Source: Streptomyces cathayae (GTDB taxonomy: Bacteria > Actinomycetota > Actinomycetes > Streptomycetales > Streptomycetaceae). Taken from it: a stretch of DNA of 64,000 bases. Location: positions 62,001 through 126,000 of the forward strand of contig NZ_CP121683.1 in assembly GCF_029760955.1 (NCBI RefSeq). The letters run 5' to 3'. Shown one piece after another: positions 1-64,000 of this stretch. The translations under genes and the position numbers were made by a program. Below the pieces are notes generated by a model. The model was not told where the DNA came from, did no database searches, and saw nothing but the letters and a program-made list of their open reading frames with translations. Positions within the stretch are counted from its first letter, which is position 1, and each line of letters opens with the position of its first letter.

Positions 1-498
1 GGAGGCGATCACGATGTCGGCCGAGAGGGCGATCTGGAAGTGGCCGCCGTAGCAGTAGCCCTGCACCTGGCAGATGGTCGCCTTCAGCGACTCGATGATC
101 GGACGGGTGAAGCCCGAGCTCAGCACATTCCGGTCGGGCAGGATCCGCTGGCGCTGTGCCGGACGGCGGCGCGAAGCCTTGTCGGTGCCGGACTTGTACC
201 CGATGTAGTGGCCCAGCTCGGAGGCGTCCGCGCCGGTGCCGAAGTGATCGCCCTCGCCCTTGAAGACGATGACCTTGACCCGGTCGTCGGTCTCGGCCTC
301 ACGGACCAGGTCACCGACCCGCTCGAACGCGGCGACCGGGATCGCGTTGAGCCGCTCCGGACGGTCGAAGGTGATCGTCGCGACGGCCCGCTCCTCATCT
401 ACGTCGTAGCGGACGTACTTGGCGAGGACCTCGGGGTCGACCTCCATGTTCTCGACGTCCCACTGGTTCTCCAGGAGCTCGGCTTCTGTCTTCTTCAC
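1..498 (-). CDS. Enoyl-CoA hydratase/isomerase (crotonase) family, 3' end beyond window
   Basis: Partial gene: 166 codons are present and the C-terminus lies beyond base 1. Crotonase-superfamily enzymes hydrate, isomerise or cleave acyl-CoA thioesters in the cytoplasm. The N-terminal core strand is visible (TITFDRPERLNAI, residues 41-53), as are the first oxyanion-hole loop (FGTGAD, residues 86-91) and the second loop GYCYGGHFQIALSADI next to the break. The GTG start at 498 is preceded by a GAGGGAA ribosome site. It is the last visible gene of a leftward operon that starts at 5164 and carries three LLM oxidoreductases and an acyl-CoA synthetase, so it probably acts on a CoA intermediate of that pathway. 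The exact reaction cannot be told from the fragment. Confidence 0.88.
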   Translation of the reverse strand, partial: MKKTEAELLENQWDVENMEVDPEVLAKYVRYDVDEERAVATITFDRPERLNAIPVAAFERVGDLVREAETDDRVKVIVFKGEGDHFGTGADASELGHYIGYKSGTDKASRRRPAQRQRILPDRNVLSSGFTRPIIESLKATICQVQGYCYGGHFQIALSADIVIAS

Positions 499-547
499 AG
501 CTTCCCTCTCTTGTCCATCGGTTGGTCGGTAGCCCACGGGGCGGCCG

Positions 548-1534
548 TCAGCGGAATGCGGGGAACACCTCGCTGGCGAAGAGCCGAAGCGAGGCGCGCA
601 CCTTCTCGGTCGGCATGCCCAGCCAGCCCGGTCGGAAGATGATGTGGTTGAAGCCCAGGTCGCGCAGGGCGGAGATCCGCTCGATCAGGAACTCCGGTGA
701 CCCGAGTAGCAGGGTGTTCGCGACGAGGTCGTCGAAACGGTCGCGCTGCCAGCGCAGCGCCGGGTATTCCGCGTACGTCGCGTACTCGGTCCGCGCGTGC
801 GGGAGAGCCTCCTCGACCGCCTGCTCGGTGGTCGGGGCGCAGTACAGCTCGACGCCGACCGGTCGCTCCACTGTCGCCGGGTCCTTGCCCGACTCCACGA
901 GCGCGTCGTCGTACACGGCGAGCTGGTCGGGAAGGAACCTCGGGTTCGGCGAGTTCCCCGGCGCGTACCAGGCGTCGCCGAGCCGGGCCGCGCGGCGGAC
1001 GGCCTTCCTGCCGCCGGCACCGACCCAGATCGGCGGGCCGCCCGGGGTGAGCGGCCGCACGCCGATGGAGGCGCCCGACAGCGGGTAGAACTCGCCTTCC
1101 TGGTAGACGGTCTGTCCCGACCACAGAGCCCGGATGAGTCGCAGGCTCTCGTCCAGGCGACGGAACCGGGTGTCCGGATCGATGCCGAACGCGGCGAACT
1201 CGTTCTCCCGGTAGCCGGCGCCGACGCCGAGCACGACGCGGCCGCCGGACAGGTGGTCCAGGCTCGCGAACTCCTCGGCGACGTGCACCGGGTGAAACAA
1301 CGGCAGCAGCAGGATTCCGGTGCCGAGCGTCATGTTCCCCGAGCGGGGGATGAGGCTCGCCATCATGGAGATCGGCTGCGGCGTGGCCAGGTTCGACTGG
1401 AAGTGGTTGATGGTCCACACCGAGTCGTAGCCCAGCTCGGCGGCGAGTTCGACGGTTCCGAACAGGTCGCTCAGGTGCTTGCCGAGGTCGTCGGTGTGCG
1501 GGTACTGGTGCGACGCCATGATTCCGAACTTCAT
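548..1534 (-). CDS. LLM-class (luciferase-like) flavin-dependent oxidoreductase
   Basis: A 328-residue protein of the bacterial luciferase-like TIM-barrel family, whose members use FMN or F420 for oxygenation or hydride transfer. It opens with the usual first strand (MKFGIMASHQ) and shows VELAAELGYDSVWTINHF at 26-43, the family's SGGRVVLGVGAGYRENEF near residue 95, and GGPPIWVGAGGRKAVRRAA in the middle. The start overlaps the stop of the upstream acyl-CoA synthetase by ATGA, so the two are translationally coupled. It is the third LLM gene of one operon. A separate flavin reductase-like gene at 23879 under the same operator may supply reduced flavin. Substrate and cofactor are not evident. Confidence 0.9.
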   Translation of the reverse strand: MKFGIMASHQYPHTDDLGKHLSDLFGTVELAAELGYDSVWTINHFQSNLATPQPISMMASLIPRSGNMTLGTGILLLPLFHPVHVAEEFASLDHLSGGRVVLGVGAGYRENEFAAFGIDPDTRFRRLDESLRLIRALWSGQTVYQEGEFYPLSGASIGVRPLTPGGPPIWVGAGGRKAVRRAARLGDAWYAPGNSPNPRFLPDQLAVYDDALVESGKDPATVERPVGVELYCAPTTEQAVEEALPHARTEYATYAEYPALRWQRDRFDDLVANTLLLGSPEFLIERISALRDLGFNHIIFRPGWLGMPTEKVRASLRLFASEVFPAFR

Positions 1535-3081
1535 GTGCTCCCACCTCCGTCGGGGGCCGGCACAGAGACACGGCTGATCTTGCCGGTCTCGCTGCGCTCG
1601 AGTGCGGGCACGAACTGGATCCTCCGTGGCGTCTTGAAGTGCGCGAGCCGGTCACGGGCGAACTCGACGATCGCCGCGGACAACCGGTCGTCGCAGACCG
1701 AGTCGTCGTGCTCGCGCACGACCAGCGCCACCGGGATCTCGCCGAGGCGGTCGTCAGGAAAGCCGAGGACGCGGACATCGTGCACCAGGGGGTGCTCGCG
1801 CAGTTCGTCCTCGATCTCCTCGGGCCAGACCTGGAAACCGCCGCACTTGATCATGTCGCGCTTGCGGCCGGCAAGCCACAGGACCTCGTCCTCGTCGATG
1901 TAGCCCATGTCGCCGGTGTGCACCCAGCCGTCGCGGACGAGCTCCGCGGAAGCCTCGGCGTCGTCGACATAGCCCTTGGTGAGCTCGGAACGGACGACAA
2001 TTTCGCCCTCGGACCCGGGGGGGAGCACGTTTCCGTCGTCGTCGCGGATCTCGAGATCGACCCCCGGGTAGACCTTGCCCGCCGAGCCCGGCTTCCACAG
2101 GCCGGCCTTCATGTCCTTGCCGTTCCAGCCGGCGATGTGCCCGGCCTCGGTGGAGCCGTAGTTGACCAGGATCGGCACGTTGTAGCGCTCTTCGAACCCA
2201 CGTCGGATCTGCCACGAGATGGCCTGGCCGGCCACCAGGACCGACTTGACCCCGGCGAACGGCAGGTGACGTTCGGCGTGCACGATGTCGAAGACCATCG
2301 TCGGCAGGAAGAAGAAGTTGTCGAACCGGAAGCGCTCCATCAGATCGGCCAGGCGGTCGATGCCGAACCGCTCCCACACGACTGCGGCGCGTCCTACGAA
2401 GTAGGCGAAGAGCAGCGAGTGCTGGCCACCGCTGTGGAACAGCGGCAGGGCGATGAGGTTCGGCTTGGCGTCTGGCGGAGCCGTGCCCTGCTTGTCGGTG
2501 CCGGTGGACACGCGGGCGAGCCGCTCCAGCGACCCGCGGGTGCCGCCGTGGGTGACGCTGACGGCCTTGGGGCGGCCGGTGGTCCCCCCGGTGAAGAGGA
2601 TGCAGGCTTCGGAGTCGGCGGCCACCTCGACCGCACGCACCCTCGTCTCGTTCTTCCACGCCAGCGGCTCGACGCCGGGAACCGCGTCGGTGATCGAGCG
2701 GACCGGGAGGTCGGAACCGGCGCGGAACTCCGCGACGACGTCGCTGCGCCGACCGTCGACCAGCAGCAGCCTCGGGTGGGTTTTCGCGACCGACTCGGCC
2801 AGCTCCGAGGCGTTGTACAGGCTGCTGACGGTCACCGGGACGGCGCCGAGCTTCCAGGCGCCGAACAGGAAGAACACGGTCTCGGGGCCGTTGGTCAGGT
2901 AGAAAGCGACCCGGTCTCCGGCACCGATGCCCTCGGCACGCAGCGCCTGTGCGACGCCACCGGCGAGCAGGTCGATCTGGTCGAACGTCCAGGAGCGGCC
3001 GTGCTCGCCGTGCAGACCGGGCAGCGCCGCACGGTCCTGGCAGCGGCTCTCGATGATGCCGGCGAGGTTCGCGTTCGTCAT
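1531..3081 (-). CDS. AMP-dependent acyl-CoA synthetase/ligase
   Basis: A 516-residue ANL-superfamily ligase that adenylates a carboxylic acid with ATP and transfers it to CoA. The P-loop-like motif is LFTGGTTGRPKAVSVTH (about residue 175), followed by the adenylate-binding YGSTEAGHI, the hinge region LAGRKRDMIKCGGFQVWPEE and the C-terminal catalytic lysine in ERSETGKISR. The frame stays open upstream, but the ATG at 3081 was chosen because it overlaps the stop of the preceding LLM gene (ATGA) and fits the usual start of the family. It is the first of four such ligases in the cluster. The set may activate different intermediates, or isomers, of one substrate. Confidence 0.92.
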   Translation of the reverse strand: MTNANLAGIIESRCQDRAALPGLHGEHGRSWTFDQIDLLAGGVAQALRAEGIGAGDRVAFYLTNGPETVFFLFGAWKLGAVPVTVSSLYNASELAESVAKTHPRLLLVDGRRSDVVAEFRAGSDLPVRSITDAVPGVEPLAWKNETRVRAVEVAADSEACILFTGGTTGRPKAVSVTHGGTRGSLERLARVSTGTDKQGTAPPDAKPNLIALPLFHSGGQHSLLFAYFVGRAAVVWERFGIDRLADLMERFRFDNFFFLPTMVFDIVHAERHLPFAGVKSVLVAGQAISWQIRRGFEERYNVPILVNYGSTEAGHIAGWNGKDMKAGLWKPGSAGKVYPGVDLEIRDDDGNVLPPGSEGEIVVRSELTKGYVDDAEASAELVRDGWVHTGDMGYIDEDEVLWLAGRKRDMIKCGGFQVWPEEIEDELREHPLVHDVRVLGFPDDRLGEIPVALVVREHDDSVCDDRLSAAIVEFARDRLAHFKTPRRIQFVPALERSETGKISRVSVPAPDGGGST

Positions 3082-4082
3082 CGGCCCACCTCGCTCACGG
3101 CCCGCGAGTCGACGCGCGGGATGACCTCGGTGCCGAACCGGGCGATCTGCTCCATCGCCTCGTCCTGTCCGGCTCCCACGAACTGGAGCCGCAGCGAGAC
3201 CTCGGTGATGCCGAGTTCGGACTCCCACCGCTGGAGCTTCTCGACGATCTCGTCGGCGGTCCCGACGAGGCAGTCCTCGGCCAGGTACCGGTCCAGGTCC
3301 AACGACTGGGCGTCGTCCCACGACTTGTAGCCCGAGTACTGGCGCTCCATGTGCGGGCGGACCCCGGCGACAGCGGCGTGGTGGGTGTCGGCGATGAACG
3401 CCTCCCGGGTCATCGGGTACTCCCGTTCCGGCGAGAATCCCCGCTCGGCCAGCTCGTCGCGGTAGATGCCGAGCAGACGGGCGAGCTCCGCGTCGTTCCC
3501 CTTCGGACCGATGAGCCAAGGGGTGTCCAGGCGTGCGGCACGGCGGACGGCCGGCTCGGCGAAGGCCCCGATCCACAGCGGGGGGCCGCCGGGCTGGACC
3601 GGGCGCAGAGCCAGGGAGGCACGGGGAGCCTCGCCCCAGCTGCCGGCGATGTCGATCGCCTCGCCGTTCCACAGCGACCGCAGGATCGGCACGTACTCGC
3701 GCAGGCGCCGCAGGCGGTCGCCCCACTCGACGCCGAAGGCGGCGGTCTCACGCCTGCGGTATCCGGCGCCCATGCCGACGGTGAGCCGGCCGCGGGACAG
3801 CACGTCGAGCGAGACGAGCTCCTCGGCCAGGGCCACCGGGTTCAGCAACGGCGCCAGAAGGACACCGAACCCGATCCGCACCCGCGAGGTGGCCGACGCG
3901 AGGTAGCCGGCGAGCGGGATCGGCTGGACGAACGCCGACTGCGCCAGGTAGTGGTGGCCGAGGTAGACCGCGTGGAAACCGGCGGCCTCCGCGGTGGCCG
4001 CCTGCGTCACCACGTTGTCGATCCCCTCGACGGCCGACGCCGCCGGGTCGAACTGCGCGCTCAGGAAGCAGCTGATCTTCAC
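3078..4082 (-). CDS. LLM-class flavin-dependent oxidoreductase
   Basis: A 334-residue luciferase-like barrel protein. Family features are the opening strand MKISCFLSAQF, the helix ending GFHAVYLGHHYLAQSAFVQ, the conserved LSRGRLTVGMGAGYRRRE near residue 100, and GGPPLWIGAFAEPAVRRAA. It begins with ATG overlapping the stop of the LLM gene upstream (4079) and ends overlapping the synthetase start downstream. It is clearly diverged from its two neighbours, which suggests separate substrates or a heteromeric oxygenase rather than a recent duplication. It is probably a monooxygenase or dehydrogenase step of the same degradation route. Confidence 0.9.
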   Translation of the reverse strand: MKISCFLSAQFDPAASAVEGIDNVVTQAATAEAAGFHAVYLGHHYLAQSAFVQPIPLAGYLASATSRVRIGFGVLLAPLLNPVALAEELVSLDVLSRGRLTVGMGAGYRRRETAAFGVEWGDRLRRLREYVPILRSLWNGEAIDIAGSWGEAPRASLALRPVQPGGPPLWIGAFAEPAVRRAARLDTPWLIGPKGNDAELARLLGIYRDELAERGFSPEREYPMTREAFIADTHHAAVAGVRPHMERQYSGYKSWDDAQSLDLDRYLAEDCLVGTADEIVEKLQRWESELGITEVSLRLQFVGAGQDEAMEQIARFGTEVIPRVDSRAVSEVGR

Positions 4083-5164
4083 TCGGCGACCGCCTTGACC
4101 GCGACCCCGTCCGACGGGTCACCGGTGCGGAAGTGCGGGATGACCTTCTCCGCGAACTCCTCCATCGACTTCAGGGCGGCCTTGCGGTCCAGCGACGGGA
4201 TGCGCAGCCAGCTGATGTAGTGGTTGATGCCGAGCTGCTCGCGCAGCATCTCGATGGTCTCGATGACGCGCTGCGCGGAGCCGAAGTTGCCGCCGTGCGT
4301 CAGCGTTTGCTCGAGAGTCAGCAGCTCGATGTTCTTCGCCACCGCCTCGTAGTAGGACCGCTCCTGCTCCATGGCCTCCTCCGAGCCCGGGATGACCTTG
4401 CCGACCGACTTGTAGTAGGTCAGGGCTGCCTGGGCGGCCGCACGGAGCTCCTCCTGGCTCTCACCGCACCAGACCTGCTGCATGAATGGCAGGTCGTAGG
4501 TGGAGATGTCGAAGCCGTTCTCCTCCATGGCCGCCCGGTAGAGGGAGAAGTTCTTCTGCATGATGCCGAGCGGGGTGAAGTTCGGCGAGGTGATGATCGG
4601 CTCGCCGATCTCCCCGCGGCTGCGGAAGCTCTCCGGCGACACGGTTCCCTGCAGGATCGGCGGACCACCCGCGGTGTACGGCCGTGGATAGGTGGTGACG
4701 TTGTCGTAGTGGAAGATCTCACCGTGGTACGAGAAGTTCTCCTGGGAGAGCGCCAGCCGGAGCACCTCCAGGGTCTCCTGGTAGCGGATCTTGGACTCCT
4801 CCAGCGGGATGCCGAAGCCGGAGAATTCCAAGGCCTGGTAGCCGCGGCCCACGCCGATCGAGACCCGGCCACGGGAGAGCACGTCGAGCGCTGCGATGTC
4901 TTCGGCCAGCCGGAGCGGGTTGTGCAGTGGCAGGACCAGCACCGCGGTGCCGATGGTGATGCGCTTGGTGCGTTCGGCGACGGCCATCCCGAAGCTCACC
5001 GGGCTGCCGAGGACGCCGTACTTGGAGAAGTGGTGCTCGGCCAGCCAGACCGAGTCGAAGCCGAGCTCGTCCGCGAGCTCGATCTCTTCGAGTGTCTCGC
5101 GGAGCACCTGATGGTCAGACTCCCCGTCACCCACCGGGAACAGGTTCATGATTCCGAATTTCAC
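4079..5164 (-). CDS. LLM-class flavin-dependent oxidoreductase, first gene of operon
   Basis: A luciferase-like oxidoreductase of 361 residues. It shows the opening MKFGIMNLFPVGD, the loop DELGFDSVWLAEHHFSKYG that is common in flavin monooxygenases of this group, LSRGRVSIGVGRGYQALEF, and GGPPILQGTVSPESF. Two in-frame GTG codons lie two codons apart. The inner one (5164) was chosen because an AGGAG sits about 5 nt before it, whereas it abuts the outer one at 5170. The gene heads the leftward operon 5164-1, and a TWCCG-N6-CGGTAT palindrome lies 17 bp upstream. The longer middle segment suggests a substrate loop different from that of the two downstream LLM proteins. Confidence 0.9.
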   Translation of the reverse strand: MKFGIMNLFPVGDGESDHQVLRETLEEIELADELGFDSVWLAEHHFSKYGVLGSPVSFGMAVAERTKRITIGTAVLVLPLHNPLRLAEDIAALDVLSRGRVSIGVGRGYQALEFSGFGIPLEESKIRYQETLEVLRLALSQENFSYHGEIFHYDNVTTYPRPYTAGGPPILQGTVSPESFRSRGEIGEPIITSPNFTPLGIMQKNFSLYRAAMEENGFDISTYDLPFMQQVWCGESQEELRAAAQAALTYYKSVGKVIPGSEEAMEQERSYYEAVAKNIELLTLEQTLTHGGNFGSAQRVIETIEMLREQLGINHYISWLRIPSLDRKAALKSMEEFAEKVIPHFRTGDPSDGVAVKAVAE

Positions 5165-5180
5165 GACCACTCCTAATTCG

Positions 5181-5197
5181 TTCCGACCAGACGGTAT
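5181..5197. promoter_or_regulatory. Operator-like palindrome, site 1
   Basis: TTCCGACCAGACGGTAT, half-sites TTCCG and CGGTA with a 6-bp spacer. It lies in the 78-bp gap between the LLM operon (start 5164) and the end of the acyl-CoA dehydrogenase gene. It is one of five copies in the cluster. The inferred ligand is the TetR protein encoded at 24504-25136. Confidence 0.8.
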
Positions 5198-5242
5198 GTT
5201 AATGCGGGCGGGCTTGCACCCGCAAGGGTGCGAGCCGGGCCC

Positions 5243-6265
5243 TCAGGCCTGAGCCGTCGGCCTCCGGGCGGCGATGCGCAGTTCTCCGGCACGGCGGCGG
5301 TGCCACGAACCACGGCCCAGCAACGCGTCCAGGACCAGGGCGCGCCGCAGGTACAGGTGCGGGTCCGCCTCCACGGTGATGCCCATGCCGCCGTGGACCT
5401 GGATGCAGCGCTCCGCGGCGAAGACGGCGGCCTTCCCGGCGGCCGCCTTGGCGGCGTGCACCTGGATCCCGGCGTCCGGGCGGCCGTTGTCGACGGCCCA
5501 CGCGGCGTACAGCGCCAGATCCCAGGCCGCCTTCCGGGCCGTTGCCGCCTCGGCGAGCTGGAACGCGACCGCCTGGAACGAACCGATGACGCGGCCGAAC
5601 TGCTGCCGCGTCCTGGCGTAATCGGCGGCGAGGCCTATGGCGCCTTGGGCGACACCGCAGAGTTCGGCGGCGACGACCAGCGTGGCGCGCTGGGCGCCCG
5701 CACCCACCGGCGCGGCGCTCTCCGGCTCGCCCAGGGTCACGTCCGCCAGCGGCACCGACGGATCGAACGACTCGCGAGGGGTGATGCCGGCCGGGTCGGC
5801 GATCCAGACGCCCTCGGTACCCAGTGCCGCGATTCCGTCGGCGTGGTCGGCATACCGAACCAGCGTGCGGATGGGCCCTGCGCAGCCGGAGCGGTCCGCC
5901 CATCCCGGTGTTCCGGGCGCGTCGGCCGCGGGGGTGAGGATCCGGCGGCCCTCAAGCACGTCGTCGGGCAGAGGGCCGAGCGCGGTCGCCAACTGGACTG
6001 CGGCGGCGTGCGACGGGAAGCGGCTCGGCACGAGGTGCTCGCCGAGCACCTCGACGGCCACCAGCAGGTCGATGAGGCTCGAGCCGATGCCGCCCGCCGA
6101 CTCGGGGACGCCGAGGAGGCCGAAGTCCCGCAGCAGCGTGGTGTCGCACTCCGGCGCGCTCCACGGTCCGGCGAGCGCGTCACGCGCCCGCTTGCTCTCG
6201 CGCTGGGCGAGGGTTCGGACGGTCTTCTCGATGTCGAGCTGGTCGTGGGTGAAGGCTGCTCGCAT
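5243..6265 (-). CDS. Acyl-CoA dehydrogenase, small subunit type
   Basis: A 340-residue acyl-CoA dehydrogenase-fold flavoprotein, shorter than the usual 380 residues. The N-terminal helical domain contains LLRDFGLLGVPESAGGIG, and the C-terminal FAD-binding domain has YARTRQQFGRVIGSFQAV and ERCIQVHGGMGITVE. It follows a full-length acyl-CoA dehydrogenase gene with a 13-bp gap. Paired dehydrogenases of this kind often form alpha2beta2 enzymes on bulky acyl-CoA side chains in actinomycetes, such as the steroid side-chain FadE pairs; that is the inferred role here. The middle beta domain is reduced, consistent with a partner subunit supplying part of the active site. Confidence 0.88.
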   Translation of the reverse strand: MRAAFTHDQLDIEKTVRTLAQRESKRARDALAGPWSAPECDTTLLRDFGLLGVPESAGGIGSSLIDLLVAVEVLGEHLVPSRFPSHAAAVQLATALGPLPDDVLEGRRILTPAADAPGTPGWADRSGCAGPIRTLVRYADHADGIAALGTEGVWIADPAGITPRESFDPSVPLADVTLGEPESAAPVGAGAQRATLVVAAELCGVAQGAIGLAADYARTRQQFGRVIGSFQAVAFQLAEAATARKAAWDLALYAAWAVDNGRPDAGIQVHAAKAAAGKAAVFAAERCIQVHGGMGITVEADPHLYLRRALVLDALLGRGSWHRRRAGELRIAARRPTAQA

Positions 6266-6278
6266 GCGGCGACTCCGC

Positions 6279-7430
6279 TCAGCGTGAACGCGGCAGGCTC
6301 AGCACCCGCTCCGCGAGGATCGACTTCTGGACTTCTTCGGTGCCGCCCTCGATGGTGTGGGCACGGGCGCGGAGGTAGCGGCGCATCCGGGCGGCGGCGC
6401 CGTCGCCGTCGAGGAGGACCCCGCCGGCTTCGTCGAGCTGGACGGCGAGCCGGTTGGCGTTCTGGACGACACCGGCCCACAGGCTCTTCAGCGCGGAGGT
6501 CTCCGGGCCGGGGACGCCGCCGGCCTGGCTTTCGCCGAGCATGCGCATCGAGCCGATGCGCACCGCTTCGGCGTCGCACTGGAGGGCGCCGACGGTGTCG
6601 ATGAACGCGGTGCCGTCGGCGACGCCGCGCTCGACCGCGAGGTCGATCAGCCGATCGACGGCCTGACGTGCCCACACCCACAGGTTGAGCGCCATGCTGC
6701 CCCGCTCGAACGCGAGCGTGGTCAGGGCGACCTTCCAGCCGTTCCCGACACCGCCGAGGACGTCCTCGTCCGGGACGAATACGTCGTCGAGGAACATCTC
6801 GTTGAACTCGGTGTCGCCGTTGATCATGACCAGCGGTCTCACGGTGAACCTGTCCATCGGCGCCAGGAAGTAGGAGATGCCCTGGTGCTTGGGCGCTTCG
6901 GAGTCGGTCCGTGCCAGGAGCAGGCACTTCGAGGCGTTGTGGGCGTTCGACGTCCAGATCTTCGAGCCGTTGACGAGCCAGCCGCCGTCGACCCGGACCG
7001 CCGAGGTGCGCAGGCTCGCTAGGTCCGATCCGGAGCCCGGCTCACTGAATCCCTGGCACCAGTAGGTCTCGCCCGTGAGGATCCCGGGCAGGTGGCGGGC
7101 CTGCTGCGCGGCGGTGCCGTGCGCGACGATGGTCGGCCCGGCCAGCATCATGCCGACACCGTTCAGCGGGTACGGCGCCCCGCGGACCGCGGCCTCCTCG
7201 TTGAAGATCGCCTGAGCCAGCGAGTCCATGCCGCGGCCACCGTGCTCCACCGGCCAGGACAGTCCGGCCCAGTTCGCTGCGCACAACCGGTCCTGCCACA
7301 CGCGCGACCAGTGCTCGCGCTCCTCCTGCGAGAGGTCCTCCTGGTCGGGCACGTCCTCCAGTGCCTCGTCGAGCCAGCTGCCGACCTCGCGCCGGAACGC
7401 CAGATCGGCATCGCTGTCATCGAAGTCCAT
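6279..7430 (-). CDS. Acyl-CoA dehydrogenase
   Basis: A 383-residue acyl-CoA dehydrogenase that would introduce an alpha-beta double bond into an acyl-CoA, with FAD as cofactor. It has the N-terminal WAGLSWPVEHGGRGM, the flavin-contacting CQGFSEPGSGSDLASLRT, WLVNGSKIWTSNAHNA, and the C-terminal RARAHTIEGGTEEVQKSILAE. The frame is open further upstream, but ATG 7430 has GGGAGG at a good distance and gives the family's normal N-terminus. It overlaps the preceding acyl-CoA synthetase by 14 bp and lies just upstream of the smaller dehydrogenase, its probable partner. Confidence 0.92.
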   Translation of the reverse strand: MDFDDSDADLAFRREVGSWLDEALEDVPDQEDLSQEEREHWSRVWQDRLCAANWAGLSWPVEHGGRGMDSLAQAIFNEEAAVRGAPYPLNGVGMMLAGPTIVAHGTAAQQARHLPGILTGETYWCQGFSEPGSGSDLASLRTSAVRVDGGWLVNGSKIWTSNAHNASKCLLLARTDSEAPKHQGISYFLAPMDRFTVRPLVMINGDTEFNEMFLDDVFVPDEDVLGGVGNGWKVALTTLAFERGSMALNLWVWARQAVDRLIDLAVERGVADGTAFIDTVGALQCDAEAVRIGSMRMLGESQAGGVPGPETSALKSLWAGVVQNANRLAVQLDEAGGVLLDGDGAAARMRRYLRARAHTIEGGTEEVQKSILAERVLSLPRSR

Positions 7431-9003
7431 GTCCGCCTCCCACCATGTCGTCGGTCGCCGGGCCCGCGCCGGAGACGTCCTCGGCACCGGCGAGCCGGGT
7501 CTTGTACAGCTTTCCGTTGGGATCGCGCGGCAACGTCTCGTGCACGAAGTACGCCTTCGGCAGCTTCGGCTTCGCCAACCGCTCGGACAGGTAGGACCGC
7601 AGCGTCTCCACGGCCGTCGCCTCGTCGGGCGCGTCGTCGGTCAGCGCGATGTGGGCGACCGGGACCTCGCCGTACTCCTGGTCGGGCGTGCCGGTGACAC
7701 CTACGTCGGCGACCCACTCGTGCCCGATGAGGGCGTTCTCGATCTCGGCCGGGTACACGTTCACCCCGCCGACCAGGATGAGCTCGGAGACACGACCGGT
7801 GATGTACAGGAACCCGTCCTCGTCGACGTGGCCGACGTCCCAGACGGTCGTCAGGCCGTCGCGGCGCGACCCGTCGGTCTTGCGGGGATCCTTGTGGTAC
7901 TCCATCCGGTCGTCGCCCTGGCGCATGTAGATGATGCCGGTCTCGCCGGTGGGCACCTCGTTGCCCCGGGTGTCCAGGATGCGCAGGGTCGAGATCGACG
8001 CGGGCCGCCCCACGGTCCCGGGGTGGGCGAGCCATTCGTGCGGGCGCGCGATGGTGGTACCGACCTCCGTCGAGCCGTAGTACTCGTAGACGACCGGACC
8101 GAACCAGTCGAGGATTCGCTGCTTGATCTCGCGCGGGCACGGCGCGGCACCGTGGAGCACGTACTGCAGCGACGACATGTCGTGGCACTCGCGGACCGCC
8201 TCGGGCAGTTGCAGCAGCCGGAAGAAGTGGGTCGGGACCATGCTGGACCCGGTGATCCTGTGCTGCTCGACCCGCCTGAGGAAGCCCTCGGGGGTCCAGC
8301 CGTCCATCAGGACCAGGGTGCCGCCGGCATGCAGTGCGCCCATCGCGGGCGTGATGCTCGCGGAGTGGTACATCGGCGATGACACCAGCCAGGACCCGAA
8401 CGCCTCACGGGTCATCCCGAACTCCTTGAACAGCCACCTGTAGGCGAGCGCGCCGGTGTCGGCGTCGAGGCCGCTCAAGGGCCGTTTCACGCCCTTGGGG
8501 CGGCCGGTGGTGCCGGAGGTGTACATCATCAGCGACCCGGCCGGGGTGTCCTCCGGGTCAGTGGTCGCCATGCGGTCGGTCAGCTCCGAGAGCGAACGCG
8601 CGGCCGCCGCCCTGCCGTCGACGAACACGGGGAGGCCGAGCGGGTCAGCCGCGGTGGCCACGGTCTCCTCGACGCGGTCGGAGCAGACGACCACTCTGGC
8701 GTCGCAGTCCTCAAGGATGTAGGCGATCTCCGGAGCGGTGAGGTGGTAGTTGACCGTGACGAGGTACAGCCCGGACTGCATCGCTGCGAGATAGAGCGCG
8801 ACCATCCCCACGCTGTTGGCCATCACGCACGCCACCGTGTCGCCCTCGACGAGGCCGCACCGCTCGCGCAACCCGTGCGAGACGCGGTTCACCTCGGCGA
8901 ACAGCTCCCCGTAGGTAAACCTCTGGTCGTCGGCGGTGATGACCGCTTCCAGCTCCGGATGCGACGCGGCCCAGAGCCGGAAGCCCACCTGGTCCTCGCG
9001 CAT
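7417..9003 (-). CDS. AMP-dependent acyl-CoA synthetase
   Basis: A 528-residue ANL ligase. Motifs in order: MMYTSGTTGRPKGVKRPL (phosphate loop), YEYYGSTEVGTTIARP, ITGRVSELILVGGVNVYP (hinge) and the catalytic lysine in PRDPNGKLYKTRL. It is the first gene of the leftward operon 9003-5243, coupled to two acyl-CoA dehydrogenases, so its product is presumably the acyl-CoA they oxidise. Operator site 2 lies 19 bp upstream, in the gap shared with the divergent metallo-hydrolase gene. Confidence 0.92.
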   Translation of the reverse strand: MREDQVGFRLWAASHPELEAVITADDQRFTYGELFAEVNRVSHGLRERCGLVEGDTVACVMANSVGMVALYLAAMQSGLYLVTVNYHLTAPEIAYILEDCDARVVVCSDRVEETVATAADPLGLPVFVDGRAAAARSLSELTDRMATTDPEDTPAGSLMMYTSGTTGRPKGVKRPLSGLDADTGALAYRWLFKEFGMTREAFGSWLVSSPMYHSASITPAMGALHAGGTLVLMDGWTPEGFLRRVEQHRITGSSMVPTHFFRLLQLPEAVRECHDMSSLQYVLHGAAPCPREIKQRILDWFGPVVYEYYGSTEVGTTIARPHEWLAHPGTVGRPASISTLRILDTRGNEVPTGETGIIYMRQGDDRMEYHKDPRKTDGSRRDGLTTVWDVGHVDEDGFLYITGRVSELILVGGVNVYPAEIENALIGHEWVADVGVTGTPDQEYGEVPVAHIALTDDAPDEATAVETLRSYLSERLAKPKLPKAYFVHETLPRDPNGKLYKTRLAGAEDVSGAGPATDDMVGGGHGLR

Positions 9004-9021
9004 GCCACTCCTTGCATTTGA

Positions 9022-9038
9022 TTCCGACTGTTCGGTAT
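9022..9038. promoter_or_regulatory. Operator-like palindrome, site 2
   Basis: TTCCGACTGTTCGGTAT in the 51-bp divergent gap between the synthetase (start 9003, leftward) and the metallo-hydrolase (start 9055, rightward). A single site in so short a gap could control both promoters. Confidence 0.8.
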
Positions 9039-9054
9039 CTTCTTCGAAGAGTAG

Positions 9055-10041
9055 ATGGGATTACAAGCCATGTCCATACCGGTGAGCAAAGAGCACGCGG
9101 CCAGCTACCGAGCCCGCGAGGTGTCCGGCCCGACCCCGGTCGTCGACGGCGTCTGGTCGGTGCCGGTACCGCTTCACGGAAGCCCCCTGCATTCCGTCAT
9201 CGTCTATCTGATCGAGACACCCGAGGGTCCGGTCCTCATCGACGCCGGCTACGAGCATCCCACCTGCTGGGCGTCGTTCCAGGAGGCGCTGGAGCGGATC
9301 GGGCGGAGCCCCAAGTCCATTCGGGCGGTGCTCCTCACCCACAACCACCCCGACCACGTCGGATTCGCCGACCGGGTCCGCGACGTCTCCGGCGCACAGA
9401 TCGTGATGCACCAGGACGACGACTTCGCCTTCCTGCACCGGGGGCGCGGCCGGTTCCTGACGCAGCTGCACACAGCGCTGGTCATGACGGGCGCCCCCGA
9501 CGATGTCGTCGAGTCGATGTATGCCGAAGCCGGCAAGGTGGCGAAGCACTCCGAGAGCCTTGACCTCGATGTCGCCCTCACTGAGGACATCGACTTTAGG
9601 TTCGGCGACGTGACCGTGCGAGCCATCCACGCCCCCGGGCACACCTACGGGCACACGATCTTCGTCTCGCAGGGGCTGGTGTTCACCGGCGACACGATGA
9701 TGCCCGAGGGACCCACGCAATTGGCGATTCCGAGCCTGCCGGAGGACAACCCGGCCGCGGACCTGTTCGGCACCCTGGACCGGATCCGGGACCTGGGGGC
9801 GGAGATCGCCTGCCCTGCGCATCAGTTCGCCTACCGCGATGTCGCCGAGCGGGCGATGGAGCTCAAGGCGTTCCACCAGCGTGAGGTCGAGAAGGTCCGC
9901 GGGCTGCTCGCGGACCATGGGACGGCGTGGGAGATCGCACCGCATCTGACATGGCCGAAGCCGTGGGACGAGCTCGGGCCGGGTACCCGCCGGTTCGCGC
10001 TCATCCACACCCTGGCACTCCTGCACGGCGCGAAGGTCTGA
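9055..10041 (+). CDS. Metallo-beta-lactamase-fold hydrolase
   Basis: A 328-residue MBL-fold protein. The metal-binding motif THNHPDHVG is near residue 102, followed by HAPGHTYGHTIF, VFTGDTMM and a late histidine in CPAHQF: the full ligand set for a binuclear zinc or iron centre. The C-terminal helical extension resembles lactonase/thioesterase-like members of the family. Candidate roles are ring lactone hydrolysis or thioester cleavage in the pathway. It is a single-gene unit transcribed away from the synthetase operon and shares operator site 2. ATG 9055 and ATG 9070 are both possible starts; neither has a strong ribosome site. Confidence 0.88.
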   Translation: MGLQAMSIPVSKEHAASYRAREVSGPTPVVDGVWSVPVPLHGSPLHSVIVYLIETPEGPVLIDAGYEHPTCWASFQEALERIGRSPKSIRAVLLTHNHPDHVGFADRVRDVSGAQIVMHQDDDFAFLHRGRGRFLTQLHTALVMTGAPDDVVESMYAEAGKVAKHSESLDLDVALTEDIDFRFGDVTVRAIHAPGHTYGHTIFVSQGLVFTGDTMMPEGPTQLAIPSLPEDNPAADLFGTLDRIRDLGAEIACPAHQFAYRDVAERAMELKAFHQREVEKVRGLLADHGTAWEIAPHLTWPKPWDELGPGTRRFALIHTLALLHGAKV

Positions 10042-10134
10042 ACATCGGGCACCACGGGACGTCGATCGTGGCAGCACCCCGCTCGCCGACCGCCTGACCA
10101 GCTGCGCGCGGGATGGCATCACCAGCTCCTGCCG

Positions 10135-11682
10135 TCACTCGCCACGCCGATAGACCCAGTCGGGCGTCAGCGACGGCCGCAGTTCGCGCAGTTCCCGCTT
10201 GAGGATCTTGCCGGACGGGTTCGTCGGGAGCTTCTCGACGAGGTAGACCTCCTTGGGCACCTTGAACTTTCCGAGACGTTCGCGGGCGTGCGCGATGAGG
10301 TCCGCTGCCTGAAGGCCGGGCCGGCCGACGGCGAACGCAACCGGCACTTCCTGCCACGTGGGGTGGGGTGCCCCGACGACGGAGGCCGACAGGACCAGTG
10401 GATGGTCGGCGAGGACGTTCTCGATCTCGGCACTGGACATGTTCTCGCCGCCGCTGCGGATCATGTCCTTGAGCCGGTCGCGGATGTAGAGGTATCCGTC
10501 CTCGTCGAGGCAGCCGACGTCGCCCGTGTGGAACCAGCCGTCGCGGAAGGCGTGCGCGGTCGCTTTCGGGTCGTCGAGATAGCCGGGGCTGACCTTCGGA
10601 CCGCGTGCGATGATCTCGCCGTCCTCCCCGACCCCGACGTCGTTGCCGTCGGGGTCGACGACACGGACCTCGACCCACGGGACGGGAATACCGACGGAGC
10701 CCTGCTTGGACTCCATGTGGGCTTCGTCGAGGTAGGTGAGTCCGCTGCATGTTTCGGTGAGGCCGTAGCCCTCGATGAGTCTGGCGTTCGGGAACAGCTC
10801 GCGTGCGACCTTGAAGAGCGCCGAGGTCACCTGGGAGAAGATCAGCCACCGGACCATGCTGAGGTCCGCTTCCGCTCCTTCGGCTCTGCGGCGGATCATG
10901 TCGAGCATCGTGGCGGCCACGACCATTCCGGTGATGCCTTCGGCCTCGACCGCGGCGAGGATGTCGGCCGGATCGAAGCGGCGCTGAAGGACCATGCAAC
11001 CGCCGACGTGCCAGATCGCATAGCCGGGGAGGTCGGTGCCGCCGACGTGGTAGAGCGGCGCGAAGTTCAGGATCCGGTCGGTCGGACGGAGCCCGAGCTC
11101 GACGATCTGGGCGTGCATGTTGGCGTTCACGTTGCCGTGGGTGAGCAGGACGCCCTTGGGGAGGCTGGTGGTTCCCGACGTGTAGACGATCCGCTGCAGC
11201 CCGGATCCGTCGAGCACGGCATCGGCCACCTTCGCTCCGCGATGCGCGTCGATGAGGCTCGCGACGTCGGTCCAGGAGTCGTCGATGTACTCGAGGGAGT
11301 AGCGGCGCAGATGCGGGAGTTCTGCGGCCGCTCGTACCGTGAGGTCGGCATACTCGGGAACGGTTGCGACCGCCTCCACACCCGCGTGCCGCAGCAGGTG
11401 CGCTACTTCCCCCGGGGTGAGCCGGTAGTTCAGTGGAACGAACACCGCGCCGAGCCTGCTCAGCGCAAGGGACAGGATGAGGAACTCGGGGACGTTGTTG
11501 GCCACGATCGCGACGCGGCTCTCGCGCCGCACCCCGTCTGCGGCCAGACCGGCGGCGAGCGCGTTCACGTCGGCATCCAAGTCGCGGTAGGTCCAGCGCC
11601 GTCCCTCGAACACGAGGGCGTCCCTGTCCGCGAAGCGGATGGCGTTCAGCGCGAGCGTCCGTGCGAGGTTGGCAGTGCTCAC
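10135..11682 (-). CDS. AMP-dependent acyl-CoA synthetase
   Basis: A 515-residue long-chain/medium-chain type acyl-CoA ligase with IVYTSGTTSLPKGVLLTHGN, EGYGLTETCSG, RLKDMIRSGGENMSSAEIE and the lysine motif NPSGKILKREL. The GTG start at 11682 overlaps the stop of the upstream ligase by GTGA, which supports it over longer in-frame starts. It is the last gene of the 12-kb leftward operon that begins with the substrate-binding protein at 22199. It and its upstream neighbour are tandem paralogues. Confidence 0.92.
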   Translation of the reverse strand: MSTANLARTLALNAIRFADRDALVFEGRRWTYRDLDADVNALAAGLAADGVRRESRVAIVANNVPEFLILSLALSRLGAVFVPLNYRLTPGEVAHLLRHAGVEAVATVPEYADLTVRAAAELPHLRRYSLEYIDDSWTDVASLIDAHRGAKVADAVLDGSGLQRIVYTSGTTSLPKGVLLTHGNVNANMHAQIVELGLRPTDRILNFAPLYHVGGTDLPGYAIWHVGGCMVLQRRFDPADILAAVEAEGITGMVVAATMLDMIRRRAEGAEADLSMVRWLIFSQVTSALFKVARELFPNARLIEGYGLTETCSGLTYLDEAHMESKQGSVGIPVPWVEVRVVDPDGNDVGVGEDGEIIARGPKVSPGYLDDPKATAHAFRDGWFHTGDVGCLDEDGYLYIRDRLKDMIRSGGENMSSAEIENVLADHPLVLSASVVGAPHPTWQEVPVAFAVGRPGLQAADLIAHARERLGKFKVPKEVYLVEKLPTNPSGKILKRELRELRPSLTPDWVYRRGE

Positions 11683-13202
11683 TTCCCGGCCTCCTGTTCC
11701 CGAAGCCGCTTCTTCAGGACCTTCCCGGAATCGTTGCGCGGCAGCGTGTCGACCAGGGCGATGTACTTGGGCACCTTGTACCTCGCCAGGTTGTCCAGGC
11801 AATGCTGCCGGATGTCACCGGCGGTCGCGGTGGCGGAGCCGCGGAGGATGATGAACGCCTTCGGGACCTCGTCCCACTTCTCGTCGGGGACCCCGATGAC
11901 GGCGACTTCGGCGACGTCGGGGTGTTGGGCGATGACGCGTTCGATCTCGGCGCCGGCGACGTTCTCGCCGCCGGACTTGATGAGGTCGGTGCGCCGGTCG
12001 ACGAACCACAAGTAACCGTCGGCGTCCACGCGACCGACGTCACCGGTGAGGAACCATCCGTCGCGGCGGGTGCGCCGGTTGGCTTCGTCATCGTTCCAGT
12101 AGCCGGGCGAGACCTTGTCGCCGCGGACGATGATCTCGCCTTCCTCTCCCGCGGGGACCTCGCGGAAGTCCTCGTCGACGATGCGGATGTGAACGCCGGG
12201 GAAGGGGACTCCGAGGGCGCCCACCTTGGACTCCTCGTGCGCGGCGTCCATGTAGCAGACGCCGTTGCAGAGTTCGGTCATACCGAACGTGTCGACCAAC
12301 CGCACGTGGGGAAGCAGGCTCTTGACCCGGCGCCGGACGCTCGGGGCGACGCCGGCGAAGAGCAGATAGCGGAGCCTGCTCAGATCCGGCGCGGGGTCCA
12401 GGCCCAGCACGCCGAACAGGATCTGCGCGGCGAGGACCATCCCAGTGGCTCGTTCCTCTGCCGCGATCCGGGCGATGTCCTCGGGCTTGAACGTTGGGGT
12501 GAGCACCATGGTGGCACCGGCCACGAACGTGGCGAGACCGGGCGCCTCCAAGCCGCTGACGTGGAAGAGCGGGGCCGTGATGAGGATGCGGTCGTTCTGG
12601 GTCAACTCGAGTTCGAGCACCTGAGCGCGGTGGTTGGCAGCCAGGTTGCCGTAGGTGTGGACGACGCCCTTGGGGTGTGCGGTGGTACCGGAGGTGTAGA
12701 GAAGCCGGTGCATGTCGTCGGCGTCCTTCTCCGCATCCGCAATCCGGACACCCGGGGGCTGCGCGGCGAGGAGCTGATCCATGCGGTCGCTTCCGGGAAC
12801 CGCGTCCTGCCCGTTCGCCACCAGCGCCCGAAGCCCTGTCGCGGCCTTCAGCGCCGCGGCGTCTTCACGGAAGTCGTCGTCGTACAGCAGGCAGGTGATG
12901 CCAGCCTGCTTGATGATGTAGGCCTGTTCGTTGACGTGCAACCGCCAGTTGAGCGGTACGGAGACAGCCCCGATGCGGGCGAGTGCGAGCAGCTCGATGA
13001 CGTACCTGGCGGTGTTCCGACCGAGCACACCGACGAGATCGGTCGCACCGACACCCGCACTGAGCAGGGCGCCCGCGTACCTGTCGACATCGGCGTCGAG
13101 TTCGGCGTAGGTCCACCGCCGGTCCCCGTCGACCAGGGCTTCACGGTCCGCGCGGCGAATCGCCTGGCCGCGGAGGATCTCGGCGAAGTTGTTAGTGGCC
13201 AC
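11679..13202 (-). CDS. AMP-dependent acyl-CoA synthetase
   Basis: A 507-residue ANL ligase with LLYTSGTTAHPKGVVHTYGN, DTFGMTELCNGVCYM, DRRTDLIKSGGENVAGAE and NDSGKVLKKRL. GTG 13202 was chosen because a GGGGGG tract lies 6-7 nt upstream and the resulting 11-bp overlap with the VOC gene is typical of this operon. Its sequence resembles the ligase downstream more than those at 1531 and 7417, which suggests a local duplication. The substrate cannot be deduced. Confidence 0.92.
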   Translation of the reverse strand: MATNNFAEILRGQAIRRADREALVDGDRRWTYAELDADVDRYAGALLSAGVGATDLVGVLGRNTARYVIELLALARIGAVSVPLNWRLHVNEQAYIIKQAGITCLLYDDDFREDAAALKAATGLRALVANGQDAVPGSDRMDQLLAAQPPGVRIADAEKDADDMHRLLYTSGTTAHPKGVVHTYGNLAANHRAQVLELELTQNDRILITAPLFHVSGLEAPGLATFVAGATMVLTPTFKPEDIARIAAEERATGMVLAAQILFGVLGLDPAPDLSRLRYLLFAGVAPSVRRRVKSLLPHVRLVDTFGMTELCNGVCYMDAAHEESKVGALGVPFPGVHIRIVDEDFREVPAGEEGEIIVRGDKVSPGYWNDDEANRRTRRDGWFLTGDVGRVDADGYLWFVDRRTDLIKSGGENVAGAEIERVIAQHPDVAEVAVIGVPDEKWDEVPKAFIILRGSATATAGDIRQHCLDNLARYKVPKYIALVDTLPRNDSGKVLKKRLREQEAGK

Positions 13203-13692
13203 TGGTTTCCCCCCGGCGGAAGGCGAGGATCTCCTCACGGCTCGGCAGGCTCACGAACTCGAGCAGGTTCCCGTCGAGGTCGCGGGCCGCGAAGGCGGTG
13301 ATGTAGCCGTAGTTCTCGAGCAGGACCCGGTTCGGCGGGGAGAGACATTCGGCGCCGAGGTCGGTCAACCGATGGTAGAGATCGTCGATCTCATCCAGGG
13401 GCACCTGGAAGCTGAGCAGGAACATACCGAGTTCGAGGTGGCCGGCGGTCGCGGTGCGCTGCGTGGTGCCGTTCCACTCAATGAGTTCGAGCTGCCCGAT
13501 CTGGGTCGGGCCCTGCATGTACTGGACCTTGCCGGTTGTTCCCTTGGGCAGGCCGAGGGAGTCCTCGATGCCGGGGCCGCCGACGTTGGACCGCAGGGTC
13601 CTGGTGTAGCCGAGGGCCTTCTCGTAGAAGTCGGCGGCGCGGTCGACGTCGGAGACCGTCATCGCGACGTGGTGAACTTCGCTGACAGGCAT
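13192..13692 (-). CDS. VOC (glyoxalase/dioxygenase fold) protein
   Basis: A single-module vicinal-oxygen-chelate protein of 166 residues from ATG 13692; an in-frame ATG lies seven codons upstream but without a ribosome site. It begins VSEVHHVAMTVSDVDRAADF and contains FYEKALGYTRTLRSN and AARDLDGNLLEFVSL, which carry the usual metal-binding His and Glu positions. VOC members include methylmalonyl-CoA epimerases, lyases and extradiol dioxygenases. The operon context (CoA ligases, SDR, thiolase) favours an epimerase or isomerase of a CoA ester, but this is inference. Confidence 0.85.
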   Translation of the reverse strand: MPVSEVHHVAMTVSDVDRAADFYEKALGYTRTLRSNVGGPGIEDSLGLPKGTTGKVQYMQGPTQIGQLELIEWNGTTQRTATAGHLELGMFLLSFQVPLDEIDDLYHRLTDLGAECLSPPNRVLLENYGYITAFAARDLDGNLLEFVSLPSREEILAFRRGETSGH

Positions 13693-13719
13693 GGTGCTTC
13701 GCTTTCCTGGCATTCGGAG

Positions 13720-14628
13720 TCAGTCGGCGGTGCCGATGACTTTCTGGATGAGGGCGACCTCATCGGCGCCGCTCTCCGGGACGATGAAGTCGTCCAGGGA
13801 GCAGATGTCGTCCAGCGCGTCGAGGACGTCGTCGGGCGACGCCGGTTTCTCTCCGGAGTACCAGCCGGGGGTGACGCCGAGGAAGATGCGTCCGACCCGG
13901 CCGCCGCCGACGGTGAAGATCTGCCGGTTCAGCTCGCACTGCTCGGAGGCGAGGAAGGTGCCGACCGCGGCGACGTGCTGCGGGTCGAACCGGTCGGCGA
14001 GCTCCCCGAGCAGGCCCTCGGTCATCCGGGTCGCGGCGGTCGGCGACAGCGCGTTGACCAGAATGCCGCTTCGCGCCCCCTCCAGGGAGAGCACGTTCAT
14101 CAGACCGATGAGGCCGGCCTTCGCGGCACCGTAACTGGACTGGCCGAAGGTACCGAGGAGCCCGGACGACGACGTGGTGAGCACGATGCGGCCGTAGCCC
14201 TGCTCGACCATGTGCGGCCACGCGGGGCGCAGGACGTTGAACGCGCCCGCCAGATGGACGTCCAGGACCGCGCTGACGTCCTCGTCGCTCATCTTCGCGA
14301 GGGTGCGGTCGCGGAGGATGCCGGCGTTGTGGATGACCGCGTCGACACGGCCGAACTCGTCGATGGCCTTCCGGACAAGTGCGGCACCGCCTTCGACGGT
14401 CGCGACGGAGCCGGCCGACGCGGTGGCCGTGCCACCGCGGGCACGGATCTCTTCGACGACCCGCTCGGCGGCGCCGGAGGAACCCGATCCGTCGACGGCG
14501 CCGCCGAGGTCGTTGACCACCACGCGCGCGCCGTGTCCGGCGAGCGTGAGGGCGTGGGCGCGGCCGATGCCGTGGCCGGCGCCGGTGACGATGACGACGC
14601 GGCCGTCGAAGCCGACCCGGCCGCTCAT
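13720..14628 (-). CDS. Short-chain dehydrogenase (3-hydroxyacyl-CoA dehydrogenase type)
   Basis: A 302-residue classical SDR. The NAD(P)-binding GAGHGIGRAHAL is at 17-28, NDLGG follows the second strand, HNAGIL lies in the middle, and the catalytic set includes the serine of TTSSSGLLGTFG and the Y-x-x-x-K of YGAAKAG. The acidic NDLGG and the length match the dehydrogenase module of peroxisomal-type multifunctional beta-oxidation enzymes, so oxidation of a 3-hydroxyacyl-CoA is likely. It overlaps the upstream thiolase gene by ATGA, in line with sequential beta-oxidation steps. Confidence 0.9.
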   Translation of the reverse strand: MSGRVGFDGRVVIVTGAGHGIGRAHALTLAGHGARVVVNDLGGAVDGSGSSGAAERVVEEIRARGGTATASAGSVATVEGGAALVRKAIDEFGRVDAVIHNAGILRDRTLAKMSDEDVSAVLDVHLAGAFNVLRPAWPHMVEQGYGRIVLTTSSSGLLGTFGQSSYGAAKAGLIGLMNVLSLEGARSGILVNALSPTAATRMTEGLLGELADRFDPQHVAAVGTFLASEQCELNRQIFTVGGGRVGRIFLGVTPGWYSGEKPASPDDVLDALDDICSLDDFIVPESGADEVALIQKVIGTAD

Positions 14629-15824
14629 CGGTCGCCCTCCCCGGGTTCGCTGCCGAGGACGGCGACGAACGCGACACAGGAACCGGGCTGTCCGCCGAGG
14701 TTCTGTGCGACGGCGAGCCTGGCGTTCGGGACCTGCCGTTCGCCGGCCTCACCGCGCAGCTGGGTGAAGCACTCGAACATCATCCGCAGGCCCGTCGCAC
14801 CGATGGGGTGGCCGAATGACTTCAGACCGCCGTCGGTGTTGACCGGGAGCGCGCCGTCGAGGTCGTAGCGGCCGTCGAGGATGTCGCGCCATGCCTTGCC
14901 CCGCGGGGAGAACCCCAGGTCCTCCATGAGAACGACCTCGGTCGGCGTGAAGCAGTCGTGCACTTCCGCGAGCGAGATCTCCGTCGCCGGGTCCGTGACC
15001 CCCGCCTGCTCATAGGCCTGCTTCGCCGCGGTGACCACCTCGGGGAACGTGGTGAAGTCGTACCCGTCGGAGGCGAGCCCTGCGCCGGACCCGGCGACGA
15101 AGCCCATGCCCCGCAGGAACACCGGCTTCTCGGTGTACTTGTAGGCGTCCTCGGCACGGACCAGGACGGCCACGGCCGCGCCGTCGGAGACTCCGGAACA
15201 GTCCATGACGCCGAGCCGGCCGGCCACGCGCGGCGCGGTCTCGACGGCTTCGGCGGAGACCGCCTTCCGGAACTGGGCGCGCTCGTTGAGCGCACCGTTC
15301 GCGTGGTTCTTCACGGCGACCTTGGTCAGGGTGCTGCGCATGTCGCGGTCGTCGACACCGTGGGCGTCCTGGTAGGCGGGCACGAGGAGCGAGAACCCGG
15401 CCGGGGCGGTCCAGTCGACGTCGGTGCCGTCGGCCGGCGGGTAGACGGCCGAGAGACCCGCCTGGGAGCTGTCCTTCAGCTTCTCCACACCGGCCGCCAT
15501 GACCATGTCGTAGGCGCCGGAAGCGACGGCGAACGCGGCGTTGCGGAACGCCTCGGACCCGGTGGCGCAGTAGTTCTCGACGCGGGTGACCGGTTTGCCG
15601 GACAGGCGCAGCGGGCGGGCGAGCGTCTGGCCGGACATGCCCGAGCCCTGCGTGCCGACCCAGAAGGCGTCGATGTCGTCCAGGGACACCGCGGGCAGGG
15701 AGCCGAGGCAGTCCTGGACCGCGTCGACGAGCAGGTCGTCGGCCGAGGAGTTCCAGTGGTCCCGGAACGGGGTGCAGCCCATCGCGACGATCGCAACGTC
15801 GTGGGCCATCCTCCTGTTCGCCAT
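14625..15824 (-). CDS. Thiolase (SCP-x type acetyl-CoA acetyltransferase)
   Basis: A 399-residue thiolase of the sterol-carrier-protein type. The nucleophilic cysteine is in NYCATGSEAFRNAAF, a conserved histidine in EVHDCFTPTE, and the C-terminal GHPIGATGLRM loop is present. It would cleave a 3-ketoacyl-CoA, releasing acetyl- or propionyl-CoA. ATG 15824 overlaps the stop of the preceding HMG-CoA-synthase-like/OB-fold gene (ATGA) and has AGGA at a suitable distance. Such thiolases often need a DUF35/OB-fold partner, which the upstream gene would provide. Confidence 0.93.
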   Translation of the reverse strand: MANRRMAHDVAIVAMGCTPFRDHWNSSADDLLVDAVQDCLGSLPAVSLDDIDAFWVGTQGSGMSGQTLARPLRLSGKPVTRVENYCATGSEAFRNAAFAVASGAYDMVMAAGVEKLKDSSQAGLSAVYPPADGTDVDWTAPAGFSLLVPAYQDAHGVDDRDMRSTLTKVAVKNHANGALNERAQFRKAVSAEAVETAPRVAGRLGVMDCSGVSDGAAVAVLVRAEDAYKYTEKPVFLRGMGFVAGSGAGLASDGYDFTTFPEVVTAAKQAYEQAGVTDPATEISLAEVHDCFTPTEVVLMEDLGFSPRGKAWRDILDGRYDLDGALPVNTDGGLKSFGHPIGATGLRMMFECFTQLRGEAGERQVPNARLAVAQNLGGQPGSCVAFVAVLGSEPGEGDR

Positions 15825-17209
15825 CAGTGGCAGTCCTTCCGCGGGCGGAGCTTCCAGAAGTAGTTGTGGATCGCGTCCGTCGTCCAGAGCCGACGGAACG
15901 TCGGCACCATCTCCATGCCGACGACGACGTCTTCGGCCGGGGCATCCGTGGCGTAGGCGCTGAGGCGGCCTCCTCCGTCGACGTCGGCGATGACGATCGC
16001 GACCTCGGGTTCCGGCATCGTGGTCAGGTGGTCCTGGGTGACCGAGACGACCCTGGCGACCTTGTCGCGCAGCGACACCTTGCTCCGCGCGTCGGCATGG
16101 CCGGCGATGCCGCACGAAGCGCAGACGCGGCCGGGCGGTGCGGTGATCGACCCACACGCGCCGCACCGGCTGCCTTCCAGGCGGAACTTCCAGCCGGCGC
16201 GGCGGTGCATCGGCGGTGCCGCGGGGGCCGGTGCCGCCGGGCGGGCCGGTCCCTGCACGTCGAGGAGCCCGCGCCAGCGCAGATAGCGGCCGTAGGCGAG
16301 GACCTGCCGGTCCTGGATCTGCTCGCGGACCGACGGGCCGCCGCGGGCGGAGCGGACGCCGTCACCGACGCGGAACACAAACGCGTCCGCACCTTCGGTG
16401 GCCGAGACCAGCAGGACGGTCTGACCCGGCTGCGCCTCGTCGAGGGCCGCGGCCAGCAGGAGACCGGGGTGTGCGGCGCCGGTGAAGCCGGTCGCGCGCT
16501 CGATCCTGGCATCCTCCCCCGAGCCTCCCAGGGCCCTGCGAACGGCGGCCGCGGCACGGGCGTTGGACGATGACACGACAACATGGTCGGCGGTGTCCAG
16601 TCCGGCGTCGGCCAGGGCATGCCTGGCCGCCCGGACGGCGGCGGTTCTGAGGATGTCGGCGGTGAACCTCTCGTCCCACACACGGTCGTGCTGCTCTCCG
16701 GGGAGCCGCCACCGTTCGAGCAGCTCGGTGGTGCGCCCGGCGCGCGACAGCAGGACCGCGGCACGCCGGCCGCCGACGAAGGCAGCGCCGGCGTCGCCCT
16801 GGGCCAGCTCGTCCGGGGCACCCGGACGGGTGAAGCGGATGTCGGCCATCGCCGCGCAGGCGCCGGTACGCGTGACGAGATCGAGGGCGGACGCGCCGGA
16901 GCGGTGCCCGCGCAGGTCGACGGCGGCCGCACCCGGGTCGAGGCCGAGGGCCTCGTGCACGATGCCGGCTGCGGTCTTGGCCTCGTACGGAGCGCTGGTG
17001 GTCGCCAGCAGGAGCTGGTGTCCCGTTGCGGTACCGCCCACGATGTGCCGCAGGGCCTCGACGGCCATCGTGACGGCGTCCTCGTCGAAACCGGCCACGC
17101 TGCGGACGGGACCCGGGTGTGCGGGTGGGGCACCTTCGAGGCTGTTGCTGTTGAGCGCGTACGCGGGCAGATACGCCGCGTACGCGTCGATGCCGTGCTG
17201 ATCAGGCAT
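15824..17209 (-). CDS. HMG-CoA-synthase-like domain fused to zinc-ribbon/OB-fold (DUF35) domain
   Basis: A 461-residue two-part protein. The N-terminal ~310 residues have the thiolase-like fold of 3-oxoacyl/HMG-CoA synthases. At the position where these enzymes carry the nucleophile in a D-x-x-G-x-C-x-S context the sequence reads DLRGHRSGAS with no cysteine, so this half is probably non-catalytic. The C-terminal part has a four-cysteine zinc ribbon (CGACGSITAPPGRVCASCG) followed by an OB-fold, typical of DUF35 proteins that bind acyl-CoA and stabilise thiolases or aldolases. It sits directly upstream of the SCP-x thiolase gene. A chaperone-like or substrate-presenting subunit for that thiolase is the best guess. 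Confidence 0.85.
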   Translation of the reverse strand: MPDQHGIDAYAAYLPAYALNSNSLEGAPPAHPGPVRSVAGFDEDAVTMAVEALRHIVGGTATGHQLLLATTSAPYEAKTAAGIVHEALGLDPGAAAVDLRGHRSGASALDLVTRTGACAAMADIRFTRPGAPDELAQGDAGAAFVGGRRAAVLLSRAGRTTELLERWRLPGEQHDRVWDERFTADILRTAAVRAARHALADAGLDTADHVVVSSSNARAAAAVRRALGGSGEDARIERATGFTGAAHPGLLLAAALDEAQPGQTVLLVSATEGADAFVFRVGDGVRSARGGPSVREQIQDRQVLAYGRYLRWRGLLDVQGPARPAAPAPAAPPMHRRAGWKFRLEGSRCGACGSITAPPGRVCASCGIAGHADARSKVSLRDKVARVVSVTQDHLTTMPEPEVAIVIADVDGGGRLSAYATDAPAEDVVVGMEMVPTFRRLWTTDAIHNYFWKLRPRKDCH

Positions 17210-17227
17210 AGCCGGCCAGTCTCCCTT

Positions 17228-18019
17228 CTACTTCCAGGTGGGGATGGCCGCCAGCAGCAGCCGTGTGTAGTCCTGTTCCGGGTGGTCGAGCACCTCTGTG
17301 ACGTTGCCCTCCTCCACGACGCGGCCGGCCCTCATCACCGCAATGCGGTCGCACAGGTCGCTGGCGAGCATCAGGTCATGGGTGACGAACAGCAGCCCGA
17401 TGCCGAGTTCGTCGACGAGGGTGCGGAACAGTTCGACGACCTTGGCCTGGGTGGTGACGTCGAGCGCCGTCGTGCACTCGTCGGCGATGACCAGGGAGGG
17501 ACGGGTGACCACGGCGAGGCCGATGGCGACCCTCTGCCGAAGTCCTCCCGACAACTGGTGCGGGTAGCTGTCGAGCACACGCGCCGTGTCGGTGATGCGC
17601 ATGTGCTCAAGCACCTCCACGGACCTGCGTCGGATGTCCTGCTTGTCGATGCCGGGGACATGCCGGCGGAGGACTTCGGCCAGGTGGGTGCGCACCTTCA
17701 TGAGCGGGTTCAGCGACCGGGAGGCGTCCTGGAAGACCATCCCGAGTGCGGAGCCGCGAACCTGCGCGCTGCGGTCCAGTCCTGGCGCGACGATCTGCTC
17801 GCCCATCAGTGAGATGGACCCTCCGTCGATGCGCACATTGCGCTCGAGCAGGCCGACGATGGAACGTGCGAGCGTCGTCTTGCCGCTCCCGGACTCACCG
17901 ACGACGCCAAGGACTTCGCCCTTCCTGACGTCCAGGTCCACCTTGTCGAGGAGCCGGAGGTCACGGTTGGGGAGCCGGGCCGTGATGGACAGCCCTGAGA
18001 CTGTGAGCAGTTCGGTCAT
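17228..18019 (-). CDS. ABC transporter ATP-binding protein, dipeptide/oligopeptide type (DppD-like)
   Basis: A 263-residue ATPase that would energise the importer from the cytoplasmic side. Walker A is GESGSGKTT (41-49), the signature is LSGGLRQRVAIGLA, Walker B is LVIADECTTALD, and the switch histidine is in FVTHD. The ATG at 18019 overlaps the permease stop by ATGA. The longer open frame upstream belongs to the permease region. The C-terminal extension that follows the core in many DppD proteins is short. Confidence 0.92.
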   Translation of the reverse strand: MTELLTVSGLSITARLPNRDLRLLDKVDLDVRKGEVLGVVGESGSGKTTLARSIVGLLERNVRIDGGSISLMGEQIVAPGLDRSAQVRGSALGMVFQDASRSLNPLMKVRTHLAEVLRRHVPGIDKQDIRRRSVEVLEHMRITDTARVLDSYPHQLSGGLRQRVAIGLAVVTRPSLVIADECTTALDVTTQAKVVELFRTLVDELGIGLLFVTHDLMLASDLCDRIAVMRAGRVVEEGNVTEVLDHPEQDYTRLLLAAIPTWK

Positions 18020-18909
18020 CGCCGCCTCTGTCGTGGGTCGTGGTGCGTCAGCAGGGCGTCTCCGAGGAGGTTCACGAGCAGGACGAGGACGGTGATCGCG
18101 AGGCCGGGGAAGAAGGCGATCCACCAAGCCTGGCTCAGGTCGTCCTGGCCGGACGCCAGCATCGAGCCCCAGCTGGACCTGGGCGATACGACGCCCAGGC
18201 CGAGGAAGCTCAGGGCGCTCTCGACCAGGATGGCGGTGCCGACTTGAAGGGTGCCGAGGGTGACGATCGTGCCGACCAGGTTCGGCAGGACGTGCCGGAA
18301 CACGATGCGTGTCTCGGACGCTCCGGCCGCCCGCAGACCGAGGACGAACTGCCGCTCGCGGATGGTCAGCGTGGCCGACCTCGTCACGCGGGCACACGCC
18401 GCCCAACCGGTCAGCGCCAACACGAGGAACAGCACGGGAAGCGAACTGCCGCGGTTCGAGATGATCGCGAGCGCGATCAGGATGAACGGCAGCGCGAGCT
18501 GGGCATCGATGACGATGGAGATGACCTTGTCCACCCGCCCGCGGCAGTACCCGGCCAGAAGGCCCAGGAGCGTGCCCGGGCCGATGGCGACCAAGGCCCC
18601 GACGAGCCCGATGAGGATGGTCAGCCGACCACTCTCGACCAAGTGGGTGAGGACGTCCTGGCCGAGTTTGTCGGTGCCGAGCGGGTGCGACCAGCTTCCG
18701 CCCGGCAGGAAGGCCGGAGGCATCCGGGTGGCGTTCAGGTTCTGGCTGCCGTCCGGGAGCATCCCGGTGAGCGGGAGGATGAACACGAGGAACGTGATGA
18801 CGGCGAGCGGCAGGGACAGCCAGAACACCGGTGTGCGGGCGCGCAGGATGTCACGGAGGCCGGGGGCCGCACCCCCGCCGGCCCTCAGGTCGGACTCGAT
18901 CGGGCTCAT
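18016..18909 (-). CDS. ABC transporter permease, DppC-like
   Basis: A 297-residue inner-membrane permease of the BPD transport family. A hydrophobic segment (FWLSLPLAVITFLVFILPL) begins near residue 30. After a periplasmic loop (GGSWSHPLGTDKLGQDVL) come four to five further membrane spans. The coupling loop that contacts the ATPases is recognisable in RAAGASETRIVFRHVLPN. The GTDKLGQDVL element is diagnostic for DppC/OppC-type subunits. Confidence 0.92.
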   Translation of the reverse strand: MSPIESDLRAGGGAAPGLRDILRARTPVFWLSLPLAVITFLVFILPLTGMLPDGSQNLNATRMPPAFLPGGSWSHPLGTDKLGQDVLTHLVESGRLTILIGLVGALVAIGPGTLLGLLAGYCRGRVDKVISIVIDAQLALPFILIALAIISNRGSSLPVLFLVLALTGWAACARVTRSATLTIRERQFVLGLRAAGASETRIVFRHVLPNLVGTIVTLGTLQVGTAILVESALSFLGLGVVSPRSSWGSMLASGQDDLSQAWWIAFFPGLAITVLVLLVNLLGDALLTHHDPRQRRR

Positions 18910-18916
18910 GGAAGCC

Positions 18917-19840
18917 TCACCTCACCCTCGGGTCGACGATGGCGTGGAGGACGTCGACGAGCAGGTTCAGGAAAACGAAGACCAGCGCACCGAAGACGAC
19001 GATGGCTTGTACGAGCGGGAAGTCGCGGAACTGGACCGCCTGGAGCGCCAGCTGGCCGAGACCGGGCCACGAGTAGACGTACTCGACCGCGACCGCGCCG
19101 GAAAGCAGGGTTCCGGTCTGCAGGACGACAATGGTGAGGATGGGCATCATCGCGTTCTTGAACACGTGTCGCCATACGACCCGGGCCCGGCTGAGGCCTC
19201 GGGCGCGCGCGGAGTCGATGAACGGCTCCGCCAGGGATTCACTCATGGACGCTCTTGTCAGTCGTGCGATCTGAGCCATCGGATACAGCGACATCGTGAT
19301 CGCGGGCAGGATGAGGTGCCTCAGCGATCCGGACTGGCCCGCCGGCAGCCAGCCCAGCTTCACGGCGAAGAGGACCACGAGCATCATGCCCATCCAGAAG
19401 ACCGGAACGGACTGTCCGAGGAGGGCCAGGATCGAGGCTGCCCGGTCCCACCAGGTTCCCTCACGCGTGGCCGCGAGAACACCCAGCAGCACGCCGATCA
19501 GGACCGCGAGCGCCATACCCCCGCCGACCAGTTGGAGGGTGTAGGGGAGGCGGTCGAGAATGAGACTGGTGTTGGACTGGTAGAACTTCAGCGACTGTCC
19601 GAAATCACCGGTGAGGGTCCCCTTGAGGTAGTCGAAGTACTGGACGAGGACCGGCCGGTCGAGACCGAGTTCGTGCCGCAGGGCCTCGTGCTGTGCAGGC
19701 GGCGCCATGGGGCCGAGGATCGAGGAGGTGGGGTCACCGGACAGGCGCCCCAGTGCGAACGCCAGGCTCAGGGCGATGAGCAGTGACGCGAGCAGTGCGA
19801 AGAGTCGGCTTCCGACGCGCCGCAAGGTCGTGGTTCTCAT
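18917..19840 (-). CDS. ABC transporter permease, DppB-like
   Basis: A 307-residue permease. It starts with a membrane span after RRVGSRLFALLASLLIALSL, then a large external loop containing LGLDRPVLVQYFDYLKGTL and FGQSLKF (both typical of DppB/OppB), then further spans. The coupling loop is ARARGLSRARVVWRHVFKNA. ATG 19840 overlaps the upstream ATPase stop by ATGA and is preferred to the ATG five codons earlier. It would form the membrane pore with the DppC-like protein downstream. Confidence 0.92.
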   Translation of the reverse strand: MRTTTLRRVGSRLFALLASLLIALSLAFALGRLSGDPTSSILGPMAPPAQHEALRHELGLDRPVLVQYFDYLKGTLTGDFGQSLKFYQSNTSLILDRLPYTLQLVGGGMALAVLIGVLLGVLAATREGTWWDRAASILALLGQSVPVFWMGMMLVVLFAVKLGWLPAGQSGSLRHLILPAITMSLYPMAQIARLTRASMSESLAEPFIDSARARGLSRARVVWRHVFKNAMMPILTIVVLQTGTLLSGAVAVEYVYSWPGLGQLALQAVQFRDFPLVQAIVVFGALVFVFLNLLVDVLHAIVDPRVR

Positions 19841-20673
19841 CGGCGTGCTCTCCATCGGGCCCCCGGCATGGCTGCCAGGAGTTCGCGCGTGTAGTCGTTC
19901 TGGGGATCCTTGAACACGGTTTTGCAGGGTCCGGACTCGACGACACGTCCGCGGTACATCACATGGACGGCGTCGCAGACCGAACTGACGACTGCGAGGT
20001 CGTGGCTGATCAGGAGCAGCGCCGAACCGGTAGTGGCTCGGGCCTCCTTGAGGAGCTTGAGAACGTCGGCCTGGACGGACACGTCGAGGCCGGACGTGGG
20101 TTCGTCGGCCACGATGAGCCGCGGCCGCATGAGGAGCGCCCGGGCGATGCAGACCCGTTGGGCCTGCCCGCCGCTGAGCTGGTGCGGGTAGCGGTCGAGG
20201 ATCTCCTCACCGAGGCGAACCTGTTCGAGGAGATCCTCGTCGCTGGTCCACGAGGTCCGTTCGCGCTGGAGAGCGCGGAGCTCGTGGAGACCGGACCGAA
20301 CGGACTGGCGCGGGTCGAGCGAGCCGTGCGGGTCCTGGAACACGACCTGCACCTCCGGGCGAAGCGCCCGCAGTTCCTTGCGGCCGATTTTCCCCAGCGA
20401 ACGGCCGAGGAGCTGGATGTCGCCTTCGCCTCGCGGACCGAGACCGGTTGCGGCCATGGCCAGCGTCGTCTTTCCCGAGCCCGACTCGCCGACGATCGCG
20501 ACGCTTTCGCCTGCGTGGACGCACAGTGACACGTCGTCGACCGCGCGGAACACCTCACCGGTGCTCCGGTTACGGTGCTCGACGACCAGGTTGCTCACCT
20601 TGAGCACCGGGGAGGATGCAGCTGCGAGGCGGGGAGCATCGGCCGGCAGCTCCGTTTCCATCCGTTCGGACAT
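19837..20673 (-). CDS. ABC transporter ATP-binding protein, DppF-like
   Basis: A 278-residue ATPase with Walker A GESGSGKTT (62-70), Q-loop VVFQDPHGSLDPR, signature LSGGQAQRVCIARAL, Walker B LIVADEPTSGLD and LLISHDLAV. The FQDP-x-x-SLDPR string is typical of the DppF/OppF half of the ATPase pair. The gene lies 2 bp from the substrate-binding protein gene and overlaps the first permease, so the five transporter genes form one unit. Its first 20 residues precede the conserved fold. Confidence 0.92.
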   Translation of the reverse strand: MSERMETELPADAPRLAAASSPVLKVSNLVVEHRNRSTGEVFRAVDDVSLCVHAGESVAIVGESGSGKTTLAMAATGLGPRGEGDIQLLGRSLGKIGRKELRALRPEVQVVFQDPHGSLDPRQSVRSGLHELRALQRERTSWTSDEDLLEQVRLGEEILDRYPHQLSGGQAQRVCIARALLMRPRLIVADEPTSGLDVSVQADVLKLLKEARATTGSALLLISHDLAVVSSVCDAVHVMYRGRVVESGPCKTVFKDPQNDYTRELLAAMPGARWRARR

Positions 20674-20675
20674 CG

Positions 20676-22199
20676 TCAGAGAGCCGTCTTCGTGAAGTCG
20701 ACGGTGTTCAGCGGGCCGAACTCCACGCCCTTGACGTTCGGGAGGGTCGCGTAGTTGAACACCTGTCGGTACAGGGGCACGTAGCAGTGCCTGTCCACGA
20801 CTCCGCTCGTGTTGAGCTCGTCGTAGATCGGGGCGGCCGCCTCGGCGTTGTCCTGCTGGAGAGCCTTCGCGATGAGCTTGTCCGTCTTCGGGTCGGGGCA
20901 GTTGCCCGTGATCGACGTGGTCTTCATGAAGCCACTGGCGAAATAGTCCGGGATCGGGACGTTCGGGACACCGGCGAAGATCGAGACGCCCGGAACCTCC
21001 CGTCCGATGATGCGCTTGGTCAGAGTGCCGTAGTCCAGCGGCACGTACTTGACCTTGAAGCCCACCTTCTCAAGGTTGCCACCGACCGCTTCGGAGACTT
21101 CCTTGATGTTGGTGTACTGCCCGGCCGGGTAGCTGATCTGGACGGTCGGGGACGCGCCGCCGACGAGTTCCTTCGCCTTGGCCGGGTCGGGCGTCACGCT
21201 GCGGCTCGGTTCTGTGCCGGGCTTGACGTTGAGCAGACCGGAGTCGGCGACCGCCTTGCCGTCGAAGATGCCGCTCACGATGGCGTCACGATCGATCGCC
21301 AGCGCTGCGGCTTCACGCAGCTTCGGGTCCTTGAAGGGCGCCTTCGTCGAGTCGATGAACGCGATGATTTTCATGGCCGTGGTGGTGCTGACGACGTCGA
21401 GACCGGCCTTCTTGGCCTCGTCGGCCTTCGTCGGGGGGAGGTCGAACGCGACGTCGACGCTCTTGCTCTGGACGAGAGCGAGTCGTTGTGAAGCCTCGGT
21501 CGCCCACGAGAAGGTGACGCCGTCGTTGCTCGGCTTGGCGCCCCAGTAGTCCGGGTTCTTCTTCACCGACATGTCACGCCCGGCGTGCGAGCCCGCCCAC
21601 AGGTAGGGGCCGGTGCCGACCGGAGCGGCCGCGAAGCCCTCCGAGCCCTTCTCCTTGTAGTACTTCGGCGGAACCAGGTAGACCGTGGTCAGCAGCTCCG
21701 GCAGGTCGTACTGCGGGGTCTTCGTCTTCACTACGACGGTGGTGGCGTCGGGGGCCTCAGCCGACACGATGTTGGTGAAGTACGTCTTGAGCTGCGAGGC
21801 CTCACTGTCGCGAGTCAGTAGAATGGTGTTGGCCACGGCGGCGGCGTCCGCCTTCTCGCCGTTGGTGAAGCTGATGCCCGGCCGCACCTTGAAGGTCCAG
21901 TTGGTCTGGTCGGTCCGGGTCCAGCTTGTGACGAGGCCGCTGTCCACCATGTTGAGGTCGGCATCAAGCTTGATGAGCGGCTCGAGCATGGTCGCCCAGA
22001 CGACCTGCCCGGACCGGGGGCCCACTATCGGGTCGAGCGTCGCGGGCTGAGCCGCGAGCAGCGCCCGGACGACGTCGGGTCCAGAGGCCCCGCTCTTGCC
22101 GGAGTCGGAGTTTCCACACGCGGCGAGGCCTGAAGTCGCGATGGCGAGGGCCAGTGCGGGGGCCATCATCTGGCGGGGGCGCAAGCGGTTCTTGTTCAT
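20676..22199 (-). CDS. ABC transporter substrate-binding lipoprotein (SBP family 5)
   Basis: A 507-residue exported solute-binding protein. The N-terminus has a positively charged stretch (MNKNRLRPRQ), a hydrophobic core and a lipobox LAAC with the lipidated cysteine at residue 28. Family-5 features follow: QPATLDPIVGPRSG, MLEPLIKLDADLNM, WTFKVRPGISFTNGEK and GTGPYLW. ATG 22199 has GGAG 7 nt upstream. It is the first gene of the 12-kb leftward operon and lies 64 bp from operator site 3. Family 5 binds peptides but also sugars, nickel and other ligands, so the ligand may be the compound degraded by the cluster. Confidence 0.93.
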   Translation of the reverse strand: MNKNRLRPRQMMAPALALAIATSGLAACGNSDSGKSGASGPDVVRALLAAQPATLDPIVGPRSGQVVWATMLEPLIKLDADLNMVDSGLVTSWTRTDQTNWTFKVRPGISFTNGEKADAAAVANTILLTRDSEASQLKTYFTNIVSAEAPDATTVVVKTKTPQYDLPELLTTVYLVPPKYYKEKGSEGFAAAPVGTGPYLWAGSHAGRDMSVKKNPDYWGAKPSNDGVTFSWATEASQRLALVQSKSVDVAFDLPPTKADEAKKAGLDVVSTTTAMKIIAFIDSTKAPFKDPKLREAAALAIDRDAIVSGIFDGKAVADSGLLNVKPGTEPSRSVTPDPAKAKELVGGASPTVQISYPAGQYTNIKEVSEAVGGNLEKVGFKVKYVPLDYGTLTKRIIGREVPGVSIFAGVPNVPIPDYFASGFMKTTSITGNCPDPKTDKLIAKALQQDNAEAAAPIYDELNTSGVVDRHCYVPLYRQVFNYATLPNVKGVEFGPLNTVDFTKTAL

Positions 22200-22262
22200 G
22201 TTCGTTCTCCACAGCGCTGGGATAGCCATGTCACCGAACTGCCTGTGACGGTCGCCACAAAG

Positions 22263-22279
22263 TACCGACCGGGCGGTAT
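22263..22279. promoter_or_regulatory. Operator-like palindrome, site 3
   Basis: TACCGACCGGGCGGTAT, the most symmetric of the five copies, in the divergent gap 64 bp upstream of the substrate-binding protein gene. It is placed to control the 22199-10135 operon. Confidence 0.85.
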
Positions 22280-22308
22280 TAAGTCAACGGGCTTCGCGGT
22301 GCAATTAA

Positions 22309-22325
22309 TACCGACTGGTCTGTAT
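22309..22325. promoter_or_regulatory. Operator-like palindrome, site 4
   Basis: TACCGACTGGTCTGTAT, 46 bp from site 3 and only 10 bp before the proposed start of the rightward crotonase gene. It overlaps an upstream alternative ATG at 22324. A mismatch (CTGTA for CGGTA) lies in the right half-site. Confidence 0.8.
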
Positions 22326-22335
22326 GATGCAAGGC

Positions 22336-23070
22336 ATGGCTATCACTCTGACCCGCGAGCGAAACGGCTGCGTCGCCCACATCAGATATGACAACGCGGC
22401 ACGTGGCAATAGCTTCGACGGGGAGCTCCTCGGCGAGCTGGTGGACACGCTCGAAGCGGCGGCGCTCGATCCGATGTGTTCGGTCATCCGTCTGGACATG
22501 GCGGGCAGGCACTTCTGCGGGGGCTGGGACACGACCTCGTTCGGCGACCTGTCGGCCTCGACGGCCGAGTCGGTCGCCGCCGCGCTGCGAAGCAGTGACG
22601 AGATGCTCGGCAGGATTCGTCGGCTTCCGGTACCGGTGGTGGCGGGCGTCCGCGGCCAGGTCATCGGGTTCGGCGCCGGCTTGCTGAGCGCCGTGCACCT
22701 TCCGGTGGCGGCCGCGGACACCCGCTTGTCGCTGCCCGAGGTACGGTTCGGTTTCGCGCCCGCGGGTGTGGGGCACACCATCGCGCAGGCGCTGCCGCGG
22801 GCTCAGGCATACGCGCTCCTCACCGGGGCGACGACTGCGAGCGGCTCCCAGCTTCTGGCCTGGGGGCTGGTCACTCGCGTGGTTCCGGAGACCGAACTCG
22901 AAACCGCCGTCCACGAGTTGGTCGAGACGCTGGCAGCGGTGCCCGGCCAGGCTCTCCGGGCCGTGGTCAAGGTCGTCGAGTCGAGTTTGGCGACCGGCTC
23001 GGCCGACGAGTCGTACCTGGCCTCGGCTCGCACGATCGTTGCTGGCGTGCCCGCTGGTGGTGTGCGATGA
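22336..23070 (+). CDS. Enoyl-CoA hydratase/isomerase (crotonase) family
   Basis: A 244-residue crotonase. It opens AITLTRERNGCVAHIRYDN and has the first oxyanion loop at HFCGGWDTTSF and the second at GQVIGFGAGLLSAVHLPVAA. The acidic residue of LPEVRFGFAPAGVG lies where hydratases carry a catalytic Glu. ATG 22336 is preferred because the earlier ATG codons (22324, 22327) overlap or abut operator site 4. No good ribosome site is present, so the transcript may be nearly leaderless. It heads a three-gene rightward operon and ends overlapping the VOC gene by ATGA. Confidence 0.9.
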   Translation: MAITLTRERNGCVAHIRYDNAARGNSFDGELLGELVDTLEAAALDPMCSVIRLDMAGRHFCGGWDTTSFGDLSASTAESVAAALRSSDEMLGRIRRLPVPVVAGVRGQVIGFGAGLLSAVHLPVAAADTRLSLPEVRFGFAPAGVGHTIAQALPRAQAYALLTGATTASGSQLLAWGLVTRVVPETELETAVHELVETLAAVPGQALRAVVKVVESSLATGSADESYLASARTIVAGVPAGGVR

Positions 23071-23882
23071 GCGCGCCGTTCCAGGCGGGCGAGGCTGTCT
23101 GGGTCGAGCTGTGCACGACGGACCCGGACGCGGCTACGGCATTCTACTCGTCCCTCCTGGGCTGGTCCGTCCGTGAGGAGCGCATCGGCAGCGCCGTCTA
23201 CCGGATGTTCAGCCTGAACGGCCGGGACGTGGCGGGCATTTCGGATGCCGCAACGCTCCATGGCGGCCGACCGCGTGGATGGATCACCTACTTCGCGGTC
23301 GATGACATCGACCGCGCCGTGCACCAGGCGGTGGCGCTGGGCGGTGAATTGGTTTCGGTGCCGCGGTATCTTCCTGCCGCCGGCACCGGGGCCACGATCG
23401 TGGATCCCTTCGGCGCGGTGTTCGGGCTCTACCAGGGTGAGACGCGAGCTGGAGTCGAAGCGCTGAATTCGGTCGGCGCGCTGTGCTGGAACGAGCTCAA
23501 CACCGGGGAGCCCGCGAAGTCGGTGTCGTACTACCAGTCGCTGTTCCACTTCGGAACGGTCCAGCGGGAGTCGGCGACTTCTCAGCTGTACACGGTGCTG
23601 ATGCTCGGTGATGTTCCCGTTGCCGGGGTGCTTGAGCTCGACAACGAATGGCCGAACCGTCTGCCGTCGAAGTGGATCACCTACTTCGGCGTTGCGTCGC
23701 TGAGCGAGGCGCTCAGCCGCGTCGTCGACCTCGGCGGCACACCGGGGGTCGGTCCGGTGGACAGCCCCCACGGCCGCCTGCAACTGGTGCGTGACCCGGT
23801 GGGTCACGCGGTGTGCCTGATCGAACTGAAGGACGGACTGCGTCCGGCCAACTTCCCTACGGACCCGGTGGTGACCACATGA
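23067..23882 (+). CDS. Two-module VOC (glyoxalase-fold) protein
   Basis: A 271-residue protein with two VOC modules in tandem: residues ~8-125 (VWVELCTTDPDAATAFYSSL, ending DPFGAVFGLYQ) and ~135-260 (LCWNELNTGEPAKSVSYYQS, ending DPVGHAVCLIELK). The WVEL/DP-x-G pattern matches the actinobacterial family often named after 27-kDa antigen CFP30B. The metal set appears reduced, so a binding or lyase role is possible. It overlaps both neighbours by ATGA and is therefore tightly co-translated with the crotonase and the flavin reductase. Confidence 0.87.
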   Translation: MSAPFQAGEAVWVELCTTDPDAATAFYSSLLGWSVREERIGSAVYRMFSLNGRDVAGISDAATLHGGRPRGWITYFAVDDIDRAVHQAVALGGELVSVPRYLPAAGTGATIVDPFGAVFGLYQGETRAGVEALNSVGALCWNELNTGEPAKSVSYYQSLFHFGTVQRESATSQLYTVLMLGDVPVAGVLELDNEWPNRLPSKWITYFGVASLSEALSRVVDLGGTPGVGPVDSPHGRLQLVRDPVGHAVCLIELKDGLRPANFPTDPVVTT

Positions 23883-24394
23883 TGACCGAGCCCCTACTCG
23901 ATTCCGCTGATTTCCGCCAGGTGTGCGGACACTTCCCGACCGGCGTGACCGCCGTCACCGCTGTCACCGACGAGGGCGGCTACGCGGCGCTGACCGTGAA
24001 CTCGTTCACATCGGTTTCCCTGGAGCCGGCGAAGGTACTGTTCTGCCTGGCGACGGCGTCGTCGAGCTTCGCGGTCCTCAAGAACGCGCGGAGGATCGCC
24101 ATCCACATCCTGGCCCAGGACCAGGAGGACATCGCGCGCCGGTGCGCGACCTCGGGGCTGACGGGCGCGGACAAGCTGGAGGGTGTGGCGTGGACGGCCG
24201 GGCCGGACGGTGTCCCGCTGATTCCGGGAACGTCGGCGATTCTGACGGGCACGACCGATGAACTGATCACCAGCGGCGACCACGTCATCATCCTGATCGA
24301 CGTCGATCATGTGCATCTGAAGCCGTCGCCGGTGCCGGCGCTGTCGTTCTACCGGGGTCGGTTCTCCTCGCCCACTGCCGTCGCCGCCGACTGA
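23879..24394 (+). CDS. Flavin reductase-like domain protein (FMN-binding split barrel)
   Basis: A 171-residue protein of the HpaC-type flavin reductase family. It has FRQVCGHFPTGVTAVTAVTD, the flavin-contacting LTVNSFTSVSLEPAKVLFCL, SSFAVLKNARRIAIHIL and late HVIILIDVDHV. These proteins pass reduced FMN to a partner monooxygenase. Three LLM oxidoreductases under the same operator motif (548, 3078 and 4079) are the obvious partners. The start ATG overlaps the VOC stop, and a strong terminator follows the stop. Confidence 0.9.
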   Translation: MMTEPLLDSADFRQVCGHFPTGVTAVTAVTDEGGYAALTVNSFTSVSLEPAKVLFCLATASSSFAVLKNARRIAIHILAQDQEDIARRCATSGLTGADKLEGVAWTAGPDGVPLIPGTSAILTGTTDELITSGDHVIILIDVDHVHLKPSPVPALSFYRGRFSSPTAVAAD

Positions 24395-24397
24395 CCG

Positions 24398-24427
24398 ACA
24401 GGGCCTCCCGGGACCGGGAGGCCCTGT
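24398..24427. terminator. Bidirectional hairpin terminator
   Basis: A perfect 14-bp inverted repeat (ACAGGGCCTCCCGG / CCGGGAGGCCCTGT) around 2 central bases, immediately after the flavin reductase stop and between convergent operons. No T-tract follows, as is usual in high-GC actinomycetes. Confidence 0.85.
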
Positions 24428-24503
24428 GCGCGTCCGATACGGCCGAGCCAGAGCGGCCCTGACGGGTGGTGGGACGCCTCAGTGACTCGGAAGTCGACTC
24501 GTT

Positions 24504-25136
24504 TCAGACGACCAGGCCGTCGAGGACGAGTGTGCAGAACTGGTCCGTGACATCGTCGACGCTCATCGTTCCATCGGGGTTGAACCACTGAAACGTCGAG
24601 GCGCACATCCCGATGATGCCGAAGGCGACGATGCGGCTGGTCACGTTGGAGCGGAATTTCCCGGCGTCGATGCCGTGTTGGACGATTCCGCAGATGAGCG
24701 CTTCGAGTTCGTCGCGTTTCTCGGTGACGGCTCGGAGGTGCTCACCGGTGAGGTGCCGGCGCTCCTGGTAGAAGATCGCGACGTGGGCGCGGTAGGACGC
24801 GACACCACTGAGGCTGAGCCGGATGAGCGCCCGTAGCTGGTCGGCGATGTCAGAGTGCTGTTCGACGATCGCGCGGGCGGCTTTGATCTGGGTGTCGAGG
24901 TACTCGTTCTGGATCTGCCACAGTACATCTTCTTTGCTCTGGAAGTGGTGGTAGAACGCACCCTTGGTGAGGTTGGCGCCGTCGACGATCTGCTGGAGCG
25001 TGGTTCGGTCGAATCCTTCCTGTTCGAACAGGTGAAGTGAGCTGTCGACGAGTGCACGGCGGGTACCCTGCGGGTCGTAGCCCTGGGGCCAACGACGCCT
25101 CCTCGACTTGGCCGTGGTTTCTGCGGGTTCTGTCAT
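24504..25136 (-). CDS. TetR-family transcriptional regulator
   Basis: A 210-residue TetR repressor. The N-terminal DNA-binding domain covers residues ~23-70 with TTLQQIVDGANLTKGAFYHH as helix-turn-helix, and an all-helical ligand domain follows. A basic SRRRRW stretch precedes the domain. ATG 25136 gives the natural N-terminus, although the frame is open further. It lies downstream of a MaoC hydratase gene, and operator site 5 sits before that operon, implying autoregulation. It is the only regulator in the catabolic cluster and is therefore the likely reader of all five operator copies; an acyl-CoA intermediate is a plausible inducer. Confidence 0.93.
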   Translation of the reverse strand: MTEPAETTAKSRRRRWPQGYDPQGTRRALVDSSLHLFEQEGFDRTTLQQIVDGANLTKGAFYHHFQSKEDVLWQIQNEYLDTQIKAARAIVEQHSDIADQLRALIRLSLSGVASYRAHVAIFYQERRHLTGEHLRAVTEKRDELEALICGIVQHGIDAGKFRSNVTSRIVAFGIIGMCASTFQWFNPDGTMSVDDVTDQFCTLVLDGLVV

Positions 25137-25156
25137 CGTGTTCCTCGGGAGGGTGC

Positions 25157-25645
25157 CTAGTCGTAGTAGCGGAACAGCATTTCCGCGATGCAGCATGGCT
25201 GGGACTCGGACGCGAACTCTATGACCACCGAGGCCTTGGCCTGTACGCCTTCGGCAGGGTTGTCGTCGGTTGCGGGGATCGGTTCGGCGGACACCAGCGT
25301 CGCAGTGCCCTGGATTTCGGTGCCGGGCGGGAGCGGGCGGATGAACCGGACCCGGTCGAGTCCGTAGTTGACGCCCATGGAGAACTCCTTGACCTCGAGG
25401 ATGTCCTGGAGGAGCCTCGGGACGAGGGCAAGGGTGAAGAACCCGTGGACGACGGTGGTGCCGAAGGGTCCGGCCTTGGCCCGCTCCACGTCGACGTGGA
25501 TCCACTGGTGGTCCTTGGTGATGTCGGCGAACTGGTTCACCTCTGCCTGGGTGACGACCTGGACTTCACTGGCCCCGAGATCCTTGCCGACGAGGTCGAG
25601 GAGCTGCTTCGGGCCGGCGATGGTGGTGCGGCGGGGAGGTCTCAT
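25157..25645 (-). CDS. MaoC-like (R)-specific enoyl-CoA hydratase
   Basis: A 162-residue single hot-dog-fold protein. The hydratase-2 motif is visible: VNQFADITKDHQWIHVD carries the catalytic Asp and His, and the region continues into GPFGTTVVHGFFTLAL. It would hydrate trans-2-enoyl-CoA to the 3-hydroxy form, matching the SDR at 13720. The gene precedes the TetR gene by 20 bp in one operon. A strong operator lies 81 bp upstream and a weaker look-alike is immediately before the start. Confidence 0.92.
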   Translation of the reverse strand: MRPPRRTTIAGPKQLLDLVGKDLGASEVQVVTQAEVNQFADITKDHQWIHVDVERAKAGPFGTTVVHGFFTLALVPRLLQDILEVKEFSMGVNYGLDRVRFIRPLPPGTEIQGTATLVSAEPIPATDDNPAEGVQAKASVVIEFASESQPCCIAEMLFRYYD

Positions 25646-25725
25646 CTTCTCTGCTCCGTTCCGACTGGGTCGTCATGAACCAGACCGGGTCACGACGTGC
25701 ACGGGAAGGGCCTTCCTCTTCTTCA

Positions 25726-25742
25726 TACCGACTAGATGGTAT
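25726..25742. promoter_or_regulatory. Operator-like palindrome, site 5
   Basis: TACCGACTAGATGGTAT upstream of the MaoC-TetR operon. The right half-site is TGGTA rather than CGGTA. It marks the right edge of the regulon; the IS relics start within 80 bp. Confidence 0.8.
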
Positions 25743-25820
25743 CTCTTTTGCCGCAAGCTCAACCACCGGTTCAAGAGGTCCGGCGCGGCGGGACCGGGAG
25801 CCCGAGGAGTCGTCCGCACC

Positions 25821-26091
25821 ATGATCTATCTGCTCGCCACGCGGATCTTCGCGTGGCTCGCTCTGCTGTGTCGACCCTACTCGGCGAAGAACGCCAAGTC
25901 TCATCCTGCGGCACGAGGTCGCGGTGCTGCGCCGTCAGGTCTCCGCGCCCAAGCCCGGCTGGCCGGACCGGGCGCTGCTCGCCGCGCTCGCCCGACTGCT
26001 GCCCCGAGCCCTGCGCGGGCACCGGATCGTCTCCCCGCTCACCCTGCTGGCCTGGCACCAGCATCCGGCGAAGAAGAAGTGGATGCAACCG
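25821..26091 (+). pseudogene. Relic of an integrase-core transposase N-terminus
   Basis: The first 25 or so codons (MIYLLATRIFAWLALL...) and the following stretch (ILRHEVAVLRRQVS, then RALLAALARLLPRALRG) lie in different frames, and the protein stops at LLAWHQHPAKKKW. The order and spacing match the N-terminus of the intact transposase at 55948 (ILALRHQITVLERQL, RAFLAALLHRLPSQVL, VLRWHRDL). It is therefore a frameshifted, 3'-truncated copy of that family, cut off about 30 bp before the left end of the IS6 element. Confidence 0.75.
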
Positions 26092-26121
26092 TTCTCTCCG
26101 GAACGCCCGGCTCTGCCGGAA

Positions 26122-26989
26122 GGGCATTGTCACGTTGGCTGACCGGCCTGAGACGATCTTGGAGCTGGTCGTGCCAGGGAGGGGTTCGCTCGTGTCGTCC
26201 GCGCCGCCGTCGTACAAGGGTCACCGGTACCCGGTGGAGATCATCGCGCACTGCGTGTGGCTGTACCACCGCTTCCCGCTCAGCTTCCGCGAGGTCGAGG
26301 AGTTGATGCTGGAGCACGGCGTGCTCGTCTCCCACGAGACCATCCGGCGGTGGTGCCTGAAGTTCGGGCAGTCCTACGCCAACGCACTGCGCCGCCGACG
26401 CCCCCGCCCGGGGGACAAATGGCACCTGGACGAGGTCTTCATCAAGATCAACGGAGAGCGGAAGTACCTGTGGCGGGCGGTGGACGCCGACGGGATCGTG
26501 CTGGACATCCTCGTGCAGAACCGCCGTGACAAGGCCGCGGCCAAGCGGTTCTTCAGGAAGCTGATGAAGGCCACCCAGTCGGTGCCACGAGTGATCGTCA
26601 CCGACAAACTCCGCTCCTCCGGCGCCGCCCACCGCGAGGCGATGCCCTCCGTCGAGCACCGCTGTCACCAGGGCCTGAACAACCGGGCCGAAAACAGTCA
26701 TCAGCCGACGAGGCAGCGCGAGCGCGCGATGAAAGGCTTCCGCTCCGTCGGCGGGGCGCAGCGGTTCCTGTCCGCGTTCGGCGGTATCTCGCCCCACTTC
26801 AGGCCCCACCGCCACCTGATGACAGCCTCCGGCTACCGAGCCGAGATGACTATCCGCTTCGCGATCTGGGACCAGATCACCGGCGCTGCCGGCCGGCCCG
26901 CCGCGGCCTGACCCCAGGCCCGAAGCGCAAGCCCACCACGCCCCGACGCGCCATCAGACAGTCACGCACCCAACAACATGACAACGCCC
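26122..26989 (+). mobile_element. IS6-family insertion sequence, 868 bp
   Basis: The ends are inverted repeats, GGGCATTGTCACGTTG on the left and the complement of GGGCGTTGTCATGTTG on the right, identical at 14 of 16 positions. The length and the single transposase fit the IS6 family. No 8-bp target duplication is visible, and the two flanks are relics of different transposons. The present junctions probably arose by recombination or deletion after insertion, which is common for IS6 elements because they transpose by cointegrates. Confidence 0.8.
26192..26911 (+). CDS. IS6-family transposase
   Basis: A 239-residue DDE transposase. The start at GTG 26192 follows a GGGAGGGG ribosome site by about 7 nt; the open frame extends further upstream but runs out of the element. 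It shows SSAPPSYKGHRYPVEIIAHC, the helix-turn-helix-like LMLEHGVLVSHETIRRW, and the catalytic residues in KWHLDEVFIKI (D), VIVTDKLRS (D) and GLNNRAENSH (E). The length is normal for the family, and no frameshift is seen, so the element may still be active. Confidence 0.9.
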   Translation: MSSAPPSYKGHRYPVEIIAHCVWLYHRFPLSFREVEELMLEHGVLVSHETIRRWCLKFGQSYANALRRRRPRPGDKWHLDEVFIKINGERKYLWRAVDADGIVLDILVQNRRDKAAAKRFFRKLMKATQSVPRVIVTDKLRSSGAAHREAMPSVEHRCHQGLNNRAENSHQPTRQRERAMKGFRSVGGAQRFLSAFGGISPHFRPHRHLMTASGYRAEMTIRFAIWDQITGAAGRPAAA

Positions 26990-27364
26990 GGCCGCGCGTA
27001 TTCCTCACGTGCCATCCGCAGCCAGCTGCGACGCCGGGGCATCCGTGCGGTCATCTCGCAGCCGTCCGACCGAGTCGGCCACCGCCTGCGGCGAGGCCGA
27101 CTCGGTGGTCGTCCGCCCGGCTTCGGCAGCGAGGCATACAGGCAGCGGAACACCGTCGAGCGGTGCATCAACCGCCTCAAGCAGTGGCGCGGCCTGGCTA
27201 CACGAACCGACAAGCTCGCGATCGCCTATCAGGCCGCACTCCACCTCGCGGGCATCCTCAACCGGCCGGACACGACGCTGACCGAAGAGACAGAACCTAA
27301 GCCGCGACGAGCCAGGTCGTCTCAGCAGTCAGCCCCGCCCGGCACTCAGCCGGAGCGGGACTGA
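26990..27364 (+). pseudogene. C-terminal fragment of an IS5-type transposase
   Basis: The reading frame starts inside the IS6 right end but only matches a transposase from GRAYSSRAIRSQLRRRGI onward, followed by GRPPGFGSEAYRQRNTVERC and NRLKQWRGLATRTDK, a pattern typical of the C-terminus of IS5/IS427-group transposases. The N-terminal half and first catalytic residues are missing. After LAGILNRPD the sequence loses similarity and runs on to 27364. It is a truncated relic left of the accessory region. Confidence 0.75.
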
Positions 27365-27489
27365 TCAGTATGTGTGGCGTGAAGGGCGGTCGCCTACGCG
27401 GCGAAAGGCTCTGCAGGGCTTCAGCCGAACGATCGTCCCTGCAGGCGATAGATGAGGCCCGGGACACTGTCCCCTCCACCACGTTCCTT

Positions 27490-29009
27490 TCAACCGTGCG
27501 AGTCCGGCAGATGTTCCCGGGCAGGAGTCTCGTTTTGTGAGGGCGGTTCTGGCAGATCGGGGTGGCCGTGGATCCAGGACAGGCCTCCCAGATCCAGGCG
27601 CCGGCGAGTGCGGGTGACGGCCACGTAGGCCAGGCGGGCTTCGGCACCGTCGATGGGGCCGGGCGGCGCCGGAACGCCCGTGCGATCGCCGAAGTGGTTG
27701 TCCTGGGTGCGCTCGAAATCGTCGGCGATCAGCACACAGGGCCATTCGCGCCCCTTGGCCTTGTGGGCGGTGGAGACGGTGACCTGGGCGTGCGGTTCGG
27801 GGACAAGGTGGTCGACGGCGGTGAGGATGGCCTCGGTGCCGTGGGTGTCGACGAGGTGGACCAGGGGCTGTAGGTCGCGTCCGGCCGGGTCGTGGGCGGC
27901 ATAGTCCTGCAGGTCGCCCCAGGAGGGGAAGAGGGTCAGTTCGGGGTGGTGTGTGCGGCGGCCTTCCTTGAGGTCGCGGGCGGCGAGGGCGAGGGTGCGC
28001 AGGCTGTCTCCTCCCCCGGCCAGGGCGACGGAGTATCCGGCGGCCATGAGGGTCATGACCTGGGCCATGGCGCCGGCGTTGGTGCGGCACAGCACAGCGT
28101 CCGGGCGGGTGATGGGGCCGAGTTCGGTGGGCACGGTGGGGGTGCCGGTGAGGCGGATGGGGGCGTCGGCCAGGTGGAGCCAGCGGTTGGCTTCCGCGGC
28201 GAGGTCGGGGCCGAAGCGGAAGGACTGCGAGAGGGCGAGCTGGGTGCCGTCGAAGCCGGTCATGACGTCCTTGGCGCCGCGCCAGTGGTAGATGGCCTGG
28301 GCGGAGTCGCCGACCATGACCAGTTGGGCGTGGCCGCGCTGGTGAAGGAAGATCTGTTCGACGACGGGGTTGGTGTCCTGGGCCTCGTCCAGCAGCAGGA
28401 AGTCCGCTTCGAGTTTCGGGTGGGTGAGGGCCCAGATCTTCAGGTAGTGGTCGTGGTCGAAGCGCACCGCGCCGTCGTCGGGGTGCTGCAGGTCGGCCCA
28501 GGCCTTGTGGGCGAAGGGCACGATGTGGGCGGCGAGAGCTGGGTGTGGAGGTCGCTGTCTTCCAGGTTGCGCAGGCGGGGGACGTGGTGGCGGGTGATCG
28601 TGGTGTCGGCGGTGTGGCAGAAGCGCATCACGGTGCGCAGGGTGGCGTTGGAGAGGGCCTTCTGGGTGACGTCGCGGTCGCCGATGCGGAGGGCTTTGGT
28701 GAGGCCGAGGGCTTGTCCGGTCTGCCAGGCCGGGCGGCGGGGTGCGTTCAGGCGGCGGGTGTAGCGGTGGCCGACGGCGGCGTAGGCCAGGGCGTGGGCG
28801 GTCTTGCACAGGACGTTCTTGGGGAAGCGGGCCGCGGCGTCCTGGGCGATGGCGCGGTTGTAGGCGAGGTAGCGGCCGCGGCGTGTGGTGGTGCGGGCGA
28901 GCAGGGCCAGGGTGGTGGTCTTGCCGGTGCCCGCGCCGGCCTGGACCGTCAGGTGGTCGCCGGTGGTGAAGGCGTCGGCTGCGGCGGTCTGCTCGTCGGT
29001 CGGGTTCAT
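27490..29009 (-). pseudogene. UvrD/Rep-like superfamily 1 helicase, one frameshift
   Basis: The N-terminal part (from ATG 29009, MNPTDEQTAAADAF) carries the Walker A QAGAGTGKTTT and LAYNRAIAQDAAARFP. After about 157 codons the frame is lost near 28533-28538 and resumes one base off with AAHIVPFAHKAWADLQ, motif II LLLDEAQDTNPV, GDSAQAIYHWRGA, QSFRFGP, TVSTAHKAKGREW and YVAVTRTRRRL. Restoring one base gives 506 residues, a normal size for small UvrD-like helicases. The start overlaps the upstream gene by ATGA. Helicases of this type are often found with mobile or defence genes. Whether the frameshift is real is undecided. Confidence 0.85.
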
Positions 29010-29482
29010 GGCGTGGGTCCTTGGGGGGTTCGGGTGAGTGCGTGCCCCATCGCGGCCAGGAGGTGGGCGGGGGCGGTGTGGGCGAGAAGCCGGCGTACGT
29101 CGTGCTCGAGGCGTTTCACTTCGTGATCGGTGTGCTCGGCGAGGGCCCGGTGGACGGCTCGTTCCAGGAGGCGCTCGGGCTTTTGTCCGGTCTGGAGGGC
29201 CGTCGTCTGAAGGGCTGTGTGTGCGGCGGGCGGGAGGGCGAGGTTGAGCAGCACCTGTCCGCTCGCGTCCGGGTAGTGGGTGGTGATCACGTCGAGGGGG
29301 AGCCGGTCTGTGAGGCGTCGGCGCAGCCGGTGGGCGGCCCGGTCGGGGGTCTTGGCGGGTACGAGTGCCATCAGGCGGGTGGTGTCGCAGTTGGCGGCGA
29401 GCGGCATCCTGCGGCAGGCCGCGTCGAGTTCGGCCGGGTTCAGGGGGCGGGTGAGGGTGATCTCCAGGGCGTGGTGCGGCAT
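29006..29482 (-). CDS. Hypothetical protein, helicase operon
   Basis: A 158-residue protein of unrecognised family, between the DUF6083-like gene (3 bp upstream) and the helicase (ATGA overlap), so it is co-translated with both. It begins HALEITLTRPLNPAELDAAC and contains a central RAAHRLRRRLTDRLPLDVIT and a C-terminal helical, charged stretch (ERLLERAVHRALAEHTDHEV). No enzymatic motif, membrane span or zinc ligand set is visible. It could be a helicase partner or nucleic-acid-binding subunit; this rests on context only. Confidence 0.7.
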   Translation of the reverse strand: MPHHALEITLTRPLNPAELDAACRRMPLAANCDTTRLMALVPAKTPDRAAHRLRRRLTDRLPLDVITTHYPDASGQVLLNLALPPAAHTALQTTALQTGQKPERLLERAVHRALAEHTDHEVKRLEHDVRRLLAHTAPAHLLAAMGHALTRTPQGPTP

Positions 29483-29485
29483 TTT

Positions 29486-30376
29486 TCACCGCCGGTGGGG
29501 CTGGGGCGGCGCGGGGTGCGGCAGCCGGGTGTGGAGGTGGGCGGCGTGCAGGAGCGGGTCGAGGGGCTGCCAGTCGGCCAGGGCCAGGTCGGCAGCGGCG
29601 GGGGCGGCGGTGTGGGTGGTGCAGCGTTGGGCGCGCCAGCGCAGTTGCTCGGCGTAGGGCAGGTGGTTGAGATCGTAGACGGCCATGCTTCCGCCGGGGA
29701 GGGCGAGTTGGCCGCGGTGGGGCTGGATGGGCAGCAGCGTCCAGCGCCCGGCCGGGTGGGCCGGGTCGAGGATCGGCTGGGTGCAGCGGTGGCGCTGGCG
29801 GGTCTGGGCGATGCAGCGGATGTCTGCGACGGGGCCTTCGCCGAGGTAATGCGTCAGGAGAATTCGCACGACGGGTCGGACCGGCCGGTCACGGTCGGTG
29901 TTCGGGAGCGTGGTGGCGGGCGTGGGGGACGCAGGGGTGAAGGTGCCGGTGTCGATCAGGCGGCGGGAGCGCACGGCGAGTTGGCGGCGCAGCGCCATGA
30001 GGCGGGGATCGGTGGCGCGGGGGTGTGTGGTGGGCCGGGGGCAGAGGGCGGCGTGCGGGATGCGGCACCAGCCGCTGCCGTCGTCATGGGGGTGGGCGAT
30101 GCCGCCGCTGAGGTGCCAGCGGCAGGCTTCGGGCACGTCGGCGGTGGCGACTTCCGCCGGGTGCAGGGCGATGGGCCGGTGGTCGGTGCGCTGGTGCCAG
30201 TCGATGCGGTTGCCGCAGCTGCGGCAGCGGCCGGTCTGTCCGGCGCGCAGCAGGCGGCTGGGGCTGTGCGCGGCGACCTGCAGGGAGCGGCGGGGCTGGC
30301 GGGGGCGGGGGCTGCCGTCCCAGTGGTGGCCGGGGGTGGAGTGGGGGCGCATGGCGGGCAAAGTGCCAGGCGGCAC
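29486..30376 (-). CDS. DUF6083-like zinc-binding protein
   Basis: A 296-residue protein. The N-terminal CRSCGNRIDW, then PIALHPAEVATADVPEACRW and HLSGGIAHPHDDGSGWCRIP, resemble the Streptomyces DUF6083 family, whose members are short Cys/His-rich proteins on plasmids and chromosome arms. The C-terminal half (RCIAQTRQRHRCTQPILDP, then HLPYAEQLRWRAQRC) is also cysteine-bearing. The start is uncertain: GTG 30376 or ATG 30352, neither with a ribosome site. It heads the leftward group that includes the UvrD-like helicase. Function unknown; nucleic acid or protein binding through zinc is plausible. Confidence 0.65.
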   Translation of the reverse strand: MPPGTLPAMRPHSTPGHHWDGSPRPRQPRRSLQVAAHSPSRLLRAGQTGRCRSCGNRIDWHQRTDHRPIALHPAEVATADVPEACRWHLSGGIAHPHDDGSGWCRIPHAALCPRPTTHPRATDPRLMALRRQLAVRSRRLIDTGTFTPASPTPATTLPNTDRDRPVRPVVRILLTHYLGEGPVADIRCIAQTRQRHRCTQPILDPAHPAGRWTLLPIQPHRGQLALPGGSMAVYDLNHLPYAEQLRWRAQRCTTHTAAPAAADLALADWQPLDPLLHAAHLHTRLPHPAPPQPHRR

Positions 30377-30523
30377 GCGGTCATGGGGGGTGCTGCGGCG
30401 GGGATGTCCCCCGGCCGGCCCAGCGCGCCCGAACGGATCAGCCGGTATGCGATCGGGCGTTCGGTGTCTGCTCGTCGATTCGGGTGATTCCTTGCGCTCC
30501 CTCTTTATGCGGAGGGGGCGGTG

Positions 30524-30787
30524 TCAGGGGGTGTGGGTGCCGGGCGGGGTGTGGTCGGAGCACAGGGCGCCCAGCAGGTGGTCGATCGGCACGTCGAAGG
30601 CGTGGGCGAGGGCGTGCCAGGTGGCGACGTTGCCGGCGGCGCGGCCGTGTTCGAGGTCGATGAGGGTGCGCCGGGCCAGGCCGCTGCGGCTGGCGAGTTC
30701 GTCGAAGCTCCAGCCGCGTTCGACCCGTAGGCGCGCCAGCTGGAGGCGCAGTGCGGTGGTGTCGGGGTCGGGCGGCAAGATCGTCAC
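30524..30787 (-). CDS. XRE-family helix-turn-helix regulator
   Basis: A small Cro/CI-type DNA-binding protein, 87 residues from GTG 30787. An in-frame GTG at 30838 would add 17 residues but lies inside a palindrome. The domain reads LRLQLARLRVERGWSFDELA, SRSGLARRTLIDLEHGR and HALAHAFDVPIDHLLGAL. Two inverted repeats directly upstream are likely operators, so it probably represses itself and perhaps the divergent gene at 30960. It lies 147 bp upstream of the DUF6083-helicase group on the same strand and may control that too. Confidence 0.88.
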   Translation of the reverse strand: MTILPPDPDTTALRLQLARLRVERGWSFDELASRSGLARRTLIDLEHGRAAGNVATWHALAHAFDVPIDHLLGALCSDHTPPGTHTP

Positions 30788-30793
30788 CCCACC

Positions 30794-30839
30794 ATCCGAA
30801 GGTTCGGATATCCGCCCTGTCAGTGCAGATTTCTGCACT
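30794..30839. promoter_or_regulatory. Two inverted repeats at the XRE promoter
   Basis: ATCCGAAGGTTCGGAT (30794-30809; 7-bp arms, 2-bp spacer) and AGTGCAGATTTCTGCACT (30822-30839; 8-bp arms, 2-bp spacer) lie 12 bp apart between the XRE gene and the divergent gene at 30960. Their different sequences suggest two regulators, or an operator plus a promoter-proximal palindrome. Confidence 0.7.
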
Positions 30840-30959
30840 ATTTACTGGGAGCGGGTGACGTGCGGTACAAGGATCCGCACTACCGTGCGTCCGTCTCCGG
30901 CCTCCTGGCGCCGGGGCACCGGCCATCGCAGTACGGACAGTTGGGAGGACGACCAGCCG

Positions 30960-31985
30960 ATGAGGCTTGCCGGCGCGCATACCGCGGTGCGGCGTATCTG
31001 GACAGTGGAGCTGCGTCCGCGAGCGGGCGGCCTGACGCTCGCCTGCCTCTCCTGCGCTCCTCCTGCCGCTCCCCTGGAGGCCGCCTCCGCACGATCCGCC
31101 GCCCTGACGCATCTGGCCCGCCATGCCCGCACCGACGCATTGCCGACGTACCTGCGCAGCTGCCAGTGCCGAACGCAGGGCTGCTGGTGGCATCCGCGGC
31201 ACCGCGGGTGTGCCGGGCCGGTACTGCTCGCCCTCACCCGCGACCGCAGCGGCCGCACCTGGCGACTGGCCGACACCTGCGCGGCCTGCGCGGCGGCCAC
31301 CAGCCATACCGCCGCCGTGCCCGACACGCTGATCGGCTCCTCCCGGCCGCACCCCTCCCCCGGCCGACCAGCCCCCGCACACCCCGGGTTTCGTCCAGGG
31401 CTCAAGGAACAGGTGCGCGTGCGGGAGACGCTCACCTACCTCGCCGCCGCGCTGCCCCGGTTCACCTCCCCCGCCGCCCGGCTCCTGGCCCTGCAATGCG
31501 CCCTGCGCACCGACACCCGCGCACGGGTCCGGCTTCCGGTAGGCCTGCTGCGCGGCATGCGCCTGCGCGGACACCGCGAACTGTGGCAGGAACTGGCCCA
31601 CGTCGGCTGGCTGGAACCGCCGGACTTCAAATCGGCACCCGTACAGCTGCGGCTGCTCGATGCCGCGGCCCTGGACCAGGCACCCACTCGCCGCGCCCGC
31701 CGCCGCGCCGCCCACTGGGCACTGCACCCCGCACCCCTGGCCCTGCCGGCCGCGCCACCCGCACTGCGGCTGACCGCCCTGGTGCTGGCCGCACACGCCT
31801 CCGCCCACGCCGAACACCGCGTCGAGATGGACATCCTCGCCCGACTGTGCGGGCACTCCCCGCAGCAGACCACAGAACTCCTCGACCGGCTGGTGGCATC
31901 GCAGACCCTGGCCGGCTGGCAGCACGACCGGGAAACCGACGAGATCTCCTGGCAGTTACCAACACTGCCCCGGCCAGGACACTGA
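30960..31985 (+). CDS. Cysteine-rich protein with C-terminal winged-helix-like region
   Basis: A 341-residue protein of unrecognised family, starting at ATG 30960 after GGAGG. The N-terminal ~130 residues hold repeated cysteine pairs and singles (LACLSCAPP, CQCRTQGCWWH, CAGP, DTCAACAA), which look like one or two zinc sites. The C-terminus (MDILARLCGHSPQQTTELLD, RLVASQTLAGWQHDRETDE) resembles a winged-helix DNA-binding module. It is divergent from the XRE gene across the double palindrome. A plasmid- or element-borne regulator is the best guess. Confidence 0.7.
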   Translation: MRLAGAHTAVRRIWTVELRPRAGGLTLACLSCAPPAAPLEAASARSAALTHLARHARTDALPTYLRSCQCRTQGCWWHPRHRGCAGPVLLALTRDRSGRTWRLADTCAACAAATSHTAAVPDTLIGSSRPHPSPGRPAPAHPGFRPGLKEQVRVRETLTYLAAALPRFTSPAARLLALQCALRTDTRARVRLPVGLLRGMRLRGHRELWQELAHVGWLEPPDFKSAPVQLRLLDAAALDQAPTRRARRRAAHWALHPAPLALPAAPPALRLTALVLAAHASAHAEHRVEMDILARLCGHSPQQTTELLDRLVASQTLAGWQHDRETDEISWQLPTLPRPGH

Positions 31986-32205
31986 CACCGGCCGGCAGGC
32001 AACCGCCCCCTCTCGAAGAGCCAGGGGCAGACAGCTCTCGACAGCAACGTCCGGTTCCCCCGCCGTTGCCGGGTCTACGCTGGCGCAGGCCGCAGCCCCC
32101 GCGGTCCCGCACACAGTCCAGTGCGCGGACAGCCCGCTCCCCGACCACGCGCACACACCGACACCTCCCGGCGGCGTGGCCGGCGAGCCGACGAAAGGCC
32201 CCGTC

Positions 32206-32817
32206 ATGCCAAAAACCCAGGCCCCCACCACCGAACTGGCGTCGCAATACCGTGCCCAGGTGACCGGCGACCTCGAACGCAACGTCCAGGAGCAGGAGCG
32301 CATCGGGGCGGAAATCACCGCCCTTCAGGAGCGGTTGACCGCCCTGCGGCAGGACCACACCGTGCTGGTGAGCGTGCAGCAGGCACTCGGCCTCACCACG
32401 GCGCCGGCCAAGCCCGCAGCCGGGCCCGACAGTGCCGCCCTGCCCTCTCCCCGGAAGGCAGCCGCCGCCGAGCCCGGCAAGCGGACGGCGAGGAAGCCCG
32501 CCGCCAAAAAGGCCGCGGCCAAGGCGTCCGGCACGGCGAAGACGGCCCGGCCCACCCTGGTCGACCTCATCCGCCACCACCTCGCCGAGCAGAGCGAACC
32601 GCGCTCCGCCGCCGAGATCTCCGCCGCGCTCGGCCAGGCCCATCCCGAGCGCGGCATCAAGACCAAGGTCGTCCGCGTCACGCTCGAAGGACTCGTGGCC
32701 AAGAGCCAGGCCCAGCGCACCAAGCAGGGCACCTCGGTCTTCTACACCGCCCCCGCCGCACCGGAGCCCACGACCGCCGCCCAGGCCGAGAAGCGCCCCG
32801 CAGACGCCGACCGCTGA
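32206..32817 (+). CDS. Coiled-coil plus winged-helix protein, copy 1
   Basis: A 203-residue protein with three parts: an N-terminal coiled coil (~5-60: YRAQVTGDLERNVQEQERIG, ITALQERLTALRQDHTVLV), a low-complexity Lys/Ala linker similar to histone-H1-like tails (KPAAKKAAAKASGTAKTA), and a C-terminal winged-helix-like module (TLVDLIRHHLAEQSEPRSAA, then RVTLEGLVAKSQAQRTKQG). AAAGG precedes ATG 32206. A paralogue of the same layout lies at 37577. The basic linker and winged helix point to DNA binding, perhaps as a nucleoid-associated or silencing protein. Confidence 0.78.
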   Translation: MPKTQAPTTELASQYRAQVTGDLERNVQEQERIGAEITALQERLTALRQDHTVLVSVQQALGLTTAPAKPAAGPDSAALPSPRKAAAAEPGKRTARKPAAKKAAAKASGTAKTARPTLVDLIRHHLAEQSEPRSAAEISAALGQAHPERGIKTKVVRVTLEGLVAKSQAQRTKQGTSVFYTAPAAPEPTTAAQAEKRPADADR

Positions 32818-33083
32818 AACACGGGGGCATTCTTTCGTCACCCGCCTCCGTCTGCCGCCACCCGAGCCCCGGACTCGCCTTGCGCGCCGCACCATCAACT
32901 CAACAGCCTGCGCGGCACAAAAGGCAGTTCAGCCCATGTATTACTCTCCGGGTGATGGGAGCTGGCTATCGATGCCGGATGAGACGCTGGCAGGGTGCCG
33001 CGCATCCCGAGACAGGTCATCCGCGGCGTCCGATGGCGAAGTGGGCCGAGGAGATCTGAGATTATCGTCGGGCAAATCTCAGG

Positions 33084-33599
33084 TCAGTGCAGGATCACTC
33101 GTGCAAGGGCGGCGTGGAGGCTTCCATCGCTGGCGGCGGCTCCGAGCTGCGGTGCAGTGGGGTCGCCGGCCACGCCCGTACACAGCACGACGCAGTTTTG
33201 CGTCTGCAGCATCTCCCACATCGCGTCGGTGAGACGGTCGCAGACCGCAGGGCGGATGATCATCGGTTTGCCTTCTTGAGGAGCGGCACCGTGGATGCCC
33301 TCCAGGGCTCTGGCTGCGGTGCTGAAAACTGCCGTCCACTCGGGGCTGACCGACGGGATGGCCGCTCCTCGCCATAGGGGCCAGGCAAAAAATTCGTTCA
33401 GCTGCCGGACCTGTTCGGCGCCGCCGACGGCGTTCAGGGCGATCAGGACGGCTCGGGTTCTGTTGAGTGTGATCTCCGTCTGGCGGCCTTGCTGTCGGAC
33501 GTTCCCGAGGCGTGAGGTATCCAGGCCGACATGGGTCACGCTGAGGTTGATGGCGGGCAGCTGGAGTGCTTCACGGGGCGTACCCGGATATGTGGTCAC
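33084..33599 (-). CDS. Hypothetical protein
   Basis: A 171-residue protein with strongly G/C-biased third codon positions, which supports real coding. It begins at a GTG (33599) without a clear ribosome site and contains HVGLDTSRLGNVRQQGRQTE, NRTRAVLIALNAVGGAEQVR and IIRPAVCDRLTDAMWEMLQ. No family, catalytic motif or membrane span is recognised. It is divergent from the MerR-like gene at 33905, and the gap includes an AT-rich stretch. The 266 bp between it and the preceding gene (32818-33083) show nothing recognisable. Confidence 0.6.
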   Translation of the reverse strand: MTTYPGTPREALQLPAINLSVTHVGLDTSRLGNVRQQGRQTEITLNRTRAVLIALNAVGGAEQVRQLNEFFAWPLWRGAAIPSVSPEWTAVFSTAARALEGIHGAAPQEGKPMIIRPAVCDRLTDAMWEMLQTQNCVVLCTGVAGDPTAPQLGAAASDGSLHAALARVILH

Positions 33600-33904
33600 C
33601 GTCCAAGGATGGGGAGGTCAGCCGCGAGGTCGCCACCCATTACCGCCGATTCATCACAATGCATGATGGCTTGACTTTGTTTGATTTCTTTTCGTTTCTT
33701 TTGGGGCCGGGCAGGTACATCGGGCCCAGCGTGCTGTCTGCGCCGGATCGAGCAGGCGGCCACGCCGCCCCGCCTGTCACAGGGCATGCCATCCCCGCCC
33801 GCTGCGGCAACACGACATTCCCCGACCCGGCTCGAAGCCGCGAACGTCCAGCGCCCCGCGCTCACTTACGAGGACTTCGGAACGCCCTTCCGTACGTTGA
33901 GCCT
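33600..33904. other. Divergent intergenic region with AT-rich stretch
   Basis: A 305-bp gap between divergent genes. Around 33671-33704 it contains an unusual T-rich run (TTGACTTTGTTTGATTTC and following) in otherwise very GC-rich DNA. TTGACT could be a -35 element, but no convincing -10 box at the right distance was found. The rest shows no gene or repeat. Confidence 0.4.
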
Positions 33905-34930
33905 ATGGTGAGAACTCAACCCAGTGCGGCAGACCGCCACTTGATCCGAATCACAGCCGCATCCGGCCTGAAGCTGAGCCCCTACCAACTGGAACGGTGG
34001 CGCACGGCCGGGCTGATCCCCCGGCCTGGACCGGACACGCAGTTGGAGATCGGCAACACCAAGGTCTACCCACCGGAGACAGCCGCCCTCGTTGCAGGGC
34101 TCCTGGTATGTGCTCCGCTGTGCAGAACCAACGACGACCTGGCACTTCTGGCGTTCTTCAACGAGGTGCCGGTGCCCTTCGATCCCGTGCGCGCAGCCCT
34201 GCTTAAGGCCTATTTCCCTCAGTACAGCATGGCCCGGAAACGAGACAATGAGGCATTGGAGCGCATCCCGGCGGAGCACCGCGGCCAGGAGGAACCCTGG
34301 TACAACTGGGCAGAAGCCGCAGCCTTTCTGGACATGGAGAACCAAGCGGCCGTCCAGCAGATGAGAGACAATCTCCGACGCCGCCGCGACCTGGCGACAG
34401 CATCGCGCGCCGAGCTCGACGAACGCGTCTGCGGCGTGCTCATCTGGCTGAACGCGCCGGCCTTGCCGACGCACGACAGCGTGTTCATGGCGGACCTGCG
34501 CGCAGCCATGGCGTTCGCCGGACCGCCCGAGCGGTCCCGGGCAGCGTGGCTGCTCGCAGCGCACTGTCACAGCGAACAGCTCGCAGAGCGCAGCGAAACG
34601 TCCGGCATGGAGCGGCTTGATACCTTCCTGGCCTTGGCCGACGAGGAGTTGCAGTCCCTGCGGGAGCAGGTGCGAGAGTCTCTGGACGCTATGTGGCACA
34701 TGGCGTCGGAGGGGCGCTACCGCCACTTCGATGTGAACTCTGCCGGGATGGCCCGCATGGCGGGCCGCATGCTCGTGGAATGGACCACCGCGCGCCGGGC
34801 GCACCCTCCGGGATCGCGTCCCGCCCAGCTGCTGGTAGACAGTCTGCGTAGCCTGTGGTCCCTGTGCTCGACCGACTCCGTCGGAGAAGGCCGCGCCGCG
34901 TTCCAGTGCAGGACCCGGCCCGGGCGATAG
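33905..34930 (+). CDS. MerR-like N-terminal helix-turn-helix protein of unknown function
   Basis: A 341-residue protein from ATG 33905. The first 65 residues look like a MerR-type domain (GLKLSPYQLERWRTAGLIP, then KVYPPETAALVAGLLVCAPL). The rest is helical, contains MARKRDNEALERIPAEHRG and YNWAEAAAFLDMENQAAVQQ, and resembles no effector domain I recognise. The gene is followed after 235 bp by the 649-residue unknown gene on the same strand. It may regulate that gene or form a two-component module with it. Confidence 0.7.
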   Translation: MVRTQPSAADRHLIRITAASGLKLSPYQLERWRTAGLIPRPGPDTQLEIGNTKVYPPETAALVAGLLVCAPLCRTNDDLALLAFFNEVPVPFDPVRAALLKAYFPQYSMARKRDNEALERIPAEHRGQEEPWYNWAEAAAFLDMENQAAVQQMRDNLRRRRDLATASRAELDERVCGVLIWLNAPALPTHDSVFMADLRAAMAFAGPPERSRAAWLLAAHCHSEQLAERSETSGMERLDTFLALADEELQSLREQVRESLDAMWHMASEGRYRHFDVNSAGMARMAGRMLVEWTTARRAHPPGSRPAQLLVDSLRSLWSLCSTDSVGEGRAAFQCRTRPGR

Positions 34931-35165
34931 TCTCCGGGATCTCACGCCGCACGCGTATCAAAGTCAGCAGCTCATGGGGCCGGGGCCAGTCGGCAACCGG
35001 ACGCTTCAGCGGAATGAGGTCAGGCGGACGCCTCCTACATCAGGGCCTGAAAGCAAGGCAGCGGACCGCGCAGCGCGGCTGCGCCGGTGCCAGCGCAGCC
35101 AATGTCGGTGACGTACGGCAGCATGCCGACCGAGCAGCCCTACAAGATGCGACGGAGAAGAACCC

Positions 35166-37115
35166 GTGACCGGCCAAGATTCCAGCATTGTGCTCCCCTT
35201 GGAATTTCTCCTTACTGCAATGGCCGCCTGCGGCCCGGACGACCCTGTGGTGCAACTGGCGACACAGCAGGTCGGGACGGCGCAGCCTCGGTACGACCAG
35301 TCAGTCCTCATGGAAGCTCTGCTGTCGGGCCCGTATGCGCAAGAGGCACCTTCATGGCTTCTGGAGGCAGCCGTGGCGGCAGGTCCAGAGGCCGAAGCGG
35401 ATCCGTCTGGCTTCGGTCCGCGGCCGGGACTGGTCGCGGCCGCCCTCGAGCACCCGTCGTGCCCGACCTCCCTGCGGGAGCAAACGCTCAGGCGATGCAC
35501 CATCGATCAGTTGGGCTTGCTCGGGACGCCGCGTGCTGGTGAATGCCTCGCCGCCGCGGTCGCTGCGGAGCTGCGTACCCGCAGCGGCGCACCGCTGCCC
35601 ATGACTGCGCAGCTGCTCCAAAAGCCGACTCCGCCCCAGACCGTACTCCGGCAAGGCCCGTTGCACACTCTGGTGTTCGAAGCCGCTCGGGACACGCTGC
35701 CCACCGTGCCTGACCCCGAAGAAGTGGGCGAGGGATCCGACACCGGCGACGAGTGGAAGCAGTACAAACAGGCTTACGAAGCGTGGCAGAGCATGTGGCG
35801 TCAGGTGCTCGACCGGCACCCGCAGCGTCACCGGGAGCTCATAGCGTGGGCTGTCGGCACCGACGCTGAGCGGGTGATCTGCGACGAGCTGCTCGGCAGT
35901 CTGCCATGGGCCGTCGAACCAGCGCTGCTGGCCGAGCTCGCCAAGGCCGACCTTGAGCGTTTCTCCTTCGAGGTGCTGCTGGCCCGGGGCTGCCGCATGC
36001 TCCGCGCCGGATCGGACGAGCAGCAGGTCCTGGACCACTTCGCCACGGACCTGTCCGCCCTTACGGACGAGGAGCAGGTGCCCTTCCACCATGCCCTGCG
36101 CTGTAAGAGCACCACGCTGCTCGACATGGGGTGCTGCGCCCCCGTCACCTGGGTACAGCGCGCGGCCTCAGGGACCTGGCGCCACCTCCTCAACCCCACG
36201 CAGGCCAAAGACGGATACCGGCCTGTCCATTGGCAGGCGTCCACCGCTATGCTCACCGACCTCGCCGCGCAGTTCGCCAAGACCGCCGCCCGCGCCCTGC
36301 CGTACTGGGAGCCTAAGAAGCGCTCTTGGGGGATAACCGCGCGCGAGGTGGCCTGGGTCCGCGACATGGTGCTGCGCCTTCCGACCATCACCGAGGACAT
36401 CAAGGCCGGGGTCCTTCCCATCGTCCGCGACGCGCGCGAGCGGCTGAGATATCGCCGCTCAGGTCTCCAGCCACGTCATGACGAGCGAGGCGAGCTCCAG
36501 GAGATCCTCGGCACAATCGAGCGTGTCCTCGCCGATCCTGCCCCCGCAGCCGGCGCGGACCGCCGCTGGACCGCGCTCGGAGCCCCGGACGAAATGGCCG
36601 TGCGCGACCTGGCCCGCATCCAGACGCAGGCGCTGAGTGACTACCTGGACCGGCATGCCGGCGACGACTCTCTCGTGGAGAAGGCCCTTCTCTCCTGCGC
36701 CGCCAGCGGATACCGGTCCCACGACGACTTCGAGGAAGTGCTGCGCCGCCACAGCTCCCCCGACACGGTGTTGCTTCCTCTCACCGAGCGTCTGCGCACG
36801 AACCTCGGAGGCGGACCCTCCTGGCGTGAGGCCTGGACCCGCCTGGTCCTGGCTGGACCGGAGGCCGGCCCTGCACTCGTGCGTGCCCTGCCAGCCTGGT
36901 CGGCGCTGCGCGCCCGGAGCGACCGCCACGGAACCGCGCACCCTGCGGTGGTCGCCACCGTACGCGAGGCCCTGGGCACCGACCAGGACGCCTGGGGCCG
37001 CTTCGCGGCCTGCCCCGCCACCCAATCCGGGCCCACCGCCTGGCTGCGTCTGGGCGACCTGCTGGACGCAGCCGCCGCGGGAGTCCCGTGGCCGAAGCCG
37101 CCGGGCAGCCGATAA
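35166..37115 (+). CDS. Large hypothetical protein, 649 residues
   Basis: The start is GTG 35166 with GGAG about 9 nt upstream. The protein is mostly helical and rich in Ala, Leu and Glu, with repeated segments such as ALLSGPYAQEAPSWLLEAAV, RHPQRHRELIAWAVGTDAE and LLAELAKADLERFSFEVLLA that suggest an alpha-solenoid (HEAT/ARM-like) scaffold. No Walker, nuclease, protease or membrane motif is visible. Codon usage is typical of the window and the frame is undisturbed. It follows the MerR-like gene and precedes a coiled-coil/winged-helix paralogue. Function unknown; a sensor or scaffold protein is possible. Confidence 0.7.
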   Translation: MTGQDSSIVLPLEFLLTAMAACGPDDPVVQLATQQVGTAQPRYDQSVLMEALLSGPYAQEAPSWLLEAAVAAGPEAEADPSGFGPRPGLVAAALEHPSCPTSLREQTLRRCTIDQLGLLGTPRAGECLAAAVAAELRTRSGAPLPMTAQLLQKPTPPQTVLRQGPLHTLVFEAARDTLPTVPDPEEVGEGSDTGDEWKQYKQAYEAWQSMWRQVLDRHPQRHRELIAWAVGTDAERVICDELLGSLPWAVEPALLAELAKADLERFSFEVLLARGCRMLRAGSDEQQVLDHFATDLSALTDEEQVPFHHALRCKSTTLLDMGCCAPVTWVQRAASGTWRHLLNPTQAKDGYRPVHWQASTAMLTDLAAQFAKTAARALPYWEPKKRSWGITAREVAWVRDMVLRLPTITEDIKAGVLPIVRDARERLRYRRSGLQPRHDERGELQEILGTIERVLADPAPAAGADRRWTALGAPDEMAVRDLARIQTQALSDYLDRHAGDDSLVEKALLSCAASGYRSHDDFEEVLRRHSSPDTVLLPLTERLRTNLGGGPSWREAWTRLVLAGPEAGPALVRALPAWSALRARSDRHGTAHPAVVATVREALGTDQDAWGRFAACPATQSGPTAWLRLGDLLDAAAAGVPWPKPPGSR

Positions 37116-37335
37116 ACCCTGCCACGCCCCCACCGGAACACTGCTGCACAACGGCGCTGAGAGACCGCACCGACCACATGGGGAAACGCGGGGTCTCTGC
37201 GGCAGTCGCGGCTTGCTCTGTGGAGCGGACATACCGCCACGCGGACAAGTGCCGGGAACTGTGCGAAGGTGTCCGGCCGTTGCGTCGGTATCGGTCACTG
37301 TGCTGTACCGCAGAAGTAGCAATCTGCATGTGGCG

Positions 37336-37362
37336 GTAGCTGCCGCCGCGTAGGGCAGCTAC
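37336..37362. terminator. Terminator-like hairpin
   Basis: GTAGCTGCC and GGCAGCTAC form a perfect 9-bp stem with a 9-nt loop, 220 bp after the 649-residue gene. The remainder of the 461-bp gap 37116-37576 holds no recognisable gene. Confidence 0.5.
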
Positions 37363-37576
37363 GCGGCCCTACCCCAGTAGGTCGGCAGCATGAACGAGAC
37401 TCGTGCGGTCCTCAACGCGTCATCTGCGTCTGATGGTGGTCGTGTCGAGGACGGATTTGTTTCAGGAGCGAGCTGTTGTGGACGGATACCGGTTCGTTGC
37501 GGGCTTTCAGGGGGCAGTGCAAGATGCGTCGATAACGTCGGGGACGGCCTCGTCTGATGTGGTGGAGGGCGGATTC

Positions 37577-38203
37577 ATGCCAGAACCCGTCGTGGTGTCC
37601 TCGTCGTTGCGTGCCCGGTACACAGCCATGCTGGCGGCTGACCTGGAAGGCGTTGCGGTGGAACGCCAGCGGATCGAAGAGGAGTTCGCTACGCTACACC
37701 GCCGGCTGCGGGCCCTGGACAGAGAACACGCGTGGCTGACGCGTATGCAGCAGGAGCTGACGACGCTGGCGGTGGCAGACAGTGGCACCGTCGTTGCTCA
37801 TGGCCCGGCCGCCTTTGCCGGTGCCAGTGCGCTGGGCGACGCGGCGTCCGGGCCGCGAGGGTCGGCAGTGAGGCCGTCTGCTGGCCTGGCCGCGGCCAAG
37901 GAGCCGAAGCTGCGGGAGCTGATCGTTGAGGAACTGCGGTGTCAGGCCAGGCCACTGTCCTCCAGCGAGGTGACCGCTGTACTGCGCCGGGCCCATCCGG
38001 GCCGGAGGCTCAAGGAGCCGGCCATGCGGCGGGCACTGGAGGCGCTCGTGGGGCAGGAGCGGGTTCAGCGGCGTAGGCGCGGTGGCCGGGTGTTGTATTC
38101 GGTTGCCGATGCCGTGGCCGTGGTCGGCGGTGCTGCGGGCCTGAGCCTGGTGGCTGACCGGCCTGCTGCCGGGCACGTAGGGGGTCATGCCGCGGCGTCG
38201 TAG
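37577..38203 (+). CDS. Coiled-coil plus winged-helix protein, copy 2
   Basis: A 208-residue paralogue of the protein at 32206. The N-terminal coiled coil is MLAADLEGVAVERQRIEEEF and LHRRLRALDREHAWLTRMQQ; the linker here is Ala/Gly-rich rather than Lys-rich; the C-terminal module is KLRELIVEELRCQARPLSSS, AVLRRAHPGRRLKEPAMRRA and LEALVGQERVQRRRRGG. ATG 37577 has GGAGGG 7 nt upstream. Its last bases overlap the convergent helicase remnant. The change of linker suggests the two copies have different DNA-binding strength or partners. Confidence 0.78.
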   Translation: MPEPVVVSSSLRARYTAMLAADLEGVAVERQRIEEEFATLHRRLRALDREHAWLTRMQQELTTLAVADSGTVVAHGPAAFAGASALGDAASGPRGSAVRPSAGLAAAKEPKLRELIVEELRCQARPLSSSEVTAVLRRAHPGRRLKEPAMRRALEALVGQERVQRRRRGGRVLYSVADAVAVVGGAAGLSLVADRPAAGHVGGHAAAS

Positions 38204-38795
38204 GGGGCGGGGGCCAGGAAGACGGGCAGTGTGTGGAATCCGAGGACTTCGAGCGCGGTCTGCTGCTCGGGGGTCAGCTGTGCACGGTCGCGGTGGCGGC
38301 GTAGCAGCCAGGCGCCGAGGCGGACAGGTGTGCCGTCGAGGTCTTCGGCGTGGTCGGCCGGCACCTGCAGGTGGCCGTGGCGGGCGTGGTACTGGCGGGC
38401 GGCTCGCAGTCCGCGGTTGAAGGCGCGGGCGCGTACGTTGGCGGGCCGGGTGAGAAGCATGCTGTGGGGGTGGGCGTCGGGGCATGCGCGGGTGAGGGCA
38501 TCCAGCAGGTGTTCTGCTGGGAGTCGAGGAGGTGGTGGTCGTTGATCTGGCGATCCAGCCAGGTGTCCCAGGATGAGTCGCGGTCGGCGGGGCGGTGGTA
38601 AGCGCATCGCCAGTCGCTGCTGGTCAGGCGGCGTCGGATCTGGACGTAGGTGTACTGCCAGCGCAGGCTCCAGGGTGGGTTCCAGAAGGGGTCGACTGCT
38701 TGGAGGGAGGCGATGCGGGCGGGGGCGAGCTGGCCGGTGTCGGCGCGGCGTCGCATGGTCTCCAGCCAGGCGGCGATTCGGCGGTCGCCGCTGTG
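38185..38795 (-). pseudogene. Helicase with helicase-associated (HA) domains, C-terminal part
   Basis: The distal part of the helicase gene that starts at 41846 and is cut by the IS3-family element at 38796-40125. It encodes HA domains (GDRRIAAWLETMRRRADTGQ, LQAVDPFWNPPWSLRWQYTY, then ARAFNRGLRAARQYHARHGH and VRLGAWLLRRHRDRAQLTPE). A second lesion near 38519-38521, one missing base in a G run, shifts the frame between DHHLLDS and PAEHLLDALTRACPDA. Taking out the IS with one copy of the gtg duplication and correcting both single-base losses gives a continuous 776-residue protein. Confidence 0.85.
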
Positions 38796-38865
38796 TGAGG
38801 TTCCCCCGAGATGCGGAGAATGGTGACAGCAGGTCAGGTAGGACTCACAGAGAGGAGCCCTGCTG

Positions 38866-39174
38866 ATGCCTGCCCCGAGGAAATACCCACTGGAGTTGCG
38901 TGAGCGCGCGGTGCGGATGTACCGCACTGCGGAGCCGAAGCCCGTGATCCGCCGCATGGCCGAGGAACTCGGTGTCCATCATGAGGCCCTGCGCGGCTGG
39001 ATCCGCCAGGCCGAGGCCGACGCCGGCGAACGCGACGACCTGCTCACCAGCGACGAACGCGCCGAGCTGGCCGCGCTGCGCAAGGAGAACACCCAGCTCA
39101 AGCGGTCCAACGAGATCCTGCGGACGGCCTCGGCTTTTTTCGCGGCACAGCTCGACCCGACCCGGCCCAGGTGA
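38866..39174 (+). CDS. IS3-family transposase OrfA
   Basis: A 102-residue helix-turn-helix protein (RKYPLELRERAVRMYRTA, HHEALRGWIRQAEADAGERD) with a leucine-zipper-like tail (ALRKENTQLKRSNEILRTA). It binds the IS ends and is fused to OrfB by frameshifting. Near its end lies a run of six T (39135-39140); a -1 slip there continues into OrfB without meeting a stop. Confidence 0.93.
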   Translation: MPAPRKYPLELRERAVRMYRTAEPKPVIRRMAEELGVHHEALRGWIRQAEADAGERDDLLTSDERAELAALRKENTQLKRSNEILRTASAFFAAQLDPTRPR

Positions 39175-40094
39175 CCGCGCTCCTCGACGAGCACGAGAAC
39201 CTGGAGGTCGAGCCCACCCTCCGGGAACTGCACATCCCTTCCTCCACCTACTACCGCTGGCGCCGGGCGAAGAAGGAGCCGTGCGAACGGCACCGCCGGG
39301 ACACCGAGCTGACCAGGCAGATCCAGCAGATCCACACCGACTCCGGCGGAATCTACGGCTCGCCCCGCGTGCACGCCGTCCTGAAGCGCGAAGGCGTCTA
39401 CGTCGGCCGCAAACGAGTCGAACGGCTCATGCGCGAAGCCGGCCTCGCCGGGATCAGTCCTCGCCGGACGGGCAAGGGCTTCACCCGCCGCGACCGGGAC
39501 GCCGACCTCGCCCCGGATTTGGTCAGGCGCGACTTCACCGCCGACAGGCCGAACCGGCTGTGGGTCACCGACCTCACCATGATCTCGACCCTTGAGGGAC
39601 CCTTGTGGCTGTCGGCGATCAGGGACGCGTTCTCCCGTCGGGTGGTGGCCTGGGAGACCTCCGCCCACGCGGACGCCGACCTCGTGCTGGCCACCCTCGA
39701 GTACGCCCTCGCGTCCCGGGAGGTCGAGCCCGGCCAGCTGATTCACCATGCGGACCACGGCTGTCAGTACACGTCCGTGAAGCTCACAACACGCTTGGTG
39801 CGGGCAGGAATTGAGGCATCCATGGGCTCCGTCGGGGACTCGTACGACAACGCCCTGGCGGAGAACCTCTGGATGCTCATCAAGACCGAGGGCCTCCGCG
39901 GCCGCACCTTCGCCACCCGGGCCGAGGCGAACCTCGCGCTCTTCGAGTACATCGACGGGTTCTACAACAGTCGGCGCATCCAGAAACGCCTCGGCTACCT
40001 CAGCCCCGTCGAGTTCGAAGAGAAGCACTACGCCGAGCAGGCAGCGTCCGAACGAGTGAACCTGAAACCCCGCCAACCCGCTCTGACCAGCTGA
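39171..40094 (+). CDS. IS3-family transposase OrfB (integrase core)
   Basis: 307 residues from a GTG that overlaps the OrfA stop. The integrase catalytic triad is visible: LWVTDLTMIS (D), IHHADHGCQYTS (D) and NALAENLWMLIKTE (E). It has the N-terminal HTH_21-like GGIYGSPRVHAVLKREG and the C-terminal YNSRRIQKRLGYLSPVEFE. The frame upstream of its GTG is open back to the T6 run in OrfA, so the active enzyme is most likely the OrfAB fusion. Confidence 0.95.
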   Translation: MTALLDEHENLEVEPTLRELHIPSSTYYRWRRAKKEPCERHRRDTELTRQIQQIHTDSGGIYGSPRVHAVLKREGVYVGRKRVERLMREAGLAGISPRRTGKGFTRRDRDADLAPDLVRRDFTADRPNRLWVTDLTMISTLEGPLWLSAIRDAFSRRVVAWETSAHADADLVLATLEYALASREVEPGQLIHHADHGCQYTSVKLTTRLVRAGIEASMGSVGDSYDNALAENLWMLIKTEGLRGRTFATRAEANLALFEYIDGFYNSRRIQKRLGYLSPVEFEEKHYAEQAASERVNLKPRQPALTS

Positions 40095-40125
40095 TCAGCC
40101 CCTCCCGAGCAACGGGGGAACCTCA

Positions 40126-41846
40126 GTGGGCGTGTTTGCCGAGCGCGAGGGTGCCGTGGCGGGTGGCGCTGGCTGCTGCGCGGTTGAGGTGGTGTTCGAA
40201 GCTCTCGGGCGGGTGGGGCCATGAGATGCCCAGGCTGGTCAGGGCGGCGATGCGTTCGATGGGCAGTGCGCCTGCGGCGTACAGGGAGCGTTGCTGTCCG
40301 ATCCATTGTCCGAGGGCCAGGCCGTTTCTGGTGACGTGTTCGCTGGGCACGTTCAGGTGTCCGTGCTGGCTGTGGAAGGCCCGGGCGGCGTGCCAGCCGT
40401 TGTCCCAGAAGGCGTTGTTGCGGGGTTTGTGGGTGAGCAGTTTCAGGGTGCGGTTGACTTCTGCGGCACGGTGGGGGCGGGCTGGGACGGGTTGCAGCCG
40501 CCGCTTCTTGTGGCTGCTGAAGCGCTCGTGGAGCTTGCTGTCGTAGACGGCCAGGCCGTTGAAGAAGGCCCAGAAGTCGGAGAAGGCGGAGGACTCCATC
40601 GCCTCGTGCAGCTTCTGCCTGGGGGCGAGGTAGACGGGGAGGAAAATCGAGGCGCGTTTGGCCTGGCCGGGGGGTTTGCGCAGGGCTCGTCCGATGGTCT
40701 GTGCGATCTTGACGGGGCTGCGGCAGGGGTCGGCGATGAAGATGCCGTCGGTGTCGGGGGCGTCGACGCCTTCGCACAGCACCCGCACGCTGGACAGGAC
40801 GGCGCCGTCATGACGGTCGGCGGCGCTGCCGGGGGTGAGGGGGGAGAAGTGGGTGAACTCGCGGAGGTAGGCGTGGCGTTGCCAGGGCGGCTGGCCGGTG
40901 TACAGGGCGCGTGCCCAGGGGTTGCGGATGCCGGTGTGGTCGGCGAGGGCGTGGGCGGTTTCGGGCAGGGAGTCGGCGAAGCCGCGGGCGGCGGCAATAC
41001 GGCCGTGAAAGGTGAGGATGGTGCGGACGTCGTGTTCGGCCATGGCGGTCAGCAGCATCGCCTGCATCGTTGCCAGACGCAGGCCGTCCAGGTGCGGGGT
41101 GGGCCGGTCCGTGTGGAGGACGTCGAGGAGTCCGCGGTCTCGGACTTCGGGGATGACGAGCTGGTATTCAGCGAGGATGCCGCGCTCGATGGCGTCGGCC
41201 AGGCTGAGGTGATAGACGGTGGGGTCGTCCATGGAGGCGAGTCGCACGAGGCGGGGGTGTGCCTGCCGTGGCCGGGCGGGGATGCGCCAGTTGCGGGGGT
41301 TGCGGTCATGTAGAGCCGGTGCGCGGCAGGGACGGCGCGGTCGTCGTGGATGAGTCCCCATTGTTTGTCCCAGTTGCCGCTGGTGCGGTGGGCTTCGTCG
41401 GCCAGGGCAAAGGCCCACTTGGGCAGGTGGTGGGATTGGTGGGCCCGGACCAGTGTGGGCAGGGAGTCGTAGGTGGCGAAGACGGCGGTGCGGCCGCCGC
41501 AGGCGACGCGGCTCGCCAGTGCCTGGGGGCTGGAGATGAGCGCGAGATGGCCGCGAAGCCTGCGGTCGTACACGCCGGGCAGTGAGCACACGCCGATGAG
41601 CTGGTCGAAGCCGTCGTCTGCGAGCCAGCGGGCTGCGGTCTGTGTCAGCAGGTCGAGGGTGGGGACGACCACGAGGACGGGGCCGCGGGGTGCGAAGTGT
41701 TCGGCGATGCGCTTGCCGATGAGGGTTTTACCGGTGCCGCAGGCGGCGACGATGGTTGCGGCGGGCAGTCGTCGGTGCAGGAGGGCATGCGCTCCCGCTT
41801 CGATGGCCTCTTCCTGGTGGGGGCGCAGTTGAGCACGGCCAGACAT
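40126..41846 (-). pseudogene. DEAD/DEAH-type helicase with HA domains, N-terminal part
   Basis: The proximal part of the gene cut by the IS3 element. From ATG 41846 it shows LRPHQEEAIEAGAHAL, Walker A VAACGTGKTLIGKR, motif II ALADEAHRTSG and motif III MTATP. Within MTATP-RNWR one base of a five-G run (41295-41299 on the plus strand) is missing, and the downstream frame continues with SMDDPTVYHLSLADAIERGI, motif VI QTIGRALRKP and the first HA domain WHAARAFHSQHGHLNVPSEH. Superfamily 2 helicases of this kind are frequent on Streptomyces plasmids and chromosome arms. The gene is divergent from tniQ. Confidence 0.87.
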
Positions 41847-42369
41847 GCGGCGCTCCGATTCCCTCTCGGCCGAACTCGGTGCCTGCGGGCCCAGGGGCCG
41901 CGTGCTTCTTCCTCGGGGCAGTGTGGCAGGTGCTCCGGCGCTCGGGCGGTTCCGACCGGAGATGGCCATGGTTGACCTGGTGGGCGCGATATGTGATCAG
42001 CGCCGGGGTCGGGCGGGTGCCGGTTTTGTTCAGATGGTTGGTCGGTGGCGGCCGGCGGGGTTCGGTCGGAGTTAGATGAGGGAGTTGGCCGGCCGGACGC
42101 TGCGTGGGGAGGGTGCCATGACGGGGCGGGACCCGTTGTTGGGACGGCGCCGGATGCACCTGGGTTTGCGGTTTTTGCAAGGAGAGTCGACGGGTTCGTA
42201 TGTGACCCGGCTGGCCGCCCGCAATCTACGCCCGGTGGAGGCGGTACTGGCCAGTATGGGCAGCGGCCCGATGCCGGTGGACGCGCAGTACACCGAGATG
42301 TATGTCAGCCGGTATGCCCGCGAGCGGCTGGCCAATCGGGACTGCTGCATGATCGGGTGACAGCGGGGT

Positions 42370-43259
42370 TTATGCAGCCAGGGCTGCGGCTGGGGTCATG
42401 ATGGTCTCGTACTCGACGGGGGTCAATCGGGCCAGGCGTTTCTGGCGCCGGCGTCGGTGGTAGGTGCGCTCGATCCAGGTCACGATCGCGATCCGCAACT
42501 CCTGGCGGGTGGCCCAGGTACGGCGGTCGAGGACGTTGTTCTGCAGCAGCGCGAAGAAGCTCTCCATGGCCGCGTTGTCGCCGGCGGCACCGACTCTCCC
42601 CATCGATCCGATCATGCTGTGACGTGCGAGAACTGCGACGAACTTCCGTGAGCGAAACTGCGACCCGCGGTCGGAATGCACAATGCATCCTGCGACCTGG
42701 TCGCGACGGGCGACGGCGGATTCAAGGGCTCTCACGGCGAGGCTGGACTTCATCCGGGCATCGATGGAATAGCCCACGATGCGGCCCGAGTAGACGTCCT
42801 TGACCGCGCACAGGTACAGCTTGCCCTCGCCGGTGGCGTGTTCGGTGATGTCCGTCAGCCACAGCCGGTTCGGCCCGTCGGCGGTGAAGACGCGCCGCAC
42901 CCGGTCGTCGTGGACCGCAGGGCGGCCTTGACGGTCTTCCCGCGGCCTCTGCGCTTGCCGAACGCGCTCCACCACTGGTTGTCGCGGCAGATCCGCCAGG
43001 CGGTCCGCTCGGCCATCGGCTCACCGGCTGCGCGGGCCTCGTCGAGGAGGAAGCGGTGGCCGAACTCCGGGTCGTCGCGGTGCGCGTTCAACAGGGCGTT
43101 GGCCCGGTATGCCTCGGCCAGCTCGGCATCGGTGACCGGGCAGGCCAGCCACCGGTAGTAGGGCTGGCGGGTCAGATTGAGTACCCGGCACGTCACCGCC
43201 ACCGGCACCCGGCAAGGGGCATCGGCGGCGGCCAGCTCGCGGACGAGCGGGTACATCAT
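42370..43259 (-). pseudogene. IS3-family OrfB, one frameshift
   Basis: The integrase-core protein of the IS in tniQ. It starts at the end of OrfA (VRELAAADAPCRVPVAVTCR, SRQ-type HTH_21 region) and is shifted near 42930, after KRRGRGKTVK. It continues with AVHDDRVRRVFTADGPNRLW and the catalytic motifs WLTDITEHA (D), IVHSDRGSQFRS (D) and AAMESFFALLQ (E). One missing base restores 296 residues. As written the element cannot make its full transposase. Confidence 0.85.
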
Positions 43260-43549
43260 TTTGACGGCAGGTTTGCCTGCGACAAATACGCCGCAGCCCT
43301 GCGCAGCACCTCGTTCTCCTGCTCCAGGAGCCGGATGCGCTTGCGGGCCTCGCGCAGCTCGGCCGACTCACCCGACACTGGTGCGGGCCCGGCGCCCTCC
43401 TCGGCGTCGGCGCGGCGCAGCCACTTCGACAGCGTGATCGGGTGGACGCCGAAGTCGGCGGCGATCTGTTCCAGCGTGACGCCGGGCTCGCGGTTGCGCG
43501 CGACCCGCACGACGTCCTCGCGGAACTCCTTCGGATACGGCTTGGGCAC
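43256..43549 (-). CDS. IS3-family transposase OrfA
   Basis: 97 residues: KPYPKEFREDVVRVARNREP, the helix-turn-helix LEQIAADFGVHPITLSKWLR, and the leucine-zipper-like LREARKRIRLLEQENEVLRR. It overlaps OrfB by 4 bp. It belongs to the IS inside tniQ and is not related in sequence detail to the OrfA at 38866. Confidence 0.92.
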   Translation of the reverse strand: MPKPYPKEFREDVVRVARNREPGVTLEQIAADFGVHPITLSKWLRRADAEEGAGPAPVSGESAELREARKRIRLLEQENEVLRRAAAYLSQANLPSK

Positions 43550-44662
43550 TGCAACATCCTTCCAGGCCGCCTCTCAGCAAGCCAGGTCAGGTGTCACCTG
43601 TCCGTGCAGCAGTCCCATCTGGCCGGGCGGACCGTGGCAGAGATGCAAAAGCGCCTGGTGAGTCTGAGCGATGAGTTTCTTATGCCCGCCGGTGCGGTGG
43701 AGGACTGGGAATGGCCGTGGGACGCGCGGGCCGGCTACGTCGTCCAGGCTTGCTCCCTGTGTGCGGCGCAGCGTGGGACCCGCTCTCCGGCGTGGTTGAT
43801 CCTGCCCGACCCGTGGCATGTGTGTCTGCGTCATCAGCGGTGGACGGACAACTCGCGCAGCATCCGGCGTCCCTATATCGATCTCCGTCCTCTGCGTGAG
43901 GTCGTGCAGGCTCAGCAGCGTCTGAACCGGGTCGTGAAACGCCTGGGCCCCGTCGCCGCACGGTGGGTGCAGGCGGACGCGTATTCCATCCTGGCGCACT
44001 CCGGCTGTCCGTACAGGCCCGAGAAAGTGAGGCAGTGGAACCAGTTGGCTGTGGAGTTAGGTGAGCAGCGGGTGCGGCCGCTGGCCCAGTTCGGCTGGCT
44101 GGCCCTGCTGACTTGGGATCTGGCCTGGCTGGAAGTACGGCGCCTGAGCGGTGCGCTGAGCAAAGCCGAGCACCGGGAGTGGCTACCGCGGGTCAGCCGG
44201 CGGTACGGCTACAGGTTGGCCGGGCCGTTGGCCATCTGGCACGGTCAGCACCGTCCTCTTGCGCACGACTACCTCACGGTGGTGCGCAGCGGTCAGCCAC
44301 TGAGTAAGTGGATCAGGGACGAGATGAGCAAGGCCACCAGGCACGCGCTCCCCTCCCCCTGACGTCGCTGGAGGATTCGACGTGCCTTCCCTGGGTGCGG
44401 CTGCCCGACTCGATGGACCGGCTGTTCCTCTGACCCCGCTCGGCGGCGGTGCGTTGTGTGTCATTCTGCGGCGGCCGGGGATCAGCCGGCGCCGCCTGTC
44501 GGCCGGCTACGAGGGCGGTAGCAGGCGTTCTGGCGAGATCGCAATCCGGACCCACTCGTTCGGGTGAGCCAGACGGCTCCTCCTACCGGGTGGCGCGGCG
44601 GACGGGGATGCTGCGTCCTGTGTCCGGGGCGCCCTGGGCACGGTACGGGTGGAGGGCAGCCG

Positions 44663-45370
44663 ATGGAGGTGCGGGTCCGTCACCGCGACGACCTGGGTCG
44701 TGAGCGGCTGGTGTCGGCTGCCGTGCTGCGGGGGACACCGGTGGAGGAATGGCCGGTGTTGAACGAGCAACGTCCTTACAAGGGCCGCAAGTCCAAGGTG
44801 TCGCGATGGTGGTCGTCAACCACGAAGAAGGACATCCTGTGCCGGTCGAAGGAGCACGCGTTCGCGGCGATGTTCCTCGACCGCGACCCGGACATTGCCT
44901 ATCTGGGCGCTGCGTCACTGCAGTTGGAGTACGGGGTGGGTGAGGGCAAGGTCGTGGTGGAACCGGCTTTTTTGGCCCGTACGGTGGGCGGGCAGCGTGT
45001 GTTCTACTTCTACTCCCCCGCCTGGCGGGAGCCGGATGAGCAGGAGTGGGCAGTGGCGCGGGCCGCGGCCGACGACGCGGGCTGGGAGGTGCGGGCTGCG
45101 TACGCGCCGGCAGGTCAGCTGCGCCGCAACGTGTACATCGTCTCCCAGTTCCGCCACGACGAGTATCCCGATGAGGCGGCGAAGGGTGCCTTGCTGGAGG
45201 TGTTCGCGCGGCCGCGGTCCGCAGGTGAGGGGGCCGATGCCGCGGGTCTGCCCCCGGGCCAGGGCAGGGCCCGTTGCTGGCATCTTCTGTGGACGGGGGC
45301 GCTGACCTGCGACTGGGAGCGGCCTTTGACTCCGGACAGCATGGTGTGGGCCGTCCAGGAGGCGCGGTGA
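44663..45370 (+). CDS. tnsA: TnsA-like heteromeric transposase subunit, nuclease motif degenerate
   Basis: 235 residues from ATG 44663, which has GGAGG 7 nt upstream. In Tn7, TnsA is a PD-(D/E)XK endonuclease that cuts the 5' ends of the transposon and works with TnsB. The middle part shows the family's first acidic residue in CRSKEHAFAAMFLDRDPDI (E64). At the place of the PD-F-x-x-R strand the protein reads VEPAFLAR (residues 99-106), and the following lysine strand reads YFYSP. The second catalytic Asp and the Lys therefore seem absent. The identity rests on this weak pattern and the fixed position before tniA, which it overlaps by GTGA. It may be a non-cutting structural subunit. Confidence 0.7.
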   Translation: MEVRVRHRDDLGRERLVSAAVLRGTPVEEWPVLNEQRPYKGRKSKVSRWWSSTTKKDILCRSKEHAFAAMFLDRDPDIAYLGAASLQLEYGVGEGKVVVEPAFLARTVGGQRVFYFYSPAWREPDEQEWAVARAAADDAGWEVRAAYAPAGQLRRNVYIVSQFRHDEYPDEAAKGALLEVFARPRSAGEGADAAGLPPGQGRARCWHLLWTGALTCDWERPLTPDSMVWAVQEAR

Positions 45371-47757
45371 GTGTCCCGGCCGCGCCGGTGGCGGATCCCC
45401 TGCGTTCTGCGCCTGCCGGAGGGGCGGACGGTCTGCGGCCGGGGATGACCGTGCGGTGGAAGGCCGGGCGGTATCTGATCGGTGCTGTGCAGGGCACCCT
45501 GGTGCACCTGGTCGCCCTGGAGGAGGGCGGGCAGGACGCGCTGGTCGTGGTCTCGGTCCTTGTCTGTGCCGCGGACTTCGCGGTGCTAGAGGGTGACGGG
45601 ACGCCGCAGGAGCCTGAGGCGGAGCCGGACTGGGCGGTGCTGAACCGGCTTGCCGAACATCATCTGAAGCAGATGCGGGACTGGGAGGAACACGTCCGCG
45701 AAGTACTGACCGGTCGCCCGGTCGGCTCGCAGGGTGCGTTCGTCCCCCGCCCGGGCTATGACCCGGCAACGACCACCCGGACCGAGCGCTATGCCCTGAA
45801 GGCCACCGAGCTGAAAGCTGTCGGCCTGCGCGGTTCGGTCGCCACGGTGCAGCGTAAATGCCTGGCCTACGAGAAGCAGGGGCTGCTCGGCCTGGTCGAT
45901 GAGCGGTGGCTGCGCACCACCGCCCCCTACGGTCGCGTCGACGAGCGGGTGGTGGAGGTGATCCGCCAGCAGGACAAGGCCCAGGACGGCTTGTCGGTGG
46001 GCACGCTCTCACGCCTGCGCACCCAGGTACGTACCGCGCTGCGCCACGCATACCCGAACGAGTACAAGGAGTTGATGCCCGCCCGGTCCACCTTCTACGA
46101 CCTGCTCAAACGCCTGGGGATCTCCCACGCCTCCGCAGCGCCCGCAGGCAGGGACAAGCAGGGGCCCGAGCCGCCCTACCAGCCGGTCATGGTGTCGCTG
46201 CTGGGGGAACGCGTCCAGATCGACTCCACCGGACTGGACGTGGTGGCCCGCGGGGACGACGGCCGGCCGGTCTCGCTGGAGCTGACCTACGCCATCGACA
46301 CCCTCAGCCGCACCATCCCGGCCGGGATCGTCGTGCCCAAACGGCCCGGCCGCAAGAAGGGGCCCGGAAGCCGACGCCGCGGGGGGCGCGGCACCAGGTC
46401 CCTGGACGCGGCCCTGCTGCTCGCACAGGCGCTGGCCCCCCTGCCGGCACGTCCCGGCTGGTCGCCTCAGGCCCTGGCCGAGAACTCCGACCTGCCCTAC
46501 GAGCAGATGGCCGCCGGCGATCCCCGCATGGCAGGTGCGGCCGCCCGGCCGGTGGTGCGCCCCAAGACGGTGGTCGTCGACAACGCCAGGATCTTCAAGG
46601 CCCAGCATTTCAAGGACGCGTGCAGCATGCTGAACATCGGCGTGGAGCCCGCCCGGGAACGCACCGCCGAAGACAAAGCGATCATCGAGCGCACCAACCA
46701 CTCGATCAAGAACGGATTCTCCCAGTTCGTCGCCGGCTACACCGGCGACAGCCTGGCCACGCGCGGGAAGAGGGTCGGGCAGGAGCGGTTGTGGCCGATC
46801 AACCGAGTGCAGGAGATGTGGCACGAGTGGGTGGCCACCCACTGGCAGCAGCATCCACACGAAGGGCTGCGCTCCCCCTTCCTGCCCGGCCTCGTCCTCA
46901 CACCGAACCAGATGTACGCCGCCGCCGTCGCCACGGAAGGCGCCGTGCCCCGGCCCGCCACCCCCGACGAGAACCGCAAACTGCTGCTCAACGTGAAGCG
47001 GATCGTCACCCGCGAGGGCATCCGGATCGACAACCGCACGTATATCAGCCACCGCATCAGCGAGTTCAAGAACCGCCACACCGGCATCAAGGGACAGGGC
47101 CGCCATTGGTCGGTCTACTACAACCCCTACACACCGGGCCGGGTATGGCTGTACGACCACACGGCCGAGAAGGACCCGGCCCGCAGCCCGTGGGTGCCGT
47201 TCGACTTCAAGTACCAGCATTTGATCAACGATGCCTGGACCCAGTACCTGTGGGAACGGGCCGCCGACATCGTCGCGGACCGTTGCGGCCGGGAAGGTGG
47301 CGAGGAGGAGATCACCCGCGCCGTGGACGAACTGCTGGACCGCGCACGCAAGGGTCCCTCGCCCAAAGACACTCCGGCCGTCCGTGACGCCGTGCCGGTG
47401 GCCGCGTTCGTCCCTCAGCCGGTGGACATCGCCGAGACGCCCTTCAACCCCTACGCGGGCATCGCCCCGGCCGACCCCGCACGCGTGCCCGCCGCGCCGT
47501 CGCTGAACGTCCCCGCCAGGGACCTCTTCCCCGGCCAGCGGACCGTGCCGGCACCCGTCGAGCCCGACCCGGTCGATCCCGACGACGCACTGCCCCCTGC
47601 CGCAGACGGACCTCCGCGCCGTCGCCGCCCCGGCCCCGCGAAGACGCCCCGTCTGGACGGAGCGGCCGGAGACATCTTCCGCAATCTCGCCGCCGAGCCG
47701 CCCTCCCGCGCCGGAGAAGACCCGTCGTCGGCCTCCCCCATCCCGCAGGAGACCTGA
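45367..47757 (+). CDS. tniA: TniA/TnsB-type DDE transposase (Mu transposase fold)
   Basis: 796 residues from a GTG that overlaps the tnsA stop. The N-terminal ~270 residues hold helix-turn-helix regions that bind transposon ends (RTERYALKATELKAVGLR, then TFYDLLKRLGISHAS). The integrase core has its triad at D286 (VQIDSTGLDVV), D405 (VVVDNARIF) and E441 (DKAIIERTNHSI). A Mu-type C-terminal barrel follows (RIVTREGIRIDNRTYISH), then a proline-rich tail that probably contacts the TniB ATPase. Length and order fit Tn7/Tn5053-type transposases. All catalytic residues are intact. Confidence 0.92.
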   Translation: MSVPAAPVADPLRSAPAGGADGLRPGMTVRWKAGRYLIGAVQGTLVHLVALEEGGQDALVVVSVLVCAADFAVLEGDGTPQEPEAEPDWAVLNRLAEHHLKQMRDWEEHVREVLTGRPVGSQGAFVPRPGYDPATTTRTERYALKATELKAVGLRGSVATVQRKCLAYEKQGLLGLVDERWLRTTAPYGRVDERVVEVIRQQDKAQDGLSVGTLSRLRTQVRTALRHAYPNEYKELMPARSTFYDLLKRLGISHASAAPAGRDKQGPEPPYQPVMVSLLGERVQIDSTGLDVVARGDDGRPVSLELTYAIDTLSRTIPAGIVVPKRPGRKKGPGSRRRGGRGTRSLDAALLLAQALAPLPARPGWSPQALAENSDLPYEQMAAGDPRMAGAAARPVVRPKTVVVDNARIFKAQHFKDACSMLNIGVEPARERTAEDKAIIERTNHSIKNGFSQFVAGYTGDSLATRGKRVGQERLWPINRVQEMWHEWVATHWQQHPHEGLRSPFLPGLVLTPNQMYAAAVATEGAVPRPATPDENRKLLLNVKRIVTREGIRIDNRTYISHRISEFKNRHTGIKGQGRHWSVYYNPYTPGRVWLYDHTAEKDPARSPWVPFDFKYQHLINDAWTQYLWERAADIVADRCGREGGEEEITRAVDELLDRARKGPSPKDTPAVRDAVPVAAFVPQPVDIAETPFNPYAGIAPADPARVPAAPSLNVPARDLFPGQRTVPAPVEPDPVDPDDALPPAADGPPRRRRPGPAKTPRLDGAAGDIFRNLAAEPPSRAGEDPSSASPIPQET

Positions 47758-48839
47758 TGCCCACCACGCACACCTCGCAGAGCCCAGTCACCCTAGATGT
47801 GGCCCCGGCCCCCTTGTACCGACTGCTGGATCCCGACCTGCTCTCGACGCGCGAGGGTCTGATGGACTTCGTGCACCACGAACCCAAGCCCCCGGACCTG
47901 GCCGACTGTGCCCCCTCGGGCACGAAACTCCCCGACACCGACGTGCGGATGATGTACCACGGAAACCTGCCCTGCGTGAGCACCCCCGACGTGACCCGGG
48001 GTCTGCTGGACGCCCGTCGTACTCTGCGCACCAACCGGTTCAGGCGAGTCGGAAAGCGCATGAGCATGGTCATCGACGGGTGTGCCGGCAAGTCCACCCT
48101 GCTGGCGCAGATCGCCCGCGCCTATCAGGGACTGCTGGAGAACGAACGCCGGCCGGACAGGGAATGGACCCCCGTCGTCTACATCAACGTCCCGCCGCGC
48201 CACGAATGCAACCTGGACTGGTCCCTGCCCTTCGCCGACTTCTTCGGCATGGACCACACCCTCAACCTCGACAAGCGGACCTACCGCAGCACCGACATGA
48301 CCGAACCGGTCATCCACACGATGCGGGAGAGCGGCACCTCCCTGATCTGCATCGACGGGATCGACCGCATCCACAGCAACGACCTGACGAAGGCCTTCGC
48401 CTACTTCGACAGCCTGCAGGCCCGTCTGCGCGCCTCCGTCATCTACTGCGGAAACGGTGCCGTCGACATCGTCGAGGAAGCTCTCCGCCATCGCCGTCAC
48501 GGCGAACGCCCCGACCAGTCCGAGCAGTTCCGCACCACGCTGCCCGTGATGCGGATCCGCCGCATCCCCTTCCACGAGGGACAGCAGGACGCCTGGCGCA
48601 CCGTCCTGATGGACTACGACAAGAACCTCCGTCTGTACAACCATGTCCCTGGTGCAGGAAAGCTCCTCGACTTCGACACGGAGCTCCACGCGCGGACCGG
48701 CGGCTACATGGACACCCTGGATCAGCTCCTGTGCCAGACCGCTCAGCAGTCCATCGAGGACGGCACCGAAGCGATCACCCAGGAAGGTCTCGACGACATG
48801 GTCGTCGGCCGCGGCGACCTGGAGGACGACTGGGCATAG
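47757..48839 (+). CDS. tniB: TniB/TnsC-type AAA+ ATPase of Tn7-like transposon
   Basis: A 360-residue ATPase whose first base overlaps the tniA stop. Walker A is DGCAGKST (residues 107-114), unusual in having Cys-Ala before GKST. Walker B is LICIDGIDRI (197-206), and VIYCGNGAVDIV matches the sensor-1 region. Such proteins polymerise on DNA and pass target information from TniQ to the transposase. The N-terminal ~95 residues precede the ATPase fold. The gene closes the tnsA-tniA-tniB operon. The 245 bp after it (48840-49084) show no gene, and no transposon end could be identified there. Confidence 0.9.
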   Translation: MPTTHTSQSPVTLDVAPAPLYRLLDPDLLSTREGLMDFVHHEPKPPDLADCAPSGTKLPDTDVRMMYHGNLPCVSTPDVTRGLLDARRTLRTNRFRRVGKRMSMVIDGCAGKSTLLAQIARAYQGLLENERRPDREWTPVVYINVPPRHECNLDWSLPFADFFGMDHTLNLDKRTYRSTDMTEPVIHTMRESGTSLICIDGIDRIHSNDLTKAFAYFDSLQARLRASVIYCGNGAVDIVEEALRHRRHGERPDQSEQFRTTLPVMRIRRIPFHEGQQDAWRTVLMDYDKNLRLYNHVPGAGKLLDFDTELHARTGGYMDTLDQLLCQTAQQSIEDGTEAITQEGLDDMVVGRGDLEDDWA

Positions 48840-49084
48840 GGTCTGCTTCCGGCAACGCCCGGGCAACCGATATTTGAGCGGCCAGGCGAGGGACGGGGGT
48901 TGCTCGCGGTGAGTTCCCAATCCGGCTTCGGGTGCGTGCTGGCAGGGTGGAGCACCACGAGCGGCGGTAGTGGGTTGGGTTGGCTGTGCGATGGCTGTCG
49001 GCGCCGCCGGGCACAGAGGCCAGGGACACAAAGAACCTGTGGCAGCGGCTCATATCGGTCTGCCCACGGGGCTGATGGTGAGCT

Positions 49085-49530
49085 CTACAGGGGTGACGCG
49101 CCGGCTGTGGCAGGTCCAGGCGGTTCCCGTCCAGCGCCCTCCCGGCAGGCGAAGATCAGCGCGACGACACTGTGGAAGCCGAGCTCAGGATCTTCCGCGA
49201 GCTGACGGTAGGTGGCCGTGTCGCGTGCACTGGGGCCGGGAGGCCCGCGGGATGGGTATGCCATTCACCGACCCAGACGCTGCGGTCGGCCGTGAATGCC
49301 TCGTCGGCGAGTATCTGAGCGTGCCCGAGGTCGCGCAGGAAGTACGTAGGGGTGCGGACGGCGGCAGGTCCGGGGGCCCCGGCGTGGCAGATCGTGACGG
49401 TGTATCTGGTGTGGTGTCCGAGCAGGATTCCCCCGGTCTCGGTGGTGTGGTCGACCGTGTGCAGTTCGGTGGTGATCGCGAGGGCGGCCGGAGCAGTGAG
49501 GTGTACGACGGTCACGGGCTGCGGGGTCAT
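49085..49530 (-). pseudogene. JAB/JAMM isopeptidase (Cap3-like), one frameshift
   Basis: The last gene of the CBASS operon. ATG 49530 overlaps the E1 stop (ATGA). JAMM protease features are present: the glutamate strand TETGGILLGHH and GEWHTHPAG. Then one C is missing (the four-G run 49232-49235 on the plus strand), after which the other frame supplies PSARDTATYRQL, completing the HxH-x7-SxxD metal motif, and runs to a TAG at 49085. One base restores 148 residues. In type II CBASS, Cap3 removes the cGAS-like enzyme from the conjugates made by the E1/E2 machinery. Confidence 0.85.
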
Positions 49531-50805
49531 GGCGCTTCGCAGGTGGGGCAGCCGGGCCGCGGCGGGGTGGCGGGAAGCCAGCGAAGTTCGGCGGTGCGGC
49601 CGAGGTCGAAGGGCGCGGCCCAGCCAGGTTGGCGGCGCAGTCCGATCAGGGCGTGTTCTCCGGGGAGGCGCTGATCGGGGTGTCCGGCGTGTTCGAGGAG
49701 GGTGGCGGCGGCGGTCTTCGCCGCGAGGTGGGCGACGAGGTGGAGGTCCGGGCCGACGGCGGTCATCGGTCGGTGTCGGGTTCCGGTGCCGTATCCGGCG
49801 TCCAGGGCGGGTTCGGGGTCGAGGCTGCCGGCTTCGGTGAGGCTGTGGCGGCGGCAGGTCAGGCAGCCGTGCGGCGCCATGGGTGCAGCCGGATGATTTC
49901 GCCGAGGGCTCCGTACTGCAGAACGCAGGCAAGGATGGCGGTGCGGTCCGCGCGGCGGGCCAGGTGGCCGGTGACGCGGCGTGCGGCCACCCCGTCAGCC
50001 GTACACACGACGAGGTGGGTGTCCATGAGGAGGGCGCGGATCTGGTCGGCGTGCTCGATGACGTCCAGGGCGAGGGGGTGACGGCGGTGTCGGGGCGCAG
50101 CTGGGTGAGTTCCTCAGCCAGTGCGGTGACTTTGGTGCGGCCGATGTGCCTGCGGGAACTGGTGTGCCGGACGAGGTTGTGCCATTGGAGGCGGTCAGGA
50201 TCGACGAGGGTGAGGTGCCCGATGCCGTAGCCGGCCAGCGCATGCGCGGTGGCCGAGCCGATACTCCCCGCCCCGACCAGCATGATGTGGGCATTCTGCA
50301 GTTCCTGTACGGGCCAGTGATGGTCGAGTTGCCGAATCCCGGTGGTTTCGGGCTCGGCCGACATCTCGAGGGGCTGGAAGCCCGCGCGGGTGACGTGCCA
50401 GGCGACGAGGTCGGGCAGACGGCTTTCGGGATAAGCGTCCTTCACGCCGGGGGCGTGGGTGAGGGCGACATAGCCGCCGTCGCCCGGCGTCTTGAAACCG
50501 TTGGGGACGGCGTCCTTGAACACGTCAAGTTTCATGGCCGTGTCACGCCGTACTCGCAGGAGGTGCCAGAGCGCGTGCAGTTCGTTCTTGGCCCGGTACC
50601 AGTAGCCGGTAGGGCGGGAGTCGCAGCTGGCGAGCAGGCGGGGGGCGGGCGGCGGCGGGTCGACCGAGATGATGGAGCCGCCGCCCTCGGAGATTCCGCC
50701 TACCACAGCGAGGTCGTCCGGCTGGCTGATACGCAACGACAGCCGGCCCCATGCGCCCGAGGCGCGGAGTACGGTCGCGGCGTCCTGTGGAATGAGGATC
50801 AGCAC
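49527..50805 (-). pseudogene. E1/ThiF-like ubiquitin-activating enzyme of CBASS, two frameshifts
   Basis: The protein begins with a ~170-residue leader domain of the kind found before bacterial E1 folds, then the nucleotide-binding IMLVGAGSIGSATAHAL (174-190) and LTLVDPDRLQWHNLVRH. One base is missing in a five-G run at 50074-50078, after which LALDVIEHADQIRALL and HLVVCTADGVAARRV follow. A second is missing near 49867, after which CLTCRRHSLTEAG and the closing GCPTCEAP supply the two CxxC zinc pairs. Restoring both gives 426 residues. In CBASS, E1 activates the C-terminus of the CD-NTase. Here it is not fused to E2 as in Cap2; E2 is a separate gene overlapping it by 7 bp. Confidence 0.87.
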
Positions 50806-51356
50806 GCGGGACCGTCCTGCCCGCCGTCCCCGGGTGGCGGGGGCTGGGCCAGGAAGTGGTCGAGCCGGTGGTCGGTGACGATGCCGCTGCCGGTCATCTC
50901 CTCGATCGCCTGGTATTTCATCAGCGCGTACTCGATCCGCCAGCCGGCGGCCTTCAGTAGCAGGTCGACAACGGTCTCACGGCCCGTCCATACGTCGTCC
51001 TGCAGGAGGCACAGGCTGGCGTCTCCGTTGACGTGCCAGATGTGCTGGGTCCACTCGAACGGGGCGGGCAGCGGGTCCAGCGGGATGATGCGCGGGGCCA
51101 CCATGGGGTAAGCCTGGCTGTATGCCAGGCGCAGTCGGAGGCCGCTCTCGCCTATCCAGTCGGTGAGGTGGGTGGGCTCGGGCCGACCGAACGGCCAGCG
51201 CGGCAGCGTGCCCTCCCAGCTTCCCGCTCCCTCGTCACTGAAGACGAGGTCCGGGAAGTGGGCAGGGATCTCCTCCCGGTCTCGTCGCAGTCGGCGTGGT
51301 TCGCACTCCCACCAGGCGATGGGAGTGCGGGCGCCACAGACAGGTGCGGTCGTCAT
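50799..51356 (-). CDS. E2-like ubiquitin-conjugating protein of CBASS
   Basis: 185 residues with the bacterial E2 pattern: a YPMVAPRIIPLDPLP strand-turn region, an H-x-N (HVNGD) and the catalytic cysteine at residue 116 in DASLCLLQDDVW, followed by LLKAAGWRIEYALMKYQA. The start overlaps the CD-NTase stop by ATGA and the end overlaps the E1 gene. It would receive the activated CD-NTase from E1 and transfer it to a target, priming cyclic nucleotide synthesis. The frame is intact, unlike those of its E1 and JAB neighbours. Confidence 0.83.
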   Translation of the reverse strand: MTTAPVCGARTPIAWWECEPRRLRRDREEIPAHFPDLVFSDEGAGSWEGTLPRWPFGRPEPTHLTDWIGESGLRLRLAYSQAYPMVAPRIIPLDPLPAPFEWTQHIWHVNGDASLCLLQDDVWTGRETVVDLLLKAAGWRIEYALMKYQAIEEMTGSGIVTDHRLDHFLAQPPPPGDGGQDGPAC

Positions 51357-52327
51357 CCCTGGGGTGCGTCCTTGATGGGGCGGGGGCTGATGAGCGCGGG
51401 CGCGCCTATCAACGCGGTGCTCTTGGGGGCAGCGGCGGGAGCCGGGAAGTCCTCACCGAAGATCTCCTGCCACAACCGCAGCGCCTCGTCTGTGTCGCCT
51501 TCGGCCGCCGCCGTGCAGGCCTGGTCTGCCAGGTCCGCGGCTTCGGCGAACGCAGCCGACAGACCTTCGCGATCCAGGTCGGGCTGGATCTCGCCGCACA
51601 GACCGGCCGGGTCCCACACGCCTTCGTTGACCCGGGTCGCGGCGGCGGTGAAGAACGTCTTCAACCCCTGGCAACGGTTGCCGGACGCGGGCAGGCACTG
51701 CAGGGCAAGGACCTCCATGACGAGGGACTTGATGCGCCCTTCGACCTGCACGTCGAGTCGCCACTGCTTGAGCAGCCTGACCAGCGGCCGGAAGTACGAC
51801 CAGTCCCGCTGGTGTTCGGCCACCATGTTGATCAGGTATTCGGGGTTGGCTGGCACCCATCGGGCGCTGAGCTGCTCGGGGATGAGCAGCGAGTTGTCAG
51901 GCTGGCGCAGCGCGGCCATGACGTCGACGGTGAAGGCCTCCGGGTCGTCGGGGTCGTCGAGGAAGCACTTGACGGCGTGGTTGCGCAGCAGGGTGTGCCG
52001 AACCACGGTGGCGTGAGTGCCTTTGCTCTGGCTCAGCAGCCGGTTGACCTGGGAGCGGATGTGCTCGAGGGCCTCCTCCGCGCTCGGCCCGCTGCTCCCC
52101 CACTCGGGGTGTTCGTCCGGGTCGTAGACGACGACGATGTCAACGTCGTGGATGGGCTTGAGCTGCGTGCTGCGGCTCAAGGAGCCCGATCCGAACGTCT
52201 CGAGGACGTCGGGCTCTTTCAGCAGCGCCTCCTTGAACAGGTCCCGGCGCCCGCGGGCCAGCCGCGTTTTCTTGATGTCCTCGTCGACGGACTTCTGCAG
52301 CGCGTCGAATGCCTCGTCGATCCCCAT
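51353..52327 (-). CDS. CD-NTase (cGAS/DncV-like nucleotidyltransferase) of CBASS
   Basis: 324 residues from ATG 52327. The nucleotidyltransferase core has FGSGSLSRSTQLKPIHDVDI with GS at 48-49 and metal-binding D61 and D63, and the third aspartate D135 in FTVDVMAAL. The C-terminal helical domain includes WSYFRPLVRLLKQW. These enzymes make cyclic di- or trinucleotides when phage infection is sensed, and the product activates an effector, here probably the SAVED nuclease at 53734. The C-terminal tail ends RPIKDAPQG; a C-terminal glycine suits conjugation by the E1/E2 pair. It heads a four-gene operon with overlapping ends. Confidence 0.9.
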   Translation of the reverse strand: MGIDEAFDALQKSVDEDIKKTRLARGRRDLFKEALLKEPDVLETFGSGSLSRSTQLKPIHDVDIVVVYDPDEHPEWGSSGPSAEEALEHIRSQVNRLLSQSKGTHATVVRHTLLRNHAVKCFLDDPDDPEAFTVDVMAALRQPDNSLLIPEQLSARWVPANPEYLINMVAEHQRDWSYFRPLVRLLKQWRLDVQVEGRIKSLVMEVLALQCLPASGNRCQGLKTFFTAAATRVNEGVWDPAGLCGEIQPDLDREGLSAAFAEAADLADQACTAAAEGDTDEALRLWQEIFGEDFPAPAAAPKSTALIGAPALISPRPIKDAPQG

Positions 52328-52428
52328 GCGGTGTGCCTCCTCGGGCTCGCCGTTCAGCCCGGGCACGCCCCGGCCGCGGCTCCTGCGAGGCGCGGCCGAA
52401 AACGGACGTTCGATGGCTGCTCGTTCCC

Positions 52429-52505
52429 ACGGTACGGGCACCCGCTGACAACGCCCCTGGGACCAGGTCGCGTTGATCTTCATGGCGTGGGGTGTCCCGT
52501 ACCGT
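52429..52505. repeat. Imperfect 15-bp inverted repeat upstream of the CD-NTase gene
   Basis: ACGGTACGGGCACCC at 52429-52443 is mirrored by GGGTGTCCCGTACCGT at 52490-52505, with one extra base and a 46-nt centre. It lies 100 bp upstream of the CBASS start and could be a regulator site, a folded leader or a remnant of a small transposable element. Confidence 0.6.
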
Positions 52506-52601
52506 GCCGCCGATCCGGCTGCCGAGGGGCAACGCATCGAGCAATCAGGAGGCTGCCCCGTCAGGCATGGAACGCTCGCCCCGCGAAGCGGGATCGCACG
52601 A

Positions 52602-52627
52602 GGGTGCGCTCCCGTAAGAGCGCACCC
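52602..52627. terminator. Perfect 10-bp hairpin in divergent gap
   Basis: GGGTGCGCTC and GAGCGCACCC pair around a 6-nt loop. It lies between the divergent CD-NTase and glycine-zipper genes, where no transcript should end, so a regulatory or attenuator role is as likely as termination. The rest of the 462-bp gap 52328-52789 holds no recognisable gene. Confidence 0.5.
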
Positions 52628-52789
52628 CGGCCGACGAGCTGGGGGGACATGGGATGTTTCGGGCAGTTGAGGCGGCCTCGTCGTCATCAACCTCCCGCAC
52701 GGCATGCGTTCAGCCACGGCACGTCGCAACGGGGCGAAGGTTGCCTGATGCGGCGCTAAGATCATCGAGCTGAGTGTTGAGGGGGCAGC

Positions 52790-53722
52790 ATGGCCGTCGC
52801 CATAGTCGACGCCGTCAGGCTCGCGAAGGCGAACCGACGGAGGTACGAGCGTCTACTTGAGTGCCACGAGGAGCTCAACCAGCGGGCAGCCGCGGAGAAC
52901 GCCGCCCAGCACAAGGCACGGCAGACGCTCTACGACGAGGCCCTCGTCCCCTTCTATGACGTTTTTCGGCGGCTCAAGCACGCCGATCTGGTCGATCTGG
53001 CCGCGATCGAGATGCCAACCGTCGGCGGCGACGTGGACATTGTGCTCCGGCGATTGCGCGAACGCGCTGTGACGGCCGCTGTCGGCGCGCTGGCCGGCGG
53101 CGCGCTCGCAGGTTACGGCGCCTGGGCAGGCACCTACCTCGCGGTGGGCGCCTTCGCCTCCGCCTCGACCGGCACGGCGATATCGGGGTTGTCCGGGGCG
53201 GCCGCCACCAGTGCCACGCTCGCATGGCTGGGAGGCGGGTCTCTTGCCGCAGGCGGTGGCGGGGTGGCGGCCGGGACAACGGTGCTGTCCGTGATCGTCG
53301 CGGCTCCAGCCGTTCTCTCGCTGGCTGCCATCGTGGAGTGGCAGGGCCGCGCAGCCAGACGCGGCCAGCGGGAGATGGCGCAGGACCTGGAGCGGGCCGA
53401 GACGGAGATGAGCGCGGCGGAGGATGCGGCGTCCGCACTGTACGCGCGCAGCAAGGACATACGTCGCGTCCTGCGGGACCTTCGGTTCATCCTGGTAAGA
53501 CGGCTGCCGTCATTCACCGCGCTGACCGAAGCGTGCGACGACTTCACCCGGTACGACTCCCGTCAGCGCGCCGAGGTAGCCACGATGGTGGATCTCGCCG
53601 GCCTCGCCGTCATGGTCATGAGTTGCCCGATCACGGACGCGGATGGACAGTTGACCGAGGAATCGGGGCTGGTCGTCGCCGACGCCGAGGCCCGGCTGCG
53701 GGTGTTGGACACCGAGGCGTGA
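52790..53722 (+). CDS. Glycine-zipper membrane protein beside CBASS
   Basis: A 310-residue protein with AGGGGG just before ATG 52790. Residues ~10-90 form a charged helical region (RLAKANRRRYERLLECHEEL). Residues ~95-185 are two to three hydrophobic, glycine-rich segments (AVGALAGGALAGYGAWAG, AISGLSGAAATSATLAWLGG, GSLAAGGGGVAAGTTVLSVI), after which a coiled coil follows (MAQDLERAETEMSAAEDAAS). Such zippers occur in pore-forming and apolipoprotein-L-like proteins. It lies between the CD-NTase and SAVED genes on the opposite strand, with its stop 12 bp from the SAVED stop. It could be a membrane-acting defence effector or an unrelated passenger. Confidence 0.78.
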   Translation: MAVAIVDAVRLAKANRRRYERLLECHEELNQRAAAENAAQHKARQTLYDEALVPFYDVFRRLKHADLVDLAAIEMPTVGGDVDIVLRRLRERAVTAAVGALAGGALAGYGAWAGTYLAVGAFASASTGTAISGLSGAAATSATLAWLGGGSLAAGGGGVAAGTTVLSVIVAAPAVLSLAAIVEWQGRAARRGQREMAQDLERAETEMSAAEDAASALYARSKDIRRVLRDLRFILVRRLPSFTALTEACDDFTRYDSRQRAEVATMVDLAGLAVMVMSCPITDADGQLTEESGLVVADAEARLRVLDTEA

Positions 53723-53733
53723 GCGGGCAGGGT

Positions 53734-55203
53734 TTACGCGTCGACGACGAACGCCTTCTCATACACCTGCTGTCCGTTGACGTCCTCATACACAGTGGTG
53801 GGTCGCAAGCGGTTCCACCGATTGCCCAGCAGCAGAGCCAGGCCCATCGGGCCGGCCTGGAACAGGTGGATCGCTGGATGTGTGCGGCAGGCACGACGCA
53901 GCAGGCCCCGGATTCCGACGGCCAGTGCGCTGGCCGTGGCCGCATCCGGGATCGCGTTGTCCTTCGCGCCGCCGGGTGGGCGCAGCACCAGCAGACGGGA
54001 GACGGGTATCTGCTGCTCCCGCAGAAAGTCCAGCACGTCCTCGGTGGGGTCGACAGCGACGCCTATGGCCACGGCGAGGTCCGGTCCGAGACCGAGAGCG
54101 TGCTCATCAACATCCGGGGCCAGCACAGCGTCGTACTCGGCAGCGGACGACCAGACCTGTCCGCGCTGGGCCACGGCCAAATCGACTCCGGTCACCATGC
54201 GGAAAGCCGCGCCGACCACAAACGCGGGTGCGAGACGCAGGCTGCCGGTGACGGCGATGGAGGTCGTGCCCGGCGGCATCCGAAACGGTGCCGCTTCGAT
54301 GTCCGCCTGCAACTGCGCCCAGGTCGCCGGGGCAAGCGGACGCCGCTTCACGTAGGGCGAGGCGCCCTCGAAGTGGTCCGCCCAGTCCACCGCGTAGTCG
54401 GCGTCCTCCGCCATCGGGTCCGGTTTCAGCGTGGCGACGGAAAGCACCGCCCGTGACGAGCCGGCCTCCAGACGCAGAGACTGGATCGCCTCCCTGACAT
54501 CCGCCAGAGACAGCCTGCGCTGCCCATCGGCGACTTGGCGCGCCACCCAGTCCGCTCCGGCGTGCATAGCCCCCTCGTCGAACCGTAGCCCCGCAGCAAA
54601 CATCAGCATCTGCAGGTGCTCATGCAGGTGCAGCACGTCCCGTGCCAGGTCGAAGCGCAGCACCTTCAGAAGATCCAGCAGCCTGTCCTCGCTCAACCCG
54701 ATGCCGGCGGCCCAACGACTGCGCGCTTGCCCCTTCTTCGAACGCGGTCCCTGCTGCGCCGCCTTCGGCACGAGCAACTGGGTGCGGGAATCCCGCAGCG
54801 AGATCAGCGGATCCCCGGCGTCCGGGGACCGGTTACTCAACAACGCAAGATCAACCGGCAAGCCGTCCCCGGCGAGTTGCTGCCAAGCCTGTGCCACCTT
54901 GCGCAGGATCGACGGACCGCCCTGGTCGCTCGGCTTGAGCAAGTACTCCTCGTTGACAGGTGAGGAACTGTCCGCGGCGTATTTGACCTGCATATAGGTA
55001 TGCGGTGGCTCCGTACGGTACAGGACAACGTCATCCACGTTCCCCACACCATCCATCTCGACGCCCACCGCCACCACCGGGTTCGGCACGCGCATCGCCG
55101 CGTCCCGTACCGCTGTGACGCAGCCCTGCCACGCGACCAGCCACTGGTACCGGTCACCGGCGATACGAACACCCGTCGAACTCGGGGCAGGCAAGTCAGA
55201 CAC
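53734..55203 (-). CDS. SAVED-domain effector with N-terminal nuclease (Cap4-like)
   Basis: 489 residues from GTG 55203, preceded by GGGAGG; the frame is open a little further. The N-terminal ~150 residues look like the DUF4297-type PD-(D/E)XK nuclease: RYQWLVAWQGCVTAVRDAA, the acidic VEMDGVGNVDDVVLY and the Q-x-K strand YMQVKYAAD. The C-terminal ~200 residues carry the SAVED ligand-binding pattern (AIHLFQAGPMGLALLLGNRW, then TVYEDVNGQQVYEKAF). In Cap4 proteins binding of a cyclic trinucleotide or dinucleotide makes the nuclease degrade DNA. It is upstream of the CD-NTase operon on the same strand but separated from it by the opposing zipper gene. Confidence 0.87.
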   Translation of the reverse strand: MSDLPAPSSTGVRIAGDRYQWLVAWQGCVTAVRDAAMRVPNPVVAVGVEMDGVGNVDDVVLYRTEPPHTYMQVKYAADSSSPVNEEYLLKPSDQGGPSILRKVAQAWQQLAGDGLPVDLALLSNRSPDAGDPLISLRDSRTQLLVPKAAQQGPRSKKGQARSRWAAGIGLSEDRLLDLLKVLRFDLARDVLHLHEHLQMLMFAAGLRFDEGAMHAGADWVARQVADGQRRLSLADVREAIQSLRLEAGSSRAVLSVATLKPDPMAEDADYAVDWADHFEGASPYVKRRPLAPATWAQLQADIEAAPFRMPPGTTSIAVTGSLRLAPAFVVGAAFRMVTGVDLAVAQRGQVWSSAAEYDAVLAPDVDEHALGLGPDLAVAIGVAVDPTEDVLDFLREQQIPVSRLLVLRPPGGAKDNAIPDAATASALAVGIRGLLRRACRTHPAIHLFQAGPMGLALLLGNRWNRLRPTTVYEDVNGQQVYEKAFVVDA

Positions 55204-55587
55204 GGAACGCAACCTCCCACTCGAGGCCGCCATACCGCAGCCACCGGGCAAATCATCGCCCTCGCCCCTTCGCCGTGCCCACCCCCCGGCGCCGAGAGAC
55301 CATAGCGCTGAACATGGCGTTCACAAGCCCGCCCGGGACCTGGCGAGCTTGAAAAGATCGACGGGAGATCGCAGCAGGCATCCGCACTCCCTCAGGTCCC
55401 TGCTCTATACGCGTCCAAGGTCACTTGATGTGAGTCCAGGGCAAGTTGCGGCGAGCCAGTTCAGAGGCCTACGGATCAGAGAACCTGCAGGTAAGCAGCT
55501 CTCAGATGTTGTCCGAACGCAGTTGAGGTGCTCCAGGTCAGAAAGGCCAGCCGAACACCAAGATCACATCATCTCTAGCTGGTCGCG

Positions 55588-55746
55588 ACACCACGCGGCC
55601 ACGCTGAGGAGCTCGCGGTCGACGGCGAGACCGAGCCGGTGATCGTCAAGCTGGGCGTATGGATCTCCAACACCAAAACCAGGCGGGACAAGCTCAGCGC
55701 GGAGCAGCTGGCCGCGCTGCGGAAGTTGGGCGTGGAATGGGCGTAG
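55588..55746 (+). pseudogene. Fragment of a helicase-associated domain protein
   Basis: About 50 codons in one frame ending at a stop: VIVKLGVWISNTKTRRDKL, then SAEQLAALRKLGVEWA. This is the closing part of an HA domain such as that of the helicase at 38185-41846, without the rest of the gene. No start codon or ribosome site is seen. The 384 bp between it and the SAVED gene (55204-55587) hold nothing recognisable. Confidence 0.7.
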
Positions 55747-55947
55747 CGACCTTTGACAGGATCTGTCGCCAGCTACTGCCACTCATACGTCGCCCATCGT
55801 TGAGGCTCTCACACGGTACGTTGCCCTTGCCGAAAACCTCATCCGCCGAGGTAGGAGCCGGTGTGCGGGATGCGCGGGTTCTCGAGCACGGACGCTGGAA
55901 TCGGTGCTCTCGCGGGACTGGCGATCACCCCGGCATGATGGCTGCTC

Positions 55948-57045
55948 GTGCTGCTACGACTGGCTTACCTGACCGTGACGAACGCGTTCGCCGTGCTGCG
56001 CCTGCTGCCCATGAGCGACCGGGACATGGAAACGGAGATCCTCGCCCTCCGGCATCAGATCACGGTGCTGGAGCGCCAACTCGGTGGCGAAAAGGTTCGG
56101 TTCTCCCCGAACGATCGCGCGTTCCTGGCGGCGTTGCTGCACCGCCTGCCCTCGCAGGTGCTGCGCAGGATACGGCTGGTGGTGCGTCCGGACACCGTGC
56201 TGCGCTGGCACCGCGATCTGGTCGCACGCCGCCACGCTGCGCGCTCCCGGCCCAAGCGCCCGGGAAGGCCGCGGACCGTGCGCTCCATCCGGCTGCTGGT
56301 GCTGCGGCTCGCCCGCGAGAACTCCAACTGGGGATACCGCCGCATCCATGGCGAACTCCTCGTTCTGGGCGTTACGGTGGCCGCCTCCACCGTCTGGGAA
56401 ATCTTGAAGGAGGCCGGCATCGACCCGGCGCCCGAGCGGGCCTCGAGCACCTGGGCGGGCTTCCTGCGTTCCCAGGCCGACGCGCTCCTGGCGTGCGACT
56501 TCTTCGAGACCGTCACCTTGTCCGGGGCCCGCTTGTACGTGTTCGCCGCGATCGAGCACGCGAACCGCCGGATCCGGGTCCTCGGCGCCACCGCGCACCC
56601 CACCGCATCCTGGGTGACGCACGTCGCGAAGAACCTCGTCATGGACCTCGAAGACGCCGGCTGCCGGGCCAGGTTCCTGATCCGGGACCGGGACGGGAAG
56701 TTCCCGCGGTTGTTCGACGAGGTACTCAAGGACGCGGGTATCGAGGTGGTGCTCAGCGGAGTACGGATGCCGCGCATGAACTCAATCATGGAGCGGTGGG
56801 TGCAGACCTGTCGGCGCGAGCTGCTGGACCGCACCCTGATCTGGAACCAGCGACACCTGCTCCACGCGCTACGCGAGTTCGAAAACTTCTACAACTCCCA
56901 CCGGCCCCATCAAGGCATCGCCAACGCCCGCCCGCTACGCCCCTTGCCGATGCCGATCAGCGATCCGAAGCAGATCACCCGCCTCGACATACGACGACGC
57001 CAACGACTCGGCGGCATCCTCCACGAGTACCGACATGCCGCATGA
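55948..57045 (+). CDS. Integrase-core transposase
   Basis: 365 residues beginning at GTG 55948. The N-terminal part has ILALRHQITVLERQL and VLRWHRDLVARRHAA. Then come the HTH-like NSNWGYRRIHGELLVLGV and the DDE core LLACDFFETV (D), FLIRDRDGKF (D) and NSIMERWVQTCRREL (E), and finally FYNSHRPHQGIAN. It is a single-frame member of the IS3/IS481-like integrase group. The ends of its element were not found. A damaged copy of the same family lies at 25821. Confidence 0.9.
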   Translation: MLLRLAYLTVTNAFAVLRLLPMSDRDMETEILALRHQITVLERQLGGEKVRFSPNDRAFLAALLHRLPSQVLRRIRLVVRPDTVLRWHRDLVARRHAARSRPKRPGRPRTVRSIRLLVLRLARENSNWGYRRIHGELLVLGVTVAASTVWEILKEAGIDPAPERASSTWAGFLRSQADALLACDFFETVTLSGARLYVFAAIEHANRRIRVLGATAHPTASWVTHVAKNLVMDLEDAGCRARFLIRDRDGKFPRLFDEVLKDAGIEVVLSGVRMPRMNSIMERWVQTCRRELLDRTLIWNQRHLLHALREFENFYNSHRPHQGIANARPLRPLPMPISDPKQITRLDIRRRQRLGGILHEYRHAA

Positions 57046-57226
57046 CCTGCGCGGATGAGCTTTTCGGCAGGCGCAGTGCTCCCGCAGCCAATCGGCCGGG
57101 AGCCGCTGACTGAAGCCCAACCGCGCCGCTTCCTGCTTCAGCAGGAGGAACTGGTCGGTGTCCACGGCTCGGATCGTCCGCGGCAGCACTGCAGTCATGC
57201 CGCGATCATGCCACCAGACGACGCCG

Positions 57227-57342
57227 GTGGGGCCAGCTCGCACCGACAGCCGGGGCCACTTGAAACCGTCACACCGCCCCAATCGATCTCTGGGTGGGGC
57301 CACTTCAGACCGTCCGAGTGGGGCCGACTCAAACCGTCACGG
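57227..57342. repeat. Four imperfect repeats, IS21-like end relic
   Basis: Units starting GTGGGGCCA, CGGGGCCACTTGAAACCGTC, GTGGGGCCACTTCAGACCGT and GTGGGGCCGACTCAAACCGT occur at 57227, 57250, 57294 and 57318. Multiple end repeats of about 20 bp are a feature of IS21-family termini; no IstA or IstB gene is next to them, so this looks like a leftover end. Confidence 0.55.
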
Positions 57343-57410
57343 CCACCGAGGGCTTCACCGCCGAGGTGATGTGCCGCTTCCTGGACCGGCTCGCAGGCCA
57401 CTTCGACTCC
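57342..57410 (+). pseudogene. Short IS630-type transposase fragment
   Basis: An open stretch of 23 codons reads EGFTAEVMCRFLDRLAGHFD, a string typical of the strand before the second catalytic Asp in IS630-like transposases. Nothing before or after it matches. Confidence 0.45.
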
Positions 57411-57495
57411 AATGGGCAACTACCACCGTTCGGCCTGTGTCAATCGTGTTGATCACCATGCTGTGGCGCCTGTGCATCTGGGCTACGTTTCCGGA

Positions 57496-59309
57496 GTGAT
57501 CGATTCCCCCTCTCCAGCAAGACAAGCCCCCTGCCTGCGCTTCAGGTTGCCCTCTTCGGCACGCAGGCTGAGCAGTTCCACGGGCCGTGGCGCGAGCTGT
57601 TCAGCTCTGCTCCCTTCGCCTTCCAGGAAGGACTCACGCACCGGGAGCGCACCGAGCTGTCCTATCAGCGACTCCACTTGGTCAATGAGGCTGTTTCCGA
57701 TGCTCGGGCTCTGGTTGCCGACGCCGCTTCCCTGACCGCGTTGCACGAATGGGCAGGGGTTGCCGATGCCGGCATGGCAACGATCGCGAGCATCCACTTC
57801 AATCTGTTCCTCGGCAGCCTCCTGGATCACGACCATGAGGACCGGAACCTGACGCCCTACCTCCAGATGGAGCGTCTGGGGACCTTCCTGTGCACCGAGC
57901 AAGCACACGGCAATGACGCTTCCCAGCTGGAAACCACCGCCACGTTCGATCGGGCGTCAGGCGGCTTCGTGCTCGACACCCCGTCTGACGGCGCCCGAAA
58001 GTTCATGCCCAACACCAGTTCCGTAGGCGGCGCGAAGGACGCACTCGTCGCGGCCCGGCTGATCGTTGACGGGGACGACAAGGGCGTGTTCCTGTTCCTG
58101 ACCCCTCTCAGCGACAGGAACGGGCAGCATCTGCCGGGTGTTGAGGTCTGGGACCTGCCCCAGACCGGAAGCGCTCCCGTGGATCACTGCACCACAGCGT
58201 TCCGCAGCGTCCCCCTGCCGTTCACCGCCATGCTGCAGGGGGAGCATGGACGACTCCGCCCGGACGGCCAGTTCGTCAGCTCCCTGGGCAACAGCCGCAA
58301 ACGGTTCCTCCATTCCATCGGTCGCGTGACCATGGGCAAACTCTGCATGAGCGCATACAGCCTGGGAGTGACACGGCACGCCTTGGGCATCGCCGTGCGG
58401 CACGCCCACACCCGGCAGACAGCAGGAATGACCAAGGGGCAGCGGGTGCCCCTGATGTCACATCGGAGCCACCACACACCGCTCCTGGACGCCCTTGCCT
58501 CGACTTACGCAGCCACGTTGCTGCACCGGTCCGTTGTCCGGCAGTGGAGCCAGTCCACGGAGGCCGACCGTGAGGACTGCGAACGGCTGATAGCCGTCGC
58601 CAAGGGGTGGATCACATGGCGGGCCCGGGCCGTCATGACGGAGTGCCGCGAGAGGTGCGGTGCGCAAGGGCTCGCTCTGGCCAACGGCATAACGTTCCAG
58701 CTAGCCGCCAACGAGGGCACGATCACCGCCGAGGGAGACAATCTTGTCATCTGGACCAAGGCGGCCGGGGAGATGCTTCTGGGGGGCCTCACCCCGAAGC
58801 CGGCCAGTGAGGCACTGCCCGAGGATCGCTCGCTGCGCGATCCGCAGCACTTGCAGGACCTCCTGGCGGACGTAGAGCGAATATGGCACGAGCGGGCGCG
58901 TACGCGGCTGCGCACCAAGGGGGCTCGCTCACCCCTGGAACGATGGAACACAACGGTCACCCCGGCCCTGAAACTCGTCGACGCGCATGCCCATCGCCTG
59001 GCCGCCGAGGCTCTGCTGAGTGCGTCCGCCCAAACCGCATCGGCACACGCCCGGTCGCTGCTCGTGGACCTGCACGGCCTCTTCGCCCTTCGCGAAGTGG
59101 CCGCCCACAGCGGCGACCTCCTGGCGCAAGGGCGTCTGACTACCGATCAGGTCTTGGATCTGCCGGACGTCGTCGAGAGTGTCGTCGCCGACCTCGCACC
59201 TCATGCGCTGGAGATGGTTGAGGCGTTCTCCGTGCCTCACGGACTTTTGGACCGCCACCCCATACTGCACCCGGACGGTTCAAGCGGCCTCGCGCCGGCC
59301 CTGCCATGA
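57496..59309 (+). pseudogene. Acyl-CoA oxidase/dehydrogenase-like protein, one frameshift
   Basis: The main frame encodes a flavoprotein like acyl-CoA oxidases: LTPYLQMERLGTFLCTEQAH, LDTPSDGARKFMPNTSSVGG, PLPFTAMLQGEHGRL, MGKLCMSAYSLGVTRHALGI, RCGAQGLALANGITFQLAAN and GEGTITAEGDN-like AEGDNLVIWTKAAGEML. It has no good start in frame. A GTG at 57496 opens another frame (VIDSPSPARQAP) that joins at a five-C run (57527-57531) if one base is restored, giving 604 residues, near the usual 600-700. It would oxidise an acyl-CoA with O2. It is not under the operator motif of the left cluster. Confidence 0.8.
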
Positions 59310-59390
59310 CTTCTGCGTACCTGACGGACCTCGTTGCGGCTGGTTGAAGCAAGGTTCCTCGCCGTCGACAACGTCCCATGAGGGCGGTTG

Positions 59391-59436
59391 CCGTACGTGC
59401 CTGACGAACTCTCGGATATTCGTGAGGCACGTACGG
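59391..59436. repeat. Long interrupted hairpin
   Basis: CCGTACGTGCCT (59391-59402) and AGGCACGTACGG (59425-59436) are perfect complements. Inside, ACGAA and TTCGT extend the stem after one G-G mismatch, leaving a 10-nt loop. It lies 80 bp after the oxidase stop. Confidence 0.7.
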
Positions 59437-59487
59437 AGGTCGGCACTTGTCTCACGCCTCGGCGCGTCTCGGGGTGACGCGCGGGCG

Positions 59488-59516
59488 GGAGGGCCCGCCA
59501 CCGGTGCGGGCCCTCC
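59488..59516. terminator. Hairpin terminator
   Basis: GGAGGGCCCGC and GCGGGCCCTCC form an 11-bp stem with a 7-nt loop, 12 bp beyond the stop of the leftward gene 59528-60157 and convergent with the oxidase gene. Confidence 0.8.
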
Positions 59517-59527
59517 GGGCACCTGCT

Positions 59528-60157
59528 TCAGAAGTACATCGCGCGGTGGGAGGTGTAGGTGAACCTGTCACCGGCGCTCAAGGCGTACACGACGCGTCCA
59601 CAGAAGTCCTGATACTCGGCTTCTTGCGCCGCATCCAGCGTGATGGCCGGTACCGGCCCGGACGGCGCTCCACGCCCAATGGCCCTGAGGAGGCCGGGCG
59701 GTGTCTTGAGCTCCATCACATCCAGTACGCGTCCGAAGTCACCGACGAGACACCGCATGCTCGTCTCCTCCGCCAGCTCGTCGAGCGCATCGGTGAGCCG
59801 GCCAGTTTCCCGTTCCGCTCGAGCGAGCATGGTGTGACAGGCCCGCAGGGTGTGCAGATACTCCGCCGGGACGTCCACGGAGTACAGGCACGTCAGCTGT
59901 CGGCCTCGCGAGTCGTGCAGGGCATAGCCTTTCCGGCCCCCCTGCCCTCGGGCCGCCGGGACCAGGTCCTGCCACTGGAGCAGAGGCGGAAAACTCTGCT
60001 GAATTTCGCCCCATTTGCAATACGCAGTGCGGATCATCAGGTCCTGTCCATCACTCAGATCGTTTCGGTAGAAGTGATACAGGTCGTACAACAAAGGCTG
60101 CTCGATCCCGATGAACATACCGAGGAACACCGGATCGTCCGGGACCAAGAGCCGCAT
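59528..60157 (-). CDS. Hypothetical protein downstream of the XRE-type regulator
   Basis: 209 residues of unrecognised family: LVPDDPVFLGMFIGIEQPLL, YHFYRNDLSDGQDLMIRTAY, QLTCLYSVDVPAEYLHTLR and a helical AERETGRLTDALDELAEETS. It follows the XRE-type gene by 29 bp on the same strand and is probably co-transcribed with it. Streptomyces often pair XRE regulators with small partner proteins such as DUF397, but this protein is longer and does not match that type. Function unknown. Confidence 0.7.
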   Translation of the reverse strand: MRLLVPDDPVFLGMFIGIEQPLLYDLYHFYRNDLSDGQDLMIRTAYCKWGEIQQSFPPLLQWQDLVPAARGQGGRKGYALHDSRGRQLTCLYSVDVPAEYLHTLRACHTMLARAERETGRLTDALDELAEETSMRCLVGDFGRVLDVMELKTPPGLLRAIGRGAPSGPVPAITLDAAQEAEYQDFCGRVVYALSAGDRFTYTSHRAMYF

Positions 60158-60186
60158 CGAGATCCTCCCTCCTGGCGTTGGTGGTG

Positions 60187-60899
60187 CTACTGGGCAGCGG
60201 ACTCAAAGAGGATGGTCAGGACGCTCACCCCGACAGCACGGGCAGCCATGAACCGCGCCGTTCCCTCACCGTGCATCGGATGGCGCAGAGGGTGCGCCTG
60301 GCCGTTCAGACCCCGGCTTGGCTCGGCGACAATCTGCTGCAGAGCCGGGTCACGGACGGCGTCCGCATACAGAGCCCGCACCGTGTCGTCGGCCGGATAC
60401 CGGTAGCGAGCCAGCCTCAACTCAGCGAGCAAATCCGGCGCCCAGCGCTTGTCCCAGTTCACAAGGACCGTTCGCGTTTCCTCCGAGAACAGCGCCCAGC
60501 GCCACAGGTTCGCCGGCTGCCCTCCCTTGGAGAACATCTGCGGGAACGACTCGTCGGATGCCACCAGGAGCCCCCCCCGGGGGTCACGGCACAGGCCATC
60601 TCGCGTTGCCCGTTCAGGACCTCCTGCCAGTGCGGCGACGGATCTTCCACGAGGAGCACCGGGTTCGTCCCGTACAGGTTCAGGTGGGCGATCCGCAGAT
60701 CGTGCGTCGTGAACCCGAGCAACTGCGCAATGCGCATGAAAACGTCCGGAGGGGGATGTGACGTTCCGGCCTCCACCTTCTGGTGCACACCAGCCCCGCC
60801 CCCGCGCAACGGAGGAGGTCTCGCTCCGCGAACCCCTGCGCGCTGCGGGAGGGCCTGCGGGAGATCTGCACCGCGCCTGAGCGCTTCGTCGACGTCCAC
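60187..60899 (-). pseudogene. XRE regulator with MmyB-like ligand domain, frameshifted
   Basis: The N-terminal helix-turn-helix is spread over two frames (SAQGFAERDLLRCAGAG in one, VHQKVEAGTSHPPPDVFMRI in the other), so two opposite shifts lie near 60795 and 60850. The C-terminal MmyB-type domain (NPVLLVEDPSPHWQEVLNG, then PANLWRWALFSEETRTVLVN and FMAARAVGVSVLTILFESA) is cut by a shift at an eight-C run (60571-60578). With the net missing base restored the gene has 238 codons. These regulators control nearby metabolic genes. The eight-base homopolymer makes a sequencing or replication slip easy to imagine. Confidence 0.75.
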
Positions 60900-60992
60900 C
60901 TGCCGCAGCCCTTTGGTACGCGGTCCACCGCGGCGGCTACCCGACCACGGCTCCAGTGCTCTGACCGCACAGGTTCACCGAGTTGAGTGCGC

Positions 60993-61551
60993 TCAGTCGG
61001 GCCGTGCCGCCTTCCACGTCCACGACGTCCGGCGGGGCAGACCGTCCAGGTCCCCTCGTCCAGTGCACCACAGCAACACTGGGACGGGCTCGCCGGGCGG
61101 GGCGTCGGGGAACAGCCGGTCGAGCACGGCCGCCCATAGCGGTGTCGGCGGCAGCCAGTCCGCGGGTGATGTCGTGGATGTGCAGCAGGATCTCGGCGAC
61201 GCCCATCGCCGCGAATCCCGTCGGGTCGCACGGGCCCCGGTGCCAGGCCCGCAGGGACGGGTCGGCGGTGGCCAGCGCGCTGCCGGGCAGGCCGCCGCAG
61301 GCGGCGGCCACCTGCAGCGCCTCGGCAGGCGAGGCGGTGGGGCGCACGCGCAAATCGAAGAGGAGGTAGGCGTCGGCCGGGCGCGCGGCGAGCTGGCCTG
61401 CGTAGGCCAGCAGGTCGTGGCCGATGTGTGAGGCGGTCTGCCGGCAGTTCCACTCCAGCGGGCCGGCCGGCACTGTCCAGTCCTCGTCCGTGCGAGGCCT
61501 CAGTACCTCCAGCATCTGCGCCACGGCGGCCTGAACGTCTTGGTGGTGCAT
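60993..61551 (-). pseudogene. Mycothiol-dependent maleylpyruvate isomerase/DinB-type protein, frameshifted
   Basis: From ATG 61551 (GGAG 8 nt upstream) the protein reads MHHQDVQAAVAQMLEVLRP, WNCRQTASHIGHDLLAYAGQ and AMGVAEILLHIHDITRGLAA, with the histidines typical of the DinB/MDMPI helical bundle. Near 61140-61147 the frame changes, and the family's usual ending follows in the other frame (LWAAVLDRLFPDAPPG, then LLWCTGRGDLDGLPRRTSW) to a TGA at 60993. One extra base or two missing bases explain it. These enzymes are thiol-dependent isomerases or transferases. Confidence 0.75.
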
Positions 61552-61600
61552 GCGGTGCTCCTCGCAGGGCACGTTGTGATGGGCTGTGCTGTTCGTTCGT

Positions 61601-62752
61601 TCAGGCCGCGGCGGTGATGGGTCTGCCGCCCCAGCGGATGCCTTTCTCGCTTCGGCTGCGGGCGCGTTCCTTGCGCTGGGCAGCGAGGACGTCGGGGTGG
61701 CGGGCGTTCTTGTTGCGCCAGCGCAGGTAGGCGTGCAGGGCACGGGTCTGGACGGTGTGGTTGGGGTGGTGGGAGTTGGCGACGGTGAACTGCCGCAGTG
61801 GTCCGAAGTGGGCTTCGATCGGGTTGGCCCAGGACGCGTAGGTCGGGGTGAAGCACAGCTCGACCCGGTTCTTCTTCGCCCAGCGCCGGATCGTCTGGCC
61901 TTTGTGGGCGGAGAGGTTGTCCAGGATGACGTAGATCGGGGCGCCGTCCGGGCGGGCCGCGCGGATCGACTTCAGTGCGGCCAGGGTGTTCGCGGCGCCC
62001 TTCTCGCGTCGGTTGACGCCCCACAGGGTGTCGTCGCCGATCGAGTAGCAGCCGTGGAAGTAGCGCACTCCGTGGGTGCGGTGGTAGGTCGCGGGGTGAC
62101 GCTCGGGGTGACCGGCAGGTGCCCACGACGAACCAGGGGCGGGGCGGATACCGAGCGGGCCGAACTCGTCGAACGCGAACACACGGTCCGGGAAGCGGTC
62201 CAGGACCTCCTCCATGCGATCGAGCTTGGTGGCGCGGTCCGGGTCGGGTGACTCCTTCCACGTCTTGGTGCGCTGGAGGTGATGCCGCGGCGCGCGAGCA
62301 GGCACCGTAACGCCTCGCGGCTGATCCGGATCATGTGGCCGGGCACGCGGCGCAAGTTAGGCGGCGAGTTTGCGGAGGGACCAGCGGGTAAAGGACTGGC
62401 CGAGCTTGGTCGGGCGGGTGGTGGCCGTCGCCACGGCGAAGTCCTCGTCGTCAGGACTGAGCGGGCGGGAGGCCCTCCTCCCCGGGCGGAGCCTGGGGGG
62501 ACGGCCTCCCGCCCACCGAGGGTCCAGACAGGCCAGGCCGATCTCGTTGAACCGGTGGATCAGGTCCCGGACGGTGTCCTCGTCGGCCTGCACCAGCTTC
62601 GCGCTCACCGGCACCCGGTTCCCGCCGGCCGAGGCCAGCAGCATCATCGCGCGCCGGTACCACACCGAACTGGTACTTCCCCGGCGCACTATCTGCTGCA
62701 GCCTCTGACCCTCCTGGTCGGTCAACCTGCGCACACGGACAGGCTCAGCCAC
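61601..62752 (-). pseudogene. IS630-family transposase, two frameshifts
   Basis: The first part from GTG 62752 (RRLTDQEGQRLQQIVRRGST, then ADEDTVRDLIHRFNEIGLAC) ends at RWSLRKLAA followed by TAA at 62357, caused by one extra A. The middle part is HMIRISREALRCLLARRG. A missing C near 62280 leads into the catalytic part LQRTKTWKESPDPDRATK, FAFDEFGPLGIRPAPG (D), YVILDNLSAHKGQTIRRW (D) and YASWANPIEAHFGPLR (E). The two changes cancel, and the corrected gene is 383 residues. Terminal repeats were not identified. Confidence 0.82.
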
Positions 62753-62827
62753 CACACCCCCAGCGGTCGGATCGGACGTCACTGCACATCCAACCGCCCG
62801 GACCACCGACCCGGCGAACCTATGCGG

Positions 62828-63436
62828 TCAGAGCACTAGCGGGCCCGGGGCCTGCCGCTCCAGCTTCGTCAGGTCGACCGCGGCGGCCTGTCCCGTTGTC
62901 GTGCATGTCTGCGCAGGGAGCGGCACGGCAGAGGGCTCGGGGTCGGCCTCGACGCCGTAGTCGGTTGCCAGTCCCGCAAGGCCAGAGGCATAGCCCTGTC
63001 CCACGGCCCGGACCTTCCAGCCGTACCGCGGCGGTACAACTCCGCCAGGAGCACGGCGGTCTCCCCCGAGGTGAAGTCCGGCGCGGTGAACGACGCCGAC
63101 GGGGCACCGTTCTGGGTGAACGTCAGCTGAGGGGCTCGGGTAAAGACAGCACCTGGTTGCGGCGGATCAACGCTCACGTCCACCCCTACACGGTGCACGT
63201 CGGCCGGCAGGCGAGAAAGCTCCGCAGTGAACCGCCGCGCCCTCGACGGATACACCGTCCTGGGCTGGATGGTTGTAGAAGACCAGGTCGTGATCGCCAC
63301 GGACCTTGCCGTCGGGGCCGAGCAGCAGCGCGGACGCATCCGCCGAGAGTCCCTGTACGGACACCGACAGCACCGTCCGCGCTGTCAGCAGCGCCGTGTT
63401 CTCACCCTTACGCAGCGACGTCGCCGGGTCTGTCAA
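62828..63436 (-). pseudogene. TerD-family (tellurium/stress protein), two frameshifts
   Basis: It starts MTDPATSLRKGENTALL at a TTG (63436), in keeping with the SLRKGEN opening of TerD proteins, and continues VLSVSVQGLSADASALLLGP and DHDLVFYNHPAQDG. A shift near 63230 leads into ELSRLPADVHRVGVDVSVD and SFTAPDFTSGETAVLLAELY, and a compensating shift near 63030 into YGWKVRAVGQGYASGLAGLA, ending GPLVL. The corrected length is 202 residues. TerD proteins are calcium-binding stress proteins found near mobile or defence genes in many actinomycetes. Confidence 0.78.
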
Positions 63437-63550
63437 ACGAGAGGCCCGGATCGGACACTGAGACCTGCGTCTGATGCGAGAAGCTTCGGGCGAGAGTGTC
63501 GCCTGGCTCGGGGACGAGATAGGCGAAGTGACGGGGGTGCGGTGCTGTCG

Positions 63551-64000
63551 TCACCTTCCGGGCGGGGGCACGTCGGCTTTGAGGGTTTTCATCGCAAAGC
63601 GGGACTGGAGCTTGGCCAGGCCCGGCAGGGCGAGCAGCCGTTGGGTCATGAACTGCTCGTAGGTTTCCAGGTCGGCGACCGAGATCAGCGCGTGGTAGTC
63701 GGAAGCGCCGAACATGCGGCGTGCCTCGACGATTTCGGGGAGGGCCACCAGTTCGGCTTCGAAGCGCTCGACCGTGGTGCGGGCCTGGTCGGTGAGTTCG
63801 AGGTCGACCTGGACCTCGAAGCCGCGGTTGAGGGCCTTGGGGGCGATGCGGGCGTGGTAGCCGAGGATCACTCCCTGCTCTTCCAGGCGTCTGACGCGGC
63901 GCAGGCAGGGTGAGGGCGTCAGGCCGATCCGGTCGGCGAGTTCGGTGTTGGTCAGGCGGCAGTCGCGGCGCAGTTGCTCGATTATTGCGCGGTCGGTGCG
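63551..64000 (-). CDS. Lrp/AsnC-family regulator, 5' end beyond window
   Basis: Partial: 149 codons, the N-terminus being beyond base 64000. The winged helix-turn-helix reads IIEQLRRDCRLTNTELADRI and LTPSPCLRRVRRLEEQGVIL, followed by the RAM effector domain (FEVQVDLELTDQARTTVERF, LPEIVEARRMFGASDYHALI, LPGLAKLQSRFAMKTLKA). These proteins are octameric amino-acid-responsive regulators. Targets usually include the neighbouring gene, which lies beyond the window. Confidence 0.92.
   Translation of the reverse strand, partial: RTDRAIIEQLRRDCRLTNTELADRIGLTPSPCLRRVRRLEEQGVILGYHARIAPKALNRGFEVQVDLELTDQARTTVERFEAELVALPEIVEARRMFGASDYHALISVADLETYEQFMTQRLLALPGLAKLQSRFAMKTLKADVPPPGR

Follow-up and report, generated by a model that had tools for sequence, protein, structure and literature searches.

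A TetR_C_24 protein and a conserved 18-bp palindrome predicted to form an autoregulated catabolic regulon in Streptomyces cathayae

KstR2 of mycobacteria, a repressor of the TetR family, represses a CoA-dependent regulon (ipd/fadD3-type) for steroid ring catabolism through the operator AnCAAGnnCTTGnT. PaaR, the TetR-type repressor of the multi-operon phenylacetate catabolic pathway of Burkholderia cenocepacia, is described as acting on ACCGACCGGTCGGT, an operator whose inverted repeats lie between the putative -10 and -35 boxes, its own gene being co-transcribed with another gene (PMC2770484). The PfmR consensus is given as TACCGACCGNTNGGTN, and the targets described for it in Thermus are few and scattered (PMC7022988).

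We analysed a stretch of 64,000 nucleotides from S. cathayae (contig NZ_CP121683.1, positions 62,001 to 126,000; hereafter the window), which contains a catabolic gene cluster of roughly 25 kb and, at 24504..25136 on the minus strand, the gene of a 210-amino-acid TetR protein. This regulator comprises a TetR_N and a TetR_C_24 (PF17932) domain (53.1 and 104.9 bits, for cut-offs of 24 and 26.4), and its AlphaFold2 model is all-helical (mean pLDDT 86.3), as expected for a TetR. In phmmer searches it matched KstR2 (E 6e-21, residues 26-208 aligned) and 3vpr (E 1.7e-18), which we take to be PfmR/TTHB023 of Thermus thermophilus. The KstR2 operator is unlike the window motif, whereas the window sites are palindromes with the core ACCGACYRGTCGGT of the PaaR/PfmR type; judged from their letters, the window sites, the PfmR consensus and the PaaR operator belong to one operator class. 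The sequence-only reading had proposed a comparison with operators of related TetR proteins; the core is kept as far as the Bacillaceae: CCRACYRGTCGG occurs within 250 bp after the gene of a distant TetR homologue in 43 of 44 loci, and once elsewhere in these Bacillaceae stretches (884,343 bases).

The gene content was established by a Pfam scan of the 24 ORFs between 548 and 25645, among which the TetR at 24504 is, as had been claimed, the sole regulator. Unit A (548..5164, minus strand) encodes LLM3, LLM2, an acyl-CoA ligase and LLM1; it extends left beyond the window, where it includes at least an ECH-like gene and LLM4 (C2:60536). Two genes across a 583-bp gap, one F420-dependent NADP oxidoreductase-like and the other coding for an SDR, perhaps also belong to it, which would bring its end to C2:58142. 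Next come unit B (5243..9003, minus strand; a FadD4-like ligase and two acyl-CoA dehydrogenases), unit C (9055..10041, plus strand; a metallo-beta-lactamase (MBL)-fold hydrolase, possibly a lactonase) and unit D (10135..22199, minus strand), which combines an SBP_bac_5 substrate-binding protein (SBP) and a peptide/nickel-type ABC transporter (two ATPases, two permeases) with an HMG-CoA synthase-like/zf-ChsH2 protein, a thiolase, an SDR, a VOC protein and two acyl-CoA ligases. Unit E, on the plus strand, encodes an enoyl-CoA hydratase-family protein (ECH, 22336..23070), a VOC/glyoxalase-fold protein (23067..23882) and a flavin reductase (23813..24394), the latter possibly supplying FMNH2 to the luciferase-like monooxygenases. 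A gene for a MaoC-like dehydratase (25157..25645, minus strand) is the first of the TetR operon, and an IS240-type transposase ORF (25736..26911, plus strand) stands at the right edge of the cluster. We infer that this cluster specifies a CoA-dependent breakdown pathway, in which beta-oxidation-type enzymes and a possible MBL-fold lactonase act alongside a flavin reductase and luciferase-like monooxygenases that use FMN or F420.

Similarly to PaaR, the TetR studied here is a predicted TetR-type repressor of a multi-operon catabolic pathway, with operators between putative -10 and -35 boxes and a gene co-transcribed with another one, the two systems being likened by operator and by description (PMC2770484). 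Unlike the PaaR system, the cluster contains no phenylacetyl-CoA epoxidase-type gene (PaaABCDE etc.) among the ORFs scanned with Pfam and family models (548-25645), and its MaoC and ECH proteins score far below the cut-offs of the PaaZ and oxepin-CoA hydrolase models. In contrast to the few scattered targets described for PfmR in Thermus (PMC7022988), the sites found here belong to a contiguous cluster with luciferase-like monooxygenases. The cluster dehydrogenases score well under the thresholds of the IpdE2 and PimC/PimD models (92.7 bits against 450 for IpdE2). A search for this cluster and pathway found no paper in the literature covered. The recurrence of the sites at matching promoters in related clusters of other soil bacteria points to one repressor of an ordinary family, with a known operator class (PaaR, PfmR), controlling an undescribed degradation pathway.

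The sequence-only reading had placed a 17-bp palindrome, TWCCG-N6-CGGTAT, at five positions corresponding to the gaps before the transcription units. The five sites are real, but the exact string occurs at three of them (5181, 9022 and 22263, for 0.04 matches expected from shuffles), those at 22309 (CTGTAT) and 25726 (ATGGTAT) having one mismatch each. As it fails at two of its own five sites, this literal string was dropped as the working motif in favour of the 18-bp palindrome ATWCCGACYRGTCGGWAT (half-sites ATWCCGACY and RGTCGGWAT), in which the six "N" positions are constrained. Operator 1, GTTCCGACCAGACGGTAT (5180..5197), precedes the leftward LLM3 unit; operator 2, ATTCCGACTGTTCGGTAT (9021..9038), occupies the divergent promoter region shared by FadD4, to the left, and the MBL-fold hydrolase, to the right; operator 3, GTACCGACCGGGCGGTAT (22262..22279), precedes the leftward SBP unit; operator 4, ATACCGACTGGTCTGTAT (22308..22325), precedes the rightward ECH unit; and operator 5, ATACCGACTAGATGGTAT (25725..25742), precedes the MaoC-TetR operon, which thus has its own copy, as had been noted. 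The assignment to gaps before transcription units holds: each of the six start codons has a site 10-79 bp away (5164, 9003, 9055, 22199, 22336 and 25645), and both convergent gaps of the cluster (10041-10135 and 24394-24504) are devoid of any site. The gene starting at 9055 has an alternative ATG at 9070. A half-site-like stretch near 25661 was left out of the site count.

The excess of these sites was evaluated with a matrix built from 27 sites of seven related clusters and from none of the window. The top five matches in the window are exactly the five sites (28.9, 26.1, 23.6, 23.2 and 19.8 bits), and the sixth scores 9.8 bits; a first-order Markov null yields 0.0064 matches of at least 19.7 bits per 64 kb, from 2 such matches in 20 Mb.

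Conservation argues strongly for a regulon read by one autoregulated TetR. First, the five equivalent gaps are filled in all eight of the other cluster-bearing genomes, each operator having its counterpart in 8/8 relatives, although these 40 of 40 sites are not 40 independent events, as the relatives share descent. Second, with a matrix made from the window sites only, all 35 positions of the seven relatives with a TetR 62-72% identical to that of the window are filled with scores of at least 17.8, for 42 matches of at least 15 in their 322,650 bases. Third, the five equivalent positions are also filled in G403, whose TetR is 54% identical. Fourth, the TetR gene of the seven relatives stands within the MaoC-TetR operon, behind one site, whereas in G403 it is located across MaoC and a weaker site (13.4 bits) lies immediately before it. 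Some observations count against this reading. Two more loci with TetR relatives (41%), L048 and L049, do not have the cluster; at both, a common site stands 6.5 kb away, to which L049 adds a weaker one about 60 bp before TetR. A pattern allowing up to two mismatches found 129 places in the seven relatives versus 71 for the reversed control, 39 of the 129 being at or near the cluster; one relative genome was below its own control (20 versus 27).

The claim that the regulon is self-contained stands with two limits: the left unit leaves the window, and the host encodes two or more further TetR_C_24 regulators with similar sites no more than about 2.5 kb away, which may allow cross-talk. A search of the whole genome for TWCCGACYRGTCGGWA, allowing two mismatches at most, gave 32 places, whereas the reversed control gave 2; of the 32, 5 are in the window, 4 are window sites repeated where contig C1 begins and ends, and 23 are others. 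A genome scan had been proposed, and as a profile scan it was weak: even the best window sites had E values of 0.03-0.5 and the 9022 site was unlisted at E<=10. Sites of the 9022 type had not entered this profile, and scores were computed for 150 of the 5313 first-look candidates. Outside the window, some places match the relatives-only matrix nearly as well as the cluster sites: C1:6340182 (23.6 bits), C1:4485320 (19.8 bits) and four further places at 16.5-19.7 bits, three of these four inside called ORFs. The first, ATGCCGACCGGTCGGTAT, neighbours the TetR_C_24 gene at C1:6337530, together with a 14.0-bit site near C1:6336064, and the other such gene, C2:55003, is accompanied by sites at C2:52617 (ATACCGACCGGTCAGCAT) and C2:56462. 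One of these two resident regulators, both of which have the same Pfam C-terminal domain as the cluster TetR, could read the cluster sites, wholly or in part, or share them with the cluster TetR. This is unlikely, as the cluster TetR accompanies the cluster in each of the eight relatives found and is confined to the host in a sample of 200 host-family genomes; from the latter finding, the sites most likely entered the genome together with the cluster.

The promoters are consistent with repression by the cluster TetR. In all nine genomes, the SBP promoter comprises TTGAC, a 17-bp spacer filled by the operator, and TAnnTT (TTGACT-N17-TACTTT in the window), a location between -35 and -10 shared with the PaaR/PfmR-type class. 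The ECH and MBL promoters are similarly arranged (operator 4 overlaps a TATGAT -10-like box), and the LLM3, FadD4 and MaoC promoters are unclear; all boxes were assigned by eye, as was the divergence of the flanks among genomes in which the operators persist. Very probably, the TetR_C_24 protein is an autoregulated repressor of the six units via ATWCCGACYRGTCGGWAT, and its release would be due, probably, to a CoA thioester. A TetR dimer, or a pair of dimers, would sit on the 18-bp palindrome over the six promoters and, as the operator fills the -35/-10 spacer of the best-defined ones, would block RNA polymerase there, the site before the MaoC-TetR operon providing autoregulation. The substrate, probably taken up through the SBP-ABC transporter, would be activated by the CoA ligases, and the resulting CoA thioester, probably an acyl-CoA intermediate of the pathway, would release TetR and turn all units on.

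Some TetR-family members are activators, and the cluster TetR might bind these sites mainly as one. This is very improbable, as the start codons are 10-79 bp from operators that overlap promoter-like boxes or fall between them, an arrangement also described for PaaR, a repressor (PMC2770484). That the palindromes play another role (terminators, repeats or mobile-element ends) and lie in the gaps by chance is hardly credible: the transposase ORF does begin inside the 25726 site, but the two convergent gaps have no such palindromes, in N. marmoriginsengisoli, Actinomadura sp. 7K507 and A. barringtoniae no transposase ORF adjoins the equivalent MaoC site among the ORFs listed, and the sites overlap promoter-like boxes.

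With repression by the cluster TetR as the preferred reading, the operators mark out the genes of one pathway, 24 of the window ORFs and more to the left. They thereby give the search for the substrate of this undescribed degradation route of actinobacteria a bounded and testable gene set. With its fixed operator set and probable CoA-thioester ligand, the TetR could be used as a biosensor, and the two resident regulators, whose operators are of the same class, make it possible to test naturally for cross-talk after gene transfer. More speculatively, we entertain the possibility, which we regard as rather doubtful, of a mobile self-regulated regulon for an as yet unassigned compound class, in which four luciferase-like monooxygenases (F420 or FMN) would be combined with an HMG-CoA synthase-like/thiolase pair and with a step of ring opening or lactonase action. 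It would be common to Nocardioides, Actinomadura, Microbacterium and others, and a Streptomyces-like chromosome arm would have acquired it; there, the cluster TetR and the two resident TetR_C_24 regulators could read each other's operators.

Some genomic matches were discarded as regulon sites: C1:661205 and C1:4314298 are internal to one repeated ORF, and C1:463, 509, 3915 and 7463788 duplicate window sites, as they belong to a long contig-end repeat. This repeated stretch, 21791..64000 of the window, recurs at both ends of C1: the left end carries it from 21791 onwards, and the right end carries it in inverted orientation from 24971 onwards.

Inspection of the five predicted operators of the catabolic cluster (5180..5197, 9021..9038, 22262..22279, 22308..22325 and 25725..25742) yielded a single 18-bp palindrome composed of the half-sites ATWCCGACY and RGTCGGWAT. 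The motif TWCCG-N6-CGGTAT, which the sequence-only reading had placed at all five positions, has three exact matches in the window (5181, 9022 and 22263; 0.04 in shuffled sequence), and the sites at 22309 and 25726 each depart from it by one mismatch. That reading was right in locating the operators precisely in the gaps before transcription units: the five gaps that hold them lie upstream of six units, namely the leftward units starting at 5164 (LLM3), 9003 (FadD4), 22199 (SBP and ABC importer) and 25645 (MaoC-TetR operon), and the rightward units starting at 9055 (or 9070; MBL-fold hydrolase) and 22336 (ECH), while the two convergent gaps of the cluster are devoid of an operator. It was also right in assigning a single regulator to the cluster, as Pfam identified the TetR protein (24504-25136, minus strand; TetR_N and TetR_C_24 domains) as the sole regulator among the 24 ORFs tested (548 to 25645). 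A matrix built from 27 sites in the TetR-gene neighbourhoods of seven relatives, with every window site excluded, ranked the five operators as the top five of the window (28.9, 26.1, 23.6, 23.2 and 19.8; the sixth match scored 9.8), where the chance expectation for a score of at least 19.7 is 0.0064 per 64 kb (20-Mb first-order Markov simulation).

These relatives, found by a TetR scan of named genomes, carry the seven close TetR relatives (62-72% identity): Nocardioides marmoriginsengisoli, Actinomadura sp. 7K507, A. barringtoniae, Actinomadura sp. CNU-125, N. alcanivorans, Microbacterium sp. RU33B and N. daejeonensis. The cluster is present in all seven with its gene order unchanged; in five of them PermB is not listed separately, since the filter dropped matches overlapping ABC2. 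Each of the three Nocardioides carries extra DNA inserted between MBL and FadD_b, amounting to about 10 kb in N. marmoriginsengisoli. Run at a threshold of 15 bits over 322,650 bases of the seven relatives, the window-only matrix found 42 sites, 35 of them in the five equivalent gaps, each of which is filled in every relative (lowest score 17.8). Three of the seven sites found elsewhere (N. marmoriginsengisoli 48783, 7K507 38757 and A. barringtoniae 33154) stand just before a leftward gene beyond MaoC, labelled nitroreductase-family from Pfam on the 7K507 protein only, and the CNU-125 site at 35509 matches them in position. The others are 7K507 38877 (before a ligase gene), Microbacterium 5782 (outside the five equivalent gaps) and N. 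marmoriginsengisoli 41338, which gives the SBP-ECH gap of that genome a second site. The nitroreductase-side operator (L143, L155 and L154 in N. marmoriginsengisoli, 7K507 and A. barringtoniae, respectively) marks an additional regulon promoter; the window lacks it and has the start of an IS240-type transposase ORF there.

An eighth cluster-bearing relative (G403), the TetR of which is 54% identical to that of the window, is rearranged: TetR lies across MaoC from its usual position and is separated from it by an acyl-CoA dehydrogenase gene. All five gaps have sites there, two of these being before MaoC, and a weaker site (13.4 bits) precedes the TetR match by about 90 bp. In total, 40 of 40 positions are filled in eight of eight genomes, which share descent and are not independent, and by eye the operators are kept while their flanking bases vary. 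Counts over whole genomes of the seven relatives are less clean: TWCCGACYRGTCGGWA with up to two mismatches occurs at 129 places versus 71 for the reversed control (20 versus 27 in A. barringtoniae alone). What stands out is the clustering of sites, 39 of the 129 places being at or near the cluster, Microbacterium 5782 among them.

The same named-genome scan returned 44 Bacillaceae loci, assigned by genus name (L050-L092 and L102; they share descent), where a TetR homologue (identity about 27-35%) has a different gene setting. In 43 of the 44, CCRACYRGTCGG follows the TetR match at a distance of at most 250 bp, and one further copy occurs elsewhere in 884,343 bases; the outer bases of these sites differ (GACCAAC...GTCGGTC). 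This conserved GACCAACYRGTCGGTC-type palindrome directly 3' of the Bacillaceae TetR genes is a probable operator, for which a literature search found no paper. The next gene, translated at L060 only, resembles an acyl-CoA dehydrogenase. Two loci that lack the cluster (L048 and L049; TetR 41% identical) both have AAACCGACCGGTCGGTGT about 6.5 kb away, and in L049 the TetR match is also preceded, at about 60 bp, by a weaker site.

In all nine genomes, the window included, the SBP promoter reads TTGAC, a 17-bp spacer holding the operator, and TAnnTT (TTGACT-N17-TACTTT in the window). The ECH operator extends into TATGAT in seven of the nine genomes and into TATTAT or TATGCT in the other two, and the 9022 gap of the window reads TTGCAT-N18-TATCTT in the MBL direction; the LLM3, FadD4 and MaoC promoters are not clear-cut. 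Read from sequence, the operator position is that expected of a blocking repressor. We propose that the cluster TetR would bind the five predicted operators, with a CoA thioester as its putative effector.

A comparison with operators of related TetR proteins, which the sequence-only reading had suggested, places the window operators in an already published class, namely that of PaaR from Burkholderia cenocepacia (ACCGACCGGTCGGT, described as lying between -10 and -35; PMC2770484) and PfmR from Thermus (TACCGACCGNTNGGTN; PMC7022988). The cluster TetR is classed as a TetR_C_24 regulator that would be PaaR/PfmR-like in action. Its nearest sequence matches include KstR2 structures, but the KstR2 operator is unlike that of the window, and membership of KstR2 is unlikely. 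The content of its regulon sets it apart from PaaR. The cluster encodes four luciferase-like monooxygenases (three in the window and one to its left), a flavin reductase, an MBL-fold hydrolase, ligases, dehydrogenases, a thiolase, an HMG-CoA synthase-like/zf-ChsH2 protein and an ABC importer. As a guess, this gene set would suit a pathway breaking down a cyclic or branched acid via Baeyer-Villiger-like oxidation and CoA steps. A literature search found no paper on the cluster in the collection searched.

In the host genome (7,614,103 bases, two contigs, GC 69%), TWCCGACYRGTCGGWA with up to two mismatches occurs at 32 places versus 2 for the control: five in the window, four in copies at the ends of C1 (the contig other than C2, which carries the window) and 23 others. 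Of the latter, 22 are on C1 and were all scored, six being intergenic according to a rough ORF caller that is at times wrong about the strand. Only C1:6340182, at 23.6 (24.2 under the window matrix), scores as high as the mid-range of the window sites. C1:4485320 (L121; 19.8), a good match located 61 bp upstream of a chromosomal gene for a luciferase-like monooxygenase, is possibly an outlying regulon member. The 23rd place is C2:52617 (17.1), and C2:56462, outside the list of 32, scored 16.5. A genome profile search ranked 22309, 25726 and 5181 with their copies first, followed by C1:6340182, C1:4485320 and 22263; its E-values are weak (0.03-0.5), and 9022 is not among the matches listed (150 of 5313 first-look candidates scored).

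Nine TetR_C_24 matches occur in this genome, including the cluster TetR and its C1 copy. The one at C2:55003 adjoins phosphotransferase and acyl-CoA dehydrogenase genes (Pfam; L026 10580-14500, i.e. C2:52.6-56.5 kb), and by eye the one at C1:6337530 seemingly has the same arrangement (C1:6.336-6.340 Mb). Since operator-class sites lie within about 2.5 kb of each, cross-talk between the cluster TetR and these two regulators is possible.

The stretch 21791-64000, two thirds of the window, also forms the left end of C1 and, in inverted orientation and starting from 24971, its right end. The C1-end copies are 99.6-99.96% identical to the window and, beyond it, 96.5-98.4% near the inner end of the repeat, which spans about 65.8 kb in C1 (C1:1-65792) and ends where C2 ends. 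Probably the chromosome is linear and this is its terminal inverted repeat, the outer part of which would lie on C2. A genome of this size and GC content, apparently linear, is suggestive of Streptomyces. At the left end of C1, the TetR copy (C1:2692-3325) is split between two reading frames, probably through a sequencing error at the contig end. Counting the host itself, the TetR was found in one of 200 genomes sampled from the host family (at 1e-30) and in two of 396 sampled from the phylum (at 1e-40); this rarity, together with the IS240-type transposase ORF at 25736, suggests that the cluster is an acquired island. By eye, translated starts of ORFs at 38.9-43.3 kb, 55.9-57.0 kb and 62.4-62.8 kb are transposase/integrase-like, in line with a chromosome-arm setting.
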